Positions 1 through 64,000 of a stretch of 64,000 nucleotides of DNA are shown here, one piece after another (the stretch's first letter is position 1; every line of letters begins with the position of its first letter). Source of the DNA: Rufibacter sp. LB8 (lineage in GTDB: Bacteria; Bacteroidota; Bacteroidia; Cytophagales; Hymenobacteraceae); the NCBI RefSeq assembly GCF_014876185.1, contig NZ_JADALJ010000001.1, forward strand, positions 2,337,501 through 2,401,500, written 5' to 3'. The position numbers and the translations under genes were made by a program. The notes beneath the pieces were generated by a model, which had not been told where the DNA came from, searched no databases, and saw only the letters and a list, made by a program, of their open reading frames with translations.

Positions 1-1580
1 TAATAGGCGATCATTTTGCCGCCCATCATCCACTTGGGGTCGCCTTCATTGTAGCCGCTCTGGGTCAGGTTTCTGATTGCCCCGTTGCCGCTGGCAGATA
101 CCAAGCCGACCTCGCTGATCCATTGCTTGGGCTGGTTGAAATCCACCAAAAACCATTTTCCGTCCGGCGACCAGGAATAGTACTGGTCACCGTCTGAATA
201 AGAATAGTTGTTGGCGTTCACCATAATGTCACGCACCTGCTTGGTGGCTTTGTTCACCACCCGCAACTTCACTCGGTCTTCCAGAAACGCCACCTCTTTC
301 CCGTCTGGTGAATATGCCGGTTGAAATTCCTCTACCTTCGGGTTGGCTATCACCACGTCTTCCTTGAGAATAGTGGATGCGTAAAAATAAGGTTCGGCGC
401 TGCGTGCGATGCTGGTTTCATACACGTTCCAGCTGCCGTTGCGCTCACCGGCGTACAGAATCTTGCGCCCGTCCGGAGAGAAGCTCACGCTCCGCTCCTG
501 CTCCGGCGTGTTGGTGATGCGCTTAGTAATGCCACCTTCCACTGAGGACACGAACACCTCGCCGCGATTCACGAACACTACTTCTTTACCGTTCGGCGAT
601 ACTTCCATCTCGGTCATGCCGCCTGAGATGGGCAACACGGTTTCCTGGTTCGCTCTTATGTCTGAGTACAGCTGAATGGCTACTTTCTGCGGCTGCGCGC
701 CCGGTTTCTGGGTGTAGATTTCGCCGTTGTAGGTAAAGGAAAGCGTACCGTCTTTCGCGCCGCTCAAATGCCGAACCGGGTGCTTGGTGAAGTTGGTGAC
801 CGCGGTGCTCTGTTTCGGGTTTTGCAGGTTCATTTTGCGCACATTGAACGTGCCGTTGGGCTGCTCGCTCAAGTAATATACCTCTTGGCCGTTGGCCGAA
901 AACAGGGGTTGACGGTCTTCGCCGGGGTTGTCAGTGAGTTTAGTGTGCTGCTTGGTTTTGGCGTTGTAAGCCCAAATATCCCGCGTGATGGACGAGACAT
1001 GGTGCTTGCGCAGCGCATTCTCGGGTCCTTTGCGGTCCTGGTACACCACCATGTCACCGGCGGAGTTGTAGCGGGCAGCTTCGGCGGGCGTGGTCAGGAC
1101 CATGCTGTTTTTGCCGCCGTTCACCGGCACGCTGTACAATTCCGGGAACGCCCCCGAGGGGAACATGGAATTACTGGCCGCATCTAGTCTGGCCGCCGTA
1201 AAGAGCACACTCTTGCCATCCGCAGAAAAATCTGACGGCAAATCTCCGCTGGAATTAAAGGTCAACCGCTTGCTTTCACCACCTTGCGCCGGCATCACAA
1301 ACACGTCAAAGTTACCGTGGCGGTCTGAGGCGTAGGCCAGCTGTTTTCCGTCCGGAGACCAAACCGGCATGTATTCATAGCCCTCGTGCATGGTGAGCGG
1401 CGTAGCATTTCCGCCAGCTGCGGGTACTCTATATAAATCGCCTTTGTAGCTGAAGACAATGGTCTGGCCATCGGGTGAAATGGCTGGCGTGGTCATCCAG
1501 AGCGGTGTTTGGGTTTGCGCGCTGGCGCCTAGACTGCTGGCGCAGCAGAGAGCCAAAGCGGCGAAGAACCTCTTTTTCAT
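1..1580 (-). CDS. S41 family / tricorn-like peptidase, N-terminal part (cut by window edge)
   Basis: The ATG is at 1580 and the frame is open to base 1, so about 526 N-terminal residues are visible and the C-terminus lies outside the window. A signal peptide (MKKRFFAALALCC, then a small-residue run ending in SAQ) is followed by repeated TolB/PD40-type beta-propeller blades with the motifs ISPDGQ, WSPDGKQLAYASDR, FSPDGRKILYAG and YSPDGKEVAFLEDR. In Bacteroidota such a propeller usually precedes PDZ and S41 serine-peptidase domains in an exported protein of about 1,000 residues. The peptidase domain is not in view, so the catalytic assignment is inference. A stand-alone TolB-like propeller protein is the alternative. 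Confidence 0.8.
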   Translation of the reverse strand, partial: MKKRFFAALALCCASSLGASAQTQTPLWMTTPAISPDGQTIVFSYKGDLYRVPAAGGNATPLTMHEGYEYMPVWSPDGKQLAYASDRHGNFDVFVMPAQGGESKRLTFNSSGDLPSDFSADGKSVLFTAARLDAASNSMFPSGAFPELYSVPVNGGKNSMVLTTPAEAARYNSAGDMVVYQDRKGPENALRKHHVSSITRDIWAYNAKTKQHTKLTDNPGEDRQPLFSANGQEVYYLSEQPNGTFNVRKMNLQNPKQSTAVTNFTKHPVRHLSGAKDGTLSFTYNGEIYTQKPGAQPQKVAIQLYSDIRANQETVLPISGGMTEMEVSPNGKEVVFVNRGEVFVSSVEGGITKRITNTPEQERSVSFSPDGRKILYAGERNGSWNVYETSIARSAEPYFYASTILKEDVVIANPKVEEFQPAYSPDGKEVAFLEDRVKLRVVNKATKQVRDIMVNANNYSYSDGDQYYSWSPDGKWFLVDFNQPKQWISEVGLVSASGNGAIRNLTQSGYNEGDPKWMMGGKMIAY

Positions 1581-1645
1581 GGGTAGTTTATTGTTTGGTA
1601 GAATGGTAGATTAAATGTAGCGAAAACCCGGCGGAATGCAACTTT

Positions 1646-1684
1646 GCGTTTTCGGGCTCATTTCTGGAAACGGAGCCGAAAACG
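1646..1684. repeat. Intergenic palindrome family, copy 1
   Basis: The left arm gCGTTTTCGGGCTCATTTC is perfect; the right arm is diverged (CGGAGCCGAAAACG). It lies 65 bp upstream of the peptidase start, one of the fewer copies on the 5' side of a gene. Confidence 0.9.
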
Positions 1685-1750
1685 AAAGTCGGTAAGTATA
1701 TTTGATTCTATAGGGACAGGGCTGGACCTGTTCTCCACGCCATTCTGGGT

Positions 1751-1873
1751 GTAGGGGCGTATCGCATACGCCCTTTGCCGTAGCCAACGCAGAAAAGCGA
1801 ATTCCGAGGCATTTTTCCAATGGTTGACGGCCAGAAAAAGCCACCGTCTAGGGCGTATGCGATACGCCCCTAC
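1751..1873. repeat. MITE-like inverted repeat (gtaggggcgtatcgcatacgccc arms)
   Basis: Two 23-bp arms at 1751-1773 and 1851-1873 are exact reverse complements, enclosing about 77 bp. Each arm also contains its own small palindrome (GCGTATCGCATACGC). No ORF inside is convincing. This type of GTAGGGGCG...CGCCC arm is familiar as a dispersed repeat in many bacterial genomes. Non-autonomous element or structured-RNA seed are both possible. Confidence 0.75.
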
Positions 1874-1916
1874 AAGCAGGAATGAATATTCAGACAGTTG
1901 CAATCCTTTCAACTAA

Positions 1917-2794
1917 GAGCATGTTTAAATTTTGGAAAGGGATAAAAAAAGCGAGTCAGCCCGTAAGCATTAAGTGACCAAACTTCGGTGCTTATGGAAT
2001 CCCAGTACAGGAAATTGACTGACTCGCAATGGGAGGCGATGAAGTCATCGCTGCCCACTGATAGGAAACGTCTGCACAGCCTTCGGGTTATAGCGGACAC
2101 CATATTTTACGTGCTTCGCGTGGGATGCCAGTGGCGGAACCTGCCGCAGGGGTGTTTCCCCAAGTGGCAGCTGGTGTACTACTACTTCCGCCTATGGAAG
2201 TCGGACGGCACGCTGGAGAGGCTTAACTGGGCCCTGAACATGCGGGAGCGGAGAAGGCAGGGCAAGGCGGACTCGCCCAGCATGGTCAGCATTGACAGCC
2301 AGTCGGTTAAGGCAGGCCCGTTCATCTCACAGGAGACAGGCGTGGACGGCAACAAGAAGGTCAACGGGCGGAAGCGGCACGTGGTCACCGACACGCTAGG
2401 CCTGGTGTGGGGCGTGGTGGTGCACGGGGCCAACAGGGCGGACGGGGCCCTGGCCCGCAGGGTGGTGGAGCCGATGAAGGGCTACCTGCACCGCATGGAG
2501 AAGATACTGGCCGACGCCGCCTACCAGAAGGGCTTCATGGCCTGGGTGGAGGAAAGTTTGCTGGGCGTGGAGTTGGAGGTGTCATCCAAGCCGCCGGGAA
2601 CGGAGGGTTTCGCCCCTGTGAGGTGGAGGTGGGTCACGGAGCGGGCCTTCGGCATGTTCTCCTTCTTCCGCAGGCTCGACAAAGACCACGAGAAAACGAC
2701 CGAAAGCGCCGAAAGTTGGGTGCTTTGGCAGAACTGCCAAGTCATTCTCAATCGTTTGGGCTGATAACCAGAAAGTTAAAATTTAAACAAGCTC
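1917..2794 (+). mobile_element. IS5-family insertion sequence, 878 bp, apparently intact
   Basis: Terminal inverted repeats are GAGCATGTTTAAATTTT at 1917-1933 and its complement with one mismatch at 2778-2794. The trinucleotide TAA flanks both ends (1914-1916 and 2795-2797), fitting the 3-bp TNA target duplication of the IS1031/ISL2-type subgroups of IS5. A single uninterrupted transposase gene fills the element. The insertion sits in a gene-free spacer beside other repeats and breaks no recognisable gene. Confidence 0.9.
1994..2764 (+). CDS. IS5 family transposase
   Basis: This DDE transposase of about 256 residues moves the surrounding IS. The N-terminus (YRKLTDSQWEAMKSSLP) and the WRNLPQGCFPKWQLVYYYF block are typical of the IS5 helix-turn-helix/DUF4096 region. 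The catalytic triad is visible as D in SIDSQSVKAG, D in ILADAAYQKG and E in VTERAFGMFSFFRRLDKD. The ATG at 1994 is preferred; a GTG two codons upstream (1988) is the alternative. The frame is intact with no programmed frameshift, so the enzyme may be active. It is more GC-rich than some nearby accessory genes. Confidence 0.92.
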   Translation: MESQYRKLTDSQWEAMKSSLPTDRKRLHSLRVIADTIFYVLRVGCQWRNLPQGCFPKWQLVYYYFRLWKSDGTLERLNWALNMRERRRQGKADSPSMVSIDSQSVKAGPFISQETGVDGNKKVNGRKRHVVTDTLGLVWGVVVHGANRADGALARRVVEPMKGYLHRMEKILADAAYQKGFMAWVEESLLGVELEVSSKPPGTEGFAPVRWRWVTERAFGMFSFFRRLDKDHEKTTESAESWVLWQNCQVILNRLG

Positions 2795-2827
2795 TAAACG
2801 ACTCTACAGCTTACAAATAAAATAATT

Positions 2828-2861
2828 CCCTCATCCTACCCTTCTCCCAGGGGGAGAAGGG
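2828..2861. repeat. CCTTCTCCC/GGGAGAAGG palindromic repeat
   Basis: CCCTCATCC is followed by CCTTCTCCCAGGGGGAGAAGG, a near-perfect hairpin. Two relatives occur at 32709-32744 and 32874-32909. This is a commonly seen dispersed bacterial repeat type. Confidence 0.7.
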
Positions 2862-2921
2862 ACTGCGTGTTCTTACCTTGAACCGGAGTTGGCGTGGCTT
2901 GGAGATTTACAAAAGAAACTT

Positions 2922-2961
2922 CCGTTTTCGGGCTCATTTCTGGAATTGAAGCCGAAAACGG
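2922..2961. repeat. Intergenic palindrome family, copy 2
   Basis: Left arm CCGTTTTCGGGCTCATTTC, right arm GAAGCCGAAAACGG with a substitution. It lies about 40 bp beyond the thymidine kinase stop (reverse strand). Confidence 0.9.
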
Positions 2962-3002
2962 GATTGCAACTCAGGACTCAGGGCTATAGACTCAGAACTT
3001 CT

Positions 3003-3596
3003 TTAAAGCTTCCCTTTCAGCCCTTCCACAAAGCAATGGCGGCAGCGGGCTTCGTAACTATCGGTTTCGCCTAAGAGGACTTTCTCCTGGGAGGCGGCGT
3101 TTCTGAAGGAATAGGAAGCAATTTCGCCGCACTGCACGCAAATGGCGTGTACTTTGGTCACGTATTCGGCCACGCCCATCAAGGCGGGCATAGGCCCGAA
3201 AGGTTTGCCCAGGTAGTCCATGTCAAGGCCGGCCACAATCACGCGCACGCCGGAGTTGGCCAGCTGCACGCAGACCTCGGTGATGGCCTCGTCAAAGAAC
3301 TGGGCCTCGTCTACGCCCAGCACGTCACAGCCGCTGCCCAGCAACAACATGTCATTGGCGAACTGCACGGGCGTGGACCTAATGGCATTGGCGTTGTGCG
3401 AGACCACGTCTATTTCATGGTAACGGGTATCAATGGCGGGTTTGAAAATCTCCACGCGCTGCTTTGCAATTTTCGCGCGGTTAAGGCGCCTAATCAATTC
3501 TTCGGTTTTCCCCGAGAACATGGAGCCGCAAATCACCTCTATCCATCCACGCTTCTGACCAGTTTGACGGTTTCCTACCCGGGGTTCTATGAACAT
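3003..3596 (-). CDS. tdk: Thymidine kinase
   Basis: Phosphorylates thymidine to dTMP with ATP in the cytosolic pyrimidine salvage pathway. The 197-residue length matches type II (TK1-like) enzymes. The P-loop [14 protein letters not shown] (residues about 24-37), the DEAQFF Walker-B block (about 95-100), the lasso-region motif FGPMPALM, and two zinc-binding Cys pairs (CVQC and CRHC) are all present. The frame begins [13 protein letters not shown], the usual Bacteroidota N-terminus. It is monocistronic here, with repeat-filled spacers on both sides. Confidence 0.96.
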
Positions 3597-3795
3597 TTTT
3601 GAATGAGTGAAGGTGTGAATGAGGAAAGGTGTGAATGATTCACCACTTTATCTCAGAACGAAGTTACGCCATGAGGGTCCTTCGCTAATGCACAACTTTT
3701 CCACAGACTTATCCAATCAAAAGACAATCAGAAAGTTAGGACATCATTGCTTTGTATTTATTTTGGTAGTGCGGTGTAGATGTAATTCTAGAAAA

Positions 3796-3952
3796 ACGCA
3801 TTTCGTCCCCCTTTGTAGGGGGTAGGGGGATGATAAAGTCAGTAGAAGACCTGGAAGCGAAAGCTATGGAATTAATAATGGTGATTCTTATGAATTAAAT
3901 ATCAGCACGAAAAATCATCCCCCTACCCCCTTCAAAGGGGGACGAAATGCGT
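3796..3952. repeat. MITE-like 39-bp inverted repeat pair
   Basis: Arms at 3796-3834 (starts ACGCATTTCGTCCCCCTTTG) and 3914-3952 are reverse complements with one mismatch, enclosing about 79 bp of AT-rich sequence. Each arm contains an internal CCCCCTTTG/CAAAGGGGG or CCCCTA-rich block. There is no ORF inside. The rest of the 3597-4044 spacer holds nothing else recognisable apart from a short direct repeat GGTGTGAATGA near 3611 and 3631. Confidence 0.75.
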
Positions 3953-4044
3953 GACATAAATGAAGGTATAATTCGCCCACAAGCTCCTTGCTGGATAACA
4001 AAAGTTAAAAGCAGGTTAAACTGCAATCACTCCTCCCCTCATTC

Positions 4045-4374
4045 TCACCTTCCATCATTATACACCATATGCGGGAGTTGCGTCTGCCTGGGCACGCGGC
4101 ACACCACGGCACCCGAAGAGATTTGGGCCTGGCAGGTGAGGCGTTCATTGGGTTGCAGGCGACCGTTGGCCCTGAACCTGGTTTCGGCGGGGGTGTCTGG
4201 GGCTAGATTCTCTTGACCTGAAATGATAATCATGCGGCAGGTGGTGCAACGGCCTTTGGTGCCGCAGGCGTGCATCCAGTCAATGCCGGCGGCTTGCAGG
4301 GCGGCCAAAACTGTTTGCCCCGCGGCCACGTTTAGAGTGAGATTGCCTAAGTTCTGCACCGTTATTTCCCCCAT
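4045..4374 (-). CDS. 2Fe-2S ferredoxin
   Basis: Small (109 aa) plant-type [2Fe-2S] electron carrier. The cluster ligands are visible as ACGTKGRCTTC (three Cys) plus a distal Cys in LTCQAQI, the spacing expected for the beta-grasp ferredoxin fold. No signal peptide, so cytosolic. The redox partner cannot be told from the neighbours. It diverges from the downstream hypothetical gene across only 35 bp (4375-4409), so the two probably share a promoter region. Confidence 0.9.
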   Translation of the reverse strand: MGEITVQNLGNLTLNVAAGQTVLAALQAAGIDWMHACGTKGRCTTCRMIIISGQENLAPDTPAETRFRANGRLQPNERLTCQAQISSGAVVCRVPRQTQLPHMVYNDGR

Positions 4375-4409
4375 TATTGCCTATATTTACGAGCGTAGTC
4401 CTGCTTAAA

Positions 4410-5501
4410 ATGAAAGACAAATATAATCAAATACGCCTGGCGCAGTACAGCCAGGAACTTGCCCAACATCTGAGCCAGGAGCACTTCGCTCAGCAAGAGA
4501 CCGTTACTGCGCCCCAGCTGGTCACGTTCACGCCCATTAAACAGGTGAACCTGTACATGATTCGCGAACTGCTCACGCTCTGGAACCACGAGATGGCCAA
4601 CCTGCGCAGCCCGTACTTCGACTTTGAGCACCCCGATGTGAAAGACGCCTTAGTGCAGTTCATGAACGTGCTGTCGCGGAAAATCTCCATCAAGCGGCCG
4701 CATTTTGAGCCTTTGCTGCAGAAAGCCATTCATGACACGCTGCGCACGGTTTTAGAACCGGTGGCGGTGTTTGAGGAGAAATACCTGCGCGTAGAAGACC
4801 TGTCACTGGCCAAACTGCAGGAAAGCCTCAAGTACCAGGACGTGGATAAAGACCTTTACCGCCGATTTCTGGACACTCTTTCTGAAAGCCAGTTGGACCG
4901 CGCCCACCTCAGCACCAAACTCCAGGCTTTCCTGGAAAAACATGCCCAGGAGCGCCAGTCGTTGGCCGAGGTAGTGGCTAAGTTCAGCGACTTGAAAACC
5001 TTGTCTGTAGATGACTTGCTGCCCGCCGCGGCTCCTGTACCAGCTGCACCTGTCACGGCTTCTTCGGCCCCTGAAGCGGCCCCGGTTCAAACCAACACGC
5101 CTGTTGAAGCGCCCGCTGCCGCGCCGGCTCCTTCGTTCAGACCCATTGTGGGCTCGCCGGAACCAGCCCTAACCCAGCGTTTCCAAACCGAACAAAAACC
5201 TACCCTCAACGACCGCCTCAAGCAACCCGTGAGCGCCACGTTGGCCGACCGGCAGCAGGACCAGAAAATTGGATCTTTGCGAGACGCCATTTCCATTAAC
5301 CAGCGCTTCTCCTTCATCAATGAACTCTTTGACGGCGACAACATGGCCTACCACAGCGCCATCAAAGAACTGGATGAACAACAATCCGCTGATGCCGCCA
5401 AGAACTTCCTGTTACAGGATTTGGGCAGCAAATACAACTGGAGCAAGAAAGAAGAGCACGTGCAGAAACTGACTAAACTGATTGACCGCAAATTTGTGTA
5501 A
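4410..5501 (+). CDS. Conserved hypothetical protein of Cytophagales
   Basis: This 363-residue soluble protein carries no motif I can tie to a function. An all-helical N-terminal part (about 1-205) is followed by an Ala/Pro/Thr-rich linker (about 210-260) and a compact conserved C-terminal block, INQRFSFINELFDGDNMAYH, ending in IDRKFV. The F-INELFxGD block recurs in uncharacterised Bacteroidota proteins from my memory of the family. The ATG at 4410 is preferred over a TTG 33 bp upstream, because that would almost abut the divergent ferredoxin start. Confidence 0.75.
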   Translation: MKDKYNQIRLAQYSQELAQHLSQEHFAQQETVTAPQLVTFTPIKQVNLYMIRELLTLWNHEMANLRSPYFDFEHPDVKDALVQFMNVLSRKISIKRPHFEPLLQKAIHDTLRTVLEPVAVFEEKYLRVEDLSLAKLQESLKYQDVDKDLYRRFLDTLSESQLDRAHLSTKLQAFLEKHAQERQSLAEVVAKFSDLKTLSVDDLLPAAAPVPAAPVTASSAPEAAPVQTNTPVEAPAAAPAPSFRPIVGSPEPALTQRFQTEQKPTLNDRLKQPVSATLADRQQDQKIGSLRDAISINQRFSFINELFDGDNMAYHSAIKELDEQQSADAAKNFLLQDLGSKYNWSKKEEHVQKLTKLIDRKFV

Positions 5502-5503
5502 TT

Positions 5504-5543
5504 CCCGTTTTCGGCTTCGTTTCCGGAAATGAGCCCCAAAACG
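5504..5543. repeat. Intergenic palindrome family, copy 3
   Basis: Begins 3 bp after the stop of the preceding gene; arms CCGTTTTCGGCTTCGTTTC / GAAATGAGCCCCAAAACG with mismatches. A conventional terminator follows directly, so here the palindrome is not needed as the terminator itself. Confidence 0.9.
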
Positions 5544-5574
5544 CCCGGCTTTTAAGAAAAGGCCGGGCTTTTTT
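5543..5574 (+). terminator. Rho-independent terminator
   Basis: GCCCGGCTTTT / AAAAGGCCGGGC stem followed by a run of six T, ending the 4410-5501 gene. The rest of the spacer to 5923 is AT-rich; I see no gene with a start there, only a short open stretch ending at 5716 that may be a gene remnant. Confidence 0.88.
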
Positions 5575-5923
5575 GCGTTTTGGGCAAAGGGCTATGAAAG
5601 TTATCTGAAGTTAGTTACCTTTTTACTACGAATGGCTTCCTATGGATGAGGAAGTATTTAGCGCTACTAATCTTCTAGCCCAAGCTGATATTCTGCGCGA
5701 AGGCAATGAAAAATAACTTTCATATCCTAAAATCTAAACAACTTTAGTGTTACTCAATTGACTTTCAAGTAACATAACTTATGAATTAGGCCTACCACCA
5801 ACCCAGCAATTATTCACTTATTCCTATATTGTTTAAGATATTTGGTAGATTGTGCCATTATCCTATTAATAAGCAGAAAGTAGCAACAACTCAGATATCA
5901 GATAGCCTATTAACAAAATTACT

Positions 5924-8900
5924 ATGCAATATCTATCACTACGATTTTTTCAAAAACAATCACTTGTATTTTTTTGGCTAACAGTCTTCATAATCATAGG
6001 TTCATTTTCTGCTGTCGAAGCCCAGCAGCCTCCAGGAACATTGGACTTAACATTTAATCCCAATGATCTTGGTCTTGGTGATGGTTTAGCCGGAGGCAGC
6101 GTAAATACATCAGCCGTTCAGGCAGATGGAAAAATTCTTATCGGAGGGTCGTTCACCTTTTATAATGGCATCAGCCGTAATCGTATTGCGCGATTAAACA
6201 TAGACGGTTCCATTGACAATAGCTTTAACCCCGGTGCTGGAGTAGTAGATGGTGGAATTCTAATTCTATCAATACAGCCAGATGGAAAAATCCTAATCGG
6301 CGGAGATTTCTCTTCATATAATGGCATCAGCCGCAAACACATTGCGCGTTTGAATGTAGATGGCTCCCTGGACAATTCTTTTAATTCTGGCATAGGTCCT
6401 AATGATGCCATTTTTAATGAAACACTTATAAGAACCTTAGTTGTGCAGCCCGATGGTAAGATTTTAATTGGAGGTGAATTTACTACTTTTAACGGGGAAA
6501 TGCATAAGCGCATTGTTCGCCTGAATATTGATGGCTCATTAGATAATAGCTTTGAGACTGGCTCTGGTGTAGAAGACGGTCAGCTTTTATCAATAGCGAT
6601 ACAACCTGATGGCAAAATCCTTATTGGTGGTCAGTTCACCTCATATAATGGCACTGCATGTAACCGTATTATCCGACTTAATCCTAATGGCTCCCAAGAC
6701 CACTCATTCAATGCAATTAATGTGGGAAGTTATATATATACAATAGTTCTACAGCCCGATGGCAAAATTTTAGTTGGAGGAGGAGGGGGAATAAATATAG
6801 TTCGTCTACACTCTGATGGCACTAGAGATACCAGCTTTAATGATCGAACTATGTGGATTAGTGTTCTAACCATAGGACTACAACTAGATGGAAAAATTGT
6901 AGTCAGCATGAATTTAACCTTTGATGAAGGCGATATCCCTAATGTAATTACTAGACTAAATGCTGATGGCACTCCTGATGTAACCTTTAATATTGAAGGG
7001 GATGGAGTAGACAATTTTGTAAACACTGTTTCATTTCAGCCAGATGGCAAGATTTTCATTGGAGGGCAATTCACTTCTTATAACCGAAAGGAACGCAAAT
7101 ACGGCACTCGTTTAAACTCTGATGGATCTTTAGACATTAATTTTAATCCTCAGACCGGTGCCAATAATACTGTAACAACCCTTTCAGTGCAGGAAGACGG
7201 CAAAATACTTCTAGGCGGTGATTTCACATCCTACGAAGACATAAGCCGGAACCGGATCGCACGTCTCAACGCAGACGGTACTTTGGATACATCATTCGAC
7301 CCAGGAATAGGTCCAAATTATTATGTTAATTTCCTATTAAAACAGCCTGATAATAAAATACTAATAGGCGGACATTTTACTTCTTACAATAGTACGAGCC
7401 GTAACCACATCGCCCGTCTGAACGCAGACGGCACACTGGACACATCCTTCGACCCAGGGGTAGGAACTAATGGCCCAATCTACAACATGATTGTGCAGCC
7501 AGATAACAAGATAATTGTAAGTGGTTCATTTACTTCCTATGATGGAATAACTCGGAACCGCATAGCTCGTTTACATTCTAACGGCTCTTTAGACACTGGT
7601 TTTAATCCAGGCACTGGAGCTAATGATGAAATAAAAGCCCTAGTGGTGCAGCCTAATGGCAAGGTACTAATAGGCGGCTCATTCACATCCTTCAACAGCA
7701 CGGGCCGCAACCGAGTCGCCCGCCTCAATGCAAATGGCTCCTTGGACACCTCCTTCGACCCTGGCTCAGGATTTAATGCTGAAATTAAAGCATTGATATT
7801 AGGGCCTGACGGTAAGGTGATTGTAGGCGGCTCATTCACATCCTTCAACGGCACGGGCCGCAACCGAATCGCCCGCCTCAATGCAAATGGTTCTTTAGAT
7901 ACCTCCTTCGATCCAGGCTCCGGAACCAATGGTTTTATTAATACCTTGGTGATACAGACCAACGGGAAAATCATCATAGCCGGTAATTTTGGCATCTACA
8001 ACGGCATGGCACGCAGCAAAATTGCCCGCTTGGGCCCAAACGGCTCCCCAGACGCATCCTTCTACACCGACCAAGGCCCTAATAGTGATGTTAATACTCT
8101 AGCTCTGCAGCCTGACGGAAAAATACTTGTAGGCGGGTATTTCACCTCTTATGACCGCAGGGGCCGCAACCGCGTCGCTCGTATTTTCGGAGGAGAAACT
8201 ACATTTACTTGGATGGGGCCCTTTTCCAACACTTGGGGAGTAACCAACAACTGGAATGACTCCCGCAACTGGAGTAGCTATACAGTTCCCACCTCTGCGG
8301 ACGATGTGGTAATTCCTGCTGGGCGTTTACTTTACCCAGTTTTATCTTCGAGCGTCGCATTGGGCATCGCTTCGGTTAAGAACCTGACAGTGGAAGCGGG
8401 TGCCAGTCTAACCATAACAAGCGGCAACCTTTCTCTCTTCGGCAATTTTATCAATAGCGGAATATTTTCTCACACAAATGGCTTAGTCTCGTTCACGGGT
8501 GCCACCACACAGACTGTTTCGGGCAGCTCTTCCACCATTTTCCGTAACTTGACCATAGGCAGCCAGGGCCTAAGCTTGAATTCAGCGGCAGGTTTAAAAG
8601 GCATTCTTACCCTCACGGGCAATTTAACTACCAATGGCAACCCGTTCACTGTCATTTCTGATGCCTCGGGCACGGGCATGGTGGTGAACAGCGGGGGCGT
8701 AGTAAACGGAACGGTCACTGTGCAAAGGCGCATTCATGCGTCTGCCAACGGCGGAAGAGGCTACCGGCATTATGCATCGCCGGTGGTCAACACTACGGTG
8801 GCAGACTTAGCCACGGCGGGTTTTACTCCCATTGTGAACCCAGCGTACAACGCATTGCCCACACCGCCCATTAGTTTCTACACCGCGGTTACCTACCCTA

Positions 8901-10090
8901 CTATTTTCGCCTATGAAGAGAGTCGCCTCAGTTCAGATTTCCCTGGCTTTGGTATTGGCTGGGCTTCGCCCTCTTCCCTTTCCTCCGTCCTTACCCCCGG
9001 CAGAGGCTACAGTGTAAACATACCCGCAACTGCTACTGTAGATTTAAACGGCACCTTAAACAACGGGCCTGTCAGTGTGAGCCTAAGCCGCGGCCCAGTG
9101 GCTGAGTCAGGATGGCACTTACTAGGTAATCCTTACCCTTCCCCTATCACTTGGAGCAACATTACCTTGCCAGCGAACGTGGGTAATGCGGTGTACGCGT
9201 TCCGAACCTCTGGGGGCTCTAACGGTTCATATGCTTACTATGTCAACGGGGTGGGTAACCTCACCAACGGCACCATCCCCATGATGCAGGGCTTCTTTGT
9301 GAGAGCGTCTGGTCCAGCCACTTTCACCTTCACCAACGCCGCCCGTTTAAAAGAGTATGCAAACCCCTCTTTCCGTACGGGCACCACCAGGCCACTGTTA
9401 GAACTGCACCTGTCAGCGGCAGACGGCCAGCGTGACGAAGCGTTTTTCTATCTGGAAGAAGGAGCCACACTAGGCGTTGACGGGGGCTATGACGCTTTCA
9501 AGGTGCAGGACAATTACGGAGGGCAGCCTACCCTTTATTCTTTTGCGGCCTCTGAGAAATTATCTGTGACCGGGCTGCCACCCATGCAGGGGCAAGCTAT
9601 GATAGTGCCGCTTGGCCTAAAGACCAGCCAAGTGGGGCAGCACACATTCAAGGCAGTCAAGTTGCTAAATTTTGAAGAGGAGACCCACGTGATTCTGGAG
9701 GACAAATCATTGGGCATCTTAAAAAACCTTACTCGTGAGCCTGAATATTCTTTCACCCCCTCAGCTAATGACCAAAGTAGGTTTGTGCTTCACTTTCAAA
9801 ATGCTAGGCTTACCAGTTTACATGACCTTGAGCGGGAGGCAACAGTGGTCATTTACCCCAACCCCACTTCCACTGGTTCCCTCCGCATTAGCCTTGAAAA
9901 AGCGAAAGGCAAAAAATTAATGGCCTCCCTTTACAGCAGCGTAGGCAAATTGGTAAGCTACCAAGAAACAGAAATTAAAGGCGGCACTGTCCAAAGCCAA
10001 ATAAGCACTCAAGGGTTGCCAGCTGGTATGTATCTGCTCAAATTGAGTAACGGACTGTCTGAGACTACCAGGAAAGTAATTGTACAGTAA
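5924..10090 (+). CDS. Delta-60 repeat surface protein with T9SS type A sorting domain
   Basis: Predicted secreted 1,388-residue protein. A signal peptide (FFWLTVFIIIGSFSAVEAQ) is followed by about 14 delta-60 repeats (residues about 60-755) of the form QPDGKILIGGxFTSYNG...RIARLNxDGSLDxSFxPGxG. Repeats 5 and 6 are diverged. The middle part (about 760-1300) has WMGPFSNTWGVTNNWND and PTSADDVVIP blocks common in Bacteroidota adhesin-like proteins. The C-terminus (from about 1308, VVIYPNPTSTGS... to GMYLLKLSNGLSETTRKVIVQ) is a T9SS type A sorting domain, so the protein should cross the outer membrane by type IX secretion. Fourteen units could form two seven-bladed propellers (inference). The 5' third is clearly AT-richer than the 3' part. 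Confidence 0.92.
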   Translation: MQYLSLRFFQKQSLVFFWLTVFIIIGSFSAVEAQQPPGTLDLTFNPNDLGLGDGLAGGSVNTSAVQADGKILIGGSFTFYNGISRNRIARLNIDGSIDNSFNPGAGVVDGGILILSIQPDGKILIGGDFSSYNGISRKHIARLNVDGSLDNSFNSGIGPNDAIFNETLIRTLVVQPDGKILIGGEFTTFNGEMHKRIVRLNIDGSLDNSFETGSGVEDGQLLSIAIQPDGKILIGGQFTSYNGTACNRIIRLNPNGSQDHSFNAINVGSYIYTIVLQPDGKILVGGGGGINIVRLHSDGTRDTSFNDRTMWISVLTIGLQLDGKIVVSMNLTFDEGDIPNVITRLNADGTPDVTFNIEGDGVDNFVNTVSFQPDGKIFIGGQFTSYNRKERKYGTRLNSDGSLDINFNPQTGANNTVTTLSVQEDGKILLGGDFTSYEDISRNRIARLNADGTLDTSFDPGIGPNYYVNFLLKQPDNKILIGGHFTSYNSTSRNHIARLNADGTLDTSFDPGVGTNGPIYNMIVQPDNKIIVSGSFTSYDGITRNRIARLHSNGSLDTGFNPGTGANDEIKALVVQPNGKVLIGGSFTSFNSTGRNRVARLNANGSLDTSFDPGSGFNAEIKALILGPDGKVIVGGSFTSFNGTGRNRIARLNANGSLDTSFDPGSGTNGFINTLVIQTNGKIIIAGNFGIYNGMARSKIARLGPNGSPDASFYTDQGPNSDVNTLALQPDGKILVGGYFTSYDRRGRNRVARIFGGETTFTWMGPFSNTWGVTNNWNDSRNWSSYTVPTSADDVVIPAGRLLYPVLSSSVALGIASVKNLTVEAGASLTITSGNLSLFGNFINSGIFSHTNGLVSFTGATTQTVSGSSSTIFRNLTIGSQGLSLNSAAGLKGILTLTGNLTTNGNPFTVISDASGTGMVVNSGGVVNGTVTVQRRIHASANGGRGYRHYASPVVNTTVADLATAGFTPIVNPAYNALPTPPISFYTAVTYPTIFAYEESRLSSDFPGFGIGWASPSSLSSVLTPGRGYSVNIPATATVDLNGTLNNGPVSVSLSRGPVAESGWHLLGNPYPSPITWSNITLPANVGNAVYAFRTSGGSNGSYAYYVNGVGNLTNGTIPMMQGFFVRASGPATFTFTNAARLKEYANPSFRTGTTRPLLELHLSAADGQRDEAFFYLEEGATLGVDGGYDAFKVQDNYGGQPTLYSFAASEKLSVTGLPPMQGQAMIVPLGLKTSQVGQHTFKAVKLLNFEEETHVILEDKSLGILKNLTREPEYSFTPSANDQSRFVLHFQNARLTSLHDLEREATVVIYPNPTSTGSLRISLEKAKGKKLMASLYSSVGKLVSYQETEIKGGTVQSQISTQGLPAGMYLLKLSNGLSETTRKVIVQ

Positions 10091-10136
10091 ACTTAGAAAG
10101 TCCGCAAATCATTAGCTCATTACCAGCAGCCCCAAT

Positions 10137-10388
10137 ATGTATAAAAACTTAAAAACAGTCCTACTTAGTAGCATCTTAACAGTTTCTCTATCTTCTTTAC
10201 CAATAGAAGGAACTTGGGCGCAAGGCCCTGGTGGTGGTGGGCCACCCACTTTTGAAGAACAAGACCCAGAAGAAGAAACCCCACCCCCCACGGGCGTACC
10301 TATAGATGGAGGAGCTAGTCTACTTTTAGCGGCAGGAGCAGGCTATGGCCTCAAGAAAATCAGGGACAGCAGAAAAAGCAGAAAGTAG
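10137..10388 (+). CDS. Small exported protein with VPID-type C-terminal sorting signal
   Basis: 83 residues: signal peptide (VLLSSILTVSLSSLPIEGTWAQ), an acidic proline/glycine-rich middle (GPGGGGPPTFEEQDPEEE), then VPIDGGASLLLAAGAGYGLKK and a basic tail. That tripartite end (short motif, hydrophobic helix, Arg/Lys tail) matches what I recall as the PID-CTERM sorting signal of Bacteroidota, a candidate substrate of an exosortase-like enzyme. No exosortase is in the window. It follows the T9SS protein by 46 bp on the same strand and may be co-transcribed. Confidence 0.75.
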   Translation: MYKNLKTVLLSSILTVSLSSLPIEGTWAQGPGGGGPPTFEEQDPEEETPPPTGVPIDGGASLLLAAGAGYGLKKIRDSRKSRK

Positions 10389-10533
10389 TAAAATATAATA
10401 AAGCGCAGAAATTGCCACCTTTGGCGGTGTTTTCACCACCAAAGGCTCAAATCTAGAACCCACCGTAGAAATCTTGAAAATACGGGGCATTGGCTATAAA
10501 CAGCTTGCCTAAGACTTCCTGCTTCGCAAAAGA

Positions 10534-10570
10534 AAGACCTCGTAGTGTGCGTAGCTCCTACGAGTGTCTC
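10534..10570. repeat. GACCTCGTAG...CTACGAG dispersed palindrome, copy 1
   Basis: Nearly identical to 16998-17032 (GACCTCGTAGTGTGCG then AGCTCCTACGAGTGTCTC), forming a CTCGTAG/CTACGAG hairpin. Lies in the 10389-10706 spacer, which otherwise holds one palindrome-family copy and no gene. Confidence 0.75.
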
Positions 10571-10629
10571 TTCAATAGCTGTAGAAAATACCTCACATAT
10601 TTTTTAAAACCTGTGAATTAAAACTGCTT

Positions 10630-10669
10630 CCGTTTTCGGCTCCGTTTCCAGAAATGAGCCCCAAAACGG
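10630..10669. repeat. Intergenic palindrome family, copy 4
   Basis: CCGTTTTCGGCTCCGTTTC / GAAATGAGCCCCAAAACGG. Located 38 bp past the rodA stop, at the 3' end of the mre operon. Confidence 0.9.
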
Positions 10670-10706
10670 AAATCTTGCTAGTTTTTACCGGCTATTTGAT
10701 ATCCAC

Positions 10707-11981
10707 TTATCGGCCCAAATCCAGCTTACGGTGCGCGTCAATGGCCAGCAGAATGAACAGCAGAATGGTGAACGACCACAATGAGGAACCGCCGTAGCTG
10801 AAGAACGGCAACGGAATTCCTACCACCGGCGCCAGGCCAATGGTCATGCCAATGTTAATGAGAAAGTGGAAGAAGATGATGGAGGCCACGCAGTAGCCGT
10901 AGGTTCGGCCAAACACGGAACGCTGCCGCTCGGCTACGTGAATGATTCTGAGCAGCAGGCCAATGAACAAGCCAATAATGACCAGACTGCCCAGCCAGCC
11001 GTGCTCCTCGCCCACGGTGCAGAAGATAAAGTCAGTGCTTTGCTCCGGCACGAAGTCAAATTTGGTCTGTGTGCCTTCCAGGAAACCCTTGCCCAAAAAC
11101 CCGCCCGACCCGATGGCAATTTTGGACTGCGTCACGTTCCAGCCCACGCCCAAGGGGTCAATTTCGGGGTCAACCAACACTTTGATGCGGTTCTGCTGGT
11201 GTTCCTGGAGCACGTTGTCAATGAAATAGGTCACACTGAACACCATCACCAGCACGGCCACCCACACGCCAATGTAATTGAACAGGTAGCGCCTGATGCG
11301 GTGGTAATTGAACCACAAGTACGCGCCCATCAGCACCGTAACCGCCAATGCCAGATAAAGAGGCGGCACCAACAACGTCAGCACGAACAGGAACACGCCC
11401 ACCGCACCAATAATCAAAATCAACGGCGACATGCCCTCGCGGAAGAAAGCCAGAATAAAGGCGCCAAACACCAACGCCGAACCGGTTTCGTTCTGAAGGA
11501 TGATGATGATGGGCGGCAACAGCGCAAGACCCATGAGCTTGGCCTGGTCTTTCCAGTTCTGCTGTCGCAGGTTAATGCTGCTCATGAACCTTGAAACCGC
11601 CAATGCCGTGGCAAACTTCGCAAACTCAGCGGGTTGCAGGCGCATGGTATCTGTAATCACCAGCCAGGACCGGGACCCTTTAATCTCTGAGGCGAAGGCC
11701 AGCGTGCCTAGCAGCAGCAAGATAAAAAACCAGTAAATGGCGTAGGCCAGGGAGTCATAGGCCTTGTAGTCAATCACAAAGAGCACCACAATGATGATGA
11801 TGGAAGTGCCAATCCACATCAGCTGCTTGCCGGAGTTCAGCGTGAAGTCAAAGATGCTGGTCACGTCTTCGGGGTTATAGACGGCGGCGTAAATGTTCAT
11901 CCAGCCCAGCGTGACCATGAGCCCGTACAGGCCGATGGTGATCCAGTCAATGTTATTGGTGAGTTTATAGGTAGTCCGCAT
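10707..11981 (-). CDS. rodA: Rod shape-determining protein RodA (SEDS glycosyltransferase)
   Basis: Polymerises lipid II glycan strands during lateral wall synthesis, working with PBP2 in the MreBCD complex at the inner membrane. About 424 residues with about ten hydrophobic segments, and the SEDS signature near the C-terminus (GLAPVVGIPLPFFSYGGSSL). The start MRTTYKLTNNIDW (ATG at 11981) is chosen because it leaves a 10-bp gap after mrdA; a longer reading would overlap mrdA. Last gene of the mreB-mreC-mreD-mrdA-rodA run. Confidence 0.95.
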   Translation of the reverse strand: MRTTYKLTNNIDWITIGLYGLMVTLGWMNIYAAVYNPEDVTSIFDFTLNSGKQLMWIGTSIIIIVVLFVIDYKAYDSLAYAIYWFFILLLLGTLAFASEIKGSRSWLVITDTMRLQPAEFAKFATALAVSRFMSSINLRQQNWKDQAKLMGLALLPPIIIILQNETGSALVFGAFILAFFREGMSPLILIIGAVGVFLFVLTLLVPPLYLALAVTVLMGAYLWFNYHRIRRYLFNYIGVWVAVLVMVFSVTYFIDNVLQEHQQNRIKVLVDPEIDPLGVGWNVTQSKIAIGSGGFLGKGFLEGTQTKFDFVPEQSTDFIFCTVGEEHGWLGSLVIIGLFIGLLLRIIHVAERQRSVFGRTYGYCVASIIFFHFLINIGMTIGLAPVVGIPLPFFSYGGSSLWSFTILLFILLAIDAHRKLDLGR

Positions 11982-11991
11982 AGGTGATTGG

Positions 11992-13827
11992 CTATTTGCC
12001 CCATTTGTAGAACGCCCCACTGATCATGTCAGCTTCCCAGCGTTTGCGGCTGGCGGTCTTCACGGTGTCTGTCAGGTATTTCTCCACCATTAAGCTGGCC
12101 ATGGGCGCCGCCGCAATGGCCCCGCCGCCGGCATTTTCCACGTACACCGCAATGGCAATCTTGGGATCATCTTTGGGCGCGAACGCGATAAACACTGAGT
12201 GGTCTTTGCCGTGCGGGTTCTGCACCGTGCCTGTCTTGCCGCAGAGGATTACGCCAATATGGTTTAGCTTGGCGTATTGGGCCGTACCGCTTTGCACCAC
12301 GCGCTGCATACCATCTACCACCGCCGGAAAGTGTTTGGGGTCTACGGTGGTGTAGTTTTTCACGGAATATTCTGGCAGCGGCTTGCCCTTTTCGCCCACG
12401 GAACGCACAATGTGCGGCGTGTAGTAATAACCACGGTTGGCCAGAATAGCCGCAAAGTTGGCCATCTGCAAGGGTGTCACGCCGGTTTCGCCCTGCCCAA
12501 TACTCACTGAGTAAATGGTGGGGAATTTCCAGCCGTTGGTGCCGTAGATGCGGTCATAGAATTTGGCGTTGGGCATAAGCCCTTTCTTTTCATTGGGCAA
12601 GTCTATCCCCAACGTCTTCGCAAACCCGAAGCTCTGGATGTGTTTGTGCCACGCATCCAACCCCAACCGGTTGTCCTGAAAAATATTCTTGGAGCGCCCC
12701 TTGTTCACCACTGACCGAAACACCTGGTAGAAATAAGGATTACAAGATTGTTCAATGGCGATGCCTAGGTTAGCCGGATGCGCGTGCCGGTGGGAACAGC
12801 GCACCAAAGACCAATTACAGGCGTAACCGGTTTCAGGGGTGAGCGTTCCTTCCTCCATGGCAATGAGCGCCTGCGCCAGCTTAAAAATGGAGCCCGGCGG
12901 GTACGTAGCCATTAAAGGCCTATTAAACAAGGGCTTCACGGGGTCCCGCAAGAGCTTCATGTAATTGTTGCCAAGCTCTTTCCCGGTCAACTGCGAAGGA
13001 TCATAAAATGGGGCCGAAACCAGGGCCAGCACTTCGCCGGTGGCGGGTTCAATGGCCACCACGCTGCCGGTTTTACCGGCCATCATGGTTTCTATGTACT
13101 GCTGCAATTCCAGGTCAATGGTGGTGACCAGGTTCTTGCCGGCCACCGAAAGCGTATCATACGCACCGTCTTTGAAGGAGCCTTTCTCAATGCCGCGCAC
13201 GTTCACCATGGTGTACTTGGCGCCTCGCCGGCCCATGAGAAACTTCTCGTATTCGCGCTCCAGCCCGCTCACGCCCAGATAATCCCCCTGGCGGTAGCCT
13301 TTGTAAGAACTGTCTTCCAGTTGCCGCGGACTGATTTCGCCAATGTAGCCCAAGGCATGCGCCAGACTTTGGTGCGGATAGCCGCGTACGGTACGCGCAT
13401 TGATGTAAAACCCCGGAAAATCGACCAGATTGTCTTGAATGGCGGCAAACTCAATATTGGTGAGGCGCTGCAGAAACGGCGAGGATTTTACGTACGAATA
13501 CGCCTTAGCGGCTTTTATCTTCTCGCGGTAATCCTCCAGGGTAATGCCCATAACCTGGCAGAACTTGAGCGTGTCAATAGCTTTGGCTTCTTTGGGCACC
13601 ACCATAAGGTCATACACGGGCGTGTTCTCCACCAGCAGCTTGCCATCGCGGTCATAGACCAGGCCCCTGAACGGGTACTGCACCACGCGGCGCATGGCGT
13701 TGTTTTCAGCGGCGGTTTTGTAGCTGTGATCCAGTACCTGAATGTAGAACAGCTTGATCAGGTAGACCGCGCCAATAATTAAAAAAATGGCCTGAATGAC
13801 GTATTTCCGGCTCTCTAAGTACTTCAT
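11992..13827 (-). CDS. mrdA: Penicillin-binding protein 2 (peptidoglycan D,D-transpeptidase)
   Basis: Cross-links peptidoglycan in the elongasome. The 611-residue class B PBP has one N-terminal membrane anchor (VIQAIFLIIGAVYLIKLFYIQ), a dimerisation domain, and the transpeptidase motifs in order: PPGSIFK (SxxK, nucleophile Ser), SCN (SxN) and CGKTGT (KTG). The start overlaps the mreD stop by 4 bp, indicating translational coupling. Confidence 0.96.
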   Translation of the reverse strand: MKYLESRKYVIQAIFLIIGAVYLIKLFYIQVLDHSYKTAAENNAMRRVVQYPFRGLVYDRDGKLLVENTPVYDLMVVPKEAKAIDTLKFCQVMGITLEDYREKIKAAKAYSYVKSSPFLQRLTNIEFAAIQDNLVDFPGFYINARTVRGYPHQSLAHALGYIGEISPRQLEDSSYKGYRQGDYLGVSGLEREYEKFLMGRRGAKYTMVNVRGIEKGSFKDGAYDTLSVAGKNLVTTIDLELQQYIETMMAGKTGSVVAIEPATGEVLALVSAPFYDPSQLTGKELGNNYMKLLRDPVKPLFNRPLMATYPPGSIFKLAQALIAMEEGTLTPETGYACNWSLVRCSHRHAHPANLGIAIEQSCNPYFYQVFRSVVNKGRSKNIFQDNRLGLDAWHKHIQSFGFAKTLGIDLPNEKKGLMPNAKFYDRIYGTNGWKFPTIYSVSIGQGETGVTPLQMANFAAILANRGYYYTPHIVRSVGEKGKPLPEYSVKNYTTVDPKHFPAVVDGMQRVVQSGTAQYAKLNHIGVILCGKTGTVQNPHGKDHSVFIAFAPKDDPKIAIAVYVENAGGGAIAAAPMASLMVEKYLTDTVKTASRKRWEADMISGAFYKWGK

Positions 13828-14348
13828 CTAAAACTTCTGGCCCTCCTCTCAAAGAATAGCATCTGCAGAATTACTAACACAGTGCCCGTGAAGAGGGTGC
13901 TGACAACTATTTTGGCCAACGTAAATCCTATCAATTTAAATCCGTTCAGTTCTAAAAAGAACAGCGTGAAATGGTGCACCAAGATCAGCGTGACGCCATA
14001 GGCCAGAAACCAACGCCAACCCATTGACGGCAAACTGGCATTGTCTGAGGGTTCATAGCCGTCGCGGGGCGTCAGCAAATTAAGAATTGACGGGCGCAGG
14101 TAGGCCATGAGCACCGTGGCTGCGGCGTGCACCCCGGCGGTGTCATAGAACAGGTCAATGGTAATGCCGCAGATAAAGGCCAGCACCAGCAACAGCACCT
14201 TGTCTAAGTCAATGGGTAGAAACAAGATAAACCCGATGTACACAAAGCAAAAGCCGCGTTCATAGAGCACCAGATTGCGCATAAGCAGCACCTGCAGCCC
14301 CATAAACACCACAAACTGCACCAAATGGACAAACCGGAAATTATTCAT
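13824..14348 (-). CDS. mreD: Rod shape-determining protein MreD
   Basis: Small integral membrane protein of 174 residues with about five hydrophobic helices, linking MreC to the lipid-facing elongasome. Sequence conservation is weak, so the call rests on length, hydrophobicity and its place between mreC (8-bp overlap) and mrdA (4-bp overlap). It contains the phrase FICGITIDLFYDTAGVHAAATV, typical of MreD. Confidence 0.9.
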   Translation of the reverse strand: MNNFRFVHLVQFVVFMGLQVLLMRNLVLYERGFCFVYIGFILFLPIDLDKVLLLVLAFICGITIDLFYDTAGVHAAATVLMAYLRPSILNLLTPRDGYEPSDNASLPSMGWRWFLAYGVTLILVHHFTLFFLELNGFKLIGFTLAKIVVSTLFTGTVLVILQMLFFERRARSFR

Positions 14349-15207
14349 TCTCTTCTCGTATGCCAGCCGCCGTTTGCAGCGAATCCAGCTCAGGCTGCTG
14401 TTTGTTTTCTACAATGTACACGTAAGACAGTTTTGTAAAATCAACGCTTAGGCGCACGGTAATGGTATAAAAACTCTTGTCCAGTTCCTTGCGCACGCGC
14501 TCCACACGGCCAATCATGATGCCCTGCGGATAAATGGCGTTGAACCCCGAGGTCACCACGGTATCTCCCTTGAACACTTTCTCACTCAACGGTATGTAAT
14601 GCAGACTGGCCGTGCCGGGGTCTTCTGTGTCCCATTTAATAGACCCGAAGCTCCGGTTGCGCTTCAGTTTTACTGATATAAGCGTCTGGGAATGTAGCAA
14701 AGACGTCACCGTGGCGTAGTGCTTAGACACCGACTTCACCCGGCCCACTACGCCCTTAGACGTGAGCACGCCCATGCCCGGCCGTACGCCTGCTTCTGAG
14801 CCCACATTTAAGGTAAGGTGGTTGTTCAAGCGCCGCACCGAATTGTTGATGACCCGGGCCGGCCGGTAGCTGTACACCGCCGCCGCTACAGAGTCTGAAG
14901 CCAGGAACAGCGAGTCAGCCGTTTGGCCCAAGCTGTCGTTCAGTTGTTGCTCCAGCCTTCTGGTCAGTTCTGCGCGCAGTCGCGCGTTCTCCGCCACCAG
15001 GGCCGTGTTCACATCCGTCAGCCGGAAGTACTCAGACACTTGGCTTTGGATTTCCAGCACCCGTCCCACGTAGTAGTTAGAAGACTGGTAGAACGCCGCG
15101 TTGTGGTAGGTGTTGTTGCGGTACAGCAGGTACAGAGACACGCCTTCCAACAGCAGAAACACCAGAAATGCCCGTATCCGGAAGATGAAAATAAACAGTT
15201 TCCGCAT
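14341..15207 (-). CDS. mreC: Rod shape-determining protein MreC
   Basis: Periplasmic scaffold of the elongasome, 288 residues. One N-terminal membrane helix (FRIRAFLVFLLLEGVSLYLLY), a coiled coil (about 60-95, including LTRRLEQQLNDSL) and a beta-domain with the family-typical VIxNSVRRLNNHLTLNVGS, GVVGRVKSVSKHYATVTSLL and DTVVTSGFNAIYPQGIMIGRV stretches. Twelve bp after mreB and overlapping mreD. Confidence 0.95.
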   Translation of the reverse strand: MRKLFIFIFRIRAFLVFLLLEGVSLYLLYRNNTYHNAAFYQSSNYYVGRVLEIQSQVSEYFRLTDVNTALVAENARLRAELTRRLEQQLNDSLGQTADSLFLASDSVAAAVYSYRPARVINNSVRRLNNHLTLNVGSEAGVRPGMGVLTSKGVVGRVKSVSKHYATVTSLLHSQTLISVKLKRNRSFGSIKWDTEDPGTASLHYIPLSEKVFKGDTVVTSGFNAIYPQGIMIGRVERVRKELDKSFYTITVRLSVDFTKLSYVYIVENKQQPELDSLQTAAGIREENE

Positions 15208-15219
15208 GGGCGCGACTTC

Positions 15220-16248
15220 TTAGCTGAGCAGCACGTTACGGAACCCTTCAATGTTTTTCACGGCCGCGCCGGTGCCCCGCACCACGGCGCGCAACGGATC
15301 CTCGGCAATGTGAATAGGCAGTTTGGTTTTAGCAGCCAGACGTTTGTCCAGACCGCGCAACATGGCTCCGCCGCCAATCAGGTGAATACCGTTGTCATAG
15401 ATATCGGCAGACAGTTCTGGCGGGGCAATTTCCAAGGCCTTCAGTACCGCTTCCTCAATCTTGGAAACTGATTTGTCCAGTGCAATGGCGATTTCCTGGT
15501 AGGTTACTTTGATCACCTTAGGAATACCGGTCATCAAGTCACGGCCTCTGATCTCGAAGTCTGCCGGTGGGTTGTCTAATTCAGTCAACACGGCACCAAC
15601 CTCAATTTTGATTCTCTCTGCGGAACGCTCGCCAATGAGCAGGTTGTGCTGACGGCGCATGTGGTCCAGAATGTCTTTGTTGAACGTGTCACCGGCTACT
15701 CTGATAGACTGATCACAGACAATACCAGAAAGGGCAATCACGGCAATCTCTGTGGTTCCGCCCCCAATGTCCACCACCATGGTGCCCACGGGTTGCTCCA
15801 CGTCAATGCCAATACCTATGGCCGCGGCCATGGGCTCCTGAATCATCCAAACCTCGCGGGCATCTGCGTGCTCACAGGAGTCTTTCACGGCGCGTTTCTC
15901 CACCTCTGTGATGCCCGAAGGAATGCACACCACCATTCGGTAAGACGGTTGGAACAGGCGTTTCTTGCCTTTGTCAATCATCTTGATCATGCCCCTGATC
16001 ATCTGCTCGGCGGCGGTAAAGTCCGCAATCACACCGTCTTTGAGAGGTCTGATGGTCTTGATGTTCTCGTGGGTTTTCTCGTGCATCTGCATCGCTTCAC
16101 GGCCCACGGCAATCACCTTGTTGGTGGTGCGGTCCATGGCGATGATGGACGGCTCGTCCACCACTATTTTATCGTTATGGATGATAAGGGTATTGGCCGT
16201 ACCCAGATCTATCGCTATATCGGCAGTAAAAAAATTGAATAATCCCAT
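15220..16248 (-). CDS. mreB: Rod shape-determining protein MreB (actin homologue)
   Basis: Forms membrane-bound filaments that guide wall synthesis. The 342-residue protein opens with MGLFNFFTADIAIDLGTANTLI, carrying the amphipathic start and phosphate-1 loop. The phosphate-2 loop (VVDIGGGTTEIAVIALSGIV) and adenosine motif (IHLIGGGAMLRGLDKRL) are intact. First gene of the five-gene operon. The roughly 960-bp spacer in front of it is packed with repeats, so its promoter must lie among them. Confidence 0.97.
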   Translation of the reverse strand: MGLFNFFTADIAIDLGTANTLIIHNDKIVVDEPSIIAMDRTTNKVIAVGREAMQMHEKTHENIKTIRPLKDGVIADFTAAEQMIRGMIKMIDKGKKRLFQPSYRMVVCIPSGITEVEKRAVKDSCEHADAREVWMIQEPMAAAIGIGIDVEQPVGTMVVDIGGGTTEIAVIALSGIVCDQSIRVAGDTFNKDILDHMRRQHNLLIGERSAERIKIEVGAVLTELDNPPADFEIRGRDLMTGIPKVIKVTYQEIAIALDKSVSKIEEAVLKALEIAPPELSADIYDNGIHLIGGGAMLRGLDKRLAAKTKLPIHIAEDPLRAVVRGTGAAVKNIEGFRNVLLS

Positions 16249-16372
16249 TGGGTATGTGTGTTGTACTCCGGTGACGGAGGACTATATAGTAAAAACAAAT
16301 TCTGTACAAGGTACTACTTCCCCGCAAAAATAGGTATTTCCCACCAATAAATTCTGAAAGCCTCAAAGCTTT

Positions 16373-16412
16373 GCGTTTTTGGCCTTGTTTCTGGAAATGA
16401 GCCTAAAAACGG
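16373..16412. repeat. Intergenic palindrome family, copy 5
   Basis: GCGTTTTTGGCCTTGTTTC / GAAATGAGCCTAAAAACGG, moderately diverged. It lies about 125 bp upstream of mreB, on the 5' side. Confidence 0.85.
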
Positions 16413-16534
16413 AAATGAATTTCCTCAGTCATCCTGAGCAATCTTGAGATTATATCCTAAACGGTCATCCTGAGCTTTTCGAAGGATTTAACGAAGATAC
16501 TTTACTTGATTATGCAAGCAATTCCCTATGCCGT

Positions 16535-16553
16535 TGTTGGTGTTCTCACCAAC
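16535..16553. repeat. GTTGGTG hairpin repeat
   Basis: GTTGTTGGTG-TTCT-CACCAACGAC hairpin, a palindrome type recurrent in Cytophagales spacers as I remember it. It follows a GGTCATCCTGAGCTTTTCGA-type dispersed repeat at about 16461-16490. The stretch 16554-16830 is GC-rich and may be a decayed repeat; I recognise no gene in it. Confidence 0.55.
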
Positions 16554-16838
16554 GACCAAGTCTACGTCTCTAGCGGCTTTTGTGCACGCAGTTTGCTTTC
16601 CTTCCAAATGACCGCTGTATCCCTTGCCTCACAAGACGGCTCTTTTCATAGCTTAGCTCCGAGCGCTCACGGCCGCGAGGCCCCGCCTTCCCCTCTCGCG
16701 CTGTACCAGCTTCCTGGTGCCTTCGCCACCCGCCTGCCGGCGACGGAACCTGCTTAGGCGCTCGATGGAAAGGCTGGGAAAGGTGCGCGTCGATAGGCAG
16801 TCTGCGTTTAGGGCATCAGCAGTGCCGCCTGCTCAAAA

Positions 16839-16869
16839 GACCTCACAGGTTTTGGAAACCTGTGAGGTC
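16839..16869. repeat. GACCTCACAGG perfect hairpin repeat
   Basis: Perfect 14-bp arms GACCTCACAGGTTT and AAACCTGTGAGGTC around a 3-nt loop. A dispersed palindrome of this sequence is common in Bacteroidota genomes. Confidence 0.75.
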
Positions 16870-16880
16870 TGCGCCAATTG

Positions 16881-16916
16881 CGTTTCCAGGCTCTAAATTG
16901 GAAATGGAGGCGAAAC
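16881..16916. repeat. Degenerate member of the intergenic palindrome family
   Basis: CGTTTCCAGGCTCTAAATTG / GAAATGGAGGCGAAAC keeps the overall symmetry and spacing of the family but with many substitutions, so membership is uncertain. Confidence 0.45.
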
Positions 16917-16937
16917 TGGGCAATGCTTGTACTGGTT

Positions 16938-16966
16938 GTAGAGACAAGGCACTGCCTTGTCTCTAC
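16938..16966. repeat. GTAGAGACAAGGC perfect hairpin repeat
   Basis: Perfect 14-bp arms GTAGAGACAAGGCA and TGCCTTGTCTCTAC around a single base. This GTAGAGAC...GTCTCTAC form is a well-known dispersed repeat type in Bacteroidota. Confidence 0.75.
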
Positions 16967-16997
16967 GGGTGAGGTCCCAACAGACGCCTTTTCAAAA

Positions 16998-17032
16998 GAC
17001 CTCGTAGTGTGCGCAGCTCCTACGAGTGTCTC
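16998..17032. repeat. GACCTCGTAG...CTACGAG dispersed palindrome, copy 2
   Basis: Second copy of the element at 10534-10570, differing by a single substitution across the shared core (GCGCAGCT against GCGTAGCT). Confidence 0.75.
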
Positions 17033-17110
17033 TGCCAAAGGCTCCCACTTCCCACACTTACACATTCCAGAAACGACCCTCCTGTCCTAGGAGGGGTTGG
17101 GGGTGGTCAC

Positions 17111-17150
17111 CCGTTTTCAGCTTCATTTCCAGTTTAGGGCCCGAAAACAG
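17111..17150. repeat. Intergenic palindrome family, copy 7
   Basis: CCGTTTTCAGCTTCATTTCC / AGTTTAGGGCCCGAAAACAG, diverged, directly beyond the purH terminator. Confidence 0.8.
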
Positions 17151-17151
17151 A

Positions 17152-17189
17152 AAATCCCGATGGCTCACGTGAGAACCATCGGGATTTTT
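17152..17189 (-). terminator. Rho-independent terminator of purH
   Basis: AAAATCCCGATGGCTC / GAGAACCATCGGGATTTTT: a strong stem, T-run on the purH transcript side, 20 bp past the purH stop. Confidence 0.88.
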
Positions 17190-17208
17190 CAATTAATCAA
17201 ATCAGCTG

Positions 17209-18738
17209 CTAGTGCTTGAAATGACGCACGCCGGTCAAGACCATAGCCTGGTTGCGGGCGTTGCAGGCGTTGATAGAATCCTGGTCTTTGATGGAACCTC
17301 CTGGTTGTACTACAGCTGTGATACCCGCTTCGGCGGCAATCTCCACGCAGTCCGGGAATGGGAAAAACGCGTCTGAGGCCATCACGGCACCCTGCAAGTC
17401 AAACCCGAAGCTTCTGGCTTTCTCAATAGCCTGGCGCAGCGCATCTACGCGGGAGGTTTGGCCCACGCCGCTGGCAAGCAGTTGGTTTCCTCGGGCGAGC
17501 ACGATGGTATTGGACTTGGTGTGTTTGCAGACTTTCAGGGCAAATTCCAGACCTTCAATTTCTTCTGCAGAAGGAGCACGCTCGGTCACGGTTTTGAAAT
17601 CAGCGGCGGTCTCAGTGGCCAGGTCTTTGTCTTGCTCAATCACGCCGTTCAGCAATGTCTTGAATAATTTGGTGGGCAAGGCCACAGGTTTCTGCTGGAG
17701 CAAAATTCGGTTTTTCTTGCTTTTCAGAAGGTCCAGCGCGTCTTGGTCAAAGGCTGGGGCAATCAGAACCTCGAAGAAAAGTTTGTTCAGTTCTTCGGCG
17801 GTAGCTAAATCTACGGGGGTGTTGGTGATGATCACGCCGCCGAACGCCGAGACCGGATCGCAGGCCAAGGCGTTCACGTAAGCTTGGTGCAGGGAATCTG
17901 CCACGGCCACGCCGCAGGCATTGGTGTGCTTGAGAATGGCCACAGCGGGTTGAGCAGAAAACTCGGCCATCAGCAACACGGCGGCATCTACGTCTACCAG
18001 GTTGTTATAAGACAATTCCTTGCCATTCAGTTTGTCAAAAAGGGCGTCTAAATCTCCGTAGAAGGTGCCGTTCTGGTGCGGATTTTCGCCGTAGCGCAGG
18101 GTTTGGCTTTGGCGCTGGCTCTGCTTGAACGCGGGCGCGAGGTCCTGTTCCTGGCTCAGGTAATTGAAAATGTGCGTATCATAGTGCGACGAAATATCAA
18201 AGGCCTTCGCCGCGAACTTCTTGCGGTCGGTCAGGTCGGTGCTCCCGTCTTTGCTTTGGAGCAGTTCCACCACGTCACTGTACTGCTCGCGGGAAGACAC
18301 AATCATCACATCCTGGAAATTCTTGGCTGCGGCCCGTATAAGGGAAATTCCGCCGATATCGATTTTCTCAATCACATCTGCCTCTGCTGCCCCGGAAGAC
18401 ACGGTTTCCTCAAACGGGTACAGATCCACAATCACCAGATCAATGGCCGGAATCTGGAAATGGCGCAACTCCTGCTGGTCCTGCTCGTGGTTGCGGCGGT
18501 GCAGAATTCCCCCGAAAATCTTAGGGTGCAAGGTCTTCACGCGTCCGCCAAAAATTGACGGATAATCAGTCACGCTGTCCACGGCCACCACTTCGGCGCC
18601 CAGGCCTTCCAGAAACGTCTGCGTGCCGCCCGTGGAATAAAACGTGACGCCTTGTTTCTGCAGTTCGCGCACCAGCGGTTCCAGGCCGTCTTTGTAATAA
18701 ACTGAGATAAGGGCAGATTTGATTTTAACGGAATTCAT
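17209..18738 (-). CDS. purH: Bifunctional AICAR transformylase / IMP cyclohydrolase
   Basis: Catalyses the last two steps of IMP synthesis: formylation of AICAR with 10-formyl-THF, then ring closure. 509 residues. The N-terminal MGS-like IMPCH domain shows ALISVYYKDGLEPLVREL, FYSTGGTQTFLE and GRVKTLHPKIFGGIL; the AICARFT domain has ILKHTNACGVAVA with the catalytic Lys-His pair and ends GITAVVQPGGSIKDQDSI. purN lies 219 bp upstream on the same strand. Confidence 0.97.
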   Translation of the reverse strand: MNSVKIKSALISVYYKDGLEPLVRELQKQGVTFYSTGGTQTFLEGLGAEVVAVDSVTDYPSIFGGRVKTLHPKIFGGILHRRNHEQDQQELRHFQIPAIDLVIVDLYPFEETVSSGAAEADVIEKIDIGGISLIRAAAKNFQDVMIVSSREQYSDVVELLQSKDGSTDLTDRKKFAAKAFDISSHYDTHIFNYLSQEQDLAPAFKQSQRQSQTLRYGENPHQNGTFYGDLDALFDKLNGKELSYNNLVDVDAAVLLMAEFSAQPAVAILKHTNACGVAVADSLHQAYVNALACDPVSAFGGVIITNTPVDLATAEELNKLFFEVLIAPAFDQDALDLLKSKKNRILLQQKPVALPTKLFKTLLNGVIEQDKDLATETAADFKTVTERAPSAEEIEGLEFALKVCKHTKSNTIVLARGNQLLASGVGQTSRVDALRQAIEKARSFGFDLQGAVMASDAFFPFPDCVEIAAEAGITAVVQPGGSIKDQDSINACNARNQAMVLTGVRHFKH

Positions 18739-18957
18739 ATAAATACTGAAAATTGTATGTGAGTAGGAAAGTCAAAAAAGGGAAGGCTTCGCCGAAATAT
18801 AGGTGCAGCCAGGCAGCCACCAATTATTGAACGGTAACGTTTCTTACTTAGAGAAAAACGCAGGGAAAGCGGGCGAAAAAAAAGCGACAAGCGACACGGC
18901 AGCGGGTGCAAAAGCAGTTGAAAAGGCCGGGGCAGTCGCTTCATGTCTTGGTCTTGG

Positions 18958-19569
18958 TTAGGCGGCGGGCGTTTCAGGTTGGCAGGCGTCTGCCGTCAGC
19001 AGTTCTTCCACTATGCGGGGTAAATGCTGGTGTTCTAGCGTGAGCACGCGCGCGGCCAGGGTTTCACACGTGTCATCAGGTTGCACCGGGCAGCGTTCCT
19101 GGTAAATGGGCGCGCCTTCGTCATAGTGCTCGTTCACGTAATGGATGGTGATGCCGGTTTCGACTTCCTGCGCGTCAAGTACCGCCTGGTGCACGTGCTG
19201 CCCGTGCATGCCTTTGCCGCCAAACTTGGGGAGCAGACTTGGGTGAATGTTGATGATTTTGTTAGGGAACGCCTGCACAAACGCCGCGGGCAACAACCAC
19301 AGAAACCCGGCCAGTACAATTAAATCGGGTTCGTACGCTTCTACTTGCGCCTGTACTTCGCCGGCTTTTAGAGTAGCGCGGTCAAACACCGCCGTGGGCA
19401 CGCCATAGTTCTGGGCGCGTTGCAGCGCAAAAGCGTCTGGATTGTTAGAGAAAAGCGCCGAAATTTGAATGCGCGGGTGGTCTGCGAACTGCTCCAGCAA
19501 GCGCTGGGCATTACTTCCGGAGCCGGAAGCAAAGATGACGATGTTCTTTTTCTTGGAAGAGGTACCCAA
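18958..19569 (-). CDS. purN: Phosphoribosylglycinamide formyltransferase
   Basis: Transfers a formyl group from 10-formyl-THF to GAR in purine synthesis. 203 residues. The phosphate loop FASGSGSNAQRLLE, the catalytic INIHPSLLPKFGG block (Asn and His) and the Asp in VNEHYDEGAPIYQ are present. A TATATTTG box on the reverse strand at 19595-19602 is a plausible promoter, with palindrome copy 8 immediately behind it. The 219-bp gap to purH carries no convincing gene. Confidence 0.95.
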   Translation of the reverse strand: MGTSSKKKNIVIFASGSGSNAQRLLEQFADHPRIQISALFSNNPDAFALQRAQNYGVPTAVFDRATLKAGEVQAQVEAYEPDLIVLAGFLWLLPAAFVQAFPNKIINIHPSLLPKFGGKGMHGQHVHQAVLDAQEVETGITIHYVNEHYDEGAPIYQERCPVQPDDTCETLAARVLTLEHQHLPRIVEELLTADACQPETPAA

Positions 19570-19594
19570 AATGGCCGGTGCGTCAATGGAAGGG

Positions 19595-19602
19595 CAAATA
19601 TA
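19595..19602 (-). promoter_or_regulatory. Possible -7 box (TAnnTTTG) for purN
   Basis: Reads TATATTTG on the reverse strand, 26 bp before the purN ATG. It matches the Bacteroidota -7 consensus; no clear -33 element, because that position is occupied by palindrome copy 8. Confidence 0.4.
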
Positions 19603-19641
19603 GCGTTTTCGGGCTCATTTCCAGAAACGAGGGCAAAAACG
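19603..19641. repeat. Intergenic palindrome family, copy 8
   Basis: GCGTTTTCGGGCTCATTTCC / GAAACGAGGGCAAAAACG. Sits between the DUF488 stop (23 bp away) and the purN start (34 bp away), abutting the putative purN -7 box. Confidence 0.9.
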
Positions 19642-19663
19642 TGCTTTTTATTTGACGACCGAC

Positions 19664-20182
19664 TTACGGCTGCGGGTGCGTGGCCAGGTAGGCCGCAGTG
19701 AACGGATGCTCCACGGCAGTGTCTGGTTTCATGATATGCTGCACGTGCCAGCCTTGCTCCTTTAACACATCTGAAATTATAGCGCGGTGACACCGCCACC
19801 AAACCGCCTCTGAGCACATGTAGGCCACCCGTTTTTCTGAGGCCAACGCTTTCAAGTTCTCCAAGGCATTCTGGAATTCCGGCGTCGCGGTGTAATCGGC
19901 GTAGCCTCTGAATGAGTCGCTTCGCCAGATAGTATTGGTTGAATCTGGCTTAGGCTTTCTTCGGCCGCCTAACTCTAAAGCAGGTTGGTAGACTATGCCA
20001 ACTTCTGCCAGGGCTGTTTGCAGCGGCTCTATATTGAACTGCGGATATTTCTTGGAGCCCGGGTATCGCCTGACATCTACTAACACCTCAATCTGAAAAG
20101 ACAACAGAGCCGCCAGAAATTCTTCTATAGGGTGCGTAGAGTGCCCTACGGTCCAGATAGTAGATGATGAAATTGCTGCCAT
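19664..20182 (-). CDS. DUF488 domain-containing protein
   Basis: A 172-residue cytosolic protein of unknown biochemical role. The family pattern is clear: an N-terminal TVGHSTHPIEEFLALL-like start, VDVRRYPGSKKYPQFN, ELGGRRKPKPDS, and the signature CSEAVWWRCHRAIISDVL with its Cys, Glu and Cys-His-Arg residues. Those conserved residues suggest an active site, but I know of no established function. It lies upstream of purN with a palindrome copy between. Confidence 0.88.
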   Translation of the reverse strand: MAAISSSTIWTVGHSTHPIEEFLAALLSFQIEVLVDVRRYPGSKKYPQFNIEPLQTALAEVGIVYQPALELGGRRKPKPDSTNTIWRSDSFRGYADYTATPEFQNALENLKALASEKRVAYMCSEAVWWRCHRAIISDVLKEQGWHVQHIMKPDTAVEHPFTAAYLATHPQP

Positions 20183-20348
20183 ATGGTATATTTTCCCAGA
20201 AGTTGATGCAGGTGTCTGCCTTCGCCTTTAGTGGTACGAATGGGCTTTTTTGGTGTTGTCGCCTTTTTGCAGAATAGAAATTACCAAAAGAGATTACTAT
20301 TTCTTTGCAGCTCGAAATTTCAGCGAGAATTGCCCACTCCAAAACAGT

Positions 20349-20388
20349 GCGTTTTCGGGCTCATTTCTGAAAATGAGGCCTAAAACGG
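20349..20388. repeat. Intergenic palindrome family, copy 9
   Basis: GCGTTTTCGGGCTCATTTCTG / AAAATGAGGCCTAAAACGG, 7 bp beyond the stop of the TIGR03915-type gene (reverse strand). Confidence 0.9.
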
Positions 20389-20394
20389 AAAAGA

Positions 20395-21231
20395 CTACGC
20401 GCCCAACCTTGGCTGCGACCCGGGAATCTGTTTGTTCTGGATGGGTTGGTGCGCCTGCACGCGGGGCTTTTTCTCGGTGAGGTATTTCCAGTAGCGCTTG
20501 GGCATGTGGCGTTGGTGCAGCTTTATGTTTTTCCGCTCAGGAATGTTCACGTGGTCAAAATAGGCCTGCCAGAGTTGTTGGTACATAGGCTCCACCGATG
20601 TGAGAATCTCCGGGGCAAGTTGCCCTTTCCGCAGGCCCAAGGGTGTTTCTTCCAGGGCTACTATGTTCACGTGCTGCAAATCATAATAGGCCCCGTACTG
20701 CCGGCGCACGTCATAGATCAACCAGGGCTGGTCGGCGTAGCGTTTCTCAAAATGCGGCACCACCAGCGGCAACACATTGAAATCTGGACTGATGGGCGAC
20801 ACATACAACCCGTCTTGCGTGCGCTGAAACCTGATGAAAGCCTCCATACGGTGCTTCTCCCGGAACATCTGCTTGCCCACCTGCGCCATCTTCTGCACAT
20901 ACGGGTCCGCGAAATTCTCTTCTATGCCTTTCTGCTCGCTGCTGAACACCAACCGCACGAACTGGAAAATCAGCATTTCAAACCCCGGCTGTTCCCAGAG
21001 GTAGGCTTTATACACGTTTTCCCAAGCGGCTGTGGAGAGTTTCTTGCCCAGGCCTTCCCACACGCGGCGGGCTTTGTCTTCCTGGGTAGGCACAAAATGA
21101 TGCTCCGCGAAGATGCCGGGCGGCGCCTCCCCTTCTTTGCCTATCTGGCTGGGCCAGGCCTTCCGCTCAAATGCCTCAAACACCACCGTGAGCAATCCCT
21201 CAAAAGAACCGTCATAGGTGTAAAAGTGCAT
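20395..21231 (-). CDS. TIGR03915-type DNA metabolism protein (partner of the radical SAM repair protein)
   Basis: 278 residues starting MHFYTYDGSFEGLLTVVFEAF, the hallmark opening of the family I know as probable DNA metabolism protein / TIGR03915 (DUF4130). Its members are encoded next to a radical SAM protein and sometimes fused to a uracil-DNA-glycosylase-like domain. The block YDVRRQYGAYYDLQH and ENIKLHQRHMPKRYWKYLTEK are present. No UDG-like domain is fused here: the protein ends soon after in a Gln/Pro tail. An in-frame ATG 60 bp upstream exists but lies inside palindrome copy 10, so it is rejected. Confidence 0.88.
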   Translation of the reverse strand: MHFYTYDGSFEGLLTVVFEAFERKAWPSQIGKEGEAPPGIFAEHHFVPTQEDKARRVWEGLGKKLSTAAWENVYKAYLWEQPGFEMLIFQFVRLVFSSEQKGIEENFADPYVQKMAQVGKQMFREKHRMEAFIRFQRTQDGLYVSPISPDFNVLPLVVPHFEKRYADQPWLIYDVRRQYGAYYDLQHVNIVALEETPLGLRKGQLAPEILTSVEPMYQQLWQAYFDHVNIPERKNIKLHQRHMPKRYWKYLTEKKPRVQAHQPIQNKQIPGSQPRLGA

Positions 21232-21276
21232 AGCTGCGCGATATAGAATTAATGAAACTTCTGGGCAATCTTTTGC

Positions 21277-21315
21277 CGTTTTTGGGCTCATTTCTGAAAA
21301 CGAGGCCGAAAACGG
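21277..21315. repeat. Intergenic palindrome family, copy 10
   Basis: GCCGTTTTTGGGCTCATTTCTG / AAAACGAGGCCGAAAACGG. It lies 45 bp upstream of the DNA-metabolism gene and 14 bp past the small ORF; reading through it adds a false MSPKT-type N-terminus. Confidence 0.9.
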
Positions 21316-21329
21316 AAATCTAAGCTTGC

Positions 21330-21479
21330 CTAAGAAGCAATTCTGATGTGGGACAAACCGGCGTTAGCGGCGGCTTCCTGGCGCTGGGCCGACAGTTGGC
21401 GCAGATACGGCACCAAGGTGCTGAGCTTGCAACGAACAGACAAAGGTGCTACAGTTTGCGGAAGGGTGATGGATTGCAT
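21330..21479 (-). CDS. Possible 49-aa protein between the two DNA-repair genes
   Basis: A short open frame, MQSITLPQTVAPLSVRCKLS to AGLSHIRIAS, with an ATG at 21479. Codon composition is gene-like and it lies on the same strand between the radical SAM gene (stop 21548) and its partner (start 21231). I do not recognise it. It could equally be chance. Confidence 0.4.
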   Translation of the reverse strand: MQSITLPQTVAPLSVRCKLSTLVPYLRQLSAQRQEAAANAGLSHIRIAS

Positions 21480-21547
21480 GGTCTTATTGATTTGATAGTT
21501 AACAAGTTTTATCTGTTTTCTGTTTTTTCTGAAGTGCTTTTTCTGGG

Positions 21548-22813
21548 CTAGCTGGCCTGGCTGAACAAGTCCAGTTGGCTTCCCCATAGGCTGCCGCGGC
21601 TGCTCTTCTCCCCGAAAAGGATTCTTCTTCTGATGGTTTCTTCGTCCCATTCTCTCGTCTCCAAACTTCTGCCACCAGCGGTCATAAAATACTTCGCCCG
21701 TTTGAGCACTACCCCAATCTGGCGCAGATGCTCCCAGGTGAGGTGCGCAAAGCGGCGGGCCGCCACTATTTTCTGCGCAGATTTCAAACCCACGCCCGGA
21801 ATGCGCTTAATCATCTCCAGTTCAGCCGTGTTCACTTCAACCGGAAACAAATGCCGGTTGCGCAATGCCCAAGCTAACTTCGGGTCAATCTGTAAGTCCA
21901 GCTGTGGATTCTGCTCGTCCAGCAGTTCATGCACGTCAAAACCGTAGAGGCGCACCAACCAATCGGCCTGGTACAATCTGTTTTCCCTGATGATGGGCGG
22001 CGTACTGATGATGGGCAGGCGGTTATCGCCAGACACGGGCACGTAACCCGAATAATACACGCGCTTCAGGCTATAGTCTTTGTACAGGCCATCGGCGAGG
22101 GTCAGAATCTGGCGATCAGTTTCGGGCGTAGCGCCTACAATCAATTGCGTGCTTTGCCCGGCGGGCGCGAACTTGGGCGTAGATTTGAACAGCTTTTTAT
22201 CTTCTTTCACCAGCACCAGTTGGTCTTTGATGTTGCCCATGGGCGTGAGCACGTCTTTGAAGTTTTTCTCAGGGGCCAGGTGCTGCAGGCTCGCGTCAGA
22301 GGGCAACTCAATGTTCACGCTCAGGCGGTCGGCATACAGGCCGGCTTCCTGAATCAGTTCCTCAGAGGCGCCTGGTATGGTTTTAAGGTGGATGTACCCG
22401 TTGAAGTTGTGCTCCAGGCGCAGTTTCTTGGCCACGCGCACCAGGCGTTCCATAGTATAGTCGGCGTTCTTGAAAATGCCCGAGCTCAGGAACAGGCCTT
22501 CAATGTAGTTTCTGCGGTAGAAATTGATAGTTAAATCCACCACTTCCTGCACGGTAAAAGCGGCGCGTTTCACGTCATTACTCTTGCGCGATACGCAGTA
22601 GGCACAGTCAAAAATGCAGAAATTGGTGAGCAGAATCTTGAGCAGAGACACGCAGCGACCGTCCTCAGTGTAGCTGTGGCAAATGCCCATGCCCTCGGCG
22701 TTGCCCAGGCCTTTGTTCTCGTTTTTGCGTTTGCCGCCGCTAGAGGAACAAGACACGTCATACTTGGCAGAGTCTGCCAAAATACTTAGCTTTTCTATGA
22801 GAGTTGACTGCAT
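21548..22813 (-). CDS. Putative DNA modification/repair radical SAM protein (TIGR03916 type)
   Basis: About 421 residues. The radical SAM [4Fe-4S] motif is CIFDCAYC; the N-terminus has KYDVSCSSSGGKR and GICHSYTEDGRCVSLLKILLTNFC, and a helix-hairpin-helix near the C-terminus (IKRIPGVGLKSAQKIVAARR) suggests DNA contact. This architecture is the family linked to TIGR03915 proteins and UDG-like domains, thought to act in DNA modification or repair; the reaction is not known to me. The start at MQSTLIEKLSIL (22813) is chosen; an ATG 36 bp upstream is possible. Confidence 0.92.
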   Translation of the reverse strand: MQSTLIEKLSILADSAKYDVSCSSSGGKRKNENKGLGNAEGMGICHSYTEDGRCVSLLKILLTNFCIFDCAYCVSRKSNDVKRAAFTVQEVVDLTINFYRRNYIEGLFLSSGIFKNADYTMERLVRVAKKLRLEHNFNGYIHLKTIPGASEELIQEAGLYADRLSVNIELPSDASLQHLAPEKNFKDVLTPMGNIKDQLVLVKEDKKLFKSTPKFAPAGQSTQLIVGATPETDRQILTLADGLYKDYSLKRVYYSGYVPVSGDNRLPIISTPPIIRENRLYQADWLVRLYGFDVHELLDEQNPQLDLQIDPKLAWALRNRHLFPVEVNTAELEMIKRIPGVGLKSAQKIVAARRFAHLTWEHLRQIGVVLKRAKYFMTAGGRSLETREWDEETIRRRILFGEKSSRGSLWGSQLDLFSQAS

Positions 22814-22892
22814 TGGCTGTACACTATCTGGTTTTGAATGCGTTAGCAAGGTAGCACAGCCTGAACTAAAAAACTAATATATTTAGTATTTT

Positions 22893-22932
22893 TATCCACA
22901 GATTTACTAACAAAAATAGCATTTATCCACAT
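22893..22932. promoter_or_regulatory. Pair of perfect DnaA-box-like sites
   Basis: TTATCCACA occurs at 22893-22901 and again at 22924-22932, same orientation, 31 bp apart, in an AT-rich divergent promoter region. This matches the consensus DnaA box. No dnaA, dnaN or other origin gene is near, so a regulatory or titration site is likelier than oriC. Confidence 0.5.
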
Positions 22933-22983
22933 TCTCTTGAATCAGAAGTTTTTGCCGTATTTTTAAAGGATGGAGTTCAAGGC

Positions 22984-24894
22984 ATGGGGTCTTTGGTAGG
23001 CATGAATAGAAAGAAAAAGCGGCTGGCGCAATTGCTGTTGGCGTTGGTTTGCCTTTTGGGCAAGCTGGAAACCCATGCCCAGACAGACTCTACCCGCAGT
23101 GCCGCTCCCATTGCCGCCCCCGTGGTGAGCACGCCGCCAGACACCACAGATCCCAAACGCTTTCTGCAGTTCCTGCGGCGCATGAGTCAGCGCAAGACCA
23201 TTTTTGGCCGCGTAGTGCGGGCCATGATTGTCTTTAAGCCCCGGCAGGCCAACCAACCCATAGACGCCGAACTGCTCCCCGAGGCCTACGCCCAGCATAA
23301 TTACAAAATAGTCCGGAGCATTTATTACAAGCGGCTAGATGCGTTCGGGTTTTCTGTGACCGACACCATGCGCGTGCCAGACAACGTGGAGAAACTGGGG
23401 AACGGGTTGCACAGCCGCACCAAACGCGCCCGCATTAAAAACACGCTGCTTTTCAGGGAAGGAGAATTGCTGGAGCCGCTGGCTTTGTCTGAGTCTGAGC
23501 GTTTGCTAAGGCAGACAGCGTATATCTTAGACGCCCGCGTACTGGTCAATGACTCCACCTCCACGCAAGACAGCCTGGACATTACCGTCATCACCCGCGA
23601 TGTGTTCAGCATCAGTGGTTCCGGTTCCATGAGCAGTTCTGGCACCCGCTTGTCGCTCCGCGAAATCAATTTCATGGGCATGGGCCACCAGGTGCGCACT
23701 ACGTACCGGTTTGGGTTGAAAGAGCCGCAGACCTGGCAGTTCCAGGGGTCTTACTTTATTGAGAACTTGTCGCGCAGTTATATTTCGGCGGAGCTCTTTT
23801 ACCAGAACACCTATTACTACAACCAGCAGAGCCTTAGCCTGCGCCGCGATTTCTTCTCTACTTCCACCAAGTATGCGGGCGGCGCCTCGGTGGGCTGGTA
23901 CCAGACCATGCAACCAGATTATTACCTGCGTGACGAGGACCTGCCCGAAGGCTTTATCACGCACAGCCCCCTGGACTACAACATACAAGACGTCTGGCTG
24001 GGCCGCGCGTTCCAACTCAAATCCTATGACCTGTCACAGGACAATGCGGGGCAGTTTATCACCGCCATCAGGGCGCGCAGCGTGGCCTACACCCAGGGCA
24101 GCGGCCCCACCATTCAGAGCGCCCGTTTGTACCTGGCGGCGGTGGGCTACAGCTTCAGAAGATATTACAAAGATCAGTACTTGTTTGGGTTTGGTAGAAC
24201 CGAGGATATTCCGGCGGGTACCTTGCTGGCGTTCACGGCTGGGTTTGAAGACGGCTCCCTTAAAAACCGACCGTACGTAGGCGTGAAAGGCGCATTCGGG
24301 CAATACCGTCCGTCTTTTGGCTACTTGTACGGCGGCCTGGAATACGGCACCTACCGCTATGACAACAGGTGGGAACAAGGCGTGTTCACGGCAGAGGCTT
24401 TGTACTTTACGCCCTTGCACCGCATGAACAACTGGCTGTTGCGCCATTTTCTCTGGAACCGCACCAACATTGGCCTGCGTCGCCCAGACCTGCTGGCGCT
24501 CAATATTAACCAGGACGAAGGCATACGCGGGTTCAATTCGCCCACGGTGCGGGGCTACCGCAAATTTGTGCTCAACTATGAATCCAACCTGTTCACGCCG
24601 CTCACGCTGTTCGGGTTTAGGTTAGCGCTCATTGGCTTCGCCGATGTGGCCTGGCTTACCAACGTGAACGAACGTTCCCCTTTCAAAGAGAAACCGTACA
24701 CGGGCTTCGGCTTCGGGCTCCGTTTCCGGAACGAATACCTCACGTTCAACACCATTCAGTTTCTGCTGGGCTACTATCCCCGCCTCCCCGACGTGCCCGG
24801 CCAGCAGGACTTCAAGCTCTTCCAGACCACGCGGCGGTATTATGATTTCAATGACCTCCGGTTCACCCAGCCGTTGATTACCGAGTTCCGGTAG
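22984..24894 (+). CDS. Omp85/BamA-TamA-like outer membrane protein
   Basis: A 636-residue protein with a signal peptide after an N-terminal basic stretch (RLAQLLLALVCLLGKLETHAQ). A POTRA-like region (about 110-210, including LLFREGELLEPLALSESERLL and ILDARVLV) is followed by a long beta-strand-rich region ending in a barrel. GIRGFNSPTVRGYRKFVLNYE matches the conserved VRGY-containing L6-like segment of Omp85 proteins, and GFGFGLRFRNEYLTFNTIQF the terminal strands. Probably transports or inserts substrates at the outer membrane, but is too short for BamA itself. ATG at 22984 or 23002 (MNRKKKRLAQ) are both possible. Confidence 0.8.
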   Translation: MGSLVGMNRKKKRLAQLLLALVCLLGKLETHAQTDSTRSAAPIAAPVVSTPPDTTDPKRFLQFLRRMSQRKTIFGRVVRAMIVFKPRQANQPIDAELLPEAYAQHNYKIVRSIYYKRLDAFGFSVTDTMRVPDNVEKLGNGLHSRTKRARIKNTLLFREGELLEPLALSESERLLRQTAYILDARVLVNDSTSTQDSLDITVITRDVFSISGSGSMSSSGTRLSLREINFMGMGHQVRTTYRFGLKEPQTWQFQGSYFIENLSRSYISAELFYQNTYYYNQQSLSLRRDFFSTSTKYAGGASVGWYQTMQPDYYLRDEDLPEGFITHSPLDYNIQDVWLGRAFQLKSYDLSQDNAGQFITAIRARSVAYTQGSGPTIQSARLYLAAVGYSFRRYYKDQYLFGFGRTEDIPAGTLLAFTAGFEDGSLKNRPYVGVKGAFGQYRPSFGYLYGGLEYGTYRYDNRWEQGVFTAEALYFTPLHRMNNWLLRHFLWNRTNIGLRRPDLLALNINQDEGIRGFNSPTVRGYRKFVLNYESNLFTPLTLFGFRLALIGFADVAWLTNVNERSPFKEKPYTGFGFGLRFRNEYLTFNTIQFLLGYYPRLPDVPGQQDFKLFQTTRRYYDFNDLRFTQPLITEFR

Positions 24895-24897
24895 ATT

Positions 24898-24937
24898 CCC
24901 GTTTTCGGGCTCAATTTGGGAAATGAGGGCGAAAACA
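24898..24937. repeat. Intergenic palindrome family, copy 11
   Basis: CCCGTTTTCGGGCTCAATTTG / GGAAATGAGGGCGAAAACAG, starting 3 bp after the preceding stop codon. Confidence 0.88.
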
Positions 24938-24974
24938 GAAGTATTGTATGCGGCCTAGATCGCCTATTTACCTC

Positions 24975-25352
24975 TTATCTTATCGCTCCTAATCTAATAG
25001 CAATTTTAACTACCATTTCAGGTAAATCTACTTTTCTATACACGGTCGCTCCAGTTAAATATTGGTCACAATACAGACCTAATTCAGCATGCACAGTTTT
25101 TGCTAAAAAAAAAGGACTATAATTTACATTCTCAAGCATTGCAAGATGACAATTACTTTCTTCATCGATTACGCTAACCGGTAAGCATAATTCTGTTGCT
25201 AAAAATTTCAAGCCTTCATCTACTGTTTTACATTTATCATAAAGCATAAAATTCCCATTAAGATCGATATAAACTGTTTTATCATAATCTAAATATAGAA
25301 AAAACGACAGCTTTATATTGTCTACTGTTATATAAAATAATTCTTCTTTGTT
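24975..25352 (-). pseudogene. AT-rich orphan gene lacking a normal start codon
   Basis: The frame is open from 25352 to the stop at 24975. An ATG at 25247 gives 90 residues, but the frame upstream also looks coding (ELFYITVDNIKLSFFLYLDY, then DKTVYIDLNGNF) for about 35 more codons, without any ATG, GTG or TTG before a TGA at 25353-25355. Either a rare start is used or the 5' end is lost. The product is unrecognised: small, soluble, with no domain motif I know. Its composition is far more AT-rich than its neighbours, suggesting foreign origin, and palindrome copies 11 and 12 flank it. Confidence 0.5.
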
Positions 25353-25403
25353 TCAGTATATTAAATCGTAAAATGTATTAAAGTAGCTAATTATAACTCC
25401 GAC

Positions 25404-25442
25404 CCGTTTTTGCCCTCATTTCCAGAAACGAGCCCGAAAACG
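25404..25442. repeat. Intergenic palindrome family, copy 12
   Basis: CCCGTTTTTGCCCTCATTTCC / GAAACGAGCCCGAAAACGG, beyond the terminator of the metalloprotease gene. Confidence 0.9.
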
Positions 25443-25471
25443 GAAACTCAACCTTCGCAACCATACCAAAC

Positions 25472-25507
25472 AAAAAAGGCTACCTCCAAACAGAGGTAGC
25501 CTTTTCA
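25472..25507 (-). terminator. Rho-independent terminator of the metalloprotease gene
   Basis: AAAAAAGGCTACCTC / GAGGTAGCCTTTT stem, 19 bp past the stop on the reverse strand, with A/T runs on both sides, so it could also stop transcription from the other direction. Confidence 0.88.
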
Positions 25508-25525
25508 ATAAATGAATACTTAGAC

Positions 25526-28105
25526 TTACTTCACAGCCAGGGCATCTGTTACCAAATAGGTCAGGTTGTGGCGGTGCGCTTTGGTTTCCTCGTTGGCAGA
25601 CACGGCGGTGGCCATTTTGCCTTTCAGGTTTTTGAGCGTGTAGCGGGCGGCGGCTTTGGTCACGTCGTCTGCCGGGGTTTTGGCGTCTGCCAAAAGTGCC
25701 AGTTGCTTCACATAGGCGGTCTGCAGGTACTGACGGTAGGTGTTCACGTTGCCGTTTAGGTCCGCATCAAAGATGGCTTTGGTCAGGTCGGCCATTACCT
25801 CAGCCAGGCTGTAGGGATTGCCGTACATGGAGCTGTTGGTGATGCGCTGCGTGGTGGTGGGGTGCAAGATGTGGGCCAAGGCAGAAACCCCTAAGCCGGT
25901 GTAAGAACCGCTCAGTTTGGGATCCTCGGTACCGGACATCAGGTTGAACCCGCGGCGCTGCATTTGCAGGTAAGGAATCAAGTAGGCATCAGCGGCGAAG
26001 GCGTCTGGCGCGAACACATTCTTGGCTAACACGGCCATGGCTCTTTTCTGCGTGGCTTCGGCTACTGGTGTGTAGGGCTTGTTGGCGCTGTTCTGGCCCA
26101 CGAAGCTGCGGTCTACATACACCCCGCCAATGTAACGGCTTACGGCACTCACCATGCCAGAACGCTGACCGTTCAGCACGTTGTAACGGGCGCGCAGTTC
26201 GGCGTAGCCACGGCCATCTTTGCTGTATTTGTCTTTCAGTTTGGGCATGATGTTGTTCACCAGCGCAAAACGCTCCTGGGCATAGCCAATGGCGTCTGAG
26301 CTCATGTCGTTCACGTTCACGCGCGGGTCAATGGCCTTGCCCGGGGCACGCATGTCATCGGCGTCATTCCCGAAGGCCAGGTCTGGCTCAGTGCTGCGGC
26401 TCAACACTTTCTTGCTGAATGCTGCCTCGTCAGAAGCAGCTACCGGCGTGTAGCCGTACTCAATGGCCCACAGGTCATACGGTCCTGGCTTGGTGGTGTA
26501 ATAATCGCCTTGCTTGCTTTTGTCTAGGCTGATGTTGATAGCCGGGTAGTCCATCACGCTGCCCATCAGGCCTTTTTTCTGGGTGATGGCCAGGTTGTGC
26601 ACTTCAGAAGGCTTCAGCATCTGGCTGGCTTTCATGTTGTGGTTCAGGCCCAGCGTGTGGCCCATTTCGTGCAGCACCAAATAGTACAGGAATTGCTGGT
26701 GCATTTTCTTGATGTCGGCGGGCGCGGCCTCGGTGGCTTCCAGCGTGGTCAATCCGGCAGAATACTGGGCTTTGAGTTCATGCGCCATGGTGCAGGCAGT
26801 GTGGTTGGCGTGGTTCATGCCCGGGAACTGCAACTCGGCGGCGGTGGGGCCACTGAACAATTCATCTGAGATAGGCGTGGCGTTGCCGCTGTACCACTCA
26901 ATTGTGATGTCTGAGCCTAAAATCTGACCGGTTCTCGGGTTCACGAAGCTGGGCCCAATGGCGCCGTACTGCGGGCTGGCCGAAGAAACCCACCGGATCA
27001 CGTTGTACTTAATGTCACTTGGGTCCCAGTCCACTTGGTCTGGCATCATTTTCATGACCACGGCGTTTTTGAAACCGGCTTTCTCAAAAGCCTCGTTCCA
27101 TTTTTCGCCGGCTACTTTAATAGTCTCTCTGAATTCTACGGGCGTGGTGTTTTCAATCCACCAGGTAATTGGCTCCACGGGCTCACTCAAAGCGGCCGTT
27201 GGGTCTTTCTTTACCAAATGCCAGCGGTTGATGATGTCACGATAATTGATGGCGTCTACGCTGGTGAGGTCGTTTACTTCCTGGGTGAAATAGCCTACGC
27301 GCGGGTCATCCATTCTTGGCCGGAAGTCGTTTTTAGGCATCTCAATGAAGCTGTGCTGCATGCGCACGCGGTTGTAGCGGGCGTCTGTGATGTCTTTGCC
27401 ACCTTGGTTGTAAGGCGCGGGGTTGTCATAAGCCAGGTCTACCTGAATGTCTGTGTTACCGGCAAAAGATTTCACCTTGTGGTATTTAGACTTGGAGGCG
27501 TTGAGCGTGCCCAGGTTGAAGAACATGGTGGGCGGCGCGCCAATAGGAGCCAACGGCTTCACCGGGTCCATTTTCTCGCTCAGGAACAAGGCATCGGCAC
27601 TGATTAAATAACCGTTGGCGTCTTCCACGGCCACTTTCTCAGACAGCATTACGGCCTCTGGCACGTCTACGCCGGCTGTTTTGCTCACCGCGTTGTTTTT
27701 GTCATAATAGAAGTTGGTGTTCACCTGCTGGAACTCCAGTTTATCAAAGGCCTTCACAATCTTGAACACGGCGGTGTTGCGGTGCATGCTTTGGTTCAGG
27801 AACAGGCTGGTAGGTCCGTTCAGCGCAAAGCTCTGGTACACAAACTCCTGGCCTAACTGGTCTTTGCGCACAAACAGCTGCACAGAACCGGTGAGGGTAT
27901 CCTGGTAAATGGTGAAAAGGCCGTCAGATTTCTTGCTGGTCTTGGTCTTCTCCGCAACAGAGGCTTTTTTAGGTGCTTCTGGGGCAGCGGCGGCGGCCAC
28001 CGGTTTATCGGCTTCTTTGCCTTTCTTTTTTTTCTTCTGTGCCTCTGCGTTAAAGCAGAGCAGCGGCAGGCTCACCAACAGAAGAGTGGCTACTTTTTTG
28101 TTCAT
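25526..28105 (-). CDS. Secreted zinc-dependent metalloprotease (DUF5117/DUF5118 family)
   Basis: 859 residues with a signal peptide (KKVATLLLVSLPLLCFNAEAQ) and a lysine-rich linker (KKKKKGKEADK). The catalytic zinc motif is HEMGHTLGLNHN (about residues 482-493), followed by a downstream MDYP Met-turn-like stretch. Flanking regions match the Bacteroidota family with DUF5118 (about 55-110), DUF5117 (about 110-290) and a C-terminal DUF4953-like extension. It should cleave peptides in the periplasm or outside; the substrate is unknown. A terminator closes the single-gene unit. Confidence 0.92.
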   Translation of the reverse strand: MNKKVATLLLVSLPLLCFNAEAQKKKKKGKEADKPVAAAAAPEAPKKASVAEKTKTSKKSDGLFTIYQDTLTGSVQLFVRKDQLGQEFVYQSFALNGPTSLFLNQSMHRNTAVFKIVKAFDKLEFQQVNTNFYYDKNNAVSKTAGVDVPEAVMLSEKVAVEDANGYLISADALFLSEKMDPVKPLAPIGAPPTMFFNLGTLNASKSKYHKVKSFAGNTDIQVDLAYDNPAPYNQGGKDITDARYNRVRMQHSFIEMPKNDFRPRMDDPRVGYFTQEVNDLTSVDAINYRDIINRWHLVKKDPTAALSEPVEPITWWIENTTPVEFRETIKVAGEKWNEAFEKAGFKNAVVMKMMPDQVDWDPSDIKYNVIRWVSSASPQYGAIGPSFVNPRTGQILGSDITIEWYSGNATPISDELFSGPTAAELQFPGMNHANHTACTMAHELKAQYSAGLTTLEATEAAPADIKKMHQQFLYYLVLHEMGHTLGLNHNMKASQMLKPSEVHNLAITQKKGLMGSVMDYPAINISLDKSKQGDYYTTKPGPYDLWAIEYGYTPVAASDEAAFSKKVLSRSTEPDLAFGNDADDMRAPGKAIDPRVNVNDMSSDAIGYAQERFALVNNIMPKLKDKYSKDGRGYAELRARYNVLNGQRSGMVSAVSRYIGGVYVDRSFVGQNSANKPYTPVAEATQKRAMAVLAKNVFAPDAFAADAYLIPYLQMQRRGFNLMSGTEDPKLSGSYTGLGVSALAHILHPTTTQRITNSSMYGNPYSLAEVMADLTKAIFDADLNGNVNTYRQYLQTAYVKQLALLADAKTPADDVTKAAARYTLKNLKGKMATAVSANEETKAHRHNLTYLVTDALAVK

Positions 28106-28298
28106 TAGGGTTTAGGGTAAAGTATAAAATAAGATAGTTCTGATGAAAAAGGCAGAGAAGGAGAAACAGCAAAGGAGGGCATCACCAATTCTACTAGAAA
28201 GATAGGCAACAGATTTGTCATCTACAAAGCGGCCAAGCCTTAACGCCAACCTTAACAAAACTTTAACACAACATCATTTAGGAAAGAAAAGGAAAGTC

Positions 28299-28338
28299 CC
28301 GTTTTCGGGCTCATTTCCGGAAATGAGCCCGAAAACGG
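28299..28338. repeat. Intergenic palindrome family, copy 13 (perfect)
   Basis: A perfect palindrome: CCCGTTTTCGGGCTCATTTCC and its exact complement centred on CCGG. It lies in the spacer between two divergent genes, so it cannot be a 3' element of either. Confidence 0.93.
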
Positions 28339-28456
28339 AAATGGCAAACACGTTCCAACCGTCTGGAGCCTTCCGCCTGGCCAACTCCAAAATTTCAATG
28401 GCCAGCAGGAACTCCGTTCCGGCGAACCAGCAGCATCGTTACCCTTGAAACTGCCG

Positions 28457-28496
28457 CCGTTTTCGGGCTCATTTCCAGAAACGAAGCCTAAAACGG
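28457..28496. repeat. Intergenic palindrome family, copy 14
   Basis: CCGTTTTCGGGCTCATTTCC / GAAACGAAGCCTAAAACGG, 118 bp from copy 13. The stretch between the two copies shows no gene. Confidence 0.9.
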
Positions 28497-28546
28497 AAAT
28501 GCGCAGAAACTTTGCCTAACGGGTGATAGGTGCCGCGCCAATTCTC

Positions 28547-28554
28547 TACCTTTG
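28547..28554 (+). promoter_or_regulatory. Possible -7 box of the cvfB-like gene
   Basis: TACCTTTG matches TAnnTTTG, 25 bp before the ATG at 28580. No obvious -33 TTG. Confidence 0.45.
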
Positions 28555-28579
28555 TTTTAAATCCTAAAACTTGAACGGC

Positions 28580-29416
28580 ATGCTGCACCTAGGCGATTAC
28601 AACTACCTTGAGATTCTTCGTGACCTGGAGCACGGCCTGTACCTGGGTTCTGATGACGGCGATGTGCTCCTGCCCCGCAAGTACGTGCCCGCCGGCGTGC
28701 AGCCCGGCGACATGATTTCTGTGTTTGTGTACCGCGACTCTGAGGACAGATTAATTGCCACTACGCTGGAGCCCAAAGCCAAGGTGGACCAGTTTGCCTG
28801 CCTGCAAGTGCGCGACCTCACAGATTTTGGCGCGTTCATGGAGTGGGGCCTGGAGAAAGATTTATTCGTGCCGTACAAAAACCAGCATGAACCCCTGCAC
28901 GTGGGCCAGTGGGCTTTGGTGTACGTGTACTTAGACGAAAACTCAGACCGCCTGGTGGGCGCCACCAAACTGGCCCCCTATCTTAATTATGATGCCATGC
29001 CGCCCCAGGAAGGCGACGAAGTGAACATTTTAATAGGCCCGGAGAAAGCGCTGGGTTACCAGGTGATGGTGAACAACGGTTTCCTGGGCATGCTCTACCG
29101 CAATGAAGTGTTCAGAAAGCTGGAGCCCGGTGAGCTGACCAAAGGCTTCGTGAAGAAAGTGCGCGAAGACAACCGCCTGGACGTGAGCCTGCAGAAACAG
29201 GGCTATGACGAAGTGGAACAAGCCGCCGAAAATATTCTGGCACGCCTCCAAGCCGAAGGCGGCCAACTGCCCCTTTCAGACAAAAGCGCCCCAGAGGAAA
29301 TCTACCGCCAGCTGGCTATGAGCAAAAAGACCTTTAAAAAAGCCATTGGCGCCTTATATAAACGCGGCGACGTGCAACTGTTCCCAGACCACCTTAGTCT
29401 TTCACAGAAAGACTAA
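28580..29416 (+). CDS. cvfB: CvfB-like S1 RNA-binding protein
   Basis: 278-residue cytosolic protein with tandem S1-type OB folds and a C-terminal winged helix, the CvfB arrangement. Visible pieces: LGSDDGDVLLPRKYVP, VRDLTDFGAFMEWGLEKDLFVPY (S1 core), NNGFLGMLYRNEVFRKL (third S1) and the C-terminal MSKKTFKKAIGALYKRG helix-turn-helix-like end. In Firmicutes the homologue affects virulence gene expression through RNA binding; its target here is unknown. The ATG at 28580 is preferred to a TTG 9 bp upstream. The DUF5916 gene starts 28 bp downstream. Confidence 0.9.
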   Translation: MLHLGDYNYLEILRDLEHGLYLGSDDGDVLLPRKYVPAGVQPGDMISVFVYRDSEDRLIATTLEPKAKVDQFACLQVRDLTDFGAFMEWGLEKDLFVPYKNQHEPLHVGQWALVYVYLDENSDRLVGATKLAPYLNYDAMPPQEGDEVNILIGPEKALGYQVMVNNGFLGMLYRNEVFRKLEPGELTKGFVKKVREDNRLDVSLQKQGYDEVEQAAENILARLQAEGGQLPLSDKSAPEEIYRQLAMSKKTFKKAIGALYKRGDVQLFPDHLSLSQKD

Positions 29417-29444
29417 ACCCGCACCTCAAGCCCGCCCACCCTAC

Positions 29445-31925
29445 ATGCGAACCCTTTTCTTGCTGCTTGCCCTTTCTGTAAGCATTTCTGGGCTCAGGGC
29501 TCAGTCAGAAACACCTGTCAAAAAACAAACCGGGGCGGTGAGAACGGCCACGCCGCCAAAACTAGACGGCCTTCCCAACGAGGAAATGTGGCAATTGGCA
29601 CCCGCCGCCGTTGACTTCATCCAAAGCAATCCGGCCAACGGCTCACCCGCCCGGCAGCGCACCGAGGTACGCGTGTTGTATGACGATGAAGCCGTGTACA
29701 TTGGCGCCATGCTCTTTGACACCGCCCCAGACTCCATTCTCTCGCAACTCAGCCAGCGCGACGGCGGGCAGGTGAACGCAGATATGTTCGGGGTTTATTT
29801 AGACACTTACCAAGACAAGCAGAACGCGTTTGGGTTTGAGATTTCCACCTCCGGCGTGCAAACCGATTTTAAACTCACCAGCAACGGCGATGAACGCTCC
29901 TGGGATGCCGTGTGGCAAAGCAGCGTGGCGCGGCACCCGCAAGGCTGGGCCGTGGAACTGAGAATTCCCTATTCCGCCATAAGATTTCCCAAACAAGACG
30001 TGCAAACCTGGGGCATCAACTTCTGGCGGGGCACGCGCCGCTACCGCGAAGACGCCTTCTGGAATTTCATTGACAGTTCCAAGCAGGGCTTCGTGAACCA
30101 GTTTGGCGAAATCACGGGCATCAGTGGCCTCAAAGCGCCGCTTCGGTTATCCTTAATGCCCTACATTTCTGGCTACGCCAATCATTACCCCGAAAACCAG
30201 CCCGGCAAGAAGAACCTCACCACCACGCTCAACGGCGGCATGGACATTAAATACGGCATCAATGACGCCTTCACCCTGGACATGACCCTGGTCCCGGACT
30301 TTGGGCAAGCGCAGTCAGATGCACGGGTGCTCAACCTGTCGCCGTTTGAAGTCAGGTTTAACGAAAACCGCCAGTTTTTCACCGAAGGAACGGAGCTGTT
30401 CAACAAAGCGGGCCTTTTTTATTCCCGAAGGATTGGCGGCGCGCCTATTCAGGGCGTCAACCTGGGCAATTACACTGAAGGAACTACTATTTTGGAGAAC
30501 CCAGAGAAAACCAACCTGGTCAACGCCACCAAGATTTCGGGCCGGACTAATAAGGGCCTGGGCATTGGTTTGTTCAACGCCGTGACCCGCAACACCTACG
30601 CCACGCTGCAAACCCCCGAAGGCGAGAAATTTGAGGTACTCACCGACCCTATCACCAATTACAGCGTGCTGGTGCTGGACCAAAGCTTGCCGTACGGGTC
30701 ATTTGTCACGTTCACCAACACCAACGTAACCCGCGGGGCCGGTTTTTACAACGCCAACGTGACCGGTTTAATGACAAGGCTCGCCAACAAGAAAAACAGC
30801 TATGCCCTGAACCTGCGCGGCAATCTGAGCCAGCGCTACAACAAAGGTGAAGTAGCCCCAGACGGCGAGAAAGTGGAATTGGGCCATGCCTATTATGCCA
30901 ACTTCGGGAAAACCAGCGGCAATTTTCAGTTCACCGTGGCGCACAGCGCCGAAAACCACACCTATGACATTGATGACCTGGGTTACCTGAGCAACAACAA
31001 CAACATCCAGAATTCGGCCAACGTGCGGTACAACATTTACAAGCCCTTCTGGAAACTCAACAACATGTACAATACCCTGGGCGTGCAGCAGCGCATGCTT
31101 TACAAACCGTGGGCTTATAGAGAGGTGGTGTATTTCCTGGAGAGCAACGTTACTACCAAAAACTTCATCTCCCTGGGCACCACCCTGGCCTGGCTTCCTC
31201 TGGACAACTACAATTACTTTGAGCCCAGGTCTTACCAAGACGGTGTGCCCAACCGCAAGTTCAGGACACCCAGCGGCTGGGAAATCAGCGGGTACCTGTC
31301 CTCAGATTACCGCAAGAAATTTGCGTTTGACATTAACAGCGGCATTTTTCGGTCTGCTGAGTATGACCAGCGCACCACCTGGATTAGCATTAGCCCCCGC
31401 GTGCGCGTAAACGACCACCTGCAGTTTGTGTACCGCCTGAACTACAACCTGGACTACCGCAACTTTGGGTATGCCGCCCGGTCTGGCCAAGATATTGTGT
31501 TTGGCGTGCGTGACGTGAACACGGTGAACAACACGCTCAGCGGCACCTATATTTTCAACGCCCGCACGGCGCTCAACGTGAACATGCGCCATTATTGGTC
31601 TACCTACACGTTCCATGACTATTTTCTGCTGCTGGAAGACGGCAACCTGCAGGCACTGGACTTCAAACCCGCCCCGGGTTTTACCAACAGCCGCAATTTC
31701 AACGCCTTTAACATTGACCTGGTGTACAGCTGGCGGTTTGCGCCCGGCAGTGAGCTGAGCATTGTCTGGAAAAACGCCATTGACAGTGACCTCTTCCCCA
31801 CGGAGCGCAACAACTACCAACGCAACTTCCAGAACATTCTGCAGGCCAAACAATTGAATAGCTTCTCCGTTAAGGTTCTGTACTACCTGGACTACCAGGT
31901 GCTCAGACGTGCCTTAAAATCTTAA
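29445..31925 (+). CDS. DUF5916 outer-membrane-associated protein
   Basis: 826 residues with a clear signal peptide (RTLFLLLALSVSISGLRAQ). The N-terminal part is a CBM9-like carbohydrate-binding fold (PPKLDGLPNEEMWQLAPAA, then RTEVRVLYDDEAVYIGAMLFD); the rest is a long beta-rich DUF5916 domain with barrel-like alternation (FNENRQFFTEGTELFNKAG, LFYSRRIGG). Members occur widely in Bacteroidota, with no known function. It may sit in the outer membrane and handle sugars (inference). Follows cvfB by 28 bp, possibly co-transcribed. Confidence 0.9.
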   Translation: MRTLFLLLALSVSISGLRAQSETPVKKQTGAVRTATPPKLDGLPNEEMWQLAPAAVDFIQSNPANGSPARQRTEVRVLYDDEAVYIGAMLFDTAPDSILSQLSQRDGGQVNADMFGVYLDTYQDKQNAFGFEISTSGVQTDFKLTSNGDERSWDAVWQSSVARHPQGWAVELRIPYSAIRFPKQDVQTWGINFWRGTRRYREDAFWNFIDSSKQGFVNQFGEITGISGLKAPLRLSLMPYISGYANHYPENQPGKKNLTTTLNGGMDIKYGINDAFTLDMTLVPDFGQAQSDARVLNLSPFEVRFNENRQFFTEGTELFNKAGLFYSRRIGGAPIQGVNLGNYTEGTTILENPEKTNLVNATKISGRTNKGLGIGLFNAVTRNTYATLQTPEGEKFEVLTDPITNYSVLVLDQSLPYGSFVTFTNTNVTRGAGFYNANVTGLMTRLANKKNSYALNLRGNLSQRYNKGEVAPDGEKVELGHAYYANFGKTSGNFQFTVAHSAENHTYDIDDLGYLSNNNNIQNSANVRYNIYKPFWKLNNMYNTLGVQQRMLYKPWAYREVVYFLESNVTTKNFISLGTTLAWLPLDNYNYFEPRSYQDGVPNRKFRTPSGWEISGYLSSDYRKKFAFDINSGIFRSAEYDQRTTWISISPRVRVNDHLQFVYRLNYNLDYRNFGYAARSGQDIVFGVRDVNTVNNTLSGTYIFNARTALNVNMRHYWSTYTFHDYFLLLEDGNLQALDFKPAPGFTNSRNFNAFNIDLVYSWRFAPGSELSIVWKNAIDSDLFPTERNNYQRNFQNILQAKQLNSFSVKVLYYLDYQVLRRALKS

Positions 31926-31937
31926 GCTATTCATTCT

Positions 31938-32603
31938 ATGGTCTCCTCTAAAGTTGCGCTGATTGCCGGTGCCAGTGGGTTAGTGGGCAACCACTGCCTG
32001 CACCTGCTGCTGCAAAGCCACCGCTACCACAAAGTCATCTCCGTAGGCCGAAAGCAGCTGGACGTAAAGCACCCCAAACTGCAGCAACTGGTAGTGGATT
32101 TTGACCACCTGGAAAAGCACCGCCACAGCCTGGTAGCCGATGACGTGTTCTGCTGCCTGGGTACCACCATCAAGCAGGCGGGCTCCAAAGAAAACTTCAG
32201 AAAGGTAGATTACTCCTACGTGGTCAACCTGGCTAAAATCACCGCCACACACTTCGCCACACAGTTTTTTGTAGTCTCAGCCATGGGCGCAGACCCAGAG
32301 GCCGGCGTGTTCTACAACCGCGTGAAAGGCGAAATGGAACAAGCCGTAAAAGCCCTGCCCTTCACTGCCGTGCATATTTTTCAGCCTTCGTTGCTGCTAG
32401 GTGAGCGTGAGGAATTCAGGTTAGGCGAAAAAGTGGCCAGCGGGTTTGCCAAAACTTTCGGGTTTGTGTTCAGCGGGCCGCTCAGGAAATACAAAGCCAT
32501 TGAAGCCCGCACCGTGGCCAAAGCCATGCTGGAAGCCGCCAAACAAGACGGCGGCGGCGTACTGGTCCATTCCAATGAGCAAATGCACCAATTGAATGAT
32601 TGA
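31938..32603 (+). CDS. NAD(P)-binding oxidoreductase, short-chain/epimerase type
   Basis: 221-residue Rossmann-fold protein. The nucleotide-binding loop is LIAGASGLVGNHCLHLLL (GASGLVG), followed by CCLGTTIKQAGSKENFRKVDY and FVVSAMGADPEAGVFYNRVKGEMEQ, which carries a Tyr-x-x-x-Lys-like pair (YNRVKG). This resembles the HTATIP2/NmrA-like group. Substrate unknown. Twelve bp after the DUF5916 gene, so likely in the same transcript. Palindrome copy 15 begins 9 bp after its stop. Confidence 0.88.
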   Translation: MVSSKVALIAGASGLVGNHCLHLLLQSHRYHKVISVGRKQLDVKHPKLQQLVVDFDHLEKHRHSLVADDVFCCLGTTIKQAGSKENFRKVDYSYVVNLAKITATHFATQFFVVSAMGADPEAGVFYNRVKGEMEQAVKALPFTAVHIFQPSLLLGEREEFRLGEKVASGFAKTFGFVFSGPLRKYKAIEARTVAKAMLEAAKQDGGGVLVHSNEQMHQLND

Positions 32604-32612
32604 TTGTGAATT

Positions 32613-32652
32613 CCCGTTTTCGGCTCCGTTTCCAGAAATGAGCCCGAAAACG
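32613..32652. repeat. Intergenic palindrome family, copy 15
   Basis: CCCGTTTTCGGCTCCGTTTCC / GAAATGAGCCCGAAAACGG, 9 bp after the stop codon. Confidence 0.9.
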
Positions 32653-32708
32653 GTAAGTTTCTACAGTAAAATTCCGAGCCAAGCAATCTCCCAACAGAAA
32701 AGCGCAGT

Positions 32709-32744
32709 CCCTTCTCCCTCTGGGAGAAGGTTAGGATGAGGGTG
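32709..32744. repeat. CCTTCTCCC/GGGAGAAGG palindromic repeat, copy 2
   Basis: CCCTTCTCCCTCTGGGAGAAGG followed by TTAGGATGAGGGTG; inverted relative to the 2828 copy. Confidence 0.7.
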
Positions 32745-32873
32745 ATTTCTTTCTCTGTCGCGAGTCTCAAAACTTGTGCTTGGGGATAAAGCGAGTCTCC
32801 AGACCCGCCGGGTACCACAAATAATAGGAATCTGGAAACTGGCGCCCGCACAAAACCCTACTTTTAGAAAATA

Positions 32874-32909
32874 CACCCTCACCCTAGCCCTCTCCCAGAG
32901 GGAGAGGGG
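32874..32909. repeat. CCCTCTCCC/GGGAGAGGG palindromic repeat, copy 3
   Basis: CACCCTCACCCTAG then CCCTCTCCCAGAGGGAGAGGG: a perfect hairpin. With copy 2 it brackets about 130 bp in opposite orientation, resembling a MITE unit. Confidence 0.7.
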
Positions 32910-32921
32910 ATTTTCTGGATA

Positions 32922-32960
32922 CGTTTTAGGCTCCTTTTCCAGAAATGAGCCCGAAAACGG
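32922..32960. repeat. Intergenic palindrome family, copy 16
   Basis: ACGTTTTAGGCTCCTTTTCC / GAAATGAGCCCGAAAACGG, 62 bp before the methyltransferase ATG. Confidence 0.85.
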
Positions 32961-33021
32961 AAAGTTTCAACCCGCACCATTCGCAGTCCGTAGAGGCAGT
33001 ACCAACCCCCAACAATGCTTT

Positions 33022-33807
33022 ATGGATTCTGCCCAGCACCGCATTAAACACCATTTCCCCAGAAGTACCCAGTATGACCCCACGTGGGTGCGCGAGCATT
33101 CTATGGGTGAAAACGTGCTCTTCAATTTGGAAAGCATCACGTCTTTATTGCCACTCAAGAAAGGCCTGCGCGTGCTGGATTTGGGCTGCGGAAAAGCGGC
33201 CAGTTCCATCTTTCTGGCTCAGGAATATGAAGTACAGGTGTGGGCCGTGGATGAGGCTATTTCGGCCACGGCCAATTACAAGCGCGTGCTGGACGAAGGC
33301 CTTGAAAACCAGGTGTTCCCGCTGCAGGCTAATGCCCGTTCTTTGCCTTTCCCGGAGGAATTCTTCGACGTGGTGCTGGTCATCGACTCCTACACCTATT
33401 TTGGCACCGATGACAAGTACCTGCCCTACATCTGCCATTTTATAAAACCTGAAGGCTACATTGGCATTGTGGACGTCTGTTTCAAGGAGGAAATTGAGAC
33501 CATTGACCAGGTGCCGGACTTTCTGCGCGAGGATTTTCAGGAATATTGGTATTACATCCATTCGGTGGCCTGGTGGCGAAAATTGTGGGAGAAAACCGGT
33601 TTGGTGCACATCACGGAGGCCAGCCTGCTGCCCGCCGCCGATTTGATACGCGAACACTACGTGAAGGACTTTGAGGAGCACGGGCAAAAAAAAGACCCTT
33701 TCGCGCGGGCGCTCAAAAAAGACAACCAGCAGACTATCAGTTTCTTCAGGATGATTGGCCAGCGCACCAGCAAAGAAGCCTACCTACAGTCTTACAAAAA
33801 AGCCTAA
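33022..33807 (+). CDS. Class I SAM-dependent methyltransferase
   Basis: 261 residues. The SAM-binding core is VLDLGCGKAASSIFLAQEYE (motif I), followed by VWAVDEAISAT, the post-I acidic region and VVLVIDSYTYFG (motif IV). The C-terminal half has many aromatics and the phrase DFQEYWYYIHSVAWWRKLWEKTG, typical of the UbiE/cyclopropane-synthase-like group acting on small molecules. Substrate unknown. The start at MDSAQHRIKHHF is chosen because an upstream extension would read through palindrome copy 16 and the CCCTCTCCC repeat. Confidence 0.88.
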   Translation: MDSAQHRIKHHFPRSTQYDPTWVREHSMGENVLFNLESITSLLPLKKGLRVLDLGCGKAASSIFLAQEYEVQVWAVDEAISATANYKRVLDEGLENQVFPLQANARSLPFPEEFFDVVLVIDSYTYFGTDDKYLPYICHFIKPEGYIGIVDVCFKEEIETIDQVPDFLREDFQEYWYYIHSVAWWRKLWEKTGLVHITEASLLPAADLIREHYVKDFEEHGQKKDPFARALKKDNQQTISFFRMIGQRTSKEAYLQSYKKA

Positions 33808-33946
33808 ATTGCAGCCGCAAGCACGTTTCAACCGGAACCGTGCCACGCAAAAACACACCCGCGCCGGTAAAATATTTTCTGGGGTTAAACAGTTTTATAG
33901 GAGCACGCGCTTCGGCAACTGTCTTACCGCTTGAAAACAGGTTACC

Positions 33947-34459
33947 ATGAAAAACAAGATTCTTATTTTTGCGGCGGCGGTGGTTTTGACTTGCCTCGGC
34001 CAGACGGCCCAAGCGCAGCAGGCTTCCAACCTGGGTGTGGGCGCGCGGGTGGGCGGTTTTTCCTCCGGCGTTTCTGTCAAGTATTTTTATCGCGAGAATG
34101 TGGCGCTGGAAGGCGTGGTGGGCACCAATTTCGGCCGAAAGGGTTTTCACCTGCTGGGCCTGTATGAGCTGCACGCGCCCGCGTTTAATGTGCGCAACTT
34201 GCAGTGGTTTTACGGGGCGGGCGCGCACGTGGGGTCGTACAAAGGGCGTTATTACCATGAGCGCACGTACGCCGGCTACAATGACTCCTATGACAAAACC
34301 CTCACCACCATGGGGATAGACGGCATTGTAGGTTTGGAATATAAGATTGCGGAGATTCCGATTCAGGTGAGCACTGATTTTAAGCCATTTTTAGATGTGA
34401 ACCGAGACGGACTGTTTCTGCTACCCGACTGGTCTCTCACCGTCAGGTACAGTTTCTAA
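33947..34459 (+). CDS. Outer-membrane beta-barrel protein, hypothetical
   Basis: 170 residues with a signal peptide (KNKILIFAAAVVLTCLGQTAQAQ). Alternating polar/apolar strands (LGVGARVGGFSSGVSVKYFY, WFYGAGAHVGSYKG, MGIDGIVGLEYKI) and a terminal aromatic residue (LTVRYSF) are typical of small eight-stranded barrels. I cannot name a specific family. A terminator follows at 34481. Confidence 0.75.
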   Translation: MKNKILIFAAAVVLTCLGQTAQAQQASNLGVGARVGGFSSGVSVKYFYRENVALEGVVGTNFGRKGFHLLGLYELHAPAFNVRNLQWFYGAGAHVGSYKGRYYHERTYAGYNDSYDKTLTTMGIDGIVGLEYKIAEIPIQVSTDFKPFLDVNRDGLFLLPDWSLTVRYSF

Positions 34460-34480
34460 TGCTTCCCCAAACCTACCAGA

Positions 34481-34509
34481 AGAGCCCCGCCTAGTGCGGG
34501 GCTTTTTCT
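34481..34509 (+). terminator. Rho-independent terminator
   Basis: AGCCCCGC / GCGGGGCT stem with a CTAGT loop followed by TTTTTCT, 21 bp past the barrel-protein stop. Confidence 0.9.
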
Positions 34510-34522
34510 ATTAAGGCGTTTT

Positions 34523-34561
34523 CTGTTTTCGGCCCCGTTTTCAGAAATGAGCCCGAAAACG
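34523..34561. repeat. Intergenic palindrome family, copy 17
   Basis: CTGTTTTCGGCCCCGTTTTC / AGAAATGAGCCCGAAAACG, directly downstream of the 34481 terminator. Confidence 0.88.
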
Positions 34562-34572
34562 CATTCCAGAAC

Positions 34573-34729
34573 CGTAGCGGCGTGGCACCGACACGACGTG
34601 TGTCTATGAAACGTGAACGGTTCTCTAACCGACAGACTTACAGCCAAAGCAAAGCTGCGAAATTGTGCTTTGATTAATTGAACTTGTTTTGCTGCGTAGA
34701 GCCACGTCGTGTCAGTGCCACGACGCTAC
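34573..34729. repeat. MITE-like unit with ~30-bp inverted ends
   Basis: GTAGCGGCGTGGCACCGACA at the left end and the complementary TGTCAGTGCCACGACGCTAC at the right end form a long imperfect inverted repeat around about 95 bp without a gene. The right end abuts palindrome copy 18. The left end shares AGAACCGTAGCG with the structure at 39904. Confidence 0.65.
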
Positions 34730-34766
34730 GTTTTCGGCCTCGTTTTGGGAAATGAGGCCGAAAACG
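34728..34766. repeat. Intergenic palindrome family, copy 18
   Basis: ACGTTTTCGGCCTCGTTTTG / GGAAATGAGGCCGAAAACGG, about 60 bp upstream of the metH promoter. Confidence 0.9.
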
Positions 34767-34825
34767 GAAATTCCTTTACCAAAATCAATCAACAACTAGC
34801 AAATAGCAATCAACAATTCTGTCCC

Positions 34826-34856
34826 TTGCAACTTCGGCCCTCACCGCGTACCTTTG
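34826..34856 (+). promoter_or_regulatory. Promoter of the metH riboswitch transcript
   Basis: TTG at 34826-34828 and TACCTTTG at 34849-34856, 20 bp apart, fit the Bacteroidota -33/-7 pattern. The riboswitch begins just downstream, as expected. Confidence 0.6.
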
Positions 34857-34861
34857 CAGGG

Positions 34862-34967
34862 CTTATCAAGAAAGACGGAGGGATTAGGCCCTATGATGTC
34901 TTAGCAACCCAATTCAGTTGGGTGCTACTTCCTACCTGAGGCCCTTGCGGCCGATGGGGAGATGAGT
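34862..34967 (+). ncRNA. SAM-I (S-box) riboswitch
   Basis: Core pieces in order: CTTATCAAGAAAGACGGAGG, GATTAGGCCCTATGATG, TTAGCAACC, the AATTCAGTTGGGTGCTACTTCC arm, TGAGGCCCTTGCGGCC and GGGGAGATGAG closing P1. These are the conserved kink-turn, SAM pocket and P1 elements of SAM-I. It binds S-adenosylmethionine and lowers expression of the downstream methionine gene. No strong T-run terminator is visible before the ATG at 35048, so control of translation is more likely (inference). Confidence 0.93.
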
Positions 34968-35047
34968 GCAGGCCTTGCCTTACCCTACCCTGCACCCTTC
35001 CTCCTGCCCTTTCCTGAGAAGCAACCCAACCCTTTTGGTTTGCAAAG

Positions 35048-38740
<3,693 letters not shown>

Positions 38741-38746
38741 GAATAC

Positions 38747-38785
38747 CTGTTTTCGGGCTCGTTTTCAGAAATGAGCCCGAAAACG
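38747..38785. repeat. Intergenic palindrome family, copy 19
   Basis: CTGTTTTCGGGCTCGTTTTC / AGAAATGAGCCCGAAAACG, 6 bp after the metH stop and within the 95-bp metH-metF gap. Confidence 0.92.
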
Positions 38786-38835
38786 CTACACCATCGGCCG
38801 CCGGCCAACCAAAGATTAACACCTGACAAACGTCA

Positions 38836-39789
38836 ATGAAAGTTACCCATCATCTACAGAACGCCACCAAGACCCTGTTCTCTTTTGAGATACTTCCGCC
38901 GGTGAAAGGCACCAGCATTCAGTCAATTTATGAAGGCATTGATCCTTTGATGGAGTTCAGGCCGCCGTTCATCAATGTGACCTATCACCGTGAGGAGTAC
39001 GTGTTCAAGGAGCGCGAGAACGGGTTGCTGGAGAAAATCACCATCCGGAAACGGCCGGGTACGGTGGGCATCTGCTCGGCCATCATGAACAAGTACCACG
39101 TAGACACGGTGCCGCACATTATCTGCGGGGGCTTCAGCCGGGAAGACACCGAGAACGCCTTGATGGACCTCAACTTCCTGGGCATCGACAACGTGCTTTT
39201 GCTGCGCGGCGATGTCGTGAAAACCGAGCCCGGGTTCCGGCCCCACAAAGACGGACATTTGCATGCTTCTGACTTGATCAAGCAGGTGGTACAGCTCAAC
39301 AAAGGCATTTATCTGGACGAGGAAATGGAAAACCCCGTGCCCACCGACTTCTGCATTGGCGTGGCCGGTTACCCTGAGAAACACATGGACGCACCCAACC
39401 TCAGCACTGACCTTAAGTATCTGAAACAGAAAGTGGAACTGGGCGCCGAGTACATCATCACGCAGATGTTCTTTGACAACAAGAAATTCTGTGACTTCGT
39501 GAAAGCCTGCCGCGCGGTGGGCATTACCGTGCCCATTATTCCGGGTTTGAAGCCGCTCACTACCCGCAACCAACTGAACGTGTTGCCCCGCTACTTTAAC
39601 ATTGACTTGCCGGAGGAACTGGTGAACGCCGTGGAGGCCGCCAAAACCCCGCAAGCCGTAAAACAGGTGGGCATTGAGTGGACTATTCAGCAGTGCAAAG
39701 AGCTGGTGGAGTTTGGCGTGCCGTGCCTGCACTTTTATACCATGAGTAAGTCTGAAGCCACTGCCGCCGTGGCCAGAGAAATATTCTAA
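38836..39789 (+). CDS. metF: Methylenetetrahydrofolate reductase
   Basis: Reduces 5,10-methylene-THF to 5-methyl-THF, the methyl donor for MetH, using FAD. 317 residues, the usual bacterial length. SFEILPPVKG (with the catalytic Glu), HIICGGFSREDTENALMDL, NVLLLRGD, GVAGYPEKH and AEYIITQMFFDN are classical MTHFR motifs. Ninety-five bp after metH on the same strand, so the SAM riboswitch may also govern it by read-through. Confidence 0.97.
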   Translation: MKVTHHLQNATKTLFSFEILPPVKGTSIQSIYEGIDPLMEFRPPFINVTYHREEYVFKERENGLLEKITIRKRPGTVGICSAIMNKYHVDTVPHIICGGFSREDTENALMDLNFLGIDNVLLLRGDVVKTEPGFRPHKDGHLHASDLIKQVVQLNKGIYLDEEMENPVPTDFCIGVAGYPEKHMDAPNLSTDLKYLKQKVELGAEYIITQMFFDNKKFCDFVKACRAVGITVPIIPGLKPLTTRNQLNVLPRYFNIDLPEELVNAVEAAKTPQAVKQVGIEWTIQQCKELVEFGVPCLHFYTMSKSEATAAVAREIF

Positions 39790-39791
39790 TT

Positions 39792-39832
39792 TCCGTTTTT
39801 GCCTTCGTTTCTGGAAATGAGCCCGAAAACGG
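39792..39832. repeat. Intergenic palindrome family, copy 20
   Basis: TTCCGTTTTTGCCTTCGTTTC / GGAAATGAGCCCGAAAACGGG, 2 bp after the metF stop. Confidence 0.9.
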
Positions 39833-39889
39833 GAAGTCCTTTTCATAAAGCTGTTCAACAATTTCCTGCTTCAAGTTAAAAACTTGCGA

Positions 39890-39944
39890 CAGAGAAATGA
39901 GTGAGAACCGTAGCGTCATTTCTCTGAAACTACGCTACGGTTCT
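39890..39944. repeat. Two interleaved inverted repeats (pseudoknot topology)
   Basis: Arm A CAGAGAAATGA (39890-39900), arm B AGAACCGTAGCGT (39904-39916), arm A' (39916-39926) and arm B' (39932-39944). Both pairs are perfect and their order is A-B-A'-B', so the two hairpins are either mutually exclusive or form a pseudoknot. Lies between convergent genes, with palindrome copies 20 and 21 on either side. Confidence 0.7.
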
Positions 39945-39950
39945 GAATTG

Positions 39951-39989
39951 CGTTTTCGGGCTCGTTTCTGGAAATGAGGCCTAAAACGG
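39951..39989. repeat. Intergenic palindrome family, copy 21
   Basis: GCGTTTTCGGGCTCGTTTC / GGAAATGAGGCCTAAAACGG, 9 bp past the deacylase stop (reverse strand). Confidence 0.9.
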
Positions 39990-39998
39990 AAATTTCAC

Positions 39999-40937
39999 CT
40001 AATACCCAATGTGGAGAATGGCATCGCCTTGGTTGACCACGGGCATGTTGTTCACGCCAACCACGTAGCCGCTCACGGGAGAGATGATGGGGTGACTGGC
40101 GTAGCCGTAAGGGTCTGCCACGGTGCCTACCTGTTGCCCGCGGCTCACGGCCTGGCCGTTGCGCACGAAGCTTCGGAACAAACCCGCCCTGAGGGCTCTA
40201 ATCCAGGTATCACGTAGGCAGATGATGGATTTCTGCGAGGGCGGCGTGGAGGAATTTATGATGCCCAAGTGGTGCATGACCCGGCAGGTGCCCTCTATGG
40301 CGATGTTGATGCCCGGCTCGTCAAACCGTAAAGATTCGCCGGTTTCATACACAATAATGGACTTGCCGTATTTGGCGGCTTCTTTGCGCAGGGAACCCGG
40401 CCGTAGTTTGGAATTGAGAATGAACGGTGCGGCAAACGCGTGGGCCAGCTCTGGGTTGCCGGGCGTCTCCAGAATGCAGCGTATCTGCGGAAAATTAGAC
40501 TTGCTTCGGCCGCCGGTGTGGTAATCAATTCCTACGTCTACCAGCGGCAGAATTTCCTTGGTGAACCGAGCGGCCACGCGGCTGGCCAGTGAGCCTTTGG
40601 CGTTGCCCGGGAAACTGCGGTTCACGTCTTTGCCGTCGGGCACCTCACGGGAGAAGTTCAGGAATCCGTAGATATTGAGGATGGGAATGGCCAGAATGGT
40701 GCCCCGCTGCGGGTGGAGCATGTTGCGCCTGATCATGCGCCTAATGGTTTCCACGCCGTTCACCTCGTCGCCGTGCAGGCCGGCCATGAGCAGCAGCACC
40801 GGCCCCGGCTCTTCGGCCCTGAACACGTGAATGGGAATGTCAATCTCGGTGCCGCTGGGCAGCCGCGAGATGTTCAGTCTAATCAATTTTCTGTCTCCCG
40901 GGTAGATGGGAATGTCATTGATGATCATCTCCTCCAT
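39999..40937 (-). CDS. AstE/AspA-like zinc deacylase linked to RimK
   Basis: 312-residue member of the succinylglutamate desuccinylase/aspartoacylase family (M14-like zinc hydrolases). The zinc site shows [15 protein letters not shown] (His and Glu) and [10 protein letters not shown] (His); IVYETGES likely holds the catalytic Glu region. A C-terminal beta-barrel (about 240-312) resembles the usual lid domain. It probably removes an acyl or amino acid group from an amine; the substrate is unknown. Start overlaps the rimK end by 23 bp, a tight functional link. Confidence 0.88.
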
Positions 40938-41850
40938 CTGGGGTCGTTTTTTTCTTGGTCTTCTTGCTTTTGGCCTTCGTCACCAACAATTCAGTGAATT
41001 CTATAATCTTACCGGCAATGTCTTTTTGGGTGGCTTTCTCAATGCCTTCCAGGCCGGGACTGGAGTTCACTTCCAGAATGAGCGGGCCGCGCTTGGATTG
41101 CAGCATGTCTACGCCGGCCACGTCTAAGCCCAGAGATTTGGCAGCCATCAAAGCGGCGGCTTTCTCGGCGCGGCTGAGTTTAATCAGGCTGGCACTGCCG
41201 CCGCGGTGTAGGTTAGACCTGAACTCACCTTCTTTGCCCTGCCGTTTCATGGCGCCCACCACCTCGCCGTTCACCACAAACACGCGTATGTCGGCGCCCT
41301 TGCTTTCGGCAATGAATTCCTGCACAATAATGCGGGCCTTGAGGTTGTGGAAGGCTTCAATCACAGACTCGGCGGCTTTCTGGGTTTCGGCTAAGACTAC
41401 GCCCAGCCCCTGGGTTCCTTCCAGCAGTTTAATCACCAACGGCGCGCCCCCAACTTCATGGATCAGTTCTTTAACTTGTTTAGAATAGTTGGTGAAGGCA
41501 GTTTTAGGCATTCCCAGTCCTGCACGCGCCATAATCTGCAGGCTGCGCAGTTTGTCTCTGGACCGAACAATGGACTGGCTGGCCACCACGCTTTTCACCT
41601 TCATCATCTCAAACTGGCGCACCACGGCCGTGCCGTAAAACGTAACGGATGCCCCAATTCTAGGAATGACCGCGTCTATGCCGGTGAGCAGTTCGCCTTT
41701 GTAGAGAATGTGTGGGTCGCCTTTCTCCATGACCAGGTCACAGCGCAGGTGGTCCAGTACCACGGCCTCGTGGCCCCGCTGTTGGGCGGCCTCCACCAGG
41801 CGGCGGGTAGAATATAACTTAGGATCCCGGGAGAGAATCGCGATTTTCAT
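40915..41850 (-). CDS. rimK: RimK-type ATP-grasp glutamate ligase
   Basis: Adds glutamates to the C-terminus of ribosomal protein S6 or a related acceptor using ATP. 311 residues. The N-terminus [36 protein letters not shown], the ATP-grasp lysine/phosphate strands ([20 protein letters not shown]), [17 protein letters not shown] and [14 protein letters not shown] (Mg-binding Glu and Asn) are classical. The C-terminus is lysine-rich ([10 protein letters not shown]). The ATG at 41850 overlaps the stop of the upstream gene (ATGA). Confidence 0.94.
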
Positions 41851-42341
41851 AAAGGGGAGTTCTTGGGTGTGGTACGCTTTTTCTTCTGGGATTTGTTCTT
41901 GGCCTTCAACGACAGGTATTTCTTGGCCACGTCTACCACAAACCGCTTCCGGAGCAGCGTGCGGCCTAACAAGACGGGGTATTTGAGGTCGCTTCGGTCT
42001 GAAAGCGAGAATTCTGTCTCCACTTCCTGCCCATGAATGATGATGGTTGTACGGATAACATAGCGCTCCTGCACATCGCCAAACGAACTTTTTACGCACC
42101 GCAAGTCAAAATCTGTGAACTCAAACGCTTTATGGTTGTAGGCCGGATTATTGGGGTGCAGCAACTCAAAATGGATAGCGCGCTGACCGTCAGGCAGATT
42201 AACTTCTTTGATGTTGTCACAGTGAATGGCCGAGGTGTACGCGCCCGTGTCTATCTTCGCCTCAATCTCAAACAATTCCAGGCCGGGGAAATCAACTATC
42301 TCCCGCCGGCCAATGGTTTTCTTTTCTATCACTTCCTTCAT
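41847..42341 (-). CDS. RimK-associated retropepsin-like / ATP-dependent zinc protease family protein
   Basis: 164 residues. Contains [34 protein letters not shown], with the DTGA(Y/F)TSA aspartic-protease-like motif of the PF05618 family (often named ATP-dependent zinc protease; RimB in Pseudomonas), and [18 protein letters not shown] at the second retropepsin-like turn. First of three coupled genes (then rimK and a deacylase). Start at [13 protein letters not shown], 42341; a longer reading would cross palindrome copy 22. Confidence 0.88.
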
Positions 42342-42369
42342 ACAGTGCGCATTGGTAAGGAAAGGGGTT

Positions 42370-42409
42370 GCGTTTTCGGGCTCAATTCTGGAAATGAAGC
42401 CGAAAACTG
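42370..42409. repeat. Intergenic palindrome family, copy 22
   Basis: GCGTTTTCGGGCTCAATTC / GGAAATGAAGCCGAAAACTG, 29 bp before the start of the RimK-operon protease. Confidence 0.85.
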
Positions 42410-42466
42410 AAATGGGTTGGTTTTTGAAAAAGAGTGTTAAGGCAGCGTTTAAGTAATATGCTTGTT

Positions 42467-43015
42467 TTACCGGTTCGCTTCTAATTTTTCTCTTTTCTTT
42501 TCTAATAATACTGAATAGGGATGATACTCCCACTTGTCTCTATTTTTATTATATACTAATCTCCCGTCTGGTATATAACCCATCGTGCCGCCACAGCCAT
42601 AAGCCATATTAATGCTCTTTGTAATAACCCTGCCTTTGTGAATTTTGAATACTCTTTCTATTGTTACGCCCCATCCAACAATAACTAAATCCAAAGTATC
42701 TGGACTAATTTTTTTTAACGATATTTTATTTAATCTTCCGCTTTTCCCCTTCGTGCTTTCAATAATATTTAGACCTGCTTCTTCAGTCACAGGCTTAAGG
42801 GTGAAGTTTGGGTACCTTAGTCTCAAACCATTCGGTAGGCTATCGCTCAATAGTAAATTTTCTTGAGAAGTCTTATTGAAGAGACCTCGCGAGTAATAGT
42901 CACTAATTACTGAGTCATAAAAGTTTAATAACTCAATTCTATTTAGCTCTTGTCCATAGCCAAATCGGCAAACAATCATTAGAACAGCTAATAAAAGTAT
43001 CTTATACATTTTCAT
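42467..43015 (-). CDS. Hypothetical secreted protein
   Basis: 182 residues with a signal peptide (YKILLLAVLMIVCRFGYGQ). No recognised domain. Middle segments are SGRLNKISLKKISPDTLDLV and a Gly/Cys-containing loop MAYGCGGTMGYIPDGRLVYN, with a charged C-terminus. Clearly more AT-rich than the rimK operon beside it, so possibly acquired. No operon partner is apparent. Confidence 0.7.
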   Translation of the reverse strand: MKMYKILLLAVLMIVCRFGYGQELNRIELLNFYDSVISDYYSRGLFNKTSQENLLLSDSLPNGLRLRYPNFTLKPVTEEAGLNIIESTKGKSGRLNKISLKKISPDTLDLVIVGWGVTIERVFKIHKGRVITKSINMAYGCGGTMGYIPDGRLVYNKNRDKWEYHPYSVLLEKKREKLEANR

Positions 43016-43095
43016 ACTTTTACAATTATAGGCTGAATACTTATCCGCTCTTTACACTTATGCTAAGTCGAAGGATGCACTATAGGCAAAGACGT

Positions 43096-43470
43096 CTACT
43101 TTTTCAATCTGCCTACAATCCACTTTTGTATTTCGTCAAAAGAAGATTTTCCGCTGGCAATAGAGATCACAAATTGGTATTTGTCTTCTTCCTCCGCTAG
43201 AATATCTTGACCGGATTGCAAGAGCAGAAGACGCATCAAGACATAGCCCGTCCGCTTATTTCCATCTACAAACGGATGGTTGATCAATAGGCTTTCTATG
43301 ATGGCCGCGGATTTGTCTGCAGGCTCTGGGTAAAGTTCCTGCTGGTCAAAAGTGGCAAACGGACGGTTGAGTGCTGCATCTAACGCGCCTGCATCTCTAA
43401 CTCCTGTTGCCCCGCCAAACTGTTCAATTAAAAGCTGATGTATTTTCTCAACTTCCTGCAAAGTAATCAT
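43096..43470 (-). CDS. doc: Doc-type Fic-domain toxin
   Basis: 124 residues with the Fic core HPFVDGNKRTGYVLMRLLL, the Doc variant of the HxFxxGNxR motif. Doc proteins inactivate EF-Tu by phosphorylation. N-terminus VEKIHQLLIEQFGGATGVRD and DAALNRPFATF are typical of the Doc/death-on-curing group. It overlaps the preceding small antitoxin gene by 4 bp, the standard toxin-antitoxin arrangement. Confidence 0.9.
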   Translation of the reverse strand: MITLQEVEKIHQLLIEQFGGATGVRDAGALDAALNRPFATFDQQELYPEPADKSAAIIESLLINHPFVDGNKRTGYVLMRLLLLQSGQDILAEEEDKYQFVISIASGKSSFDEIQKWIVGRLKK

Positions 43471-43655
43471 TGGGCAAGCCTTTGCAGAAGATTGCGATCT
43501 TCTGACAGTATTTTCTTTAAGTGTTGTGCATTGGAAAATCCAGCCCCTGACTTTTTCTGGACTTCCTTCAAATACAAGAGTACATCTTCCAGCAGGTTTT
43601 CCGGAACGGTTTCCAATACTTTCTGAATCTCTATTTTAAGGTCTTTGGCTGTCAT
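43467..43655 (-). CDS. Antitoxin of the Doc module
   Basis: 62 residues (MTAKDLKIEIQKVLETVPEN, ending DRNLLQRLAQ), mostly helical with acidic and basic patches, translated just before and overlapping doc. I do not recognise a specific antitoxin family; the call rests on size, order and overlap. Confidence 0.75.
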   Translation of the reverse strand: MTAKDLKIEIQKVLETVPENLLEDVLLYLKEVQKKSGAGFSNAQHLKKILSEDRNLLQRLAQ

Positions 43656-43728
43656 ATGATTAACTAAAAGTTACTTAAAGAACTTACGAAGCCAAACTGC
43701 CTTCGTTGATTCTTATAAGGTTGAATGC

Positions 43729-43926
43729 CTAAATACTAAACCGTTCCTTGCATTCATGCAACGTGGTAACGGTAGTGCAGCCGGCAGCGTCTGTTGTGGT
43801 TGTGGTGGTGGAAGAACATTCTTGGTGGTCATTGGCCTGTACAATGAAAAAGAAACCAACTACCGCTGCCAGCACAAGGGCAGAAAGCAAGAACAAGACA
43901 GAATAGGCTTTGGAAGTCTGGGGCAT
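43729..43926 (-). CDS. Small single-pass membrane protein with Thr-rich tail
   Basis: 65 residues: MPQTSKAYSVLFLLSALVL begins a membrane helix ending VVGFFFIVQAN, then ECSSTTTTTTDAAGCTTVTTLHECKERFSI with three Cys. The tail may be periplasmic with a disulphide. Function unknown. An ATG 30 bp upstream is possible; codon use looks like the surrounding genome. Confidence 0.65.
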   Translation of the reverse strand: MPQTSKAYSVLFLLSALVLAAVVGFFFIVQANDHQECSSTTTTTTDAAGCTTVTTLHECKERFSI

Positions 43927-43994
43927 ATCAAAAAAATTAGGGCTCCTATTTAGCAAGGAAGCCCCAATTTGGAAAAAAGAACGCAGATTAGAAA

Positions 43995-45197
43995 TTACTT
44001 TTTGCCAGTGTAGGTGATGCGGTAAATGGCGTCGTTCATGTCATCTGAGACCAGCAGCGAGCCGTCTGGCATCACTTCCACGTCTACTGGTCGGCCCCAC
44101 TCCTTGCCGTTCTGCAGCCAACCAGCGGCAAACGGCACAAAACTTCCTTTGCCCTGGGCATCTTCGCGGTACAGGCTCACGCGGTAGCCAATCTTCTCAG
44201 TGCGGTTCCAGGAGCCGTGCTCGGCAATGAAAATCTGGTTTTTGTAATTGGCCGGGAACATGCTGCCGGTGTAAAACTCCATGCCCAGCGTGCCGCCATG
44301 CGGATTCAGTTTTTGCACGGGCGCGGTGTAGTCTGCGCAGTTCTTGCCTTTGCCAAACTCGGGGTCAAGCGTCTCGCCGGCGTGGCAGAACGGGTACCCG
44401 AAGTGCATGCCTTTGCGCGGCGCTTTGTTCAGTTCATCTGGGGGCATATTATCGCCCATCAAGTCACGGCCATTGTCGGTGAACCAGAGTTCTTTGGTGG
44501 TGGGGTGCCAGTCAAAACCAACAGTATTCCGCACGCCGCTGGCGAAGACTTCAAAGCCCGAACCGTCTGGGTTCATGCGGTTGATGGCAGCGTATACCGG
44601 TTTCTCTGAAAGGCAGATGTTGCAGGGCGCGCCCACCGGCACATACAATTTATCATCTGGCCCGAAGGCGATGTATTTCCAGCCGTGGTGTTCCTCGGTG
44701 GGCAGTTTATCATACACCACCACCGGTTTGGGCACGCTTTTTAGGTTCTCGGCAATGTTGTCATACCGCGTGATTCGGCTGATTTCTGCTACATACAAAG
44801 AACCGTTCCTAAGCGCCACGCCGTTGGGCATGTTCAGACCTTTGGCCAGGGTAATTACTTCATCTACTTTCCCGTCTTTGTTTTTGTCTGGGAGCGCGTA
44901 CACGTTGCCTTCTCGGCGGGTACCCACGTAGAGCGTGCCGTCGGGACCCAAGGCCATGGAGCGGGCGTTGACCACGTTGCGGGCGTAATAGCTGATTTCA
45001 AAACCGTCTGGCAAGGTGATGTTGGCTAGGTTGCCGTCGGTGGCCGGGCTTTCGGTGACTTCCTCAGAGAGCGTGTCTTTGGCGGCGGTGGACGTGCGCT
45101 CGCCTTTGTCATCAGCATTGGGCTTGTCTGAATTGGAAGAACAGGCCATCATACTTGCCAAGGTTCCTACCAGCAAAAATTGTTTATAATTTATCAT
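43995..45197 (-). CDS. PQQ-dependent sugar dehydrogenase-like lipoprotein (sorbosone dehydrogenase family)
   Basis: 400 residues. N-terminal lipoprotein-like signal (FLLVGTLASMMAC) and a disordered linker precede a six-bladed propeller (about 60-400) with ITLPDGFEISYYARNVVNARSMALGPDG, LYVGTRREGNVYAL, GLNMPNGVALRNGSLYVAE, HHGWKYIAFGPDDKLYVPVGAPCN and FIAEHGSWNRTEKIGYRV. The family oxidises sugars with PQQ in the periplasm; no PQQ biosynthesis genes are in view, so catalytic activity is inference. Confidence 0.88.
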   Translation of the reverse strand: MINYKQFLLVGTLASMMACSSNSDKPNADDKGERTSTAAKDTLSEEVTESPATDGNLANITLPDGFEISYYARNVVNARSMALGPDGTLYVGTRREGNVYALPDKNKDGKVDEVITLAKGLNMPNGVALRNGSLYVAEISRITRYDNIAENLKSVPKPVVVYDKLPTEEHHGWKYIAFGPDDKLYVPVGAPCNICLSEKPVYAAINRMNPDGSGFEVFASGVRNTVGFDWHPTTKELWFTDNGRDLMGDNMPPDELNKAPRKGMHFGYPFCHAGETLDPEFGKGKNCADYTAPVQKLNPHGGTLGMEFYTGSMFPANYKNQIFIAEHGSWNRTEKIGYRVSLYREDAQGKGSFVPFAAGWLQNGKEWGRPVDVEVMPDGSLLVSDDMNDAIYRITYTGKK

Positions 45198-45323
45198 CGT
45201 GGTTTAAATAAAAATCAAATTAAACTAGTTTAAGTGCCATTTTATAATATTTCAATTCCGCTACAATTTCATACAGGCATTACAATTAATTCTAAGCAAA
45301 ATACAGCCTCACGCTTTTCAAAC

Positions 45324-45362
45324 AAAATATATTGATGACAATATATATTTTATAAAATATAT
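45324..45362. promoter_or_regulatory. AT-rich palindrome cluster in a divergent promoter
   Basis: AAAATATATTG...CAATATATATTTT (45324-45351) overlaps a perfect 20-bp palindrome ATATATTTTATAAAATATAT (45343-45362). It lies in the unusually AT-rich spacer between the sugar dehydrogenase-like gene and a small membrane-protein gene, where an operator or promoter would be expected. Confidence 0.45.
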
Positions 45363-45424
45363 CTTTTACATTATACACGCAAAGGATGAAATTTCTATAA
45401 TCCCCCAATTATACAATTAAACCC

Positions 45425-45613
45425 ATGATAGGTCAAAAATTAGGCATTGTCTTCAAACTGTTTGTGTATTCATTTGCGTTCCCGGCTATGATTATATCTT
45501 TTGTGCATTATGACTACTTGGGTTTACCGGCAAATGTTTTCATATGGCTCTGCCTTATGGCTTCGGCATTTTATGAAATGACGCTTATTAAAAAAGCTAT
45601 TGCCGCTTATTAA
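45425..45613 (+). CDS. Small two-helix membrane protein
   Basis: 62 residues with two hydrophobic helices (IVFKLFVYSFAFPAMIISFV and VFIWLCLMASAFYEMTLI) and a short basic end. No family recognised. The upstream region is very AT-rich, and the gene ends 8 bp from the convergent hydrolase stop. Confidence 0.6.
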   Translation: MIGQKLGIVFKLFVYSFAFPAMIISFVHYDYLGLPANVFIWLCLMASAFYEMTLIKKAIAAY

Positions 45614-45621
45614 TACTAGCA

Positions 45622-46425
45622 TTACTTAGTATCTCCTTTCCTGATATGCTGCGCCACCGAATACAGCAGGTTGGTGTGACCGGTCTGCAGCACTACCAGT
45701 TTATGGTTCTTGAGGGCGTTCAAAAACGTCTGCAATCGCTGCTGCGAGATAATCTGGTCATACTTGCCCAGGAAAACGGTGACCTCAATATGGCTTTGGT
45801 TCAGAATCTTGGCGATGTGCCGCGTGTCAAAGGTGAGGTGGCTGAACCCGATCCAGCTGCGGTACACGCGCAGGCGCTTCTGTGGCGAGTCCATCTGCCA
45901 CTGCGCAAACTTGACCACCCCAGACGCTACCCACCGCTTGCGCTCCAGCCAGTTCAAGGTCTTGAAAAACGGACTGGGGCGCAGCACAATGCGTTTGAAC
46001 AGGCCCTGTAACCAGCCGGGGTACGTAGCCAGGTTGTAGAGCATATGCGTTTTAATGCCGTCTGGGGCTATGAGATACAATTCCTGAATCTTAGGGTGGA
46101 ACTTCTCCAGCACGGCCAACGCAAACTTGCCGCCCATGCTGAACGCCATCACGGAGAACGTGTCTATCTTCTCTTTCTCCAGCAGGTGCTGAATGAACTC
46201 CTGCAGTTTTTTCTTGGAGAGCGGTTGGTCTGCCTTGCTGAGGGTACTCTTGCCATGGAAGAACAGATCAATGGCATACACCGTGTAACCGGGTTGCAGC
46301 GTGCGCGCCATGGCGTCATAATAGCCACTCTCCTGCCCGTACCCATGAAACGCCAGCAAGGCCTTGGGTCCGTGGCCCAGCGTGCGGTAATGCAGCTTAG
46401 ATGATTTGAGTTGAAGGATGGGCAC
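45622..46425 (-). CDS. Alpha/beta hydrolase
   Basis: 267 residues. The oxyanion region is LAFHGYGQESGYYDAMARTL, the nucleophile elbow SVMAFSMGGKFALA (Ser in FSMGG), the acid likely in VFLGKYDQIIS, and the catalytic His in VLQTGHTNLL. It has no signal peptide, so is probably cytosolic. The substrate cannot be told. Convergent with the small membrane gene. Confidence 0.88.
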   Translation of the reverse strand: MPILQLKSSKLHYRTLGHGPKALLAFHGYGQESGYYDAMARTLQPGYTVYAIDLFFHGKSTLSKADQPLSKKKLQEFIQHLLEKEKIDTFSVMAFSMGGKFALAVLEKFHPKIQELYLIAPDGIKTHMLYNLATYPGWLQGLFKRIVLRPSPFFKTLNWLERKRWVASGVVKFAQWQMDSPQKRLRVYRSWIGFSHLTFDTRHIAKILNQSHIEVTVFLGKYDQIISQQRLQTFLNALKNHKLVVLQTGHTNLLYSVAQHIRKGDTK

Positions 46426-46479
46426 AGCGCAGCGGTGTTGGTACAGGTTGGTCTTTTACGGAAAAACACGTTCGGTAAG

Positions 46480-46516
46480 TCCGTTTTAGGGCTCTATTTT
46501 TCAAATGAAGCCCAAA
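46480..46516. repeat. Intergenic palindrome family, copy 23
   Basis: CCGTTTTAGGGCTCTATTTT / TCAAATGAAGCCCAAAC, diverged and with a shortened right arm. Confidence 0.7.
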
Positions 46517-46562
46517 CCAGAAAACCCGACAGTAGACCAAAGGTAAGAAAGCGAAGGCACTT

Positions 46563-46602
46563 TCCGTTTTCGGGCTCATTTCTGGAAACGGGCCCGAAAA
46601 CG
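46563..46602. repeat. Intergenic palindrome family, copy 24
   Basis: TCCGTTTTCGGGCTCATTTCTG / GAAACGGGCCCGAAAACGG. The 46426-46897 spacer holds copies 23 and 24 and no convincing gene. Confidence 0.92.
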
Positions 46603-46897
46603 GACTTAGCTCTTAACCGCCAGAATGCCACCTGCTGCCCCCTGACGCAGCCTTTTGAAAGGCAAGCAAAAGACCATTACCGCCAGGGGCCGCCGCCAGG
46701 AATATACCTAGGATACGGCTCGTTTAAAATGTACCTTTACTAGACACCAATCTCTGAGAGGAACCTAACCCATCTTACCTCTCCTTTTTGACGTTCCCTT
46801 ACCGCTTCTGTTTTCCCTCCTTCAGAAAACATTCTTTCACCACCCATACGGGCTGGGCCTGTTGGGCCTTGCCTCCACTTTTTTTAGCCTGTTATTT

Positions 46898-48334
46898 ATG
46901 ACCGTCCCCAAACTGAAAACCGGTATTGATGCCTTTGACCTTATCTCTGAGGGCGGTCTGCCCATAGGCCGCACCACGTTGCTGGCCGGCAGCTCAGGCA
47001 GTGCCAAAACCTTGTTCGCGGCACAGTTTCTGGCCATGGGCATTCTAAAATTCAACCACAAAGGCGTGTTCGTCACGTTTGAGGAACAGGTGGAAGACAT
47101 CAGGAATGACCTCAAGGGCTTCGGCTGGGACATTGACCAGTGGGAGTCTGAGGGCATGTGGACGTTTATAGATGCGTCGCCTAAAGAGGAAGATGTGATT
47201 ACCATCGGCGAGTTTGACTTGAGCGCCTTCAGAATACGCTTGGAGCGGGCCGTGACCAAAAACCAGGCCCAGCGCGTGGTCATTGACTCCATTGGCAGCA
47301 TTTTCACCCACTTTCCGGAGCACAACATCATTCGGCAGGAAATGTCAAAAGTGACCATGTCGCTGCGCCGCGTGAAAGCCACGGCTATCATCACTACAGA
47401 ACGCACCGAGGAATACGGGGCCATCTCCAGGTACGGCGTAGAGGAATTTCTGGCAGACAATGTCATGATTCTGCGCAACGTGCTATGCCAGGAAAGACGG
47501 CGACGCACCATTGAAATCCTCAAATTCAGGGGCAGCAACCATGTGAAGGGCGAGACACCTTTTACCATCAGTCCTAAAAAAGGGGTGGTGATTGTGCCCA
47601 TCTCCAGCCTCACGCTTACTCAATCGGCCTCTATGAAACGCATTACCTCTGGCAACCCGGCCTTAGATGACATGTGCGGCGGCGGATTTTTCAAGGGCTC
47701 CATTGTCTTGGTTTCTGGGGCAACGGGCACCGGCAAAACCTTGCTGGCCTCCAATTTCATGAAGGGCGCCAAAGAGAAAAACGAGCGCTGCCTCTTGCTG
47801 GCCTTTGAGGAAAGCAAGGAACAGATTTTCAGGAATGCCAAAGGCTGGGGCCAGGACCTGGAGCAACTGGAGGCCGAGGGCCTGCTGAAAGTAATCTCCA
47901 TCTACCCCGAAGTGCAATCCTTGGAAGACCACCTGATTAACATCCAGGACCTGGTGGAGCAATACCAACCGCAGCGCCTTGCCATTGACAGCATCTCTGC
48001 CCTCACGCGCAACCCCACAGACAAAGGCTTTCAGGAGTTTGTGGCCGCTCTCACCAATTACCTAAAGCACCAGGCCATCACCACCCTCTTCACAGCCACC
48101 ACCAACATGCTCCCCGGGCGCGCCTCCATCACTGAGAGTGACTTTGCCACCATCACAGACACCATCATTCTCCTCCGGTACGCGGAGCTGGCCGGCGAAA
48201 TGCAGCGCAGCGTGACGGTACTCAAAATGCGCGGCTCCCGGCATGATGCCGCCATTAGAAGAATCCTGATTGACGGCCAGGGCATGCAGATTGGCGCACC
48301 CATTACCGGCATTAGCAGCCAAATCTCCCACTAA
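46898..48334 (+). CDS. kaiC: KaiC-like two-domain ATPase/kinase
   Basis: 478 residues with tandem RecA-like KaiC domains: CI (about 1-235, P-loop GSSGSAKT at 31-38, catalytic Glu pair 62-63) and CII (about 245-478, P-loop GATGTGKT at 274-281, Glu pair 304-305). Alignment of ITESDFATITDT to cyanobacterial KaiC puts Thr412 at T426, Ala417 at S431 and Thr418 at T432, so one of the two main phosphosites is absent. The protein stops after QIGAPITGISSQISH and lacks the C-terminal KaiA-binding tail. kaiB follows 69 bp downstream. It may act as a timer or stress regulator and not as a full clock (inference). Confidence 0.92.
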   Translation: MTVPKLKTGIDAFDLISEGGLPIGRTTLLAGSSGSAKTLFAAQFLAMGILKFNHKGVFVTFEEQVEDIRNDLKGFGWDIDQWESEGMWTFIDASPKEEDVITIGEFDLSAFRIRLERAVTKNQAQRVVIDSIGSIFTHFPEHNIIRQEMSKVTMSLRRVKATAIITTERTEEYGAISRYGVEEFLADNVMILRNVLCQERRRRTIEILKFRGSNHVKGETPFTISPKKGVVIVPISSLTLTQSASMKRITSGNPALDDMCGGGFFKGSIVLVSGATGTGKTLLASNFMKGAKEKNERCLLLAFEESKEQIFRNAKGWGQDLEQLEAEGLLKVISIYPEVQSLEDHLINIQDLVEQYQPQRLAIDSISALTRNPTDKGFQEFVAALTNYLKHQAITTLFTATTNMLPGRASITESDFATITDTIILLRYAELAGEMQRSVTVLKMRGSRHDAAIRRILIDGQGMQIGAPITGISSQISH

Positions 48335-48403
48335 ACGCTGGCTTTTACCAAGAGCCAATAACCGTGAAAGAGACAAAATGCGAAGTACTTAGAATTGACC
48401 AAC

Positions 48404-48694
48404 ATGGATTACTGGATACAACTTTTTATAAATAGAAACAGCATCACGTCTATGGGTGCTGAAGAAAATTTAAACGCTATCCTCAAGAAATATTACCCCG
48501 GCGAGTTCCGTCTTGAGATTATTGACATTATGGAAGACCCAGACAAAGCCGAAGAGGCGGGAATTCTGGCTATTCCAACCCTTATCAGAAAATGGCCCGC
48601 GCCGGAAGTGCGCCTGATTGGTGCCTTAACCGTGCAGACCCGCGTGCTGGCTGGCCTGGGCATTGCCAACGTAGACCATTTGCAGAAGCAGTAA
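48404..48694 (+). CDS. kaiB: KaiB-like protein
   Basis: 96 residues, thioredoxin-like/fold-switching family that binds the KaiC CI ring. The conserved blocks are IQLFINRNSITSMGAEENL, EIIDIMEDPDKAEEAGILAIPTLIRKWP (the PTL turn) and VRLIGALTVQTRVLAGLGI. It is shorter at the C-terminus than some KaiB. ATG at 48404 preferred over a TTG at 48395. Paired with kaiC; no kaiA seen. Confidence 0.9.
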   Translation: MDYWIQLFINRNSITSMGAEENLNAILKKYYPGEFRLEIIDIMEDPDKAEEAGILAIPTLIRKWPAPEVRLIGALTVQTRVLAGLGIANVDHLQKQ

Positions 48695-48858
48695 GGCTGT
48701 TCATTTTCAGCCGAATTCCTGACTGTCTGGCATCAACTTTCTCTTATAAATCACAAGTTCACCAAAGGGGCAGAAGATTAATGTCACTTATCTCCTGCAC
48801 ATCCATTTGTTTTCACCTAAGCTACGTATACCCACCACAGCTTGCTTACTTTAAACCC

Positions 48859-49218
48859 ATGAAAACCAATACGTTATTCTTTATTTTGCTTACCGGTTCG
48901 TTCCTGTTGCTACTTTCACCCGCAAGCGCCCAGGTAACTCAGCAGGAAACCGCCCAGGATTCGCTCAAACAGCAGATTTTGGCCGCCAAAACCCGCATAG
49001 ATAACCTGGAAACGCTCCGGAAATCTACCAAAGAAGAAGCCAAGGCCGCCAAACTCGCCGCCAAAGAAGCGAACCGCATTAATGATGATGCCGCAGACGC
49101 CGCCAAAGAAGCCAAGCACGCAGCCCGCCTGGAGGCCAAAGCCCAGAAGAACAGAATCAAAGCCGACAAACGCGCCAGAAAAGCCGAACGCGCCAAGGCC
49201 AAGTCTGACAGCAACTAA
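48859..49218 (+). CDS. Exported Ala/Lys-rich coiled-coil protein
   Basis: 119 residues: signal peptide (FFILLTGSFLLLLSPASAQ) and then a continuous charged helix with AKAAKLAAKEAN and DAAKEAKHAARLEAKAQKN runs. Likely a periplasmic coiled coil or filament-forming protein; no family named. It follows kaiB by 164 bp and ends in its own terminator. Confidence 0.75.
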   Translation: MKTNTLFFILLTGSFLLLLSPASAQVTQQETAQDSLKQQILAAKTRIDNLETLRKSTKEEAKAAKLAAKEANRINDDAADAAKEAKHAARLEAKAQKNRIKADKRARKAERAKAKSDSN

Positions 49219-49240
49219 ACTGCCAGTCAATTAAAAGCAC

Positions 49241-49276
49241 AAAAAAGCCTCTCCAGATTGGAGAGGCTTTTCTTTT
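49241..49276 (+). terminator. Rho-independent terminator
   Basis: AAAAAAGCCTCTCC / GGAGAGGCTTTTCTTTT stem, 22 bp past the stop of the coiled-coil gene; T-rich on both sides. Confidence 0.9.
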
Positions 49277-49280
49277 ATAT

Positions 49281-49321
49281 TCCGTTTTAGGCTTCATTTT
49301 CAGAAATGAGGCCTAAAACGG
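49281..49321. repeat. Intergenic palindrome family, copy 25
   Basis: TCCGTTTTAGGCTTCATTTTC / GAAATGAGGCCTAAAACGGA; the GTTTTAGG change on the left is matched by CCTAAAAC on the right. Lies 29 bp beyond the GH20 stop. Confidence 0.92.
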
Positions 49322-49350
49322 ACTTTTTTTTTCGGGACGAAAAAATCTAC

Positions 49351-51936
49351 CTACTTATTTTCCACTGTGGTCACTCTGCTGGACCTTCCGGCGGCGTCAA
49401 ACACGGCCAGTTTCACGGTTCCTTTCTCAGTGATGGGCCCAGTGTAAGTTTTGCTTTTAGCGGTGGGGGCAGCGCCGTTGGTGGTGTACTTAATGCTGAA
49501 GCCGGGCAGTTGCACATTGGCTAGCACTTTTCCGTTTTCTACCACGGCCCCAGCGGTAGGAATGCGGTAATTGAAGCCGCCGGCGTAGTAGTTCAGGCGC
49601 GGCAGTTCGCGCTTGCCCAACACGTTGGCAAACTGAGACCACGCCTGCGCATAGCCCGCTTTGCTTTGAGCCGATTCTGGATTGGTGGCCCAACTTGGAT
49701 CCGGAGCCCAGGCGCGTTCTGCTAAACCCAATAGTTTAGGCAGCAACATGTACTCCAGGCGTTCCGGGGTTTTCACCATTTCGCTCCAGAGCGGGGCTTG
49801 CAGGCCAACAATGTTGGCGCGGGCTTCGGGCTTGAGTTGTTCTTTAGTGGCGTAGTCGGCCAAGGCGGCGGCGCTGAGCGGTTGGTTGTCATCGTTCACG
49901 CGCATGCTCTTCATGTAGTCATACGGGTTGAAGTAGAAGGCTTTGTCCACGTCTGTGTAGCCGCCCCAGTAGAGGCCCATTTCGTCATAAGATTTCTGGT
50001 AGGCCAGGTCCATGTACAGGTGGCTCACATTGGTCAAAATCACTTTGTAGCCGGCGTTGGCCATGCGGTAAGCCAGGTCAATGTTGTTGCCCTGGTTGTT
50101 CCAGACATCCATGTGCATGTTGTCTTTCACAAAGTCTGGGTTGGCGGTATAGGTCAGGCGGCCGTTGGTGCGCACTTTTCTGAGGCCCACTTCCTCCCAG
50201 CCAGAAAGATACAAACTGCGGGCCTTGAGCATGTCATTCAGCTTCCTGAAGTAGTAATACCACAGGTCATCTACCTCTTTGATAGTGGCGTTTTTGGCCA
50301 TGAGTTCCTGCACCGCCGGCGATTTCTCCCACACGCCGTTGGGTACCTCATCACCCCCGAAATGGATGGTTTCAATGGGCGCTCCGGCTTCTTTGTACAT
50401 GCCCAGCAGTTCATCAGTGACCTTCTCCAGGAAATCATAGGCCGATGGCAGCGCCACGTTGATCACGTTGTCATTGAAATACTGCACCGAGCGGTACACC
50501 GATTTATCAGCGGGGTCACGGAGCAGGTATTGTTCGGCCTCGGCTTTCTTGCCTTCCTTCATGAGGCGGTCATAGCGGGCATCCATGGACTTGATGGCGG
50601 CGCGGGCGTGGCCGGGCGTCTCAATCTCCGGTATTACTTTTATGTGGCGGTCACGGGCGTATTTCAGAATCTCCACGTAGTCTGCGCGCGTGTAAAAACC
50701 GCTGCCGCTGCTTTTGTCCACGTCTGGGCCAGAGCCCAGGGCCGGGTTGAGCGAGTGGCGTTCATCCACGGTGTGGCCACGGCGGCCGCCCACTTCCGTC
50801 AGTTCGGGCAAGCCCGGAATCTCAATGCGCCAGCCTTCGTCGTCATTCAGGTGGAAATGGAACACGTTCAGTTTGTAGAGCGCCATTAAATCCAGCACTT
50901 TCAAAACCTGTTCTTTCGGCTGGAAATTACGGGCCACGTCCATCATGTAGGCGCGGTGCCCGAACCTTGGCGCATCTGCCACCTGCACACCCGGAATGGT
51001 CACAGACGTTTGTTTTTTGGCTAGCGCCGAAGCCGGAATCAAAGTTTTCAAGGACTGAATTCCATAAAAAACGCCCGCCGGGGTGGTAGCCGAAATCACG
51101 ATTTCCTGCGGTGTCACATTCAGTTCATAGGCCTCAGCGGCCAAGCCTGCCTTCTTCTGCAGTTTGATTACTTTGCCGGTTCCTGCGTTTTTCACCGCCG
51201 GTTTCTGCCCGAAAATAAGGCCTAAATGCTCGGCCAGGTGCGCGGCTTCCCGCTGGAATGCGTTGTCTGTGACTATGGCCACGGCCGGGGTCAGGGCGAA
51301 GGTGGCTCCGGTTTCTTTGTATTGCGCCGGCGTGGGAAATACCTTGGTCAGTTGCGCGTCTGGCAGGTTTTTGATGCTTTTGTTCTGCTCAAAAATGTCT
51401 TTGGGTTCAATCCAGCCAATCTGGTTCTGGGCCGGTTTTGTAATGGAAAAATTTTCCAGGGTGTAGCCTTTGCCGGGCTCGCTGTCCCAGACCAAGTAGA
51501 AGCTGCGGGGCGCCCGGCTTTCGTTCACAATCTGGCCGGCGGCCACAAATTCCACGCGCGCAGAAGCACCCGGCGCCAAGGCCGTGAACCCAGCCGTGGG
51601 CGACATGCGCAGGTAATCGCCGTTGATGGGTTCCACTTTCAGGGGCGCGCCTTCTTCTTTGGGTTTGAACGAAGGGCTGCTATGGAAATACAGGTTCCAG
51701 CCGCTGGCGGGCAGGGCCACGGAACCGGTGTTCTTGAAAGTAAGCACTGACCGGGTCTGGTTTTTCCCCTGGAATTTTTCTTCCAACACTTCCCAAGTGA
51801 GTTGCAGGTGGTTGGCGTCAAACTTAGTGGCATTGGCAGCTTGCTGCGGCGCTGGTTTTGGACTGCTGCTGTTCTGGCAGGAGCCCGATATGCAGAGAAC
51901 AAAAACGCAGAGAAACGTGGCTAAAATGGATTTCAT
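49351..51936 (-). CDS. Beta-N-acetylhexosaminidase, GH20, lipoprotein
   Basis: 861 residues. Lipoprotein signal (CVFVLCISGSC, Cys at 20), N-terminal CHB_HEX-like domain (about 35-165), GH20b domain (about 190-310), catalytic barrel (about 320-720) with the GH20 signature HFGGDEVPNG, Asp529-Glu530 being the catalytic pair, and a C-terminal CHB_HEX_C-like domain (about 775-855, GFSIKYTTNGAAPTAKSKTYTGPI). It releases terminal GlcNAc/GalNAc from chitin- or glycan-derived chains at the cell surface or periplasm. Monocistronic. Confidence 0.95.
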   Translation of the reverse strand: MKSILATFLCVFVLCISGSCQNSSSPKPAPQQAANATKFDANHLQLTWEVLEEKFQGKNQTRSVLTFKNTGSVALPASGWNLYFHSSPSFKPKEEGAPLKVEPINGDYLRMSPTAGFTALAPGASARVEFVAAGQIVNESRAPRSFYLVWDSEPGKGYTLENFSITKPAQNQIGWIEPKDIFEQNKSIKNLPDAQLTKVFPTPAQYKETGATFALTPAVAIVTDNAFQREAAHLAEHLGLIFGQKPAVKNAGTGKVIKLQKKAGLAAEAYELNVTPQEIVISATTPAGVFYGIQSLKTLIPASALAKKQTSVTIPGVQVADAPRFGHRAYMMDVARNFQPKEQVLKVLDLMALYKLNVFHFHLNDDEGWRIEIPGLPELTEVGGRRGHTVDERHSLNPALGSGPDVDKSSGSGFYTRADYVEILKYARDRHIKVIPEIETPGHARAAIKSMDARYDRLMKEGKKAEAEQYLLRDPADKSVYRSVQYFNDNVINVALPSAYDFLEKVTDELLGMYKEAGAPIETIHFGGDEVPNGVWEKSPAVQELMAKNATIKEVDDLWYYYFRKLNDMLKARSLYLSGWEEVGLRKVRTNGRLTYTANPDFVKDNMHMDVWNNQGNNIDLAYRMANAGYKVILTNVSHLYMDLAYQKSYDEMGLYWGGYTDVDKAFYFNPYDYMKSMRVNDDNQPLSAAALADYATKEQLKPEARANIVGLQAPLWSEMVKTPERLEYMLLPKLLGLAERAWAPDPSWATNPESAQSKAGYAQAWSQFANVLGKRELPRLNYYAGGFNYRIPTAGAVVENGKVLANVQLPGFSIKYTTNGAAPTAKSKTYTGPITEKGTVKLAVFDAAGRSSRVTTVENK

Positions 51937-52073
51937 CAGGGGAAAAATTAAAGTCAGAGGCCCAGGCAGGCGGCTAGCGCCCAGCGGCTGTTGAAAGTTC
52001 TAATATACCTCTTTCTCACGAGACGGCTGGCCTTACCTAATTTTTTTTAAAAAGATGACGCCTCAAAAAGACT

Positions 52074-52114
52074 TCCGTTTTCGGGCTCATTTCCAGAAAT
52101 GAAGCCAAAAACGG
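52074..52114. repeat. Intergenic palindrome family, copy 26
   Basis: TTCCGTTTTCGGGCTCATTTCC / GAAATGAAGCCAAAAACGGA, upstream of the GH20 gene. Confidence 0.9.
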
Positions 52115-52225
52115 AAGTCTTTACCCTTTGAAAATGGCTTTAACAGCGGAGATAGGTTCGTACGCATTCCGTCATCCTTTTAAGGCCCGGCATGATAAGG
52201 ATATTAGAAGTTTCTCGGCCTCTCT

Positions 52226-52346
52226 CTGCCGCAAGTTTAGCGCAGCGTAACTTGTGGCTAAACACGTTGTAAGTTTATAAACTTACGTGAGTTGATAAAC
52301 TCACCATGTTGGCTACCACATTTACGCTGCGCTAAACTTGCGGCAG
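52226..52346. repeat. Three-stem MITE-like element
   Basis: Outer 25-bp arms (CTGCCGCAAGTTTAGCGCAG...) are perfect reverse complements at 52226-52250 and 52322-52346. Inside lie two tandem hairpins, GTAAGTTTATAAACTTAC (52269-52286) and GTGAGTTGATAAACTCAC (52287-52304). The 51937-52428 spacer has no gene. Confidence 0.75.
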
Positions 52347-52359
52347 GGAAAAAGAAGAT

Positions 52360-52402
52360 TCCCGTTTTCATGCTCATTTCTGAAAATGAGCCCCAAAACG
52401 GG
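52360..52402. repeat. Intergenic palindrome family, copy 27
   Basis: TCCCGTTTTCATGCTCATTTCTG / AAAATGAGCCCCAAAACGGGA, 27 bp past the DUF502 stop (reverse strand). Confidence 0.9.
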
Positions 52403-52428
52403 AATGAGTCTGCAAGGCAGAAAATCTG

Positions 52429-52971
52429 TTACAGTTTTGAGACGCCGCCGGAGACTATGAACTTCATGACTTCGCCGCTTGGAATGTCTAAATACGTGAG
52501 GTTTTCGCGCGCCACCAAAAACATCTCCCCGGAGAAGTTGTAGGAGTGCGGGAAATAGACGGCTACTTTGTCTGGCATATTCACGGCTTCCATGGAGGTC
52601 TGCGTCACGAAGCCCATTTTGTAGGTATCCTGGAACTGGGTCATCTTCACCAGCACCGGTTGGTTGAACTTCTGGTTTTCGCCCACAAAGGCATCAAACA
52701 AATCTTTGAGCGACGAATAGATCATGCTCACCAGCGGCAAACGACTGAGCACGCGCTCAGTGAGCACCAGAAACGGTTTCACCAGAAACGAAGAGCCAAT
52801 AAAACCCACCACCGTGGTCAAGATCAAGATAATGGCCAGGCCCACCCCCGGGTATGTCAGGAAGAAGAGATCATCTAGCCAGTTAACCGTGGCGATGATG
52901 ATGTACATAGTGAGCGTGATGGGGGCCATGATCAGGAACCCGTTCAGGAAATAGCGTAAGATCCGTTTCAT
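52429..52971 (-). CDS. DUF502 family membrane protein
   Basis: 180 residues. Two N-terminal membrane helices (FLNGFLIMAPITLTMYIII; YPGVGLAIILILTTVVGFIG) and a soluble C-terminal part with SMIYSSLKDLFDAFVG and VAVYFPHSYNFSGEMFLVARE. Matches DUF502, a widespread bacterial/plant (LCV-like) membrane family without an agreed function. Between two terminator-closed genes. Confidence 0.88.
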   Translation of the reverse strand: MKRILRYFLNGFLIMAPITLTMYIIIATVNWLDDLFFLTYPGVGLAIILILTTVVGFIGSSFLVKPFLVLTERVLSRLPLVSMIYSSLKDLFDAFVGENQKFNQPVLVKMTQFQDTYKMGFVTQTSMEAVNMPDKVAVYFPHSYNFSGEMFLVARENLTYLDIPSGEVMKFIVSGGVSKL

Positions 52972-52986
52972 AGGGATGGAGAATAG

Positions 52987-53015
52987 AAAAAAGCCCCGGT
53001 ACGCGGGGCTTTCAA
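52987..53015 (-). terminator. Terminator of the ispH unit
   Basis: AAAAAGCCCCGG / CGCGGGGCTTTC hairpin with A-run on the + strand (T-run on the ispH transcript), between DUF502 and ispH. Confidence 0.8.
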
Positions 53016-53049
53016 AAATACTGATATTCTACTATATAGGTTGTGTCTT

Positions 53050-53943
53050 TTATACGGCCACCGGCTGCTGGGCTTGAATGGCGTCTGCCACCTGTTGCAT
53101 GAGCCACATGGGCGTGGAGGTGGCGCCGCAGATTCCCACGGAAGTTGCGTTGGCAAACCAGCTCCTGTCTAGTTCGGTTTCATTTTCTATAAAATAGCTC
53201 TGCGGGTTCACGCGCTGGCACACGGCGTACAGGGCTTTGCCGTTGGAGCTTTTCTTGCCGCTCACAAACACCACCACGTCATGCAGCTGCGCGAATTTCT
53301 CCAGTTGGGGCTCGCGGTTAGACACCTGGCGGCAGATGCTGTCATTGGCGTCCAGATCAATCACTTCCACACCACTTGCCTTGGCGACGGCCACGCGCTG
53401 CTCAATCAGCTCCTTCATTTTGTAGAAGCCTTTGGTGCTTTTGGTGGTTTGGCTGAACAAGGTGATGGGGCGCGTGAAATCCAGTTGGTCCAGGTCTTCC
53501 TCGGTGGTAATCACAATGGCTTCGTTGCCTGTTTGGCCGGCCAGGCCAATGACCTCGGCGTGGCCTTGCTGGCCGTAGAGTACCACCTGGCCGTTGATGG
53601 CTTTGGTGGAGTCATAGGCATGTTTCACGCGATTCTGCAATTTGAGTACCACGGGGCAAGACGCGTCAATCAGCTCTAGGTTGTTTTCTAAAGCGGTTTG
53701 GTAGGTTTCTGGTGGTTCGCCGTGGGCCCGTATCAAGACTTTGCAGTCATGCAGTTCCTGCAGTTGGGCACGGTCAATAATACGCAGGCCTTTGTTATAG
53801 AGGCGTTCCACTTCCATGCGGTTGTGCACAATATCGCCTAGGCAATAAAGTTCTGCCACTTCCTCCAGTTCATCCTCGGCCATTTGTATGGCAAACTCCA
53901 CCCCAAAACAGTACCCCGAATTCTGATCTATGGTAACATTCAT
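53050..53943 (-). CDS. ispH: 4-hydroxy-3-methylbut-2-enyl diphosphate reductase
   Basis: Last enzyme of the MEP isoprenoid pathway, making IPP and DMAPP; a [4Fe-4S] protein. 297 residues. Three cluster Cys lie in SGYCFGVEFAI (about residue 12), IDASCPVVLK and NDSICRQVSNREP. The TSVGICGATSTPMWLMQQV C-terminal block is typical. Start at MNVTIDQNSGYCFGV (53943). cmk follows upstream on the same strand about 100 bp away. Confidence 0.96.
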   Translation of the reverse strand: MNVTIDQNSGYCFGVEFAIQMAEDELEEVAELYCLGDIVHNRMEVERLYNKGLRIIDRAQLQELHDCKVLIRAHGEPPETYQTALENNLELIDASCPVVLKLQNRVKHAYDSTKAINGQVVLYGQQGHAEVIGLAGQTGNEAIVITTEEDLDQLDFTRPITLFSQTTKSTKGFYKMKELIEQRVAVAKASGVEVIDLDANDSICRQVSNREPQLEKFAQLHDVVVFVSGKKSSNGKALYAVCQRVNPQSYFIENETELDRSWFANATSVGICGATSTPMWLMQQVADAIQAQQPVAV

Positions 53944-54041
53944 ATGAAAGACACAAGTATCAAGATAAAAGACACAAGCCAGATCCAACAAGGGCTCTTC
54001 CCTCTGGATTCTCTTCTTACGTCATCTTCTAAACAAACAGA

Positions 54042-54737
54042 TTAGTCGGCTAGTTCTTTGTGGAGTAACGCTGTGGCCACTAAATCTAATACAAAGTCCA
54101 CCTGCTCGTCAATGGTGATGTGTGAGGTGTCCAGCAGGTGGGCATCTTCGGCACGTCTTAAAGGGCTTTCGGCACGGGTGGAATCTATGTGGTCGCGTTT
54201 CTGCAGGTTCTCTACAATTTCGTCATAGGGCACCAGTTGGCCTTTCTCCAGCAGTTCTTCCTGGCGGCGTTTGGCGCGGGTCTCCACATCGGCGGTCATG
54301 AACACTTTCACCTCGGCGTCAGGGAAAACGGCGGTGCCAATGTCGCGGCCGTCCATGACCACGCCGCGGCGCTTGCCCATTTTCTTCTGCTCGGCCACCA
54401 TGGCATGGCGCACCGGGGCCAGCACGCTCACCTCGCTCACTTTGTTGGAGATGTACATCTTCCTGATTTCGTCCTCCACGTTGAGCCCGTTCAGAAAAAC
54501 CTCATTGCGGCCCGTTTTGTCATTCCGGTGAAAGGTGACCTCAATGTTGTCCAGGGCTTCCTGTACCTTTTTGGGGTTGGTGAGGTCAATGTAATGCTCC
54601 AGGAAATAGAGGGTAACGGCCCGGTACATGGCGCCGGTGTCAATGTAGGCGTAGCCTAGTTCTTGTGCCACTTGCTTGGCGGTAGTGCTCTTACCGCACG
54701 AAGAGTGCCCGTCAAGGGCTACAACAATCTTCTTCAT
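54042..54737 (-). CDS. cmk: Cytidylate kinase
   Basis: Phosphorylates CMP/dCMP with ATP. 231 residues. P-loop ALDGHSSCGKSTTAKQVA, AYIDTGAMYRAVTLYFLEH, VVMDGRDIGTAVFPDAEVKVFMTAD and RDHIDSTRAESPLRRAEDAH are the standard motifs. A small lipoprotein-like gene starts upstream on the same strand. Confidence 0.96.
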   Translation of the reverse strand: MKKIVVALDGHSSCGKSTTAKQVAQELGYAYIDTGAMYRAVTLYFLEHYIDLTNPKKVQEALDNIEVTFHRNDKTGRNEVFLNGLNVEDEIRKMYISNKVSEVSVLAPVRHAMVAEQKKMGKRRGVVMDGRDIGTAVFPDAEVKVFMTADVETRAKRRQEELLEKGQLVPYDEIVENLQKRDHIDSTRAESPLRRAEDAHLLDTSHITIDEQVDFVLDLVATALLHKELAD

Positions 54738-54759
54738 ACCAGTGCCTTGGGAATAGAAA

Positions 54760-54927
54760 TTAACAATCTTTAGTGGGGCAGGGAATTCCCTTGCCGCTGC
54801 GCTGCTGGCGCTGGAAAATTTTGGTTTTCTTACTCAATGACGTGGATTTGCGCGTGCAGGCCGGGCTCACCGCCCCCAACAACACGCACCACAGCAACCC
54901 AAGGGAAAAAATCTTTCTCAAAACCAT
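54760..54927 (-). CDS. Small lipoprotein-like protein upstream of cmk
   Basis: 55 residues: MVLRKIFSLGLLWCVLLGAV begins an export signal with Cys in SPACTRKS as a possible lipidation site, then a basic linker and the C-terminal phrase KGIPCPTKDC. Short Cys-ended proteins of this kind seem recurrent in Cytophagales from memory. 22 bp before cmk, so co-transcribed. A TATCTTTG box lies just upstream. Confidence 0.6.
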   Translation of the reverse strand: MVLRKIFSLGLLWCVLLGAVSPACTRKSTSLSKKTKIFQRQQRSGKGIPCPTKDC

Positions 54928-54939
54928 TAACTTTGGGCG

Positions 54940-54947
54940 CAAAGATA
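54940..54947 (-). promoter_or_regulatory. Possible -7 box for the small lipoprotein-cmk unit
   Basis: TATCTTTG on the reverse strand, 12 bp before the ATG at 54927, which would give a very short leader. Confidence 0.4.
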
Positions 54948-55032
54948 CACGTTATCTGCCGGAACCGCCACGTGTTTTTACGTACCTTTCTGTTTCTGGC
55001 CTCCAAATCGTAAACGAACCCCAAAACATACC

Positions 55033-56673
55033 ATGGCAACACGCAGGTTTTTCAAAGTGAGCGGTACCATCCTAGACGTGCTGAACCATGACACCTACCA
55101 GGGCACCCTTGAAATCACTGATGGCCGCATATCGGCCATTATTCGGGAACCGGTTTCAGAAACGCAGTACATTCTGCCCGGGTTCATTGACGCACACGTG
55201 CACGTGGAAAGTTCCATGCTGGTGCCGTCTGAGTTCGCGCGTCTGGCCGTTCCGCATGGCACGGTGGCTACCGTCTCTGACCCGCACGAGATTGGCAACG
55301 TGCTGGGTTTGAGAGGCGTGGAATACATGCTGGACAATGGCAAGAAAGTACCGTTCAAATTCTTCTTTGGGGCACCGTCTTGTGTGCCGGCCACGCCGTT
55401 TGAAACGGCTGGCGCCGAAATCACCCCAGAGGATATTGAGGAACTGTTTCTTCGGCCGGAAGTAAAATATTTAGCCGAGATGATGAACTGGCCCGGCGTG
55501 TTGAACCAGGATGACCTGGTCATGCAGAAAATCACGCTGGCGCAGAAGTTCGACAAGCAGATTGACGGCCACGCGCCCGGGCTGCGCGGCGAAGATGCCC
55601 ATGCCTACGCCGCCGCCGGCATGACCACCGACCACGAATGCTTCACCGCCGACGAGGCCCGCGACAAACTGGCCGCCGGCATGAAAATCCTGATACGGGA
55701 AGGCAGCGCCGCCAAGAATTTTGAGGCCTTGATTGAGCTTTTGAGCGAATTCCCAGAAAAAATCATGTTCTGCTCAGACGACAAGCACCCCGACAACCTG
55801 GTGGAAAGCCACATCAATGAACTGGTGAAACGCGGGCTGGCTAAAGGCCATGATTTGTTCCACGTGCTACAGGCCGCCTGCATAAACCCCGTGCAGCACT
55901 ACAAATTGGAAGTGGGCCTGCTCCAGCCAAAAGACCCCGCTGATTTCATTGTGATTGACAACCCGCAGGACTTCAACATTCTGCAGACGTACATCAACGG
56001 GCAGTTAGTGGCTGAGAACGGCCAAACCAAGATTGAATTCACGCCCAGCGAGATCATAAACAACTTCAACACGGCGCCTAAAACTGTGGAGCAATTTCAA
56101 CTTGCGGGTCAGAAAGGTGCCAGAATACGCGTAATTGAACCGTATGACGGGCAATTAATCACCGGCATGGTATCTACGGATGCCAAGGTAGAAAACGGTT
56201 TTATTGTGAGTGACCCAAGCGTGGATGTGCTGAAAATGACGGTGGTGAACCGCTACCAAAACACCGAACCCGCCGTGGCCTTCATCAATAACGTGGGCTT
56301 GAAACGCGGCGCCATCGCCTCCAGCGTGGGCCATGACTCGCACAACATTATTGCTGTGGGCGTAGACGATGAAAGTCTGTGCCGCGCCGTGAACCTGTTG
56401 ATTGACGCCAAAGGCGGTATCTCGGCGGTAGACGGTGCCCGCGAAGAACTCCTCCCCTTGCCGGTGGCCGGTATCATGTCGGCCGAGGATGGGTATTGGG
56501 TAGCCGAGCAATACGCCAAACTGGACCAAGCCGCCAAAGACCTGGGCAGCACGCTCACTTCGCCGTACATGACGCTTTCGTTTATGGCTTTGCTAGTGAT
56601 TCCGGCTCTTAAACTTTCAGACAAAGGGCTGTTTGACGGGCAGCATTTCCAGTTTGTGGAGGTAGTGGAGTAG
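55033..56673 (+). CDS. ade: Adenine deaminase
   Basis: Converts adenine to hypoxanthine plus ammonia in purine salvage. 546 residues, the family length. The metal-binding amidohydrolase core shows ILPGFIDAHVHVESSM, GTVATVSDPHEIGNVLG and FCSDDKHPDNLVESHIN; the C-terminal Ade domain includes RGAIASSVGHDSHNIIAVGVD and GGISAVDGAREELLPLP. Divergent from the cmk unit. Confidence 0.96.
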   Translation: MATRRFFKVSGTILDVLNHDTYQGTLEITDGRISAIIREPVSETQYILPGFIDAHVHVESSMLVPSEFARLAVPHGTVATVSDPHEIGNVLGLRGVEYMLDNGKKVPFKFFFGAPSCVPATPFETAGAEITPEDIEELFLRPEVKYLAEMMNWPGVLNQDDLVMQKITLAQKFDKQIDGHAPGLRGEDAHAYAAAGMTTDHECFTADEARDKLAAGMKILIREGSAAKNFEALIELLSEFPEKIMFCSDDKHPDNLVESHINELVKRGLAKGHDLFHVLQAACINPVQHYKLEVGLLQPKDPADFIVIDNPQDFNILQTYINGQLVAENGQTKIEFTPSEIINNFNTAPKTVEQFQLAGQKGARIRVIEPYDGQLITGMVSTDAKVENGFIVSDPSVDVLKMTVVNRYQNTEPAVAFINNVGLKRGAIASSVGHDSHNIIAVGVDDESLCRAVNLLIDAKGGISAVDGAREELLPLPVAGIMSAEDGYWVAEQYAKLDQAAKDLGSTLTSPYMTLSFMALLVIPALKLSDKGLFDGQHFQFVEVVE

Positions 56674-56731
56674 TAAGCTAGGTAGAGAAAGAGGACAATA
56701 ATCTAACAACTATAAGCTATAACTTTTTAAT

Positions 56732-57190
56732 ATGTTACAAGATTCTATCACAGTAAAACAGAGGCACGAAGCATTTATAACCAAGGCATGTGAGTCTGGT
56801 CGTGTATTTGGGCTTGAAGGTAAAGAAGGTTTTGCTACATCAAGTTCAAATAACTATGAAGACGATGAAGAGAATCCTATTCCTATGATTTGCTTTTGGT
56901 CAGAAAAAGCATTGGCGCAGGCATGTGCCCAGAAGGATTGGAAAGATTATCATCCTACAGAAATCCCTTTGGCAGAATTCCTTGAGAATTGGTGTGTTGG
57001 CATGTATACCGATGGACTTTTAATAGGCACCAATTTTGATCAAAATTTATTCGGCTATGAAAGCGATCCTTTGGATCTTGTATTGGAATTAGCAACAGAA
57101 CTTAAAGCGAAAGGCAAAAACCTGGACTTCCAAAAGTTTATTAACTTAGAAGACTTAGAAAATCAAGTAAGGGATATTATAGCAAGTTAA
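56732..57190 (+). CDS. DUF2750 domain-containing protein
   Basis: 152 residues, cytosolic. The pattern FWSEKALAQACAQKDWKDYHPTEIPLAEFLENWCVGMYTDGLLIGTNFDQ fits DUF2750 (also seen in immunity-like contexts). Function unknown. It is AT-richer than neighbours and lies 58 bp after ade; possibly an acquired immunity-type gene (inference only). The following spacer 57191-57550 contains palindrome copy 28 and no other recognisable feature. Confidence 0.85.
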   Translation: MLQDSITVKQRHEAFITKACESGRVFGLEGKEGFATSSSNNYEDDEENPIPMICFWSEKALAQACAQKDWKDYHPTEIPLAEFLENWCVGMYTDGLLIGTNFDQNLFGYESDPLDLVLELATELKAKGKNLDFQKFINLEDLENQVRDIIAS

Positions 57191-57358
57191 AATTCACATG
57201 CGTTCTCGTCACTCTACCAGAGTAGAACCACATTTAATGAATTCTCCTGTACTATAATTTTCCTAGATACTGAATGAACATCTCTATTTCCACAGCATTC
57301 TTATTTAGGTTATTCATTGTTCTACAAATCAAGGAAAGATATTTAACCTACAGCTAAT

Positions 57359-57399
57359 CTGTTTTCGGGCTCATTTCTGAAAACGAGCCCGAAAACAGG
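57359..57399. repeat. Intergenic palindrome family, copy 28
   Basis: TCTGTTTTCGGGCTCATTTCTG / AAAACGAGCCCGAAAACAGG: the outer CTG/CAG replaces the usual CCG/CGG with both arms changed together. Confidence 0.92.
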
Positions 57400-57550
57400 A
57401 ATTTAACCACGTTCTCATTCAACTTCGTGCTTATTTCAACCTGCGTTTTGCCGCAAATCATGGGCAGCAGCACCATCGCCTATTATAATTCTTCTCTACC
57501 TTGCCTGCGCTTACGCCGTAGAGAAAGAGAAGCCTTTTTGACCTGAACTA

Positions 57551-58387
57551 TTGGTAACTGAACTCCTGCTTTTTGTGATTGGTGTGGCCGTGAGCGCCTT
57601 CGGGGTGCTGGTGGGGTTTGGGGGCGGTGTATTCATGGTGCCCATTCTCATCATTGTCTTCAAATTCCCGATTGAGTTGGCCATTGGCACGGCCATGTGC
57701 GCGTTGTTACCAGCCTCCTTGATTGCCTCTGTGTTCAATTACCGCGAGAAAAGCATTGACTACGTGGTGGCTTCTTTGCTGCAGTTGCCGGCCATGGTGG
57801 GCACCTTGATTGGGGCGTTTTTGGTAGCGTACATGCCGGTGCTGCAGATGCAGTTCCTGTTTTCGTTTTTTGTACTGGGCACGGGCATTTACATGCTGGC
57901 CACCTACAAGAAAAAGCAGAAGCGCAAGCAGGGCATGATGTACCGCCTCAACCGCATGCCCACCTCCTTCATCCGGAAGAACCACAACAAACACACCGCC
58001 TACCGGCTTAACGGCAGCCTGATGGCGTTCATGGGGCTTTGCACGGGCACCGTGGCGGGCTTGTTCGGGATTGGGGGCGGGTTTCTGCAGACACCCATCA
58101 TGATCAAGGCGTTCAGGATTCCGTCACAGATTGCCATTTCCACGTCTTTGTTTATTCTGGTGATCACCAGTCTGTCTGGCATCTCCTCGCATTACTGGCT
58201 GGGCCACGTGGACTGGGCCAAGAGCTTCCCGCTCATGCTGGCCTTCGCGTTTGGTGCCGTTCTGGGGAAGGTGATCAAAGGAAAAAACGCGGCGTCGCAG
58301 CAGACCTCAGAGAAAATGATTGGCATTGGTCTGATTTTGGCGGGCCTGAGCGTGGTAGTGCACATCTTTATGAAGTACGAGTTTTAA
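57551..58387 (+). CDS. TauE/SafE family membrane permease
   Basis: 278 residues with about eight membrane helices in two repeated halves. Duplicate motifs VGFGGGVFMVPILIIVF and AGLFGIGGGFLQTPIMIKAF are the TauE/SafE signature (often described as sulfite/organosulfonate exporters). A cytoplasmic basic loop (KKKQKRKQG) joins the halves. It appears to start at TTG (57551), since the first in-frame ATG lies inside the first helix region. Confidence 0.88.
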   Translation: MVTELLLFVIGVAVSAFGVLVGFGGGVFMVPILIIVFKFPIELAIGTAMCALLPASLIASVFNYREKSIDYVVASLLQLPAMVGTLIGAFLVAYMPVLQMQFLFSFFVLGTGIYMLATYKKKQKRKQGMMYRLNRMPTSFIRKNHNKHTAYRLNGSLMAFMGLCTGTVAGLFGIGGGFLQTPIMIKAFRIPSQIAISTSLFILVITSLSGISSHYWLGHVDWAKSFPLMLAFAFGAVLGKVIKGKNAASQQTSEKMIGIGLILAGLSVVVHIFMKYEF

Positions 58388-58448
58388 GGCTTCAACCTTA
58401 GTGATGCCATCATTCCTTTTCAGCACCTCCACCTTAAAATAACAAAAG

Positions 58449-58488
58449 GCGTTTTGGGGCTCATTTCTGGAAATGAGCCCCAAAACGC
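58449..58488. repeat. Intergenic palindrome family, copy 29 (compensated)
   Basis: GCGTTTTGGGGCTCATTTCTG / GAAATGAGCCCCAAAACGC: a C-to-G change in the left arm is matched by G-to-C in the right, giving a perfect hairpin, in a spacer between convergent genes. Confidence 0.94.
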
Positions 58489-58531
58489 CTTCATCGTTTC
58501 GTAATAATCTACATCAATTCAACCGCTTCGC

Positions 58532-58948
58532 TTAAAAATATTGCTCCAGCAGGCTTTGTACTTTCTCTGAGGTAAGCGGTTTGGTGAGGTAGGCAATGTT
58601 GCTGGCGGCGGCGCGCTCGGTGTCTTGGTTGTGCTCTGAGGTGGTGAGCAGGGCCAGCACCACGTCTTTCCTGAATTCAGCATCCAGGCGCTCAAACAGT
58701 TCAATGAACTCAAACCCGTCCATGACCGGCATGTTAATATCTAACAGCACCAGGGCCGGCTTGAAATACTCTGGGTTGCTGGCATCATAATGCCCGGTAC
58801 TAATGTTATACAGGTAATCAAAGGCCTGCTTGCCGTTCCTGAACTCCTTGATCCGGTCAGTGAGTTGCATGCGCGAAAGCAGGCGGTTATTCAAAAAGTT
58901 GTTCGTATCGTCGTCGTCAATGAGCAGAATGCCCTCTATTTTTTTCAT
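58532..58948 (-). CDS. Single-domain response regulator
   Basis: 138 residues, receiver domain only. LLIDDDDTNNFLN (acidic pocket), VLLDINMPVMDGFEF (phosphoacceptor Asp), the switch Thr in ALLTTSEHN, and the Lys in AYLTKPLTSEKV are present. With no output domain, it probably acts through protein contacts. It overlaps the kinase gene by 4 bp, as a coupled pair. Confidence 0.93.
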   Translation of the reverse strand: MKKIEGILLIDDDDTNNFLNNRLLSRMQLTDRIKEFRNGKQAFDYLYNISTGHYDASNPEYFKPALVLLDINMPVMDGFEFIELFERLDAEFRKDVVLALLTTSEHNQDTERAAASNIAYLTKPLTSEKVQSLLEQYF

Positions 58949-60225
58949 ACAGTTGTTCCAGTCTCTATCTGGTGGTTAACAAAGTAAAGGAAAAAGGTAG
59001 TTCCCTGCCCCAGGGTGCTTTGCACCTCCACCTTGCCCCTGTTATTATCTATGATGCGCTTGATGATGTACAGGCCCAGGCCGGAGCCCTCCACGTGGTC
59101 ATGGAACCGCCGGAACAACGAGAACAGCTGCTGCTCATGCCGGCTTAAATCCATGCCAATGCCGTTGTCCTGCACGGTGAGGCGCACAAATTTCTCCTGC
59201 ACCTCCGTCTTCAGCGTCACGGTCAAAGGCCTTTCGGGGTCACGGTATTTCAAGCTGTTGGAAAGCAGGTGGAAGAGCAGGCTGCGCAGGTTCTCCTTGG
59301 AATAGGAAAGAGTAGGCGCGGCCGAAAAATCAGTGATAATTTGGGCCTGGGATATTTGCAGGGCTTCGGTTAGATCACCCTTCACCTGGGCCAGGACTTC
59401 GTCAAAGGCAACGGTGGTCTGCTGGGCTTCCTCGGCGGGGCGCTGAATGCGGCTCACCTCGGCCAGGTTGTTCAATTTCTGGTTGATCTGCGCCACGGCC
59501 CCATCTAACCGACTAAAAAGCTGCGCGAATTCTGGATTTCCGGCCGGCAGGTCTTCTCTGAGGGCGTCTACCAAACCGGCCACGTTGAGCACGGGGCCTT
59601 TTAAGTCACGCGAGGCGTAGTACACAAAGTCATCTAAGTCTGCGTTGATGCGCACCAGTTCATAGTTCTTGGCGATGAGCTGTTTTTCAGTGCTTTTCCG
59701 GTTCTCCACCTCCCTTTCCAGGTCACGGTTGGCTTTGGTGAGTTGGTTGCTGCGCTCGCGCACGCGGCGCTCCAGTTCGGCCTGGGTTTCTTTGAGGTCA
59801 TGCTCTATGCGTTCACGGTCCAGGACCAGGGCCTGCAGGTCTGCGTTGGCTTTCTCCAGCTTTTTGGTGCTGGGAATAGCCAGCACGCCCGGTATGGCCT
59901 TGAACAGCAGAAAAGCCGCCACCACCGCAATCAGCCCGAAGAACAGTTTGACCACCAGCAACACGCCCAGCCACTCCTGCGTGCCCAGCAAGTTGATGAA
60001 ATGCACAGAGGAGCCCATGGTGGCCAGCACCCCAAACAGAAAGAACAGCAGGCGGCGCGGCCATTCATCACGTTTGGCGCCCAGAAAGAAAAGCAGGACC
60101 GCCACCAGGCTGTACGCACCGGCGGCCAGCAGCTCGCCGGCCCAGTACATCCAGCCCATGTCTGCCGAAGCGGCACCTGTGGTCATCTGCGTTTGAAGTT
60201 GAAAAAGAAGTACCGGTAAGGTCAT
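58945..60225 (-). CDS. Sensor kinase-like protein with ethylene-receptor-type membrane domain and Arg in the H-box
   Basis: 426 residues. N-terminal three-helix module (about 25-118) resembles plant/cyanobacterial ethylene receptors: GVLATMGSSVHFINLL and FKAIPGVLAIPSTKKLEKAN; His75 fits the ligand His, but the neighbouring copper Cys position is Gly71. Coiled coil about 120-195. The H-box reads FVYYASRDLKGPVLNVAGL, so Arg206 (CGT at 59608-59610) replaces the phosphoacceptor His. N-, G1- and G2-boxes (HLLSNSLKYRD, VQDNGIGMD, GSGLGLYIIK) are intact. Possibly a pseudokinase or phosphatase partner (inference). Confidence 0.88.
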   Translation of the reverse strand: MTLPVLLFQLQTQMTTGAASADMGWMYWAGELLAAGAYSLVAVLLFFLGAKRDEWPRRLLFFLFGVLATMGSSVHFINLLGTQEWLGVLLVVKLFFGLIAVVAAFLLFKAIPGVLAIPSTKKLEKANADLQALVLDRERIEHDLKETQAELERRVRERSNQLTKANRDLEREVENRKSTEKQLIAKNYELVRINADLDDFVYYASRDLKGPVLNVAGLVDALREDLPAGNPEFAQLFSRLDGAVAQINQKLNNLAEVSRIQRPAEEAQQTTVAFDEVLAQVKGDLTEALQISQAQIITDFSAAPTLSYSKENLRSLLFHLLSNSLKYRDPERPLTVTLKTEVQEKFVRLTVQDNGIGMDLSRHEQQLFSLFRRFHDHVEGSGLGLYIIKRIIDNNRGKVEVQSTLGQGTTFFLYFVNHQIETGTTV

Positions 60226-60358
60226 GTCAAGTCCTGTCTGAGGAAAGAACGCCGATAACCGTCAGAAAGTTATCATCGGCCCGAGGGCCACTGTTTCAAA
60301 ACTAGACATTTTTAGGATAGCTACAAGCCAAAAACGGCCAACCGCAAGAGACGGTCGG

Positions 60359-60398
60359 CCGTTTTTGGCTTCGTTTTCAGAAATGAGGGCAAAAACGG
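60359..60398. repeat. Intergenic palindrome family, copy 30
   Basis: GCCGTTTTTGGCTTCGTTTTC / AGAAATGAGGGCAAAAACGGC, 10 bp past the cysteine synthase stop; a longer nested stem (GGTCGGCCGTTTTTGGC / GCCAAAAACGGCCAACC) precedes it at about 60330-60368. Confidence 0.88.
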
Positions 60399-60407
60399 CC
60401 GCCCAGG

Positions 60408-61388
60408 TTAGTCTATGTAGCCTTGGGCGCGCATCCAGTCATCATTGTAAATCTTACCCAGGTAACGGGTGCCGTGATCCGGCAAGACTACTACCAACAC
60501 GTCGTCTTCGGTGAGGTGTTCCTTGGCATATTCCAGGGCGCCGTGTACGGCAGAACCGCAGGACCAACCCACAAACAAACCTTCTTCCTTGGCCAGGCGG
60601 CGCGTCATTAATGCTCCGTCTTTGTCGGTTACTTTAATAAAGGTGTCAATAAGGTCGAAGTCCACGTTTTTGGGCAGAATGTCTTCGCCAATGCCTTCGG
60701 TGGCGTAGGCGTAGATTTCTTCTTCGTCAAAAATGCCGGTCTCTTTGTATTTCTTGAACACTGAGCCGTAGGTGTCAATGCCCACTACTTTAATGGCTTG
60801 GTTCTGCTCTTTCAGGTATTTGGAGATGCCGCAGATGGTACCGCCCGTGCCCACGCCCGCCGCAAAGCAGGTGATTTTCTTATCTGTCTGGTTCCAGATC
60901 TCGGGGCCGCTGGTGTCATAGTGCGCCGCGGTGTTACTCAGGTTATCATACTGATTGGGGTAGAACGAATTGGGGATTTCCTGGTTCAGGCGCTTGGCCA
61001 CCGAGTAATAAGAATCTGGGTGCTCCGGCGGCACGTTGGTGGGGCAAACCATTACTTCGGCGCCCACGGCCTTGAGGATGTTCACCTTCTCAGGGCTCTG
61101 CTTGTCAGACATGGTGAAGATGCACTTATAACCTTTGGCGATGGCGGCCAGGGCCAGACCCATGCCGGTGTTCCCGCTGGTGCCTTCAATGATGGTGCCG
61201 CCCGGTTTCAAGATGCCCGCTTTCTCAGCGTCTTCCACCATGCGCAGGGCCATGCGGTCTTTCACGGAGTTGCCCGGGTTGAAATATTCTACCTTGGCCA
61301 ACACGGTGGCTTTGATGCCGTCCGTCACTTTATTTAGTTTCACCAGGGGCGTGTTACCGATGGCTTCTACAATATTGTTGAAATACAT
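60408..61388 (-). CDS. PLP-dependent cysteine synthase / cystathionine beta-synthase-like enzyme
   Basis: 326 residues, fold type II PLP enzyme. MYFNNIVEAIGNTPLVKLNK, FNPGNSVKDRMALRMV (Schiff-base Lys), EGTSGNTGMGLALAA (substrate loop) and GVGTGGTICGISKYLKEQ (PLP phosphate loop). This CBS-like subgroup, without regulatory CBS domains, can make cysteine or cystathionine. With metH and metF in the window it fits the sulfur amino acid network, though far away. Start at 61388; a TACCTTTG box lies upstream. Confidence 0.9.
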   Translation of the reverse strand: MYFNNIVEAIGNTPLVKLNKVTDGIKATVLAKVEYFNPGNSVKDRMALRMVEDAEKAGILKPGGTIIEGTSGNTGMGLALAAIAKGYKCIFTMSDKQSPEKVNILKAVGAEVMVCPTNVPPEHPDSYYSVAKRLNQEIPNSFYPNQYDNLSNTAAHYDTSGPEIWNQTDKKITCFAAGVGTGGTICGISKYLKEQNQAIKVVGIDTYGSVFKKYKETGIFDEEEIYAYATEGIGEDILPKNVDFDLIDTFIKVTDKDGALMTRRLAKEEGLFVGWSCGSAVHGALEYAKEHLTEDDVLVVVLPDHGTRYLGKIYNDDWMRAQGYID

Positions 61389-61482
61389 AGTCAATGCGTT
61401 AAAATTCAGGGCTATGAGCGTTTGTATATAGGTGTCTTTCGCAAGCGAAATCAAATTATAAACAAGCTCTGAGAACCAGGTG

Positions 61483-61490
61483 CAAAGGTA
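61483..61490 (-). promoter_or_regulatory. Possible -7 box of the cysteine synthase gene
   Basis: TACCTTTG on the reverse strand, about 95 bp before the chosen ATG; matches TAnnTTTG. Confidence 0.4.
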
Positions 61491-61526
61491 ACTAAAATAT
61501 TTCAGACGTGGCTAACGGCGGTTAGC

Positions 61527-62219
61527 TTACCAGCGGGGGTCAAAGTAACTGGTGGTGTCTCTGAAGAAACGGTTATACCTGATGCGGGCCTGCCTGATGG
61601 AGTCTTGCCGAAGCATGAGCCGCTGCAATTCCTTTTCGCGCTCGCGGGCCTCCATGAGCTGTTTGAGCCGCGCGCGCTGCTTGCCTTCCTTGGAAAACTG
61701 CTCCCACAAGAACGTAAGCGGGCTTTCAAAAATGTTGGGTTCTGCCGGTGGCCCGGGCGGAATGATGATGCGCGGCACGGTGGGGTTCATGCGGGGCTTG
61801 GGCGGCGCGGGCCTAGGTTTCATGTTGCGCAAAACGCGGTCCACTTTCTCTGGCGTAGCAAACGGCGACACTTTCACTTCCTGCAACTGCACGCTTTCTT
61901 CCTGCAGCAGAATGTTCACCCGTATCTCGGTCACGCTGCGCAATGAGGGCACGTACAGTTTCTGCTTGAAGCCCAAGGCTCTAAACACTAAGGTATCTGA
62001 AGCCGGAATCTGAATCCTGAACCGGCCCGCGGCGTCGGTGGCCAGGCCCTGGCCGGTACTTTTCTGGTACACAGACACGCCCGCAATGGGAGATTTGTCT
62101 TTCTCTTTGAGCACCTGGCCGCTGATCACCAAACTTCGGGTTTGTTCTTGCCCCAGCGCCACGCTAGCCCAAAGCAGAGAACAGCACAGAAAAAGCAACA
62201 GGTACAAGGTTTTCAGCAT
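61527..62219 (-). CDS. Secreted carboxypeptidase-like regulatory domain protein
   Basis: 230 residues. Signal peptide (YLLLFLCCSLLWASVALGQ), then a CarboxypepD_reg-like beta-sandwich (about 30-115, ISGQVLKEKDKSPIAGVSVYQKSTGQGLATDAAGRFRIQI) and a proline-rich, then Arg/Glu-rich helical tail (RPAPPKPRMNP, KQLMEAREREKELQRL). Such domains are common at the N-termini of TonB-dependent receptors, but here there is no barrel. Function unknown. Confidence 0.85.
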   Translation of the reverse strand: MLKTLYLLLFLCCSLLWASVALGQEQTRSLVISGQVLKEKDKSPIAGVSVYQKSTGQGLATDAAGRFRIQIPASDTLVFRALGFKQKLYVPSLRSVTEIRVNILLQEESVQLQEVKVSPFATPEKVDRVLRNMKPRPAPPKPRMNPTVPRIIIPPGPPAEPNIFESPLTFLWEQFSKEGKQRARLKQLMEAREREKELQRLMLRQDSIRQARIRYNRFFRDTTSYFDPRW

Positions 62220-62300
62220 AGAGACGGCGGCGCAGCGAATATAAAAACAGAAGGCTTGCCTTTATAACCGGGCAAGCCTTCAAAAGTAGCTAGAGAACGC

Positions 62301-63110
62301 CTAATTCTCGATTTTTATTTTGGTGTCACCAGACTTCATCTTGGTTTCATTGCCGTCTTTCTTAATCTTGGTGTTGTCTGTCTTAATTTTGGTCTCGTCG
62401 CCGTCTTTCTTGATTTTCAGGTTGTCAGACTTATACTTAGACTCGTCTCCTTCATGTTTAATCTTGGTGTCGCCTATCTCCATTTTGGCCTCATCGCCGT
62501 CAATCTTCATCTTTCCGCCGTTTTCCATCTTGTATTTGATGTCTGCATCATAGTATTTGGTGCGGTTGGTCTCAAAGGTCTGGTATTGTTGGGGCGTTAA
62601 AAAACCGCGCATTTCCATGTCTACGTTGGAGTTGATGGATTCCATTTCTTTGTAATATCCCGCCGGGTACGAATCTGCCACGCCCACCGTGCTGGTAGAC
62701 CGGGTGCTGTTCTCGCGCATGGCCATGTCATTGTCTGGCGGAATAGTGGAGCTGGCTGTGCGGCTATCGCCGTTGTCTGCGGTCATGCCGGCGCTGCGGT
62801 TGGTGCTGCTGTAGCGGGTTTCCAGGTCGGCCATTTGGCGGGCGCGGTTGTAGAAAACGGTGCGCAACCGGGCTTGGGCAGCGGTGTCTAAGGTTAAGTC
62901 CTGCGATACCTGGGTGGCCATGCGGTTGGCGCGTTCGCGGTACTCTGTCTCATAGTTGTAGGAAGTGGTGCTGTCATTGGTACTGCCCGCGGCATTGTCT
63001 GGCGTGCTGCTGTCGTTTTCATTGGTTTCTGTGGAGGTACCGCGGTCTTCACTACAGCTGGAGAAAACCAGGGCTCCGGCTGCCATTACCATTAAAAAAT
63101 GCTTTTTCAT
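62301..63110 (-). CDS. Lipoprotein with 16-residue Lys/Asp repeats
   Basis: 269 residues: lipoprotein signal (MVMAAGALVFSSC), acidic Ser/Thr/Asn-rich linker, a helical part (TEYRERANRMATQVSQDL; FLTPQQYQTFETNRTKYYD), then four tandem 16-residue repeats of the type KIKKDGDETKIKTDNT (about residues 198-262) and a short end. The repeats are strongly charged and resemble beta-strand or metal-binding decks; function unknown. The helical middle recalls the Bacteroidota periplasmic DUF-type stress proteins, without proof. Confidence 0.72.
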   Translation of the reverse strand: MKKHFLMVMAAGALVFSSCSEDRGTSTETNENDSSTPDNAAGSTNDSTTSYNYETEYRERANRMATQVSQDLTLDTAAQARLRTVFYNRARQMADLETRYSSTNRSAGMTADNGDSRTASSTIPPDNDMAMRENSTRSTSTVGVADSYPAGYYKEMESINSNVDMEMRGFLTPQQYQTFETNRTKYYDADIKYKMENGGKMKIDGDEAKMEIGDTKIKHEGDESKYKSDNLKIKKDGDETKIKTDNTKIKKDGNETKMKSGDTKIKIEN

Positions 63111-63268
63111 ATGCTTTCTGCTTTCAGTTTAACATGTACCGGCCGCGCGTTGCAAAGGCAGCCTCCCATACGTACGTATTGCCAGACACCATGTTCCCGT
63201 TGGGTTGTACTTTAAAAAGACGCCGGAAAGCCCAGAGTTCTGCAAAATCAGCCTGTGACAAAAAAATT

Positions 63269-63311
63269 CCTGTTTTCGGGCTCATTTCTGAAAATGAGCC
63301 CGAAAACAGGA
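63269..63311. repeat. Intergenic palindrome family, copy 31 (perfect)
   Basis: TTCCTGTTTTCGGGCTCATTTC and its complement with CCTG/CAGG ends: a perfect hairpin around CTGAAAA. It lies about 55 bp past the metallophosphoesterase stop. Confidence 0.94.
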
Positions 63312-63365
63312 ATTGCACCAACGGCTGTAAAAAAATCTAGCCGCTGCTTAACTTTTACAGCCTTG

Positions 63366-64000
63366 TTACCCGCGCTTGAACTCAAACACCGTGATCTCTG
63401 GCAAGAACCCCACGCGACCATGGTAGCCAATGAAACCCAGGCCCACATTCACGTACAGGTACTGCTTGCCTTTCTTATATAAGCCAGACCATTGCTTGTA
63501 CACATACTGCACCGGGCTCCACTTGAACCCGGGTATGTTCACGCCAAACTGCATGCCATGCGTGTGCCCCGACAAGGTAAGGTCAATGTCTGGGTACTTC
63601 TGGTTCACCTCGCCGTCCCAGTGCGATGGGTCATGCGACAGCAGCACTTTGAACGGGTATTGCTCCGTACCTGCGTAGGCTTTAGACAGAATACCATATT
63701 TTGGGAAGTTCATGCGGTGGCCCCAGTTCTCCACGCCTAGTAGCGCAATTTTCTGGCCGTCGCGCTCCAGCACGCGGTGTTCGTTCAGGAGCAAGTCAAA
63801 GCCGGCGCGGCGTTGGTGGCTCTTCAGGTCGTCAATGTTCTTCTTGCGGGCCTCGGGGCTGGGCCATTGCACATAATCGCCGTAGTCATGGTTGCCCAAG
63901 ATGGAGTACACCCCGCTGGGTGCTTTGATCTGGGCCAGAATGGGCACGTACGGTTCCACTTCAGTGGCCATGTTGTTGACCATGTCCCCGGTGAACACCA
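63366..64000 (-). CDS. Metallophosphoesterase, C-terminal part (cut by window edge)
   Basis: At least 211 residues are visible; the start lies beyond base 64000. The calcineurin-like metal-binding motifs are present: TGDMVNN, LGNHDYGDYV (GNHD), LLSHDPSHWD and LTLSGHTHGMQFG (GHTH). The C-terminus YVNVGLGFIGYHGRVGFLPEITVFEF is typical of the YaeI/UDP-2,3-diacylglucosamine-pyrophosphatase-like membrane-linked phosphoesterases. Physiological substrate not determinable. Confidence 0.9.
   Translation of the reverse strand, partial: VFTGDMVNNMATEVEPYVPILAQIKAPSGVYSILGNHDYGDYVQWPSPEARKKNIDDLKSHQRRAGFDLLLNEHRVLERDGQKIALLGVENWGHRMNFPKYGILSKAYAGTEQYPFKVLLSHDPSHWDGEVNQKYPDIDLTLSGHTHGMQFGVNIPGFKWSPVQYVYKQWSGLYKKGKQYLYVNVGLGFIGYHGRVGFLPEITVFEFKRG

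Follow-up and report, generated by a model that had tools for sequence, protein, structure and literature searches.

A REP-like palindrome family kept in place behind genes across the genus Rufibacter, with a possible role at transcript 3′ ends

Introduction

The short palindromes that recur between the genes of Rufibacter sp. LB8 raise the question of what a near-palindromic repeat does at such places: whether it acts in the message, on the DNA, or only for its own spread. We analyzed a stretch of 64,000 nucleotides from this strain, hereafter the window, together with sampled stretches of its genome and with the genomes of relatives. In the portions of the literature covered, RAYT transposases are presented as the agents that spread REPs, and several functions are proposed for these repeats. 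The original prediction knew of no description of this sequence, and none of the palindrome family was found in the literature searched; the portion consulted of a study of software-found palindromes in three Bacteroidota genomes names neither Hymenobacter, Pontibacter nor Rufibacter (PMC12306157).

Palindromes in the window

A full palindrome scan of the window returned the same set that had been predicted, namely 30 clear palindromes and a degenerate copy at 16881, with the predicted coordinates lying 1–2 bases ahead of those of the scan. The scan found 32 places, 30 clear (0–9 mismatches to 34 arm letters) and two weak (16881 and 54991, 12 mismatches each), and a 4-base center was the best fit in all 32 when gaps of 2–6 were tried. 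With up to three mismatches, the arm AAATGAGCCCGAAAACG matched the window 48 times against 0.26 expected, a number reached by none of 100 shuffles. The match at 54991 was dropped as a false positive, since it lies directly before a start codon and the orthologs hold the place without the hairpin.

The 30 clear copies are spaced 83 to 5743 bp apart. According to column counts, the 38-bp core is flanked by TTTCC and GGAAA, which tend to pair with each other, and the steps GTTTT and AAAAC are strongly fixed in the near-palindrome. At the gathering score, the only Rfam match in the window was a SAM riboswitch, with none to the palindrome family. The copies are given below by 38-bp core, strand (CA-center orientation; a dot where the center is neither CA nor TG), description and source, "both scans" being the arm and palindrome scans.

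1647..1684, −, palindrome copy (both scans)
2923..2960, −, palindrome copy (both scans)
5506..5543,., palindrome copy, 4 bp past stop of gene ending at 5501 (both scans)
10631..10668, +, palindrome copy (both scans)
16374..16411, −, palindrome copy; elements at junction in 9/9 relatives having it (palindrome scan, synteny)
16881..16918, −, degenerate copy, 12 mismatches (palindrome scan)
17112..17149, +, diverged copy, 9 mismatches (palindrome scan)
19604..19641, +, palindrome copy (both scans)
20350..20387, −, palindrome copy (both scans)
21277..21314, −, palindrome copy within about 80 bp of extra DNA, likely gain (relative comparison)
24900..24937,., palindrome copy, 5 bp past stop at 24894 (both scans)
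25405..25442, +, palindrome copy (both scans)
28300..28337,., perfect copy between divergent starts (both scans)
28458..28495, +, palindrome copy between divergent starts (both scans)
32615..32652, +, palindrome copy, 11 bp past stop; junction element in 11/12 relatives (synteny)
32922..32959, +, palindrome copy, junction shared with 32615 copy (palindrome scan, synteny)
34524..34561, +, palindrome copy behind ordinary GC-hairpin/T-tract terminator sequence at about 34483–34510 (palindrome scan; terminator read by eye)
34729..34766,., palindrome copy upstream of SAM riboswitch (palindrome scan)
38748..38785, +, palindrome copy, 7 bp past metH stop; 14/15 relatives have one, 3–7 bp past stop (synteny)
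39794..39831, −, palindrome copy, 4 bp past MTHFR-family gene, convergent junction; element in 5/5 relatives having junction (synteny)
39951..39988, −, palindrome copy, convergent junction shared with 39794 copy (palindrome scan, synteny)
42371..42408, −, palindrome copy (both scans)
46482..46519,., diverged copy, 8 mismatches (palindrome scan)
46565..46602, −, palindrome copy (both scans)
49283..49320, +, palindrome copy, convergent junction, kept in 4/4 relatives (synteny)
52076..52113, +, palindrome copy; elements at junction in 8/8 relatives (synteny)
52363..52400, −, palindrome copy, junction shared with 52076 copy (synteny)
57360..57397, −, palindrome copy (both scans)
58450..58487, −, palindrome copy, convergent junction, kept in 7/8 relatives; locus-specific outer stem covaries (synteny, covariation)
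60360..60397, +, palindrome copy, place kept in 8/8 relatives; covariation not above shuffles (synteny, covariation)
63271..63308, −, palindrome copy, kept in 9/9 relatives; locus-specific outer stem covaries (synteny, covariation)

Abundance and distribution

In 1,255,128 sampled bases, 514 copies scored at least 15 bits, against none in the same sequence reversed. The chromosomal sample of 1,084,000 bases, comprising evenly spaced stretches and the window, held 498 of these, which extrapolates to about 2,110 on the chromosome and agrees with the thousands of copies predicted genome-wide. The palindromes were nearly absent from the second contig C2 (5 copies, 71 expected) and from two low-GC stretches. 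The family is genus-restricted, being present in 16/16 genus genomes, with 1–8 matches in 7 of 74 genomes elsewhere in the bacterial family.

Between species, the palindromes differ as dialects. The derived state occupies both arms of 442 of the 514 copies in the window species, and the most frequent arm state in every one of 15 relatives is the ancestral one. The palindromic units of E. coli and Salmonella likewise have different consensus sequences. A search of plasmids with one palindrome copy gave no match; among viral contigs, the window-species dialect pattern had 0 matches and the common-dialect pattern matched one contig.

Position relative to genes

The predicted proximity to stop codons appeared as a density peak of 12.1 elements per kb of available positions at 0–20 nt after the stop; past 100 nt it had dropped to about 1. 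Near starts the density was 0.3–1.0 in the closest 20 nt, rising again to 2–4 per kb at 60 nt or more. Because genes were called by our own hexamer method (chromosomal coding fraction 0.76; small genes may be missed), the spacer classes are approximate: 97 of 126 convergent and 52 of 106 divergent spacers carried an element, and one convergent spacer (L018) consisted of 38 bp of element between both stop codons. That no copy lies inside a gene held in the main, but 22 of the 498 lay mostly inside one of these imperfect calls, and if the ORF at 20395–21291 begins at the start codon that makes it longest, it is overlapped there by the copy at 21277.

Among the stop-nearest elements counted, 130 of 276 lay 0–19 nt behind the stop. 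E. coli REPs within about 15 nt of a stop are described, in the portion consulted of PMC12306157, as stalling ribosomes and reducing expression. A translational brake of this kind would suit these 130 elements and the 3–7 nt separating the metH stop from its hairpin, but for roughly half of the stop-nearest copies the distance exceeds the reported limit, and others lie between divergent starts, making it a most improbable explanation.

Conservation of places and pairing

Relatives held an element at the window-element junctions in 90 of 101 junction–genome pairs (81 of 92 once the questionable junction at 54991 is left out). The element-free junctions of the window had one in 0 of 172 pairs, including 0 of the 88 in which the relative's spacer was at least 50 bp. 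Eight of the 11 misses came from a single junction (21231–21330), where the relatives have a 15–20 bp spacer without an element (8/8) and the window has about 80 bp of extra DNA, so that the copy at 21277 is likely a gain. As to insertion polymorphism of the kind expected of an IS200/IS605-derived miniature transposon, the junctions compared, across species rather than close strains, gave this one likely gain.

Paired changes among the window copies had been read as conservation of a hairpin. The window copies alone had no covariation excess, and their arms paired slightly less well than shuffled arms; the claim stood instead at three of the four orthologous loci counted. In alignments of which A3 and A6 contain gaps and some rows off by one base, both sides had changed in 14 of 25 pairs at 63271 (0/500 shuffles; slid controls 1–7), 13 of 25 at 58450 (1/500; slid 4–10) and 11 of 23 at the metH locus 38748 (15/500; slid 3–9). 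At each of the three, none of the 500 shuffles came up to the covariation score, and compensatory change extended to outer pairs absent from the repeat consensus; the number of further pair types at 58450 was reached by 43/500 shuffles. At 60360, covariation was not above shuffles (8 of 23 pairs; 326/500 reached it).

The element scan used for these comparisons rewards core pairing and gives outer pairs no bonus, and the core pairing figures therefore tilt towards pairing, as does the pooled-copy count (17 of 23 pairs; 1/500 shuffles). Set A5 held 44 of 64 listed copies, taken stepwise down each genome's ranking, with none from G015. Inner pairs 10, 11, 14, 18 and 19 paired less than shuffled in the window genome; among pooled relatives only the center pair did so.

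Template switching in hairpins would likewise yield two-sided changes and extended perfect arms, and could maintain palindromes by mutation alone, with no selection. It should, however, make the inner arms alike, whereas those of the window genome are less complementary than shuffled, and it leaves the fixed places behind stops unexplained; we consider it extremely unlikely. Since such hairpins recur at matching places in sister species, and a change in one arm is often answered in the other, they probably do a job at message ends.

Strand signals and termination

Behind tandem genes, G-U outnumbered A-C in the sense orientation (194 to 154 in the window genome, 136 to 94 in relatives, pooled p 0.0007; 117 to 79 per element, p 0.008) and element polarity agreed with transcription (120 to 77 by variant arm, p 0.003; 127 to 91 by center, p 0.018), these p-values being too small because the cells of one element depend on each other and the divergent-spacer elements, whose orientation is meaningless, gave 61 to 86 (p 0.047). 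Polarity relative to the replication strand was not clear (219 to 182 by center, p 0.07; 186 to 168 by variant arm, p 0.37). The strand bias weakly suggests a function at the RNA level, and to that extent the predicted role at transcript 3′ ends is plausible.

Two-way termination, also predicted, was unsupported in the form of an intrinsic terminator. Known bidirectional intrinsic terminators are also hairpins that follow stops and can act for a convergent gene pair, but here the A and T runs come in reverse order: the stem reads GTTTT...AAAAC, opposite to the A-stem-T form in sister genera, and no T-tract follows, the bases behind the element reading GGAAAT with T peaking at 90 of 184 in one position and lower at its neighbors. 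Ordinary terminators coexist with the element and were not significantly rarer beside it in convergent spacers (28 of 77 with, 10 of 22 without) or tandem spacers (28 of 181 with, 28 of 156 without; p 0.56). Nor were they rarer than in sister genera (convergent, 47 of 97 with elements unmasked vs 14 of 39; tandem, 70 of 337 vs 16 of 118). Replacement of ordinary terminators by the element was not supported. A hairpin that alone frees RNA polymerase, as a non-canonical two-way terminator, would agree with the placement at unit ends, with the share of convergent spacers occupied and with the absence of elements at element-free window junctions, many of them in operon-like runs; given the terminator counts, stem order and missing T-tract, we judge it quite unlikely.

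Of 28 tandem spacers that have a terminator as well as an element, 17 have the ordinary terminator first, an order seen also at 34524 in the window, and copies so placed would be transcribed by read-through only. The genome encodes Rho; downstream of the element there was no rut-like C-over-G bias (0.513 vs 0.503, p 0.57).

A candidate 3′-end hairpin

Our leading explanation, held tentatively and at slightly less than even confidence, is an old, mostly stationary REP-like element that would be transcribed as a 3′-end hairpin. Such palindromes would have taken up their places where transcription units end downstream, before the genus split into its species, and mostly stayed. In the mRNA, each may form a hairpin close behind the stop codon with a 17-bp core stem (up to about 25 bp at some loci) and a 4-nt loop. 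From the sequence comparisons, we infer that it acts in RNA and stabilizes or defines ends, most likely by blocking 3′-to-5′ exonucleases and by setting where the transcript ends once termination, whether by Rho or in another way that needs no T-tract, has taken place. Being a near-palindrome, one element can serve both convergent genes. In E. coli, ends that lack a T-tract are marked by REP hairpins, described in the portion consulted as stabilizing rather than terminating (PMC13289151).

Several observations count against this 3′-end reading, namely the lack of covariation at 60360, the weakness of the strand bias, the spacers in which a terminator comes first, the copies in divergent spacers, the lack of rut-like bias and the poorly pairing inner pairs.

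An unlikely alternative is a DNA-level palindromic site for gyrase, a role proposed for E. coli REPs in the portion consulted of PMC3733652, or for a nucleoid protein, separating adjacent transcription units. The near-palindromic form, the fixed GTTTT/AAAAC steps, the use of either orientation, the copies between divergent starts and behind ordinary terminators, and the one locus in four without covariation would all suit such a site, and a DNA-binding protein that co-evolves with its sites would fit the dialects of the species. Outer stems beyond the consensus, however, covary locus by locus, which a reader of fixed sequence would not need, and the G-U excess and polarity follow transcription, if weakly.

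The 3′-end hairpin may also be extended, more speculatively and with considerable doubt, to a genus-specific 3′-end system in which about 2,000 fixed hairpins are read by one putative trans-acting factor whose shifting specificity would drive in-place dialect sweeps. If that factor exists, the search target is defined as a protein found throughout the genus and absent outside it. The orthologous positions of the family form a natural series in which the work of 3′ hairpins can be studied.

Relation to REPs and their transposases

The REPs and palindromic units of enterobacteria and pseudomonads are likewise short, imperfect and extragenic, with up to thousands of copies, which the copy number and placement given above match. 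Column counts around the core revealed no unpaired 5′ tetranucleotide of the GTAG/GTGG or CGTC kind at its foot. Relatives of the Y1 protein of L004 occurred in 15 of 16 genus genomes. Seven of 18 RAYT loci could not be delimited, among them L001 and L190, IS200-like loci with elements on both sides; the 11 delimited Y1 genes (NHLH/NHVH, mostly YIHxNP, mostly 181–187 aa) have motifs resembling subclass 2.6 as given in the portion consulted of PMC6006769. An element lay on both flanks within 500 bp at four of the 11 and was absent at two. The one-contig genome G007 carries elements and had no match to the L004 protein (E ≤ 0.1) or the Y1 family (0.001). Dependence of the elements on RAYT was therefore not supported, and because the terminal tag and RAYT tests failed, we call the family REP-like, not REP.

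The predicted REP-like mobile repeat agrees in size and placement; against it stand the missing tag, the irregular RAYT flanking, the near-absence from C2 and the low-GC stretches and, in the region compared, the places kept genus-wide. A selfish element of REP type, mobilized by a RAYT (Y1) transposase and biased in position only because insertions elsewhere were selected against, would agree with the size, placement, dialects, Y1 proteins, the flanked L001 and L190 and the likely gain at 21277. It is very unlikely in view of G007, the irregular flanking, the missing tag, the deficit on C2 and the positions kept in 81 of 92 pairs. Places are kept genus-wide and the hairpin is upheld at most loci counted, yet the sequence shifts together within species; function is therefore separable from mobility.

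Within the portions of the literature consulted, REPs lie mostly between unidirectional or convergent genes, with G-T pairs in their stems (PMC3733652), and laterally transferred regions lack them (PMC3686654). In Bacteroidetes, subclass 2.6 TnpA-REP genes are described as having atypical secondary structures beside them (PMC6006769), a similar case in phylum and in Y1 motifs; the palindrome is set apart since it is not a regular flank of Y1 genes and is present in G007 without them. CGTC-tagged REPs, for which the portion consulted of PMC3733652 likewise reports no dedicated transposase, have stems of 8–9 bp and a terminal tag, whereas the palindrome family has stems of at least 17 bp and no tag.

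Copy number and placement of the element

The palindrome scan of the window recovered the set originally counted, 30 clear copies, each with a 4-base centre flanked by arms of 17 bases, plus a degenerate copy at 16881, and 48 arm matches were seen against 0.26 expected by chance. The expectation of thousands of copies genome-wide also held, since 498 copies in 1,084,000 sampled bases extrapolate to ~2,110 on the whole chromosome; a control scan of reversed sequence returned 0. The element family is confirmed and is REP-like in kind (REPs being repetitive extragenic palindromes), and is unusual in its kept positions, its density and its in-place change of dialect, the species-specific version of the consensus. 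As the original prediction supposed, no earlier description was found in the literature searched, which was thin for subscription papers.

Contig C2 carried 5 elements in 155 kb, against 71 expected. Two chromosomal 20-kb stretches of low GC were also poor, with 2 elements in L032 (GC 0.403) and 0 in L037 (GC 0.420). Since density rises with GC across 52 stretches (r = 0.70), composition and foreign origin are not separated for element-poor DNA. L032 encodes an asparagine synthase, and a protein encoded in L037 resembles a type I restriction subunit.

The predicted closeness to stop codons was evident in the density per kb of available positions, which peaked at 12.1 at 0–20 nt behind stops and was 6.7 at 20–40 nt and 1.2 at 100–150 nt. 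Within 20 nt of starts, it was 0.3 (divergent) and 1.0 (tandem), climbing to about 2–4 at ≥60 nt. Elements occupied 97 of the 126 spacers between convergent genes, 218 of the 563 between tandem genes and 52 of the 106 between divergent ones, some of the last possibly hiding small genes because our gene calls cover only 76%.

Occurrence and kept positions in the genus

In the covariance-model search of relatives that had been proposed, the model of the window copies matched all 16 genomes of the genus and none of the 13 from elsewhere, among at most 150 matches listed for each genome. A second model, built from 44 copies of 15 genus genomes and meant to catch other dialects, again matched 16 of 16, with 58–66 matches each among at most 66 scored; outside the genus, under stricter filters, it gave 1–8 matches each in 7 of the 74 genomes from the rest of the family. 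Density in all 16 genus genomes was 0.35–0.65 copies per kb of sampled DNA, which amounted to only 17–60 kb from each relative.

Synteny was compared for 50 window genes against 15 relatives, that is, for one 64-kb region and its counterparts. At element-bearing window junctions the relative also had the element in 90 of 101 cases, and at element-free junctions it was absent from the relative in all 172 cases, 88 of which have a spacer of at least 50 bp there. At junction 54737–55057, which holds the weak match 54991, the orthologs keep their place just before the start codon and the hairpin is not kept; leaving this junction out changed the count to 81 of 92. A single junction, where the window species has ~80 bp extra, element included, accounts for 8 of the 11 misses. 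Behind metH, 14 of the 15 relatives have the element, and in these it lies 3–7 bases past the stop.

Change of dialect

A crude two-letter rule scored both arms as derived in 442 of the 514 copies from the window species and both as ancestral in 5; in every one of the 15 relatives the commonest arm state was the ancestral one. The flanks and outer stems of the same locus align between species, which suggests that the dialect changed in place; the sweep may have come about by conversion, by replacement, or by selection through a reading factor, a hypothetical trans-acting recogniser of the element. An ancestral arm is present in 22 of the species' own copies, 4 of them in L021 (G000:C1:1059445-1079444), a 20-kb low-GC stretch (0.426); these 4, with an arm in the relatives' dialect, look like imports from another member of the genus.

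Pairing and covariation

Paired changes among the window copies had been taken to indicate a conserved hairpin. This evidence failed, as covariation among these copies did not exceed shuffles and arm pairing was slightly below that of shuffled arms (14.4 vs 15.1 over 19 positions, two centre ones counted); the hairpin itself was upheld by compensatory change at three of the four orthologous loci counted, which were all that were prepared. Across species, both sides had changed in 14 of 25 pairs at 63271 (reached by 0 of 500 shuffles), in 13 of 25 at 58450 (1 of 500), and in 11 of 23 at the metH locus, 38748 (15 of 500, and none of the 500 by covariation score). The two-sided changes at 63271 and 58450 include outer pairs absent from the repeat consensus. 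Locus 60360 had the element in 8 of 8 relatives, yet no excess covariation (8 of 23 pairs, a count reached in 326 of 500 shuffles).

Among the 514 own copies, the lower stem covaried (z 3 to 8 for pair 7 and for pairs −3 to 1) and pairs 10, 11, 14, 18 and 19 anti-covaried; pooling the relatives gave covariation in the lower stem as well, and there the centre pair was the only inner pair to anti-covary. The inner anti-covariation in the window species follows from element polarity: in the 401 of 514 copies orientable by a CA/TG centre, the variant arm (GGCTTCRTTT, for example) is more often the 5′ one and the consensus arm the 3′ one, with centre and variant-arm orientation agreeing by 195 to 75.

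Mode of action

The best mechanism is a transcribed 3′-end hairpin, to which we give slightly less than an even chance. Strand asymmetries weakly favour action at the RNA level. In elements between tandem genes, read in the sense orientation, G-U exceeded A-C by 194 to 154 in the window species and 136 to 94 in relatives (pooled p = 0.0007; per element 117 to 79, p = 0.008); these p-values are too optimistic, because cells within an element are non-independent and the divergent-spacer orientation control itself deviates (61 to 86, p = 0.047; convergent, 112 to 112). Element polarity agreed with transcription by 127 to 91 by centre and 120 to 77 by variant arm; with replication there was no clear agreement (219 to 182 and 186 to 168, respectively).

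Two-way termination, another of the roles proposed, was not supported in the form of an ordinary terminator. In the stem GTTTT comes first and AAAAC last, and there is no T-tract. Among inverted repeats in convergent spacers, those of this type made up 68 of 129 in the window genome, 0 of 22 in six samples from five sister genera and 0 of 3 in Pontibacter and Hymenobacter; Pedobacter had 2 of 7 and Dyadobacter/Spirosoma/Larkinella 1 of 8. Among convergent spacers, ordinary terminators were found in 28 of the 77 that carry an element (masked) and in 10 of the 22 that do not; the tandem counts were 28 of 181 and 28 of 156. By group, they occupied 47 of 97 convergent spacers in the window species (elements not masked), 12 of 34 in genus relatives and 14 of 39 in sister genera, and are thus no rarer in this genus. 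An ordinary terminator preceded the element in 17 of the 28 tandem spacers with both, which counts against the favoured 3′-end hairpin being needed in every primary transcript.

The suspected link to a RAYT-like transposase was not borne out. Within the genus, 15 of 16 genomes had Y1-family matches, as did 18 of 23 genomes outside it; the exception in the genus, G007 (one contig), has elements and no Y1-family match. REPs are expected to decay after RAYT loss, according to PMC3686654; G007 copies are well paired, with 0.765 of core pairs Watson-Crick vs 0.78 in the window species under a scan that carries a core-pairing bonus. The RAYT gene was delimited in 11 of 18 loci examined; at 4 of these each flank carries an element within 500 bp, and at 2 neither flank does; among the 7 undelimited loci, L001 and L190 had elements on both sides. 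Some flanking is expected because the element occurs about every 2 kb. By description, the closest lead is the atypical structures that adjoin subclass 2.6 genes in Bacteroidetes, as reported in PMC6006769.

Features near the elements

Other window features were as follows.

34860–34968: SAM riboswitch upstream of metH; a hairpin element lies further upstream at 34729
5924–10090: large ORF whose internal repeats measure about 153–156 nt

Between its two B12-binding domains, the metH of G001 (L162:8051-12226) and G013 (L163:8047-12189) has an in-frame insert of about 150–160 aa, in which an endonuclease-like DUF559 domain is recognised (PF04480, E 4e-38 and 6e-35, respectively); the metH of the window is without the insert, and that of G010 also has a longer frame. 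A second palindromic repeat, CTCGTAG...CTACGAG inside, occurs at 10533–10578 and 16995–17040 (copies 91% identical), and its words recur in intergenic DNA. Another inverted-repeat family, with CGTAGCG...CGCTACG-like ends, adjoins hairpin elements at about 34568–34728 and at 39904–39950. The common-dialect palindrome pattern also matched, on both strands, one viral-collection contig (L233:1275-1310), where it may mark the host flank of a provirus.
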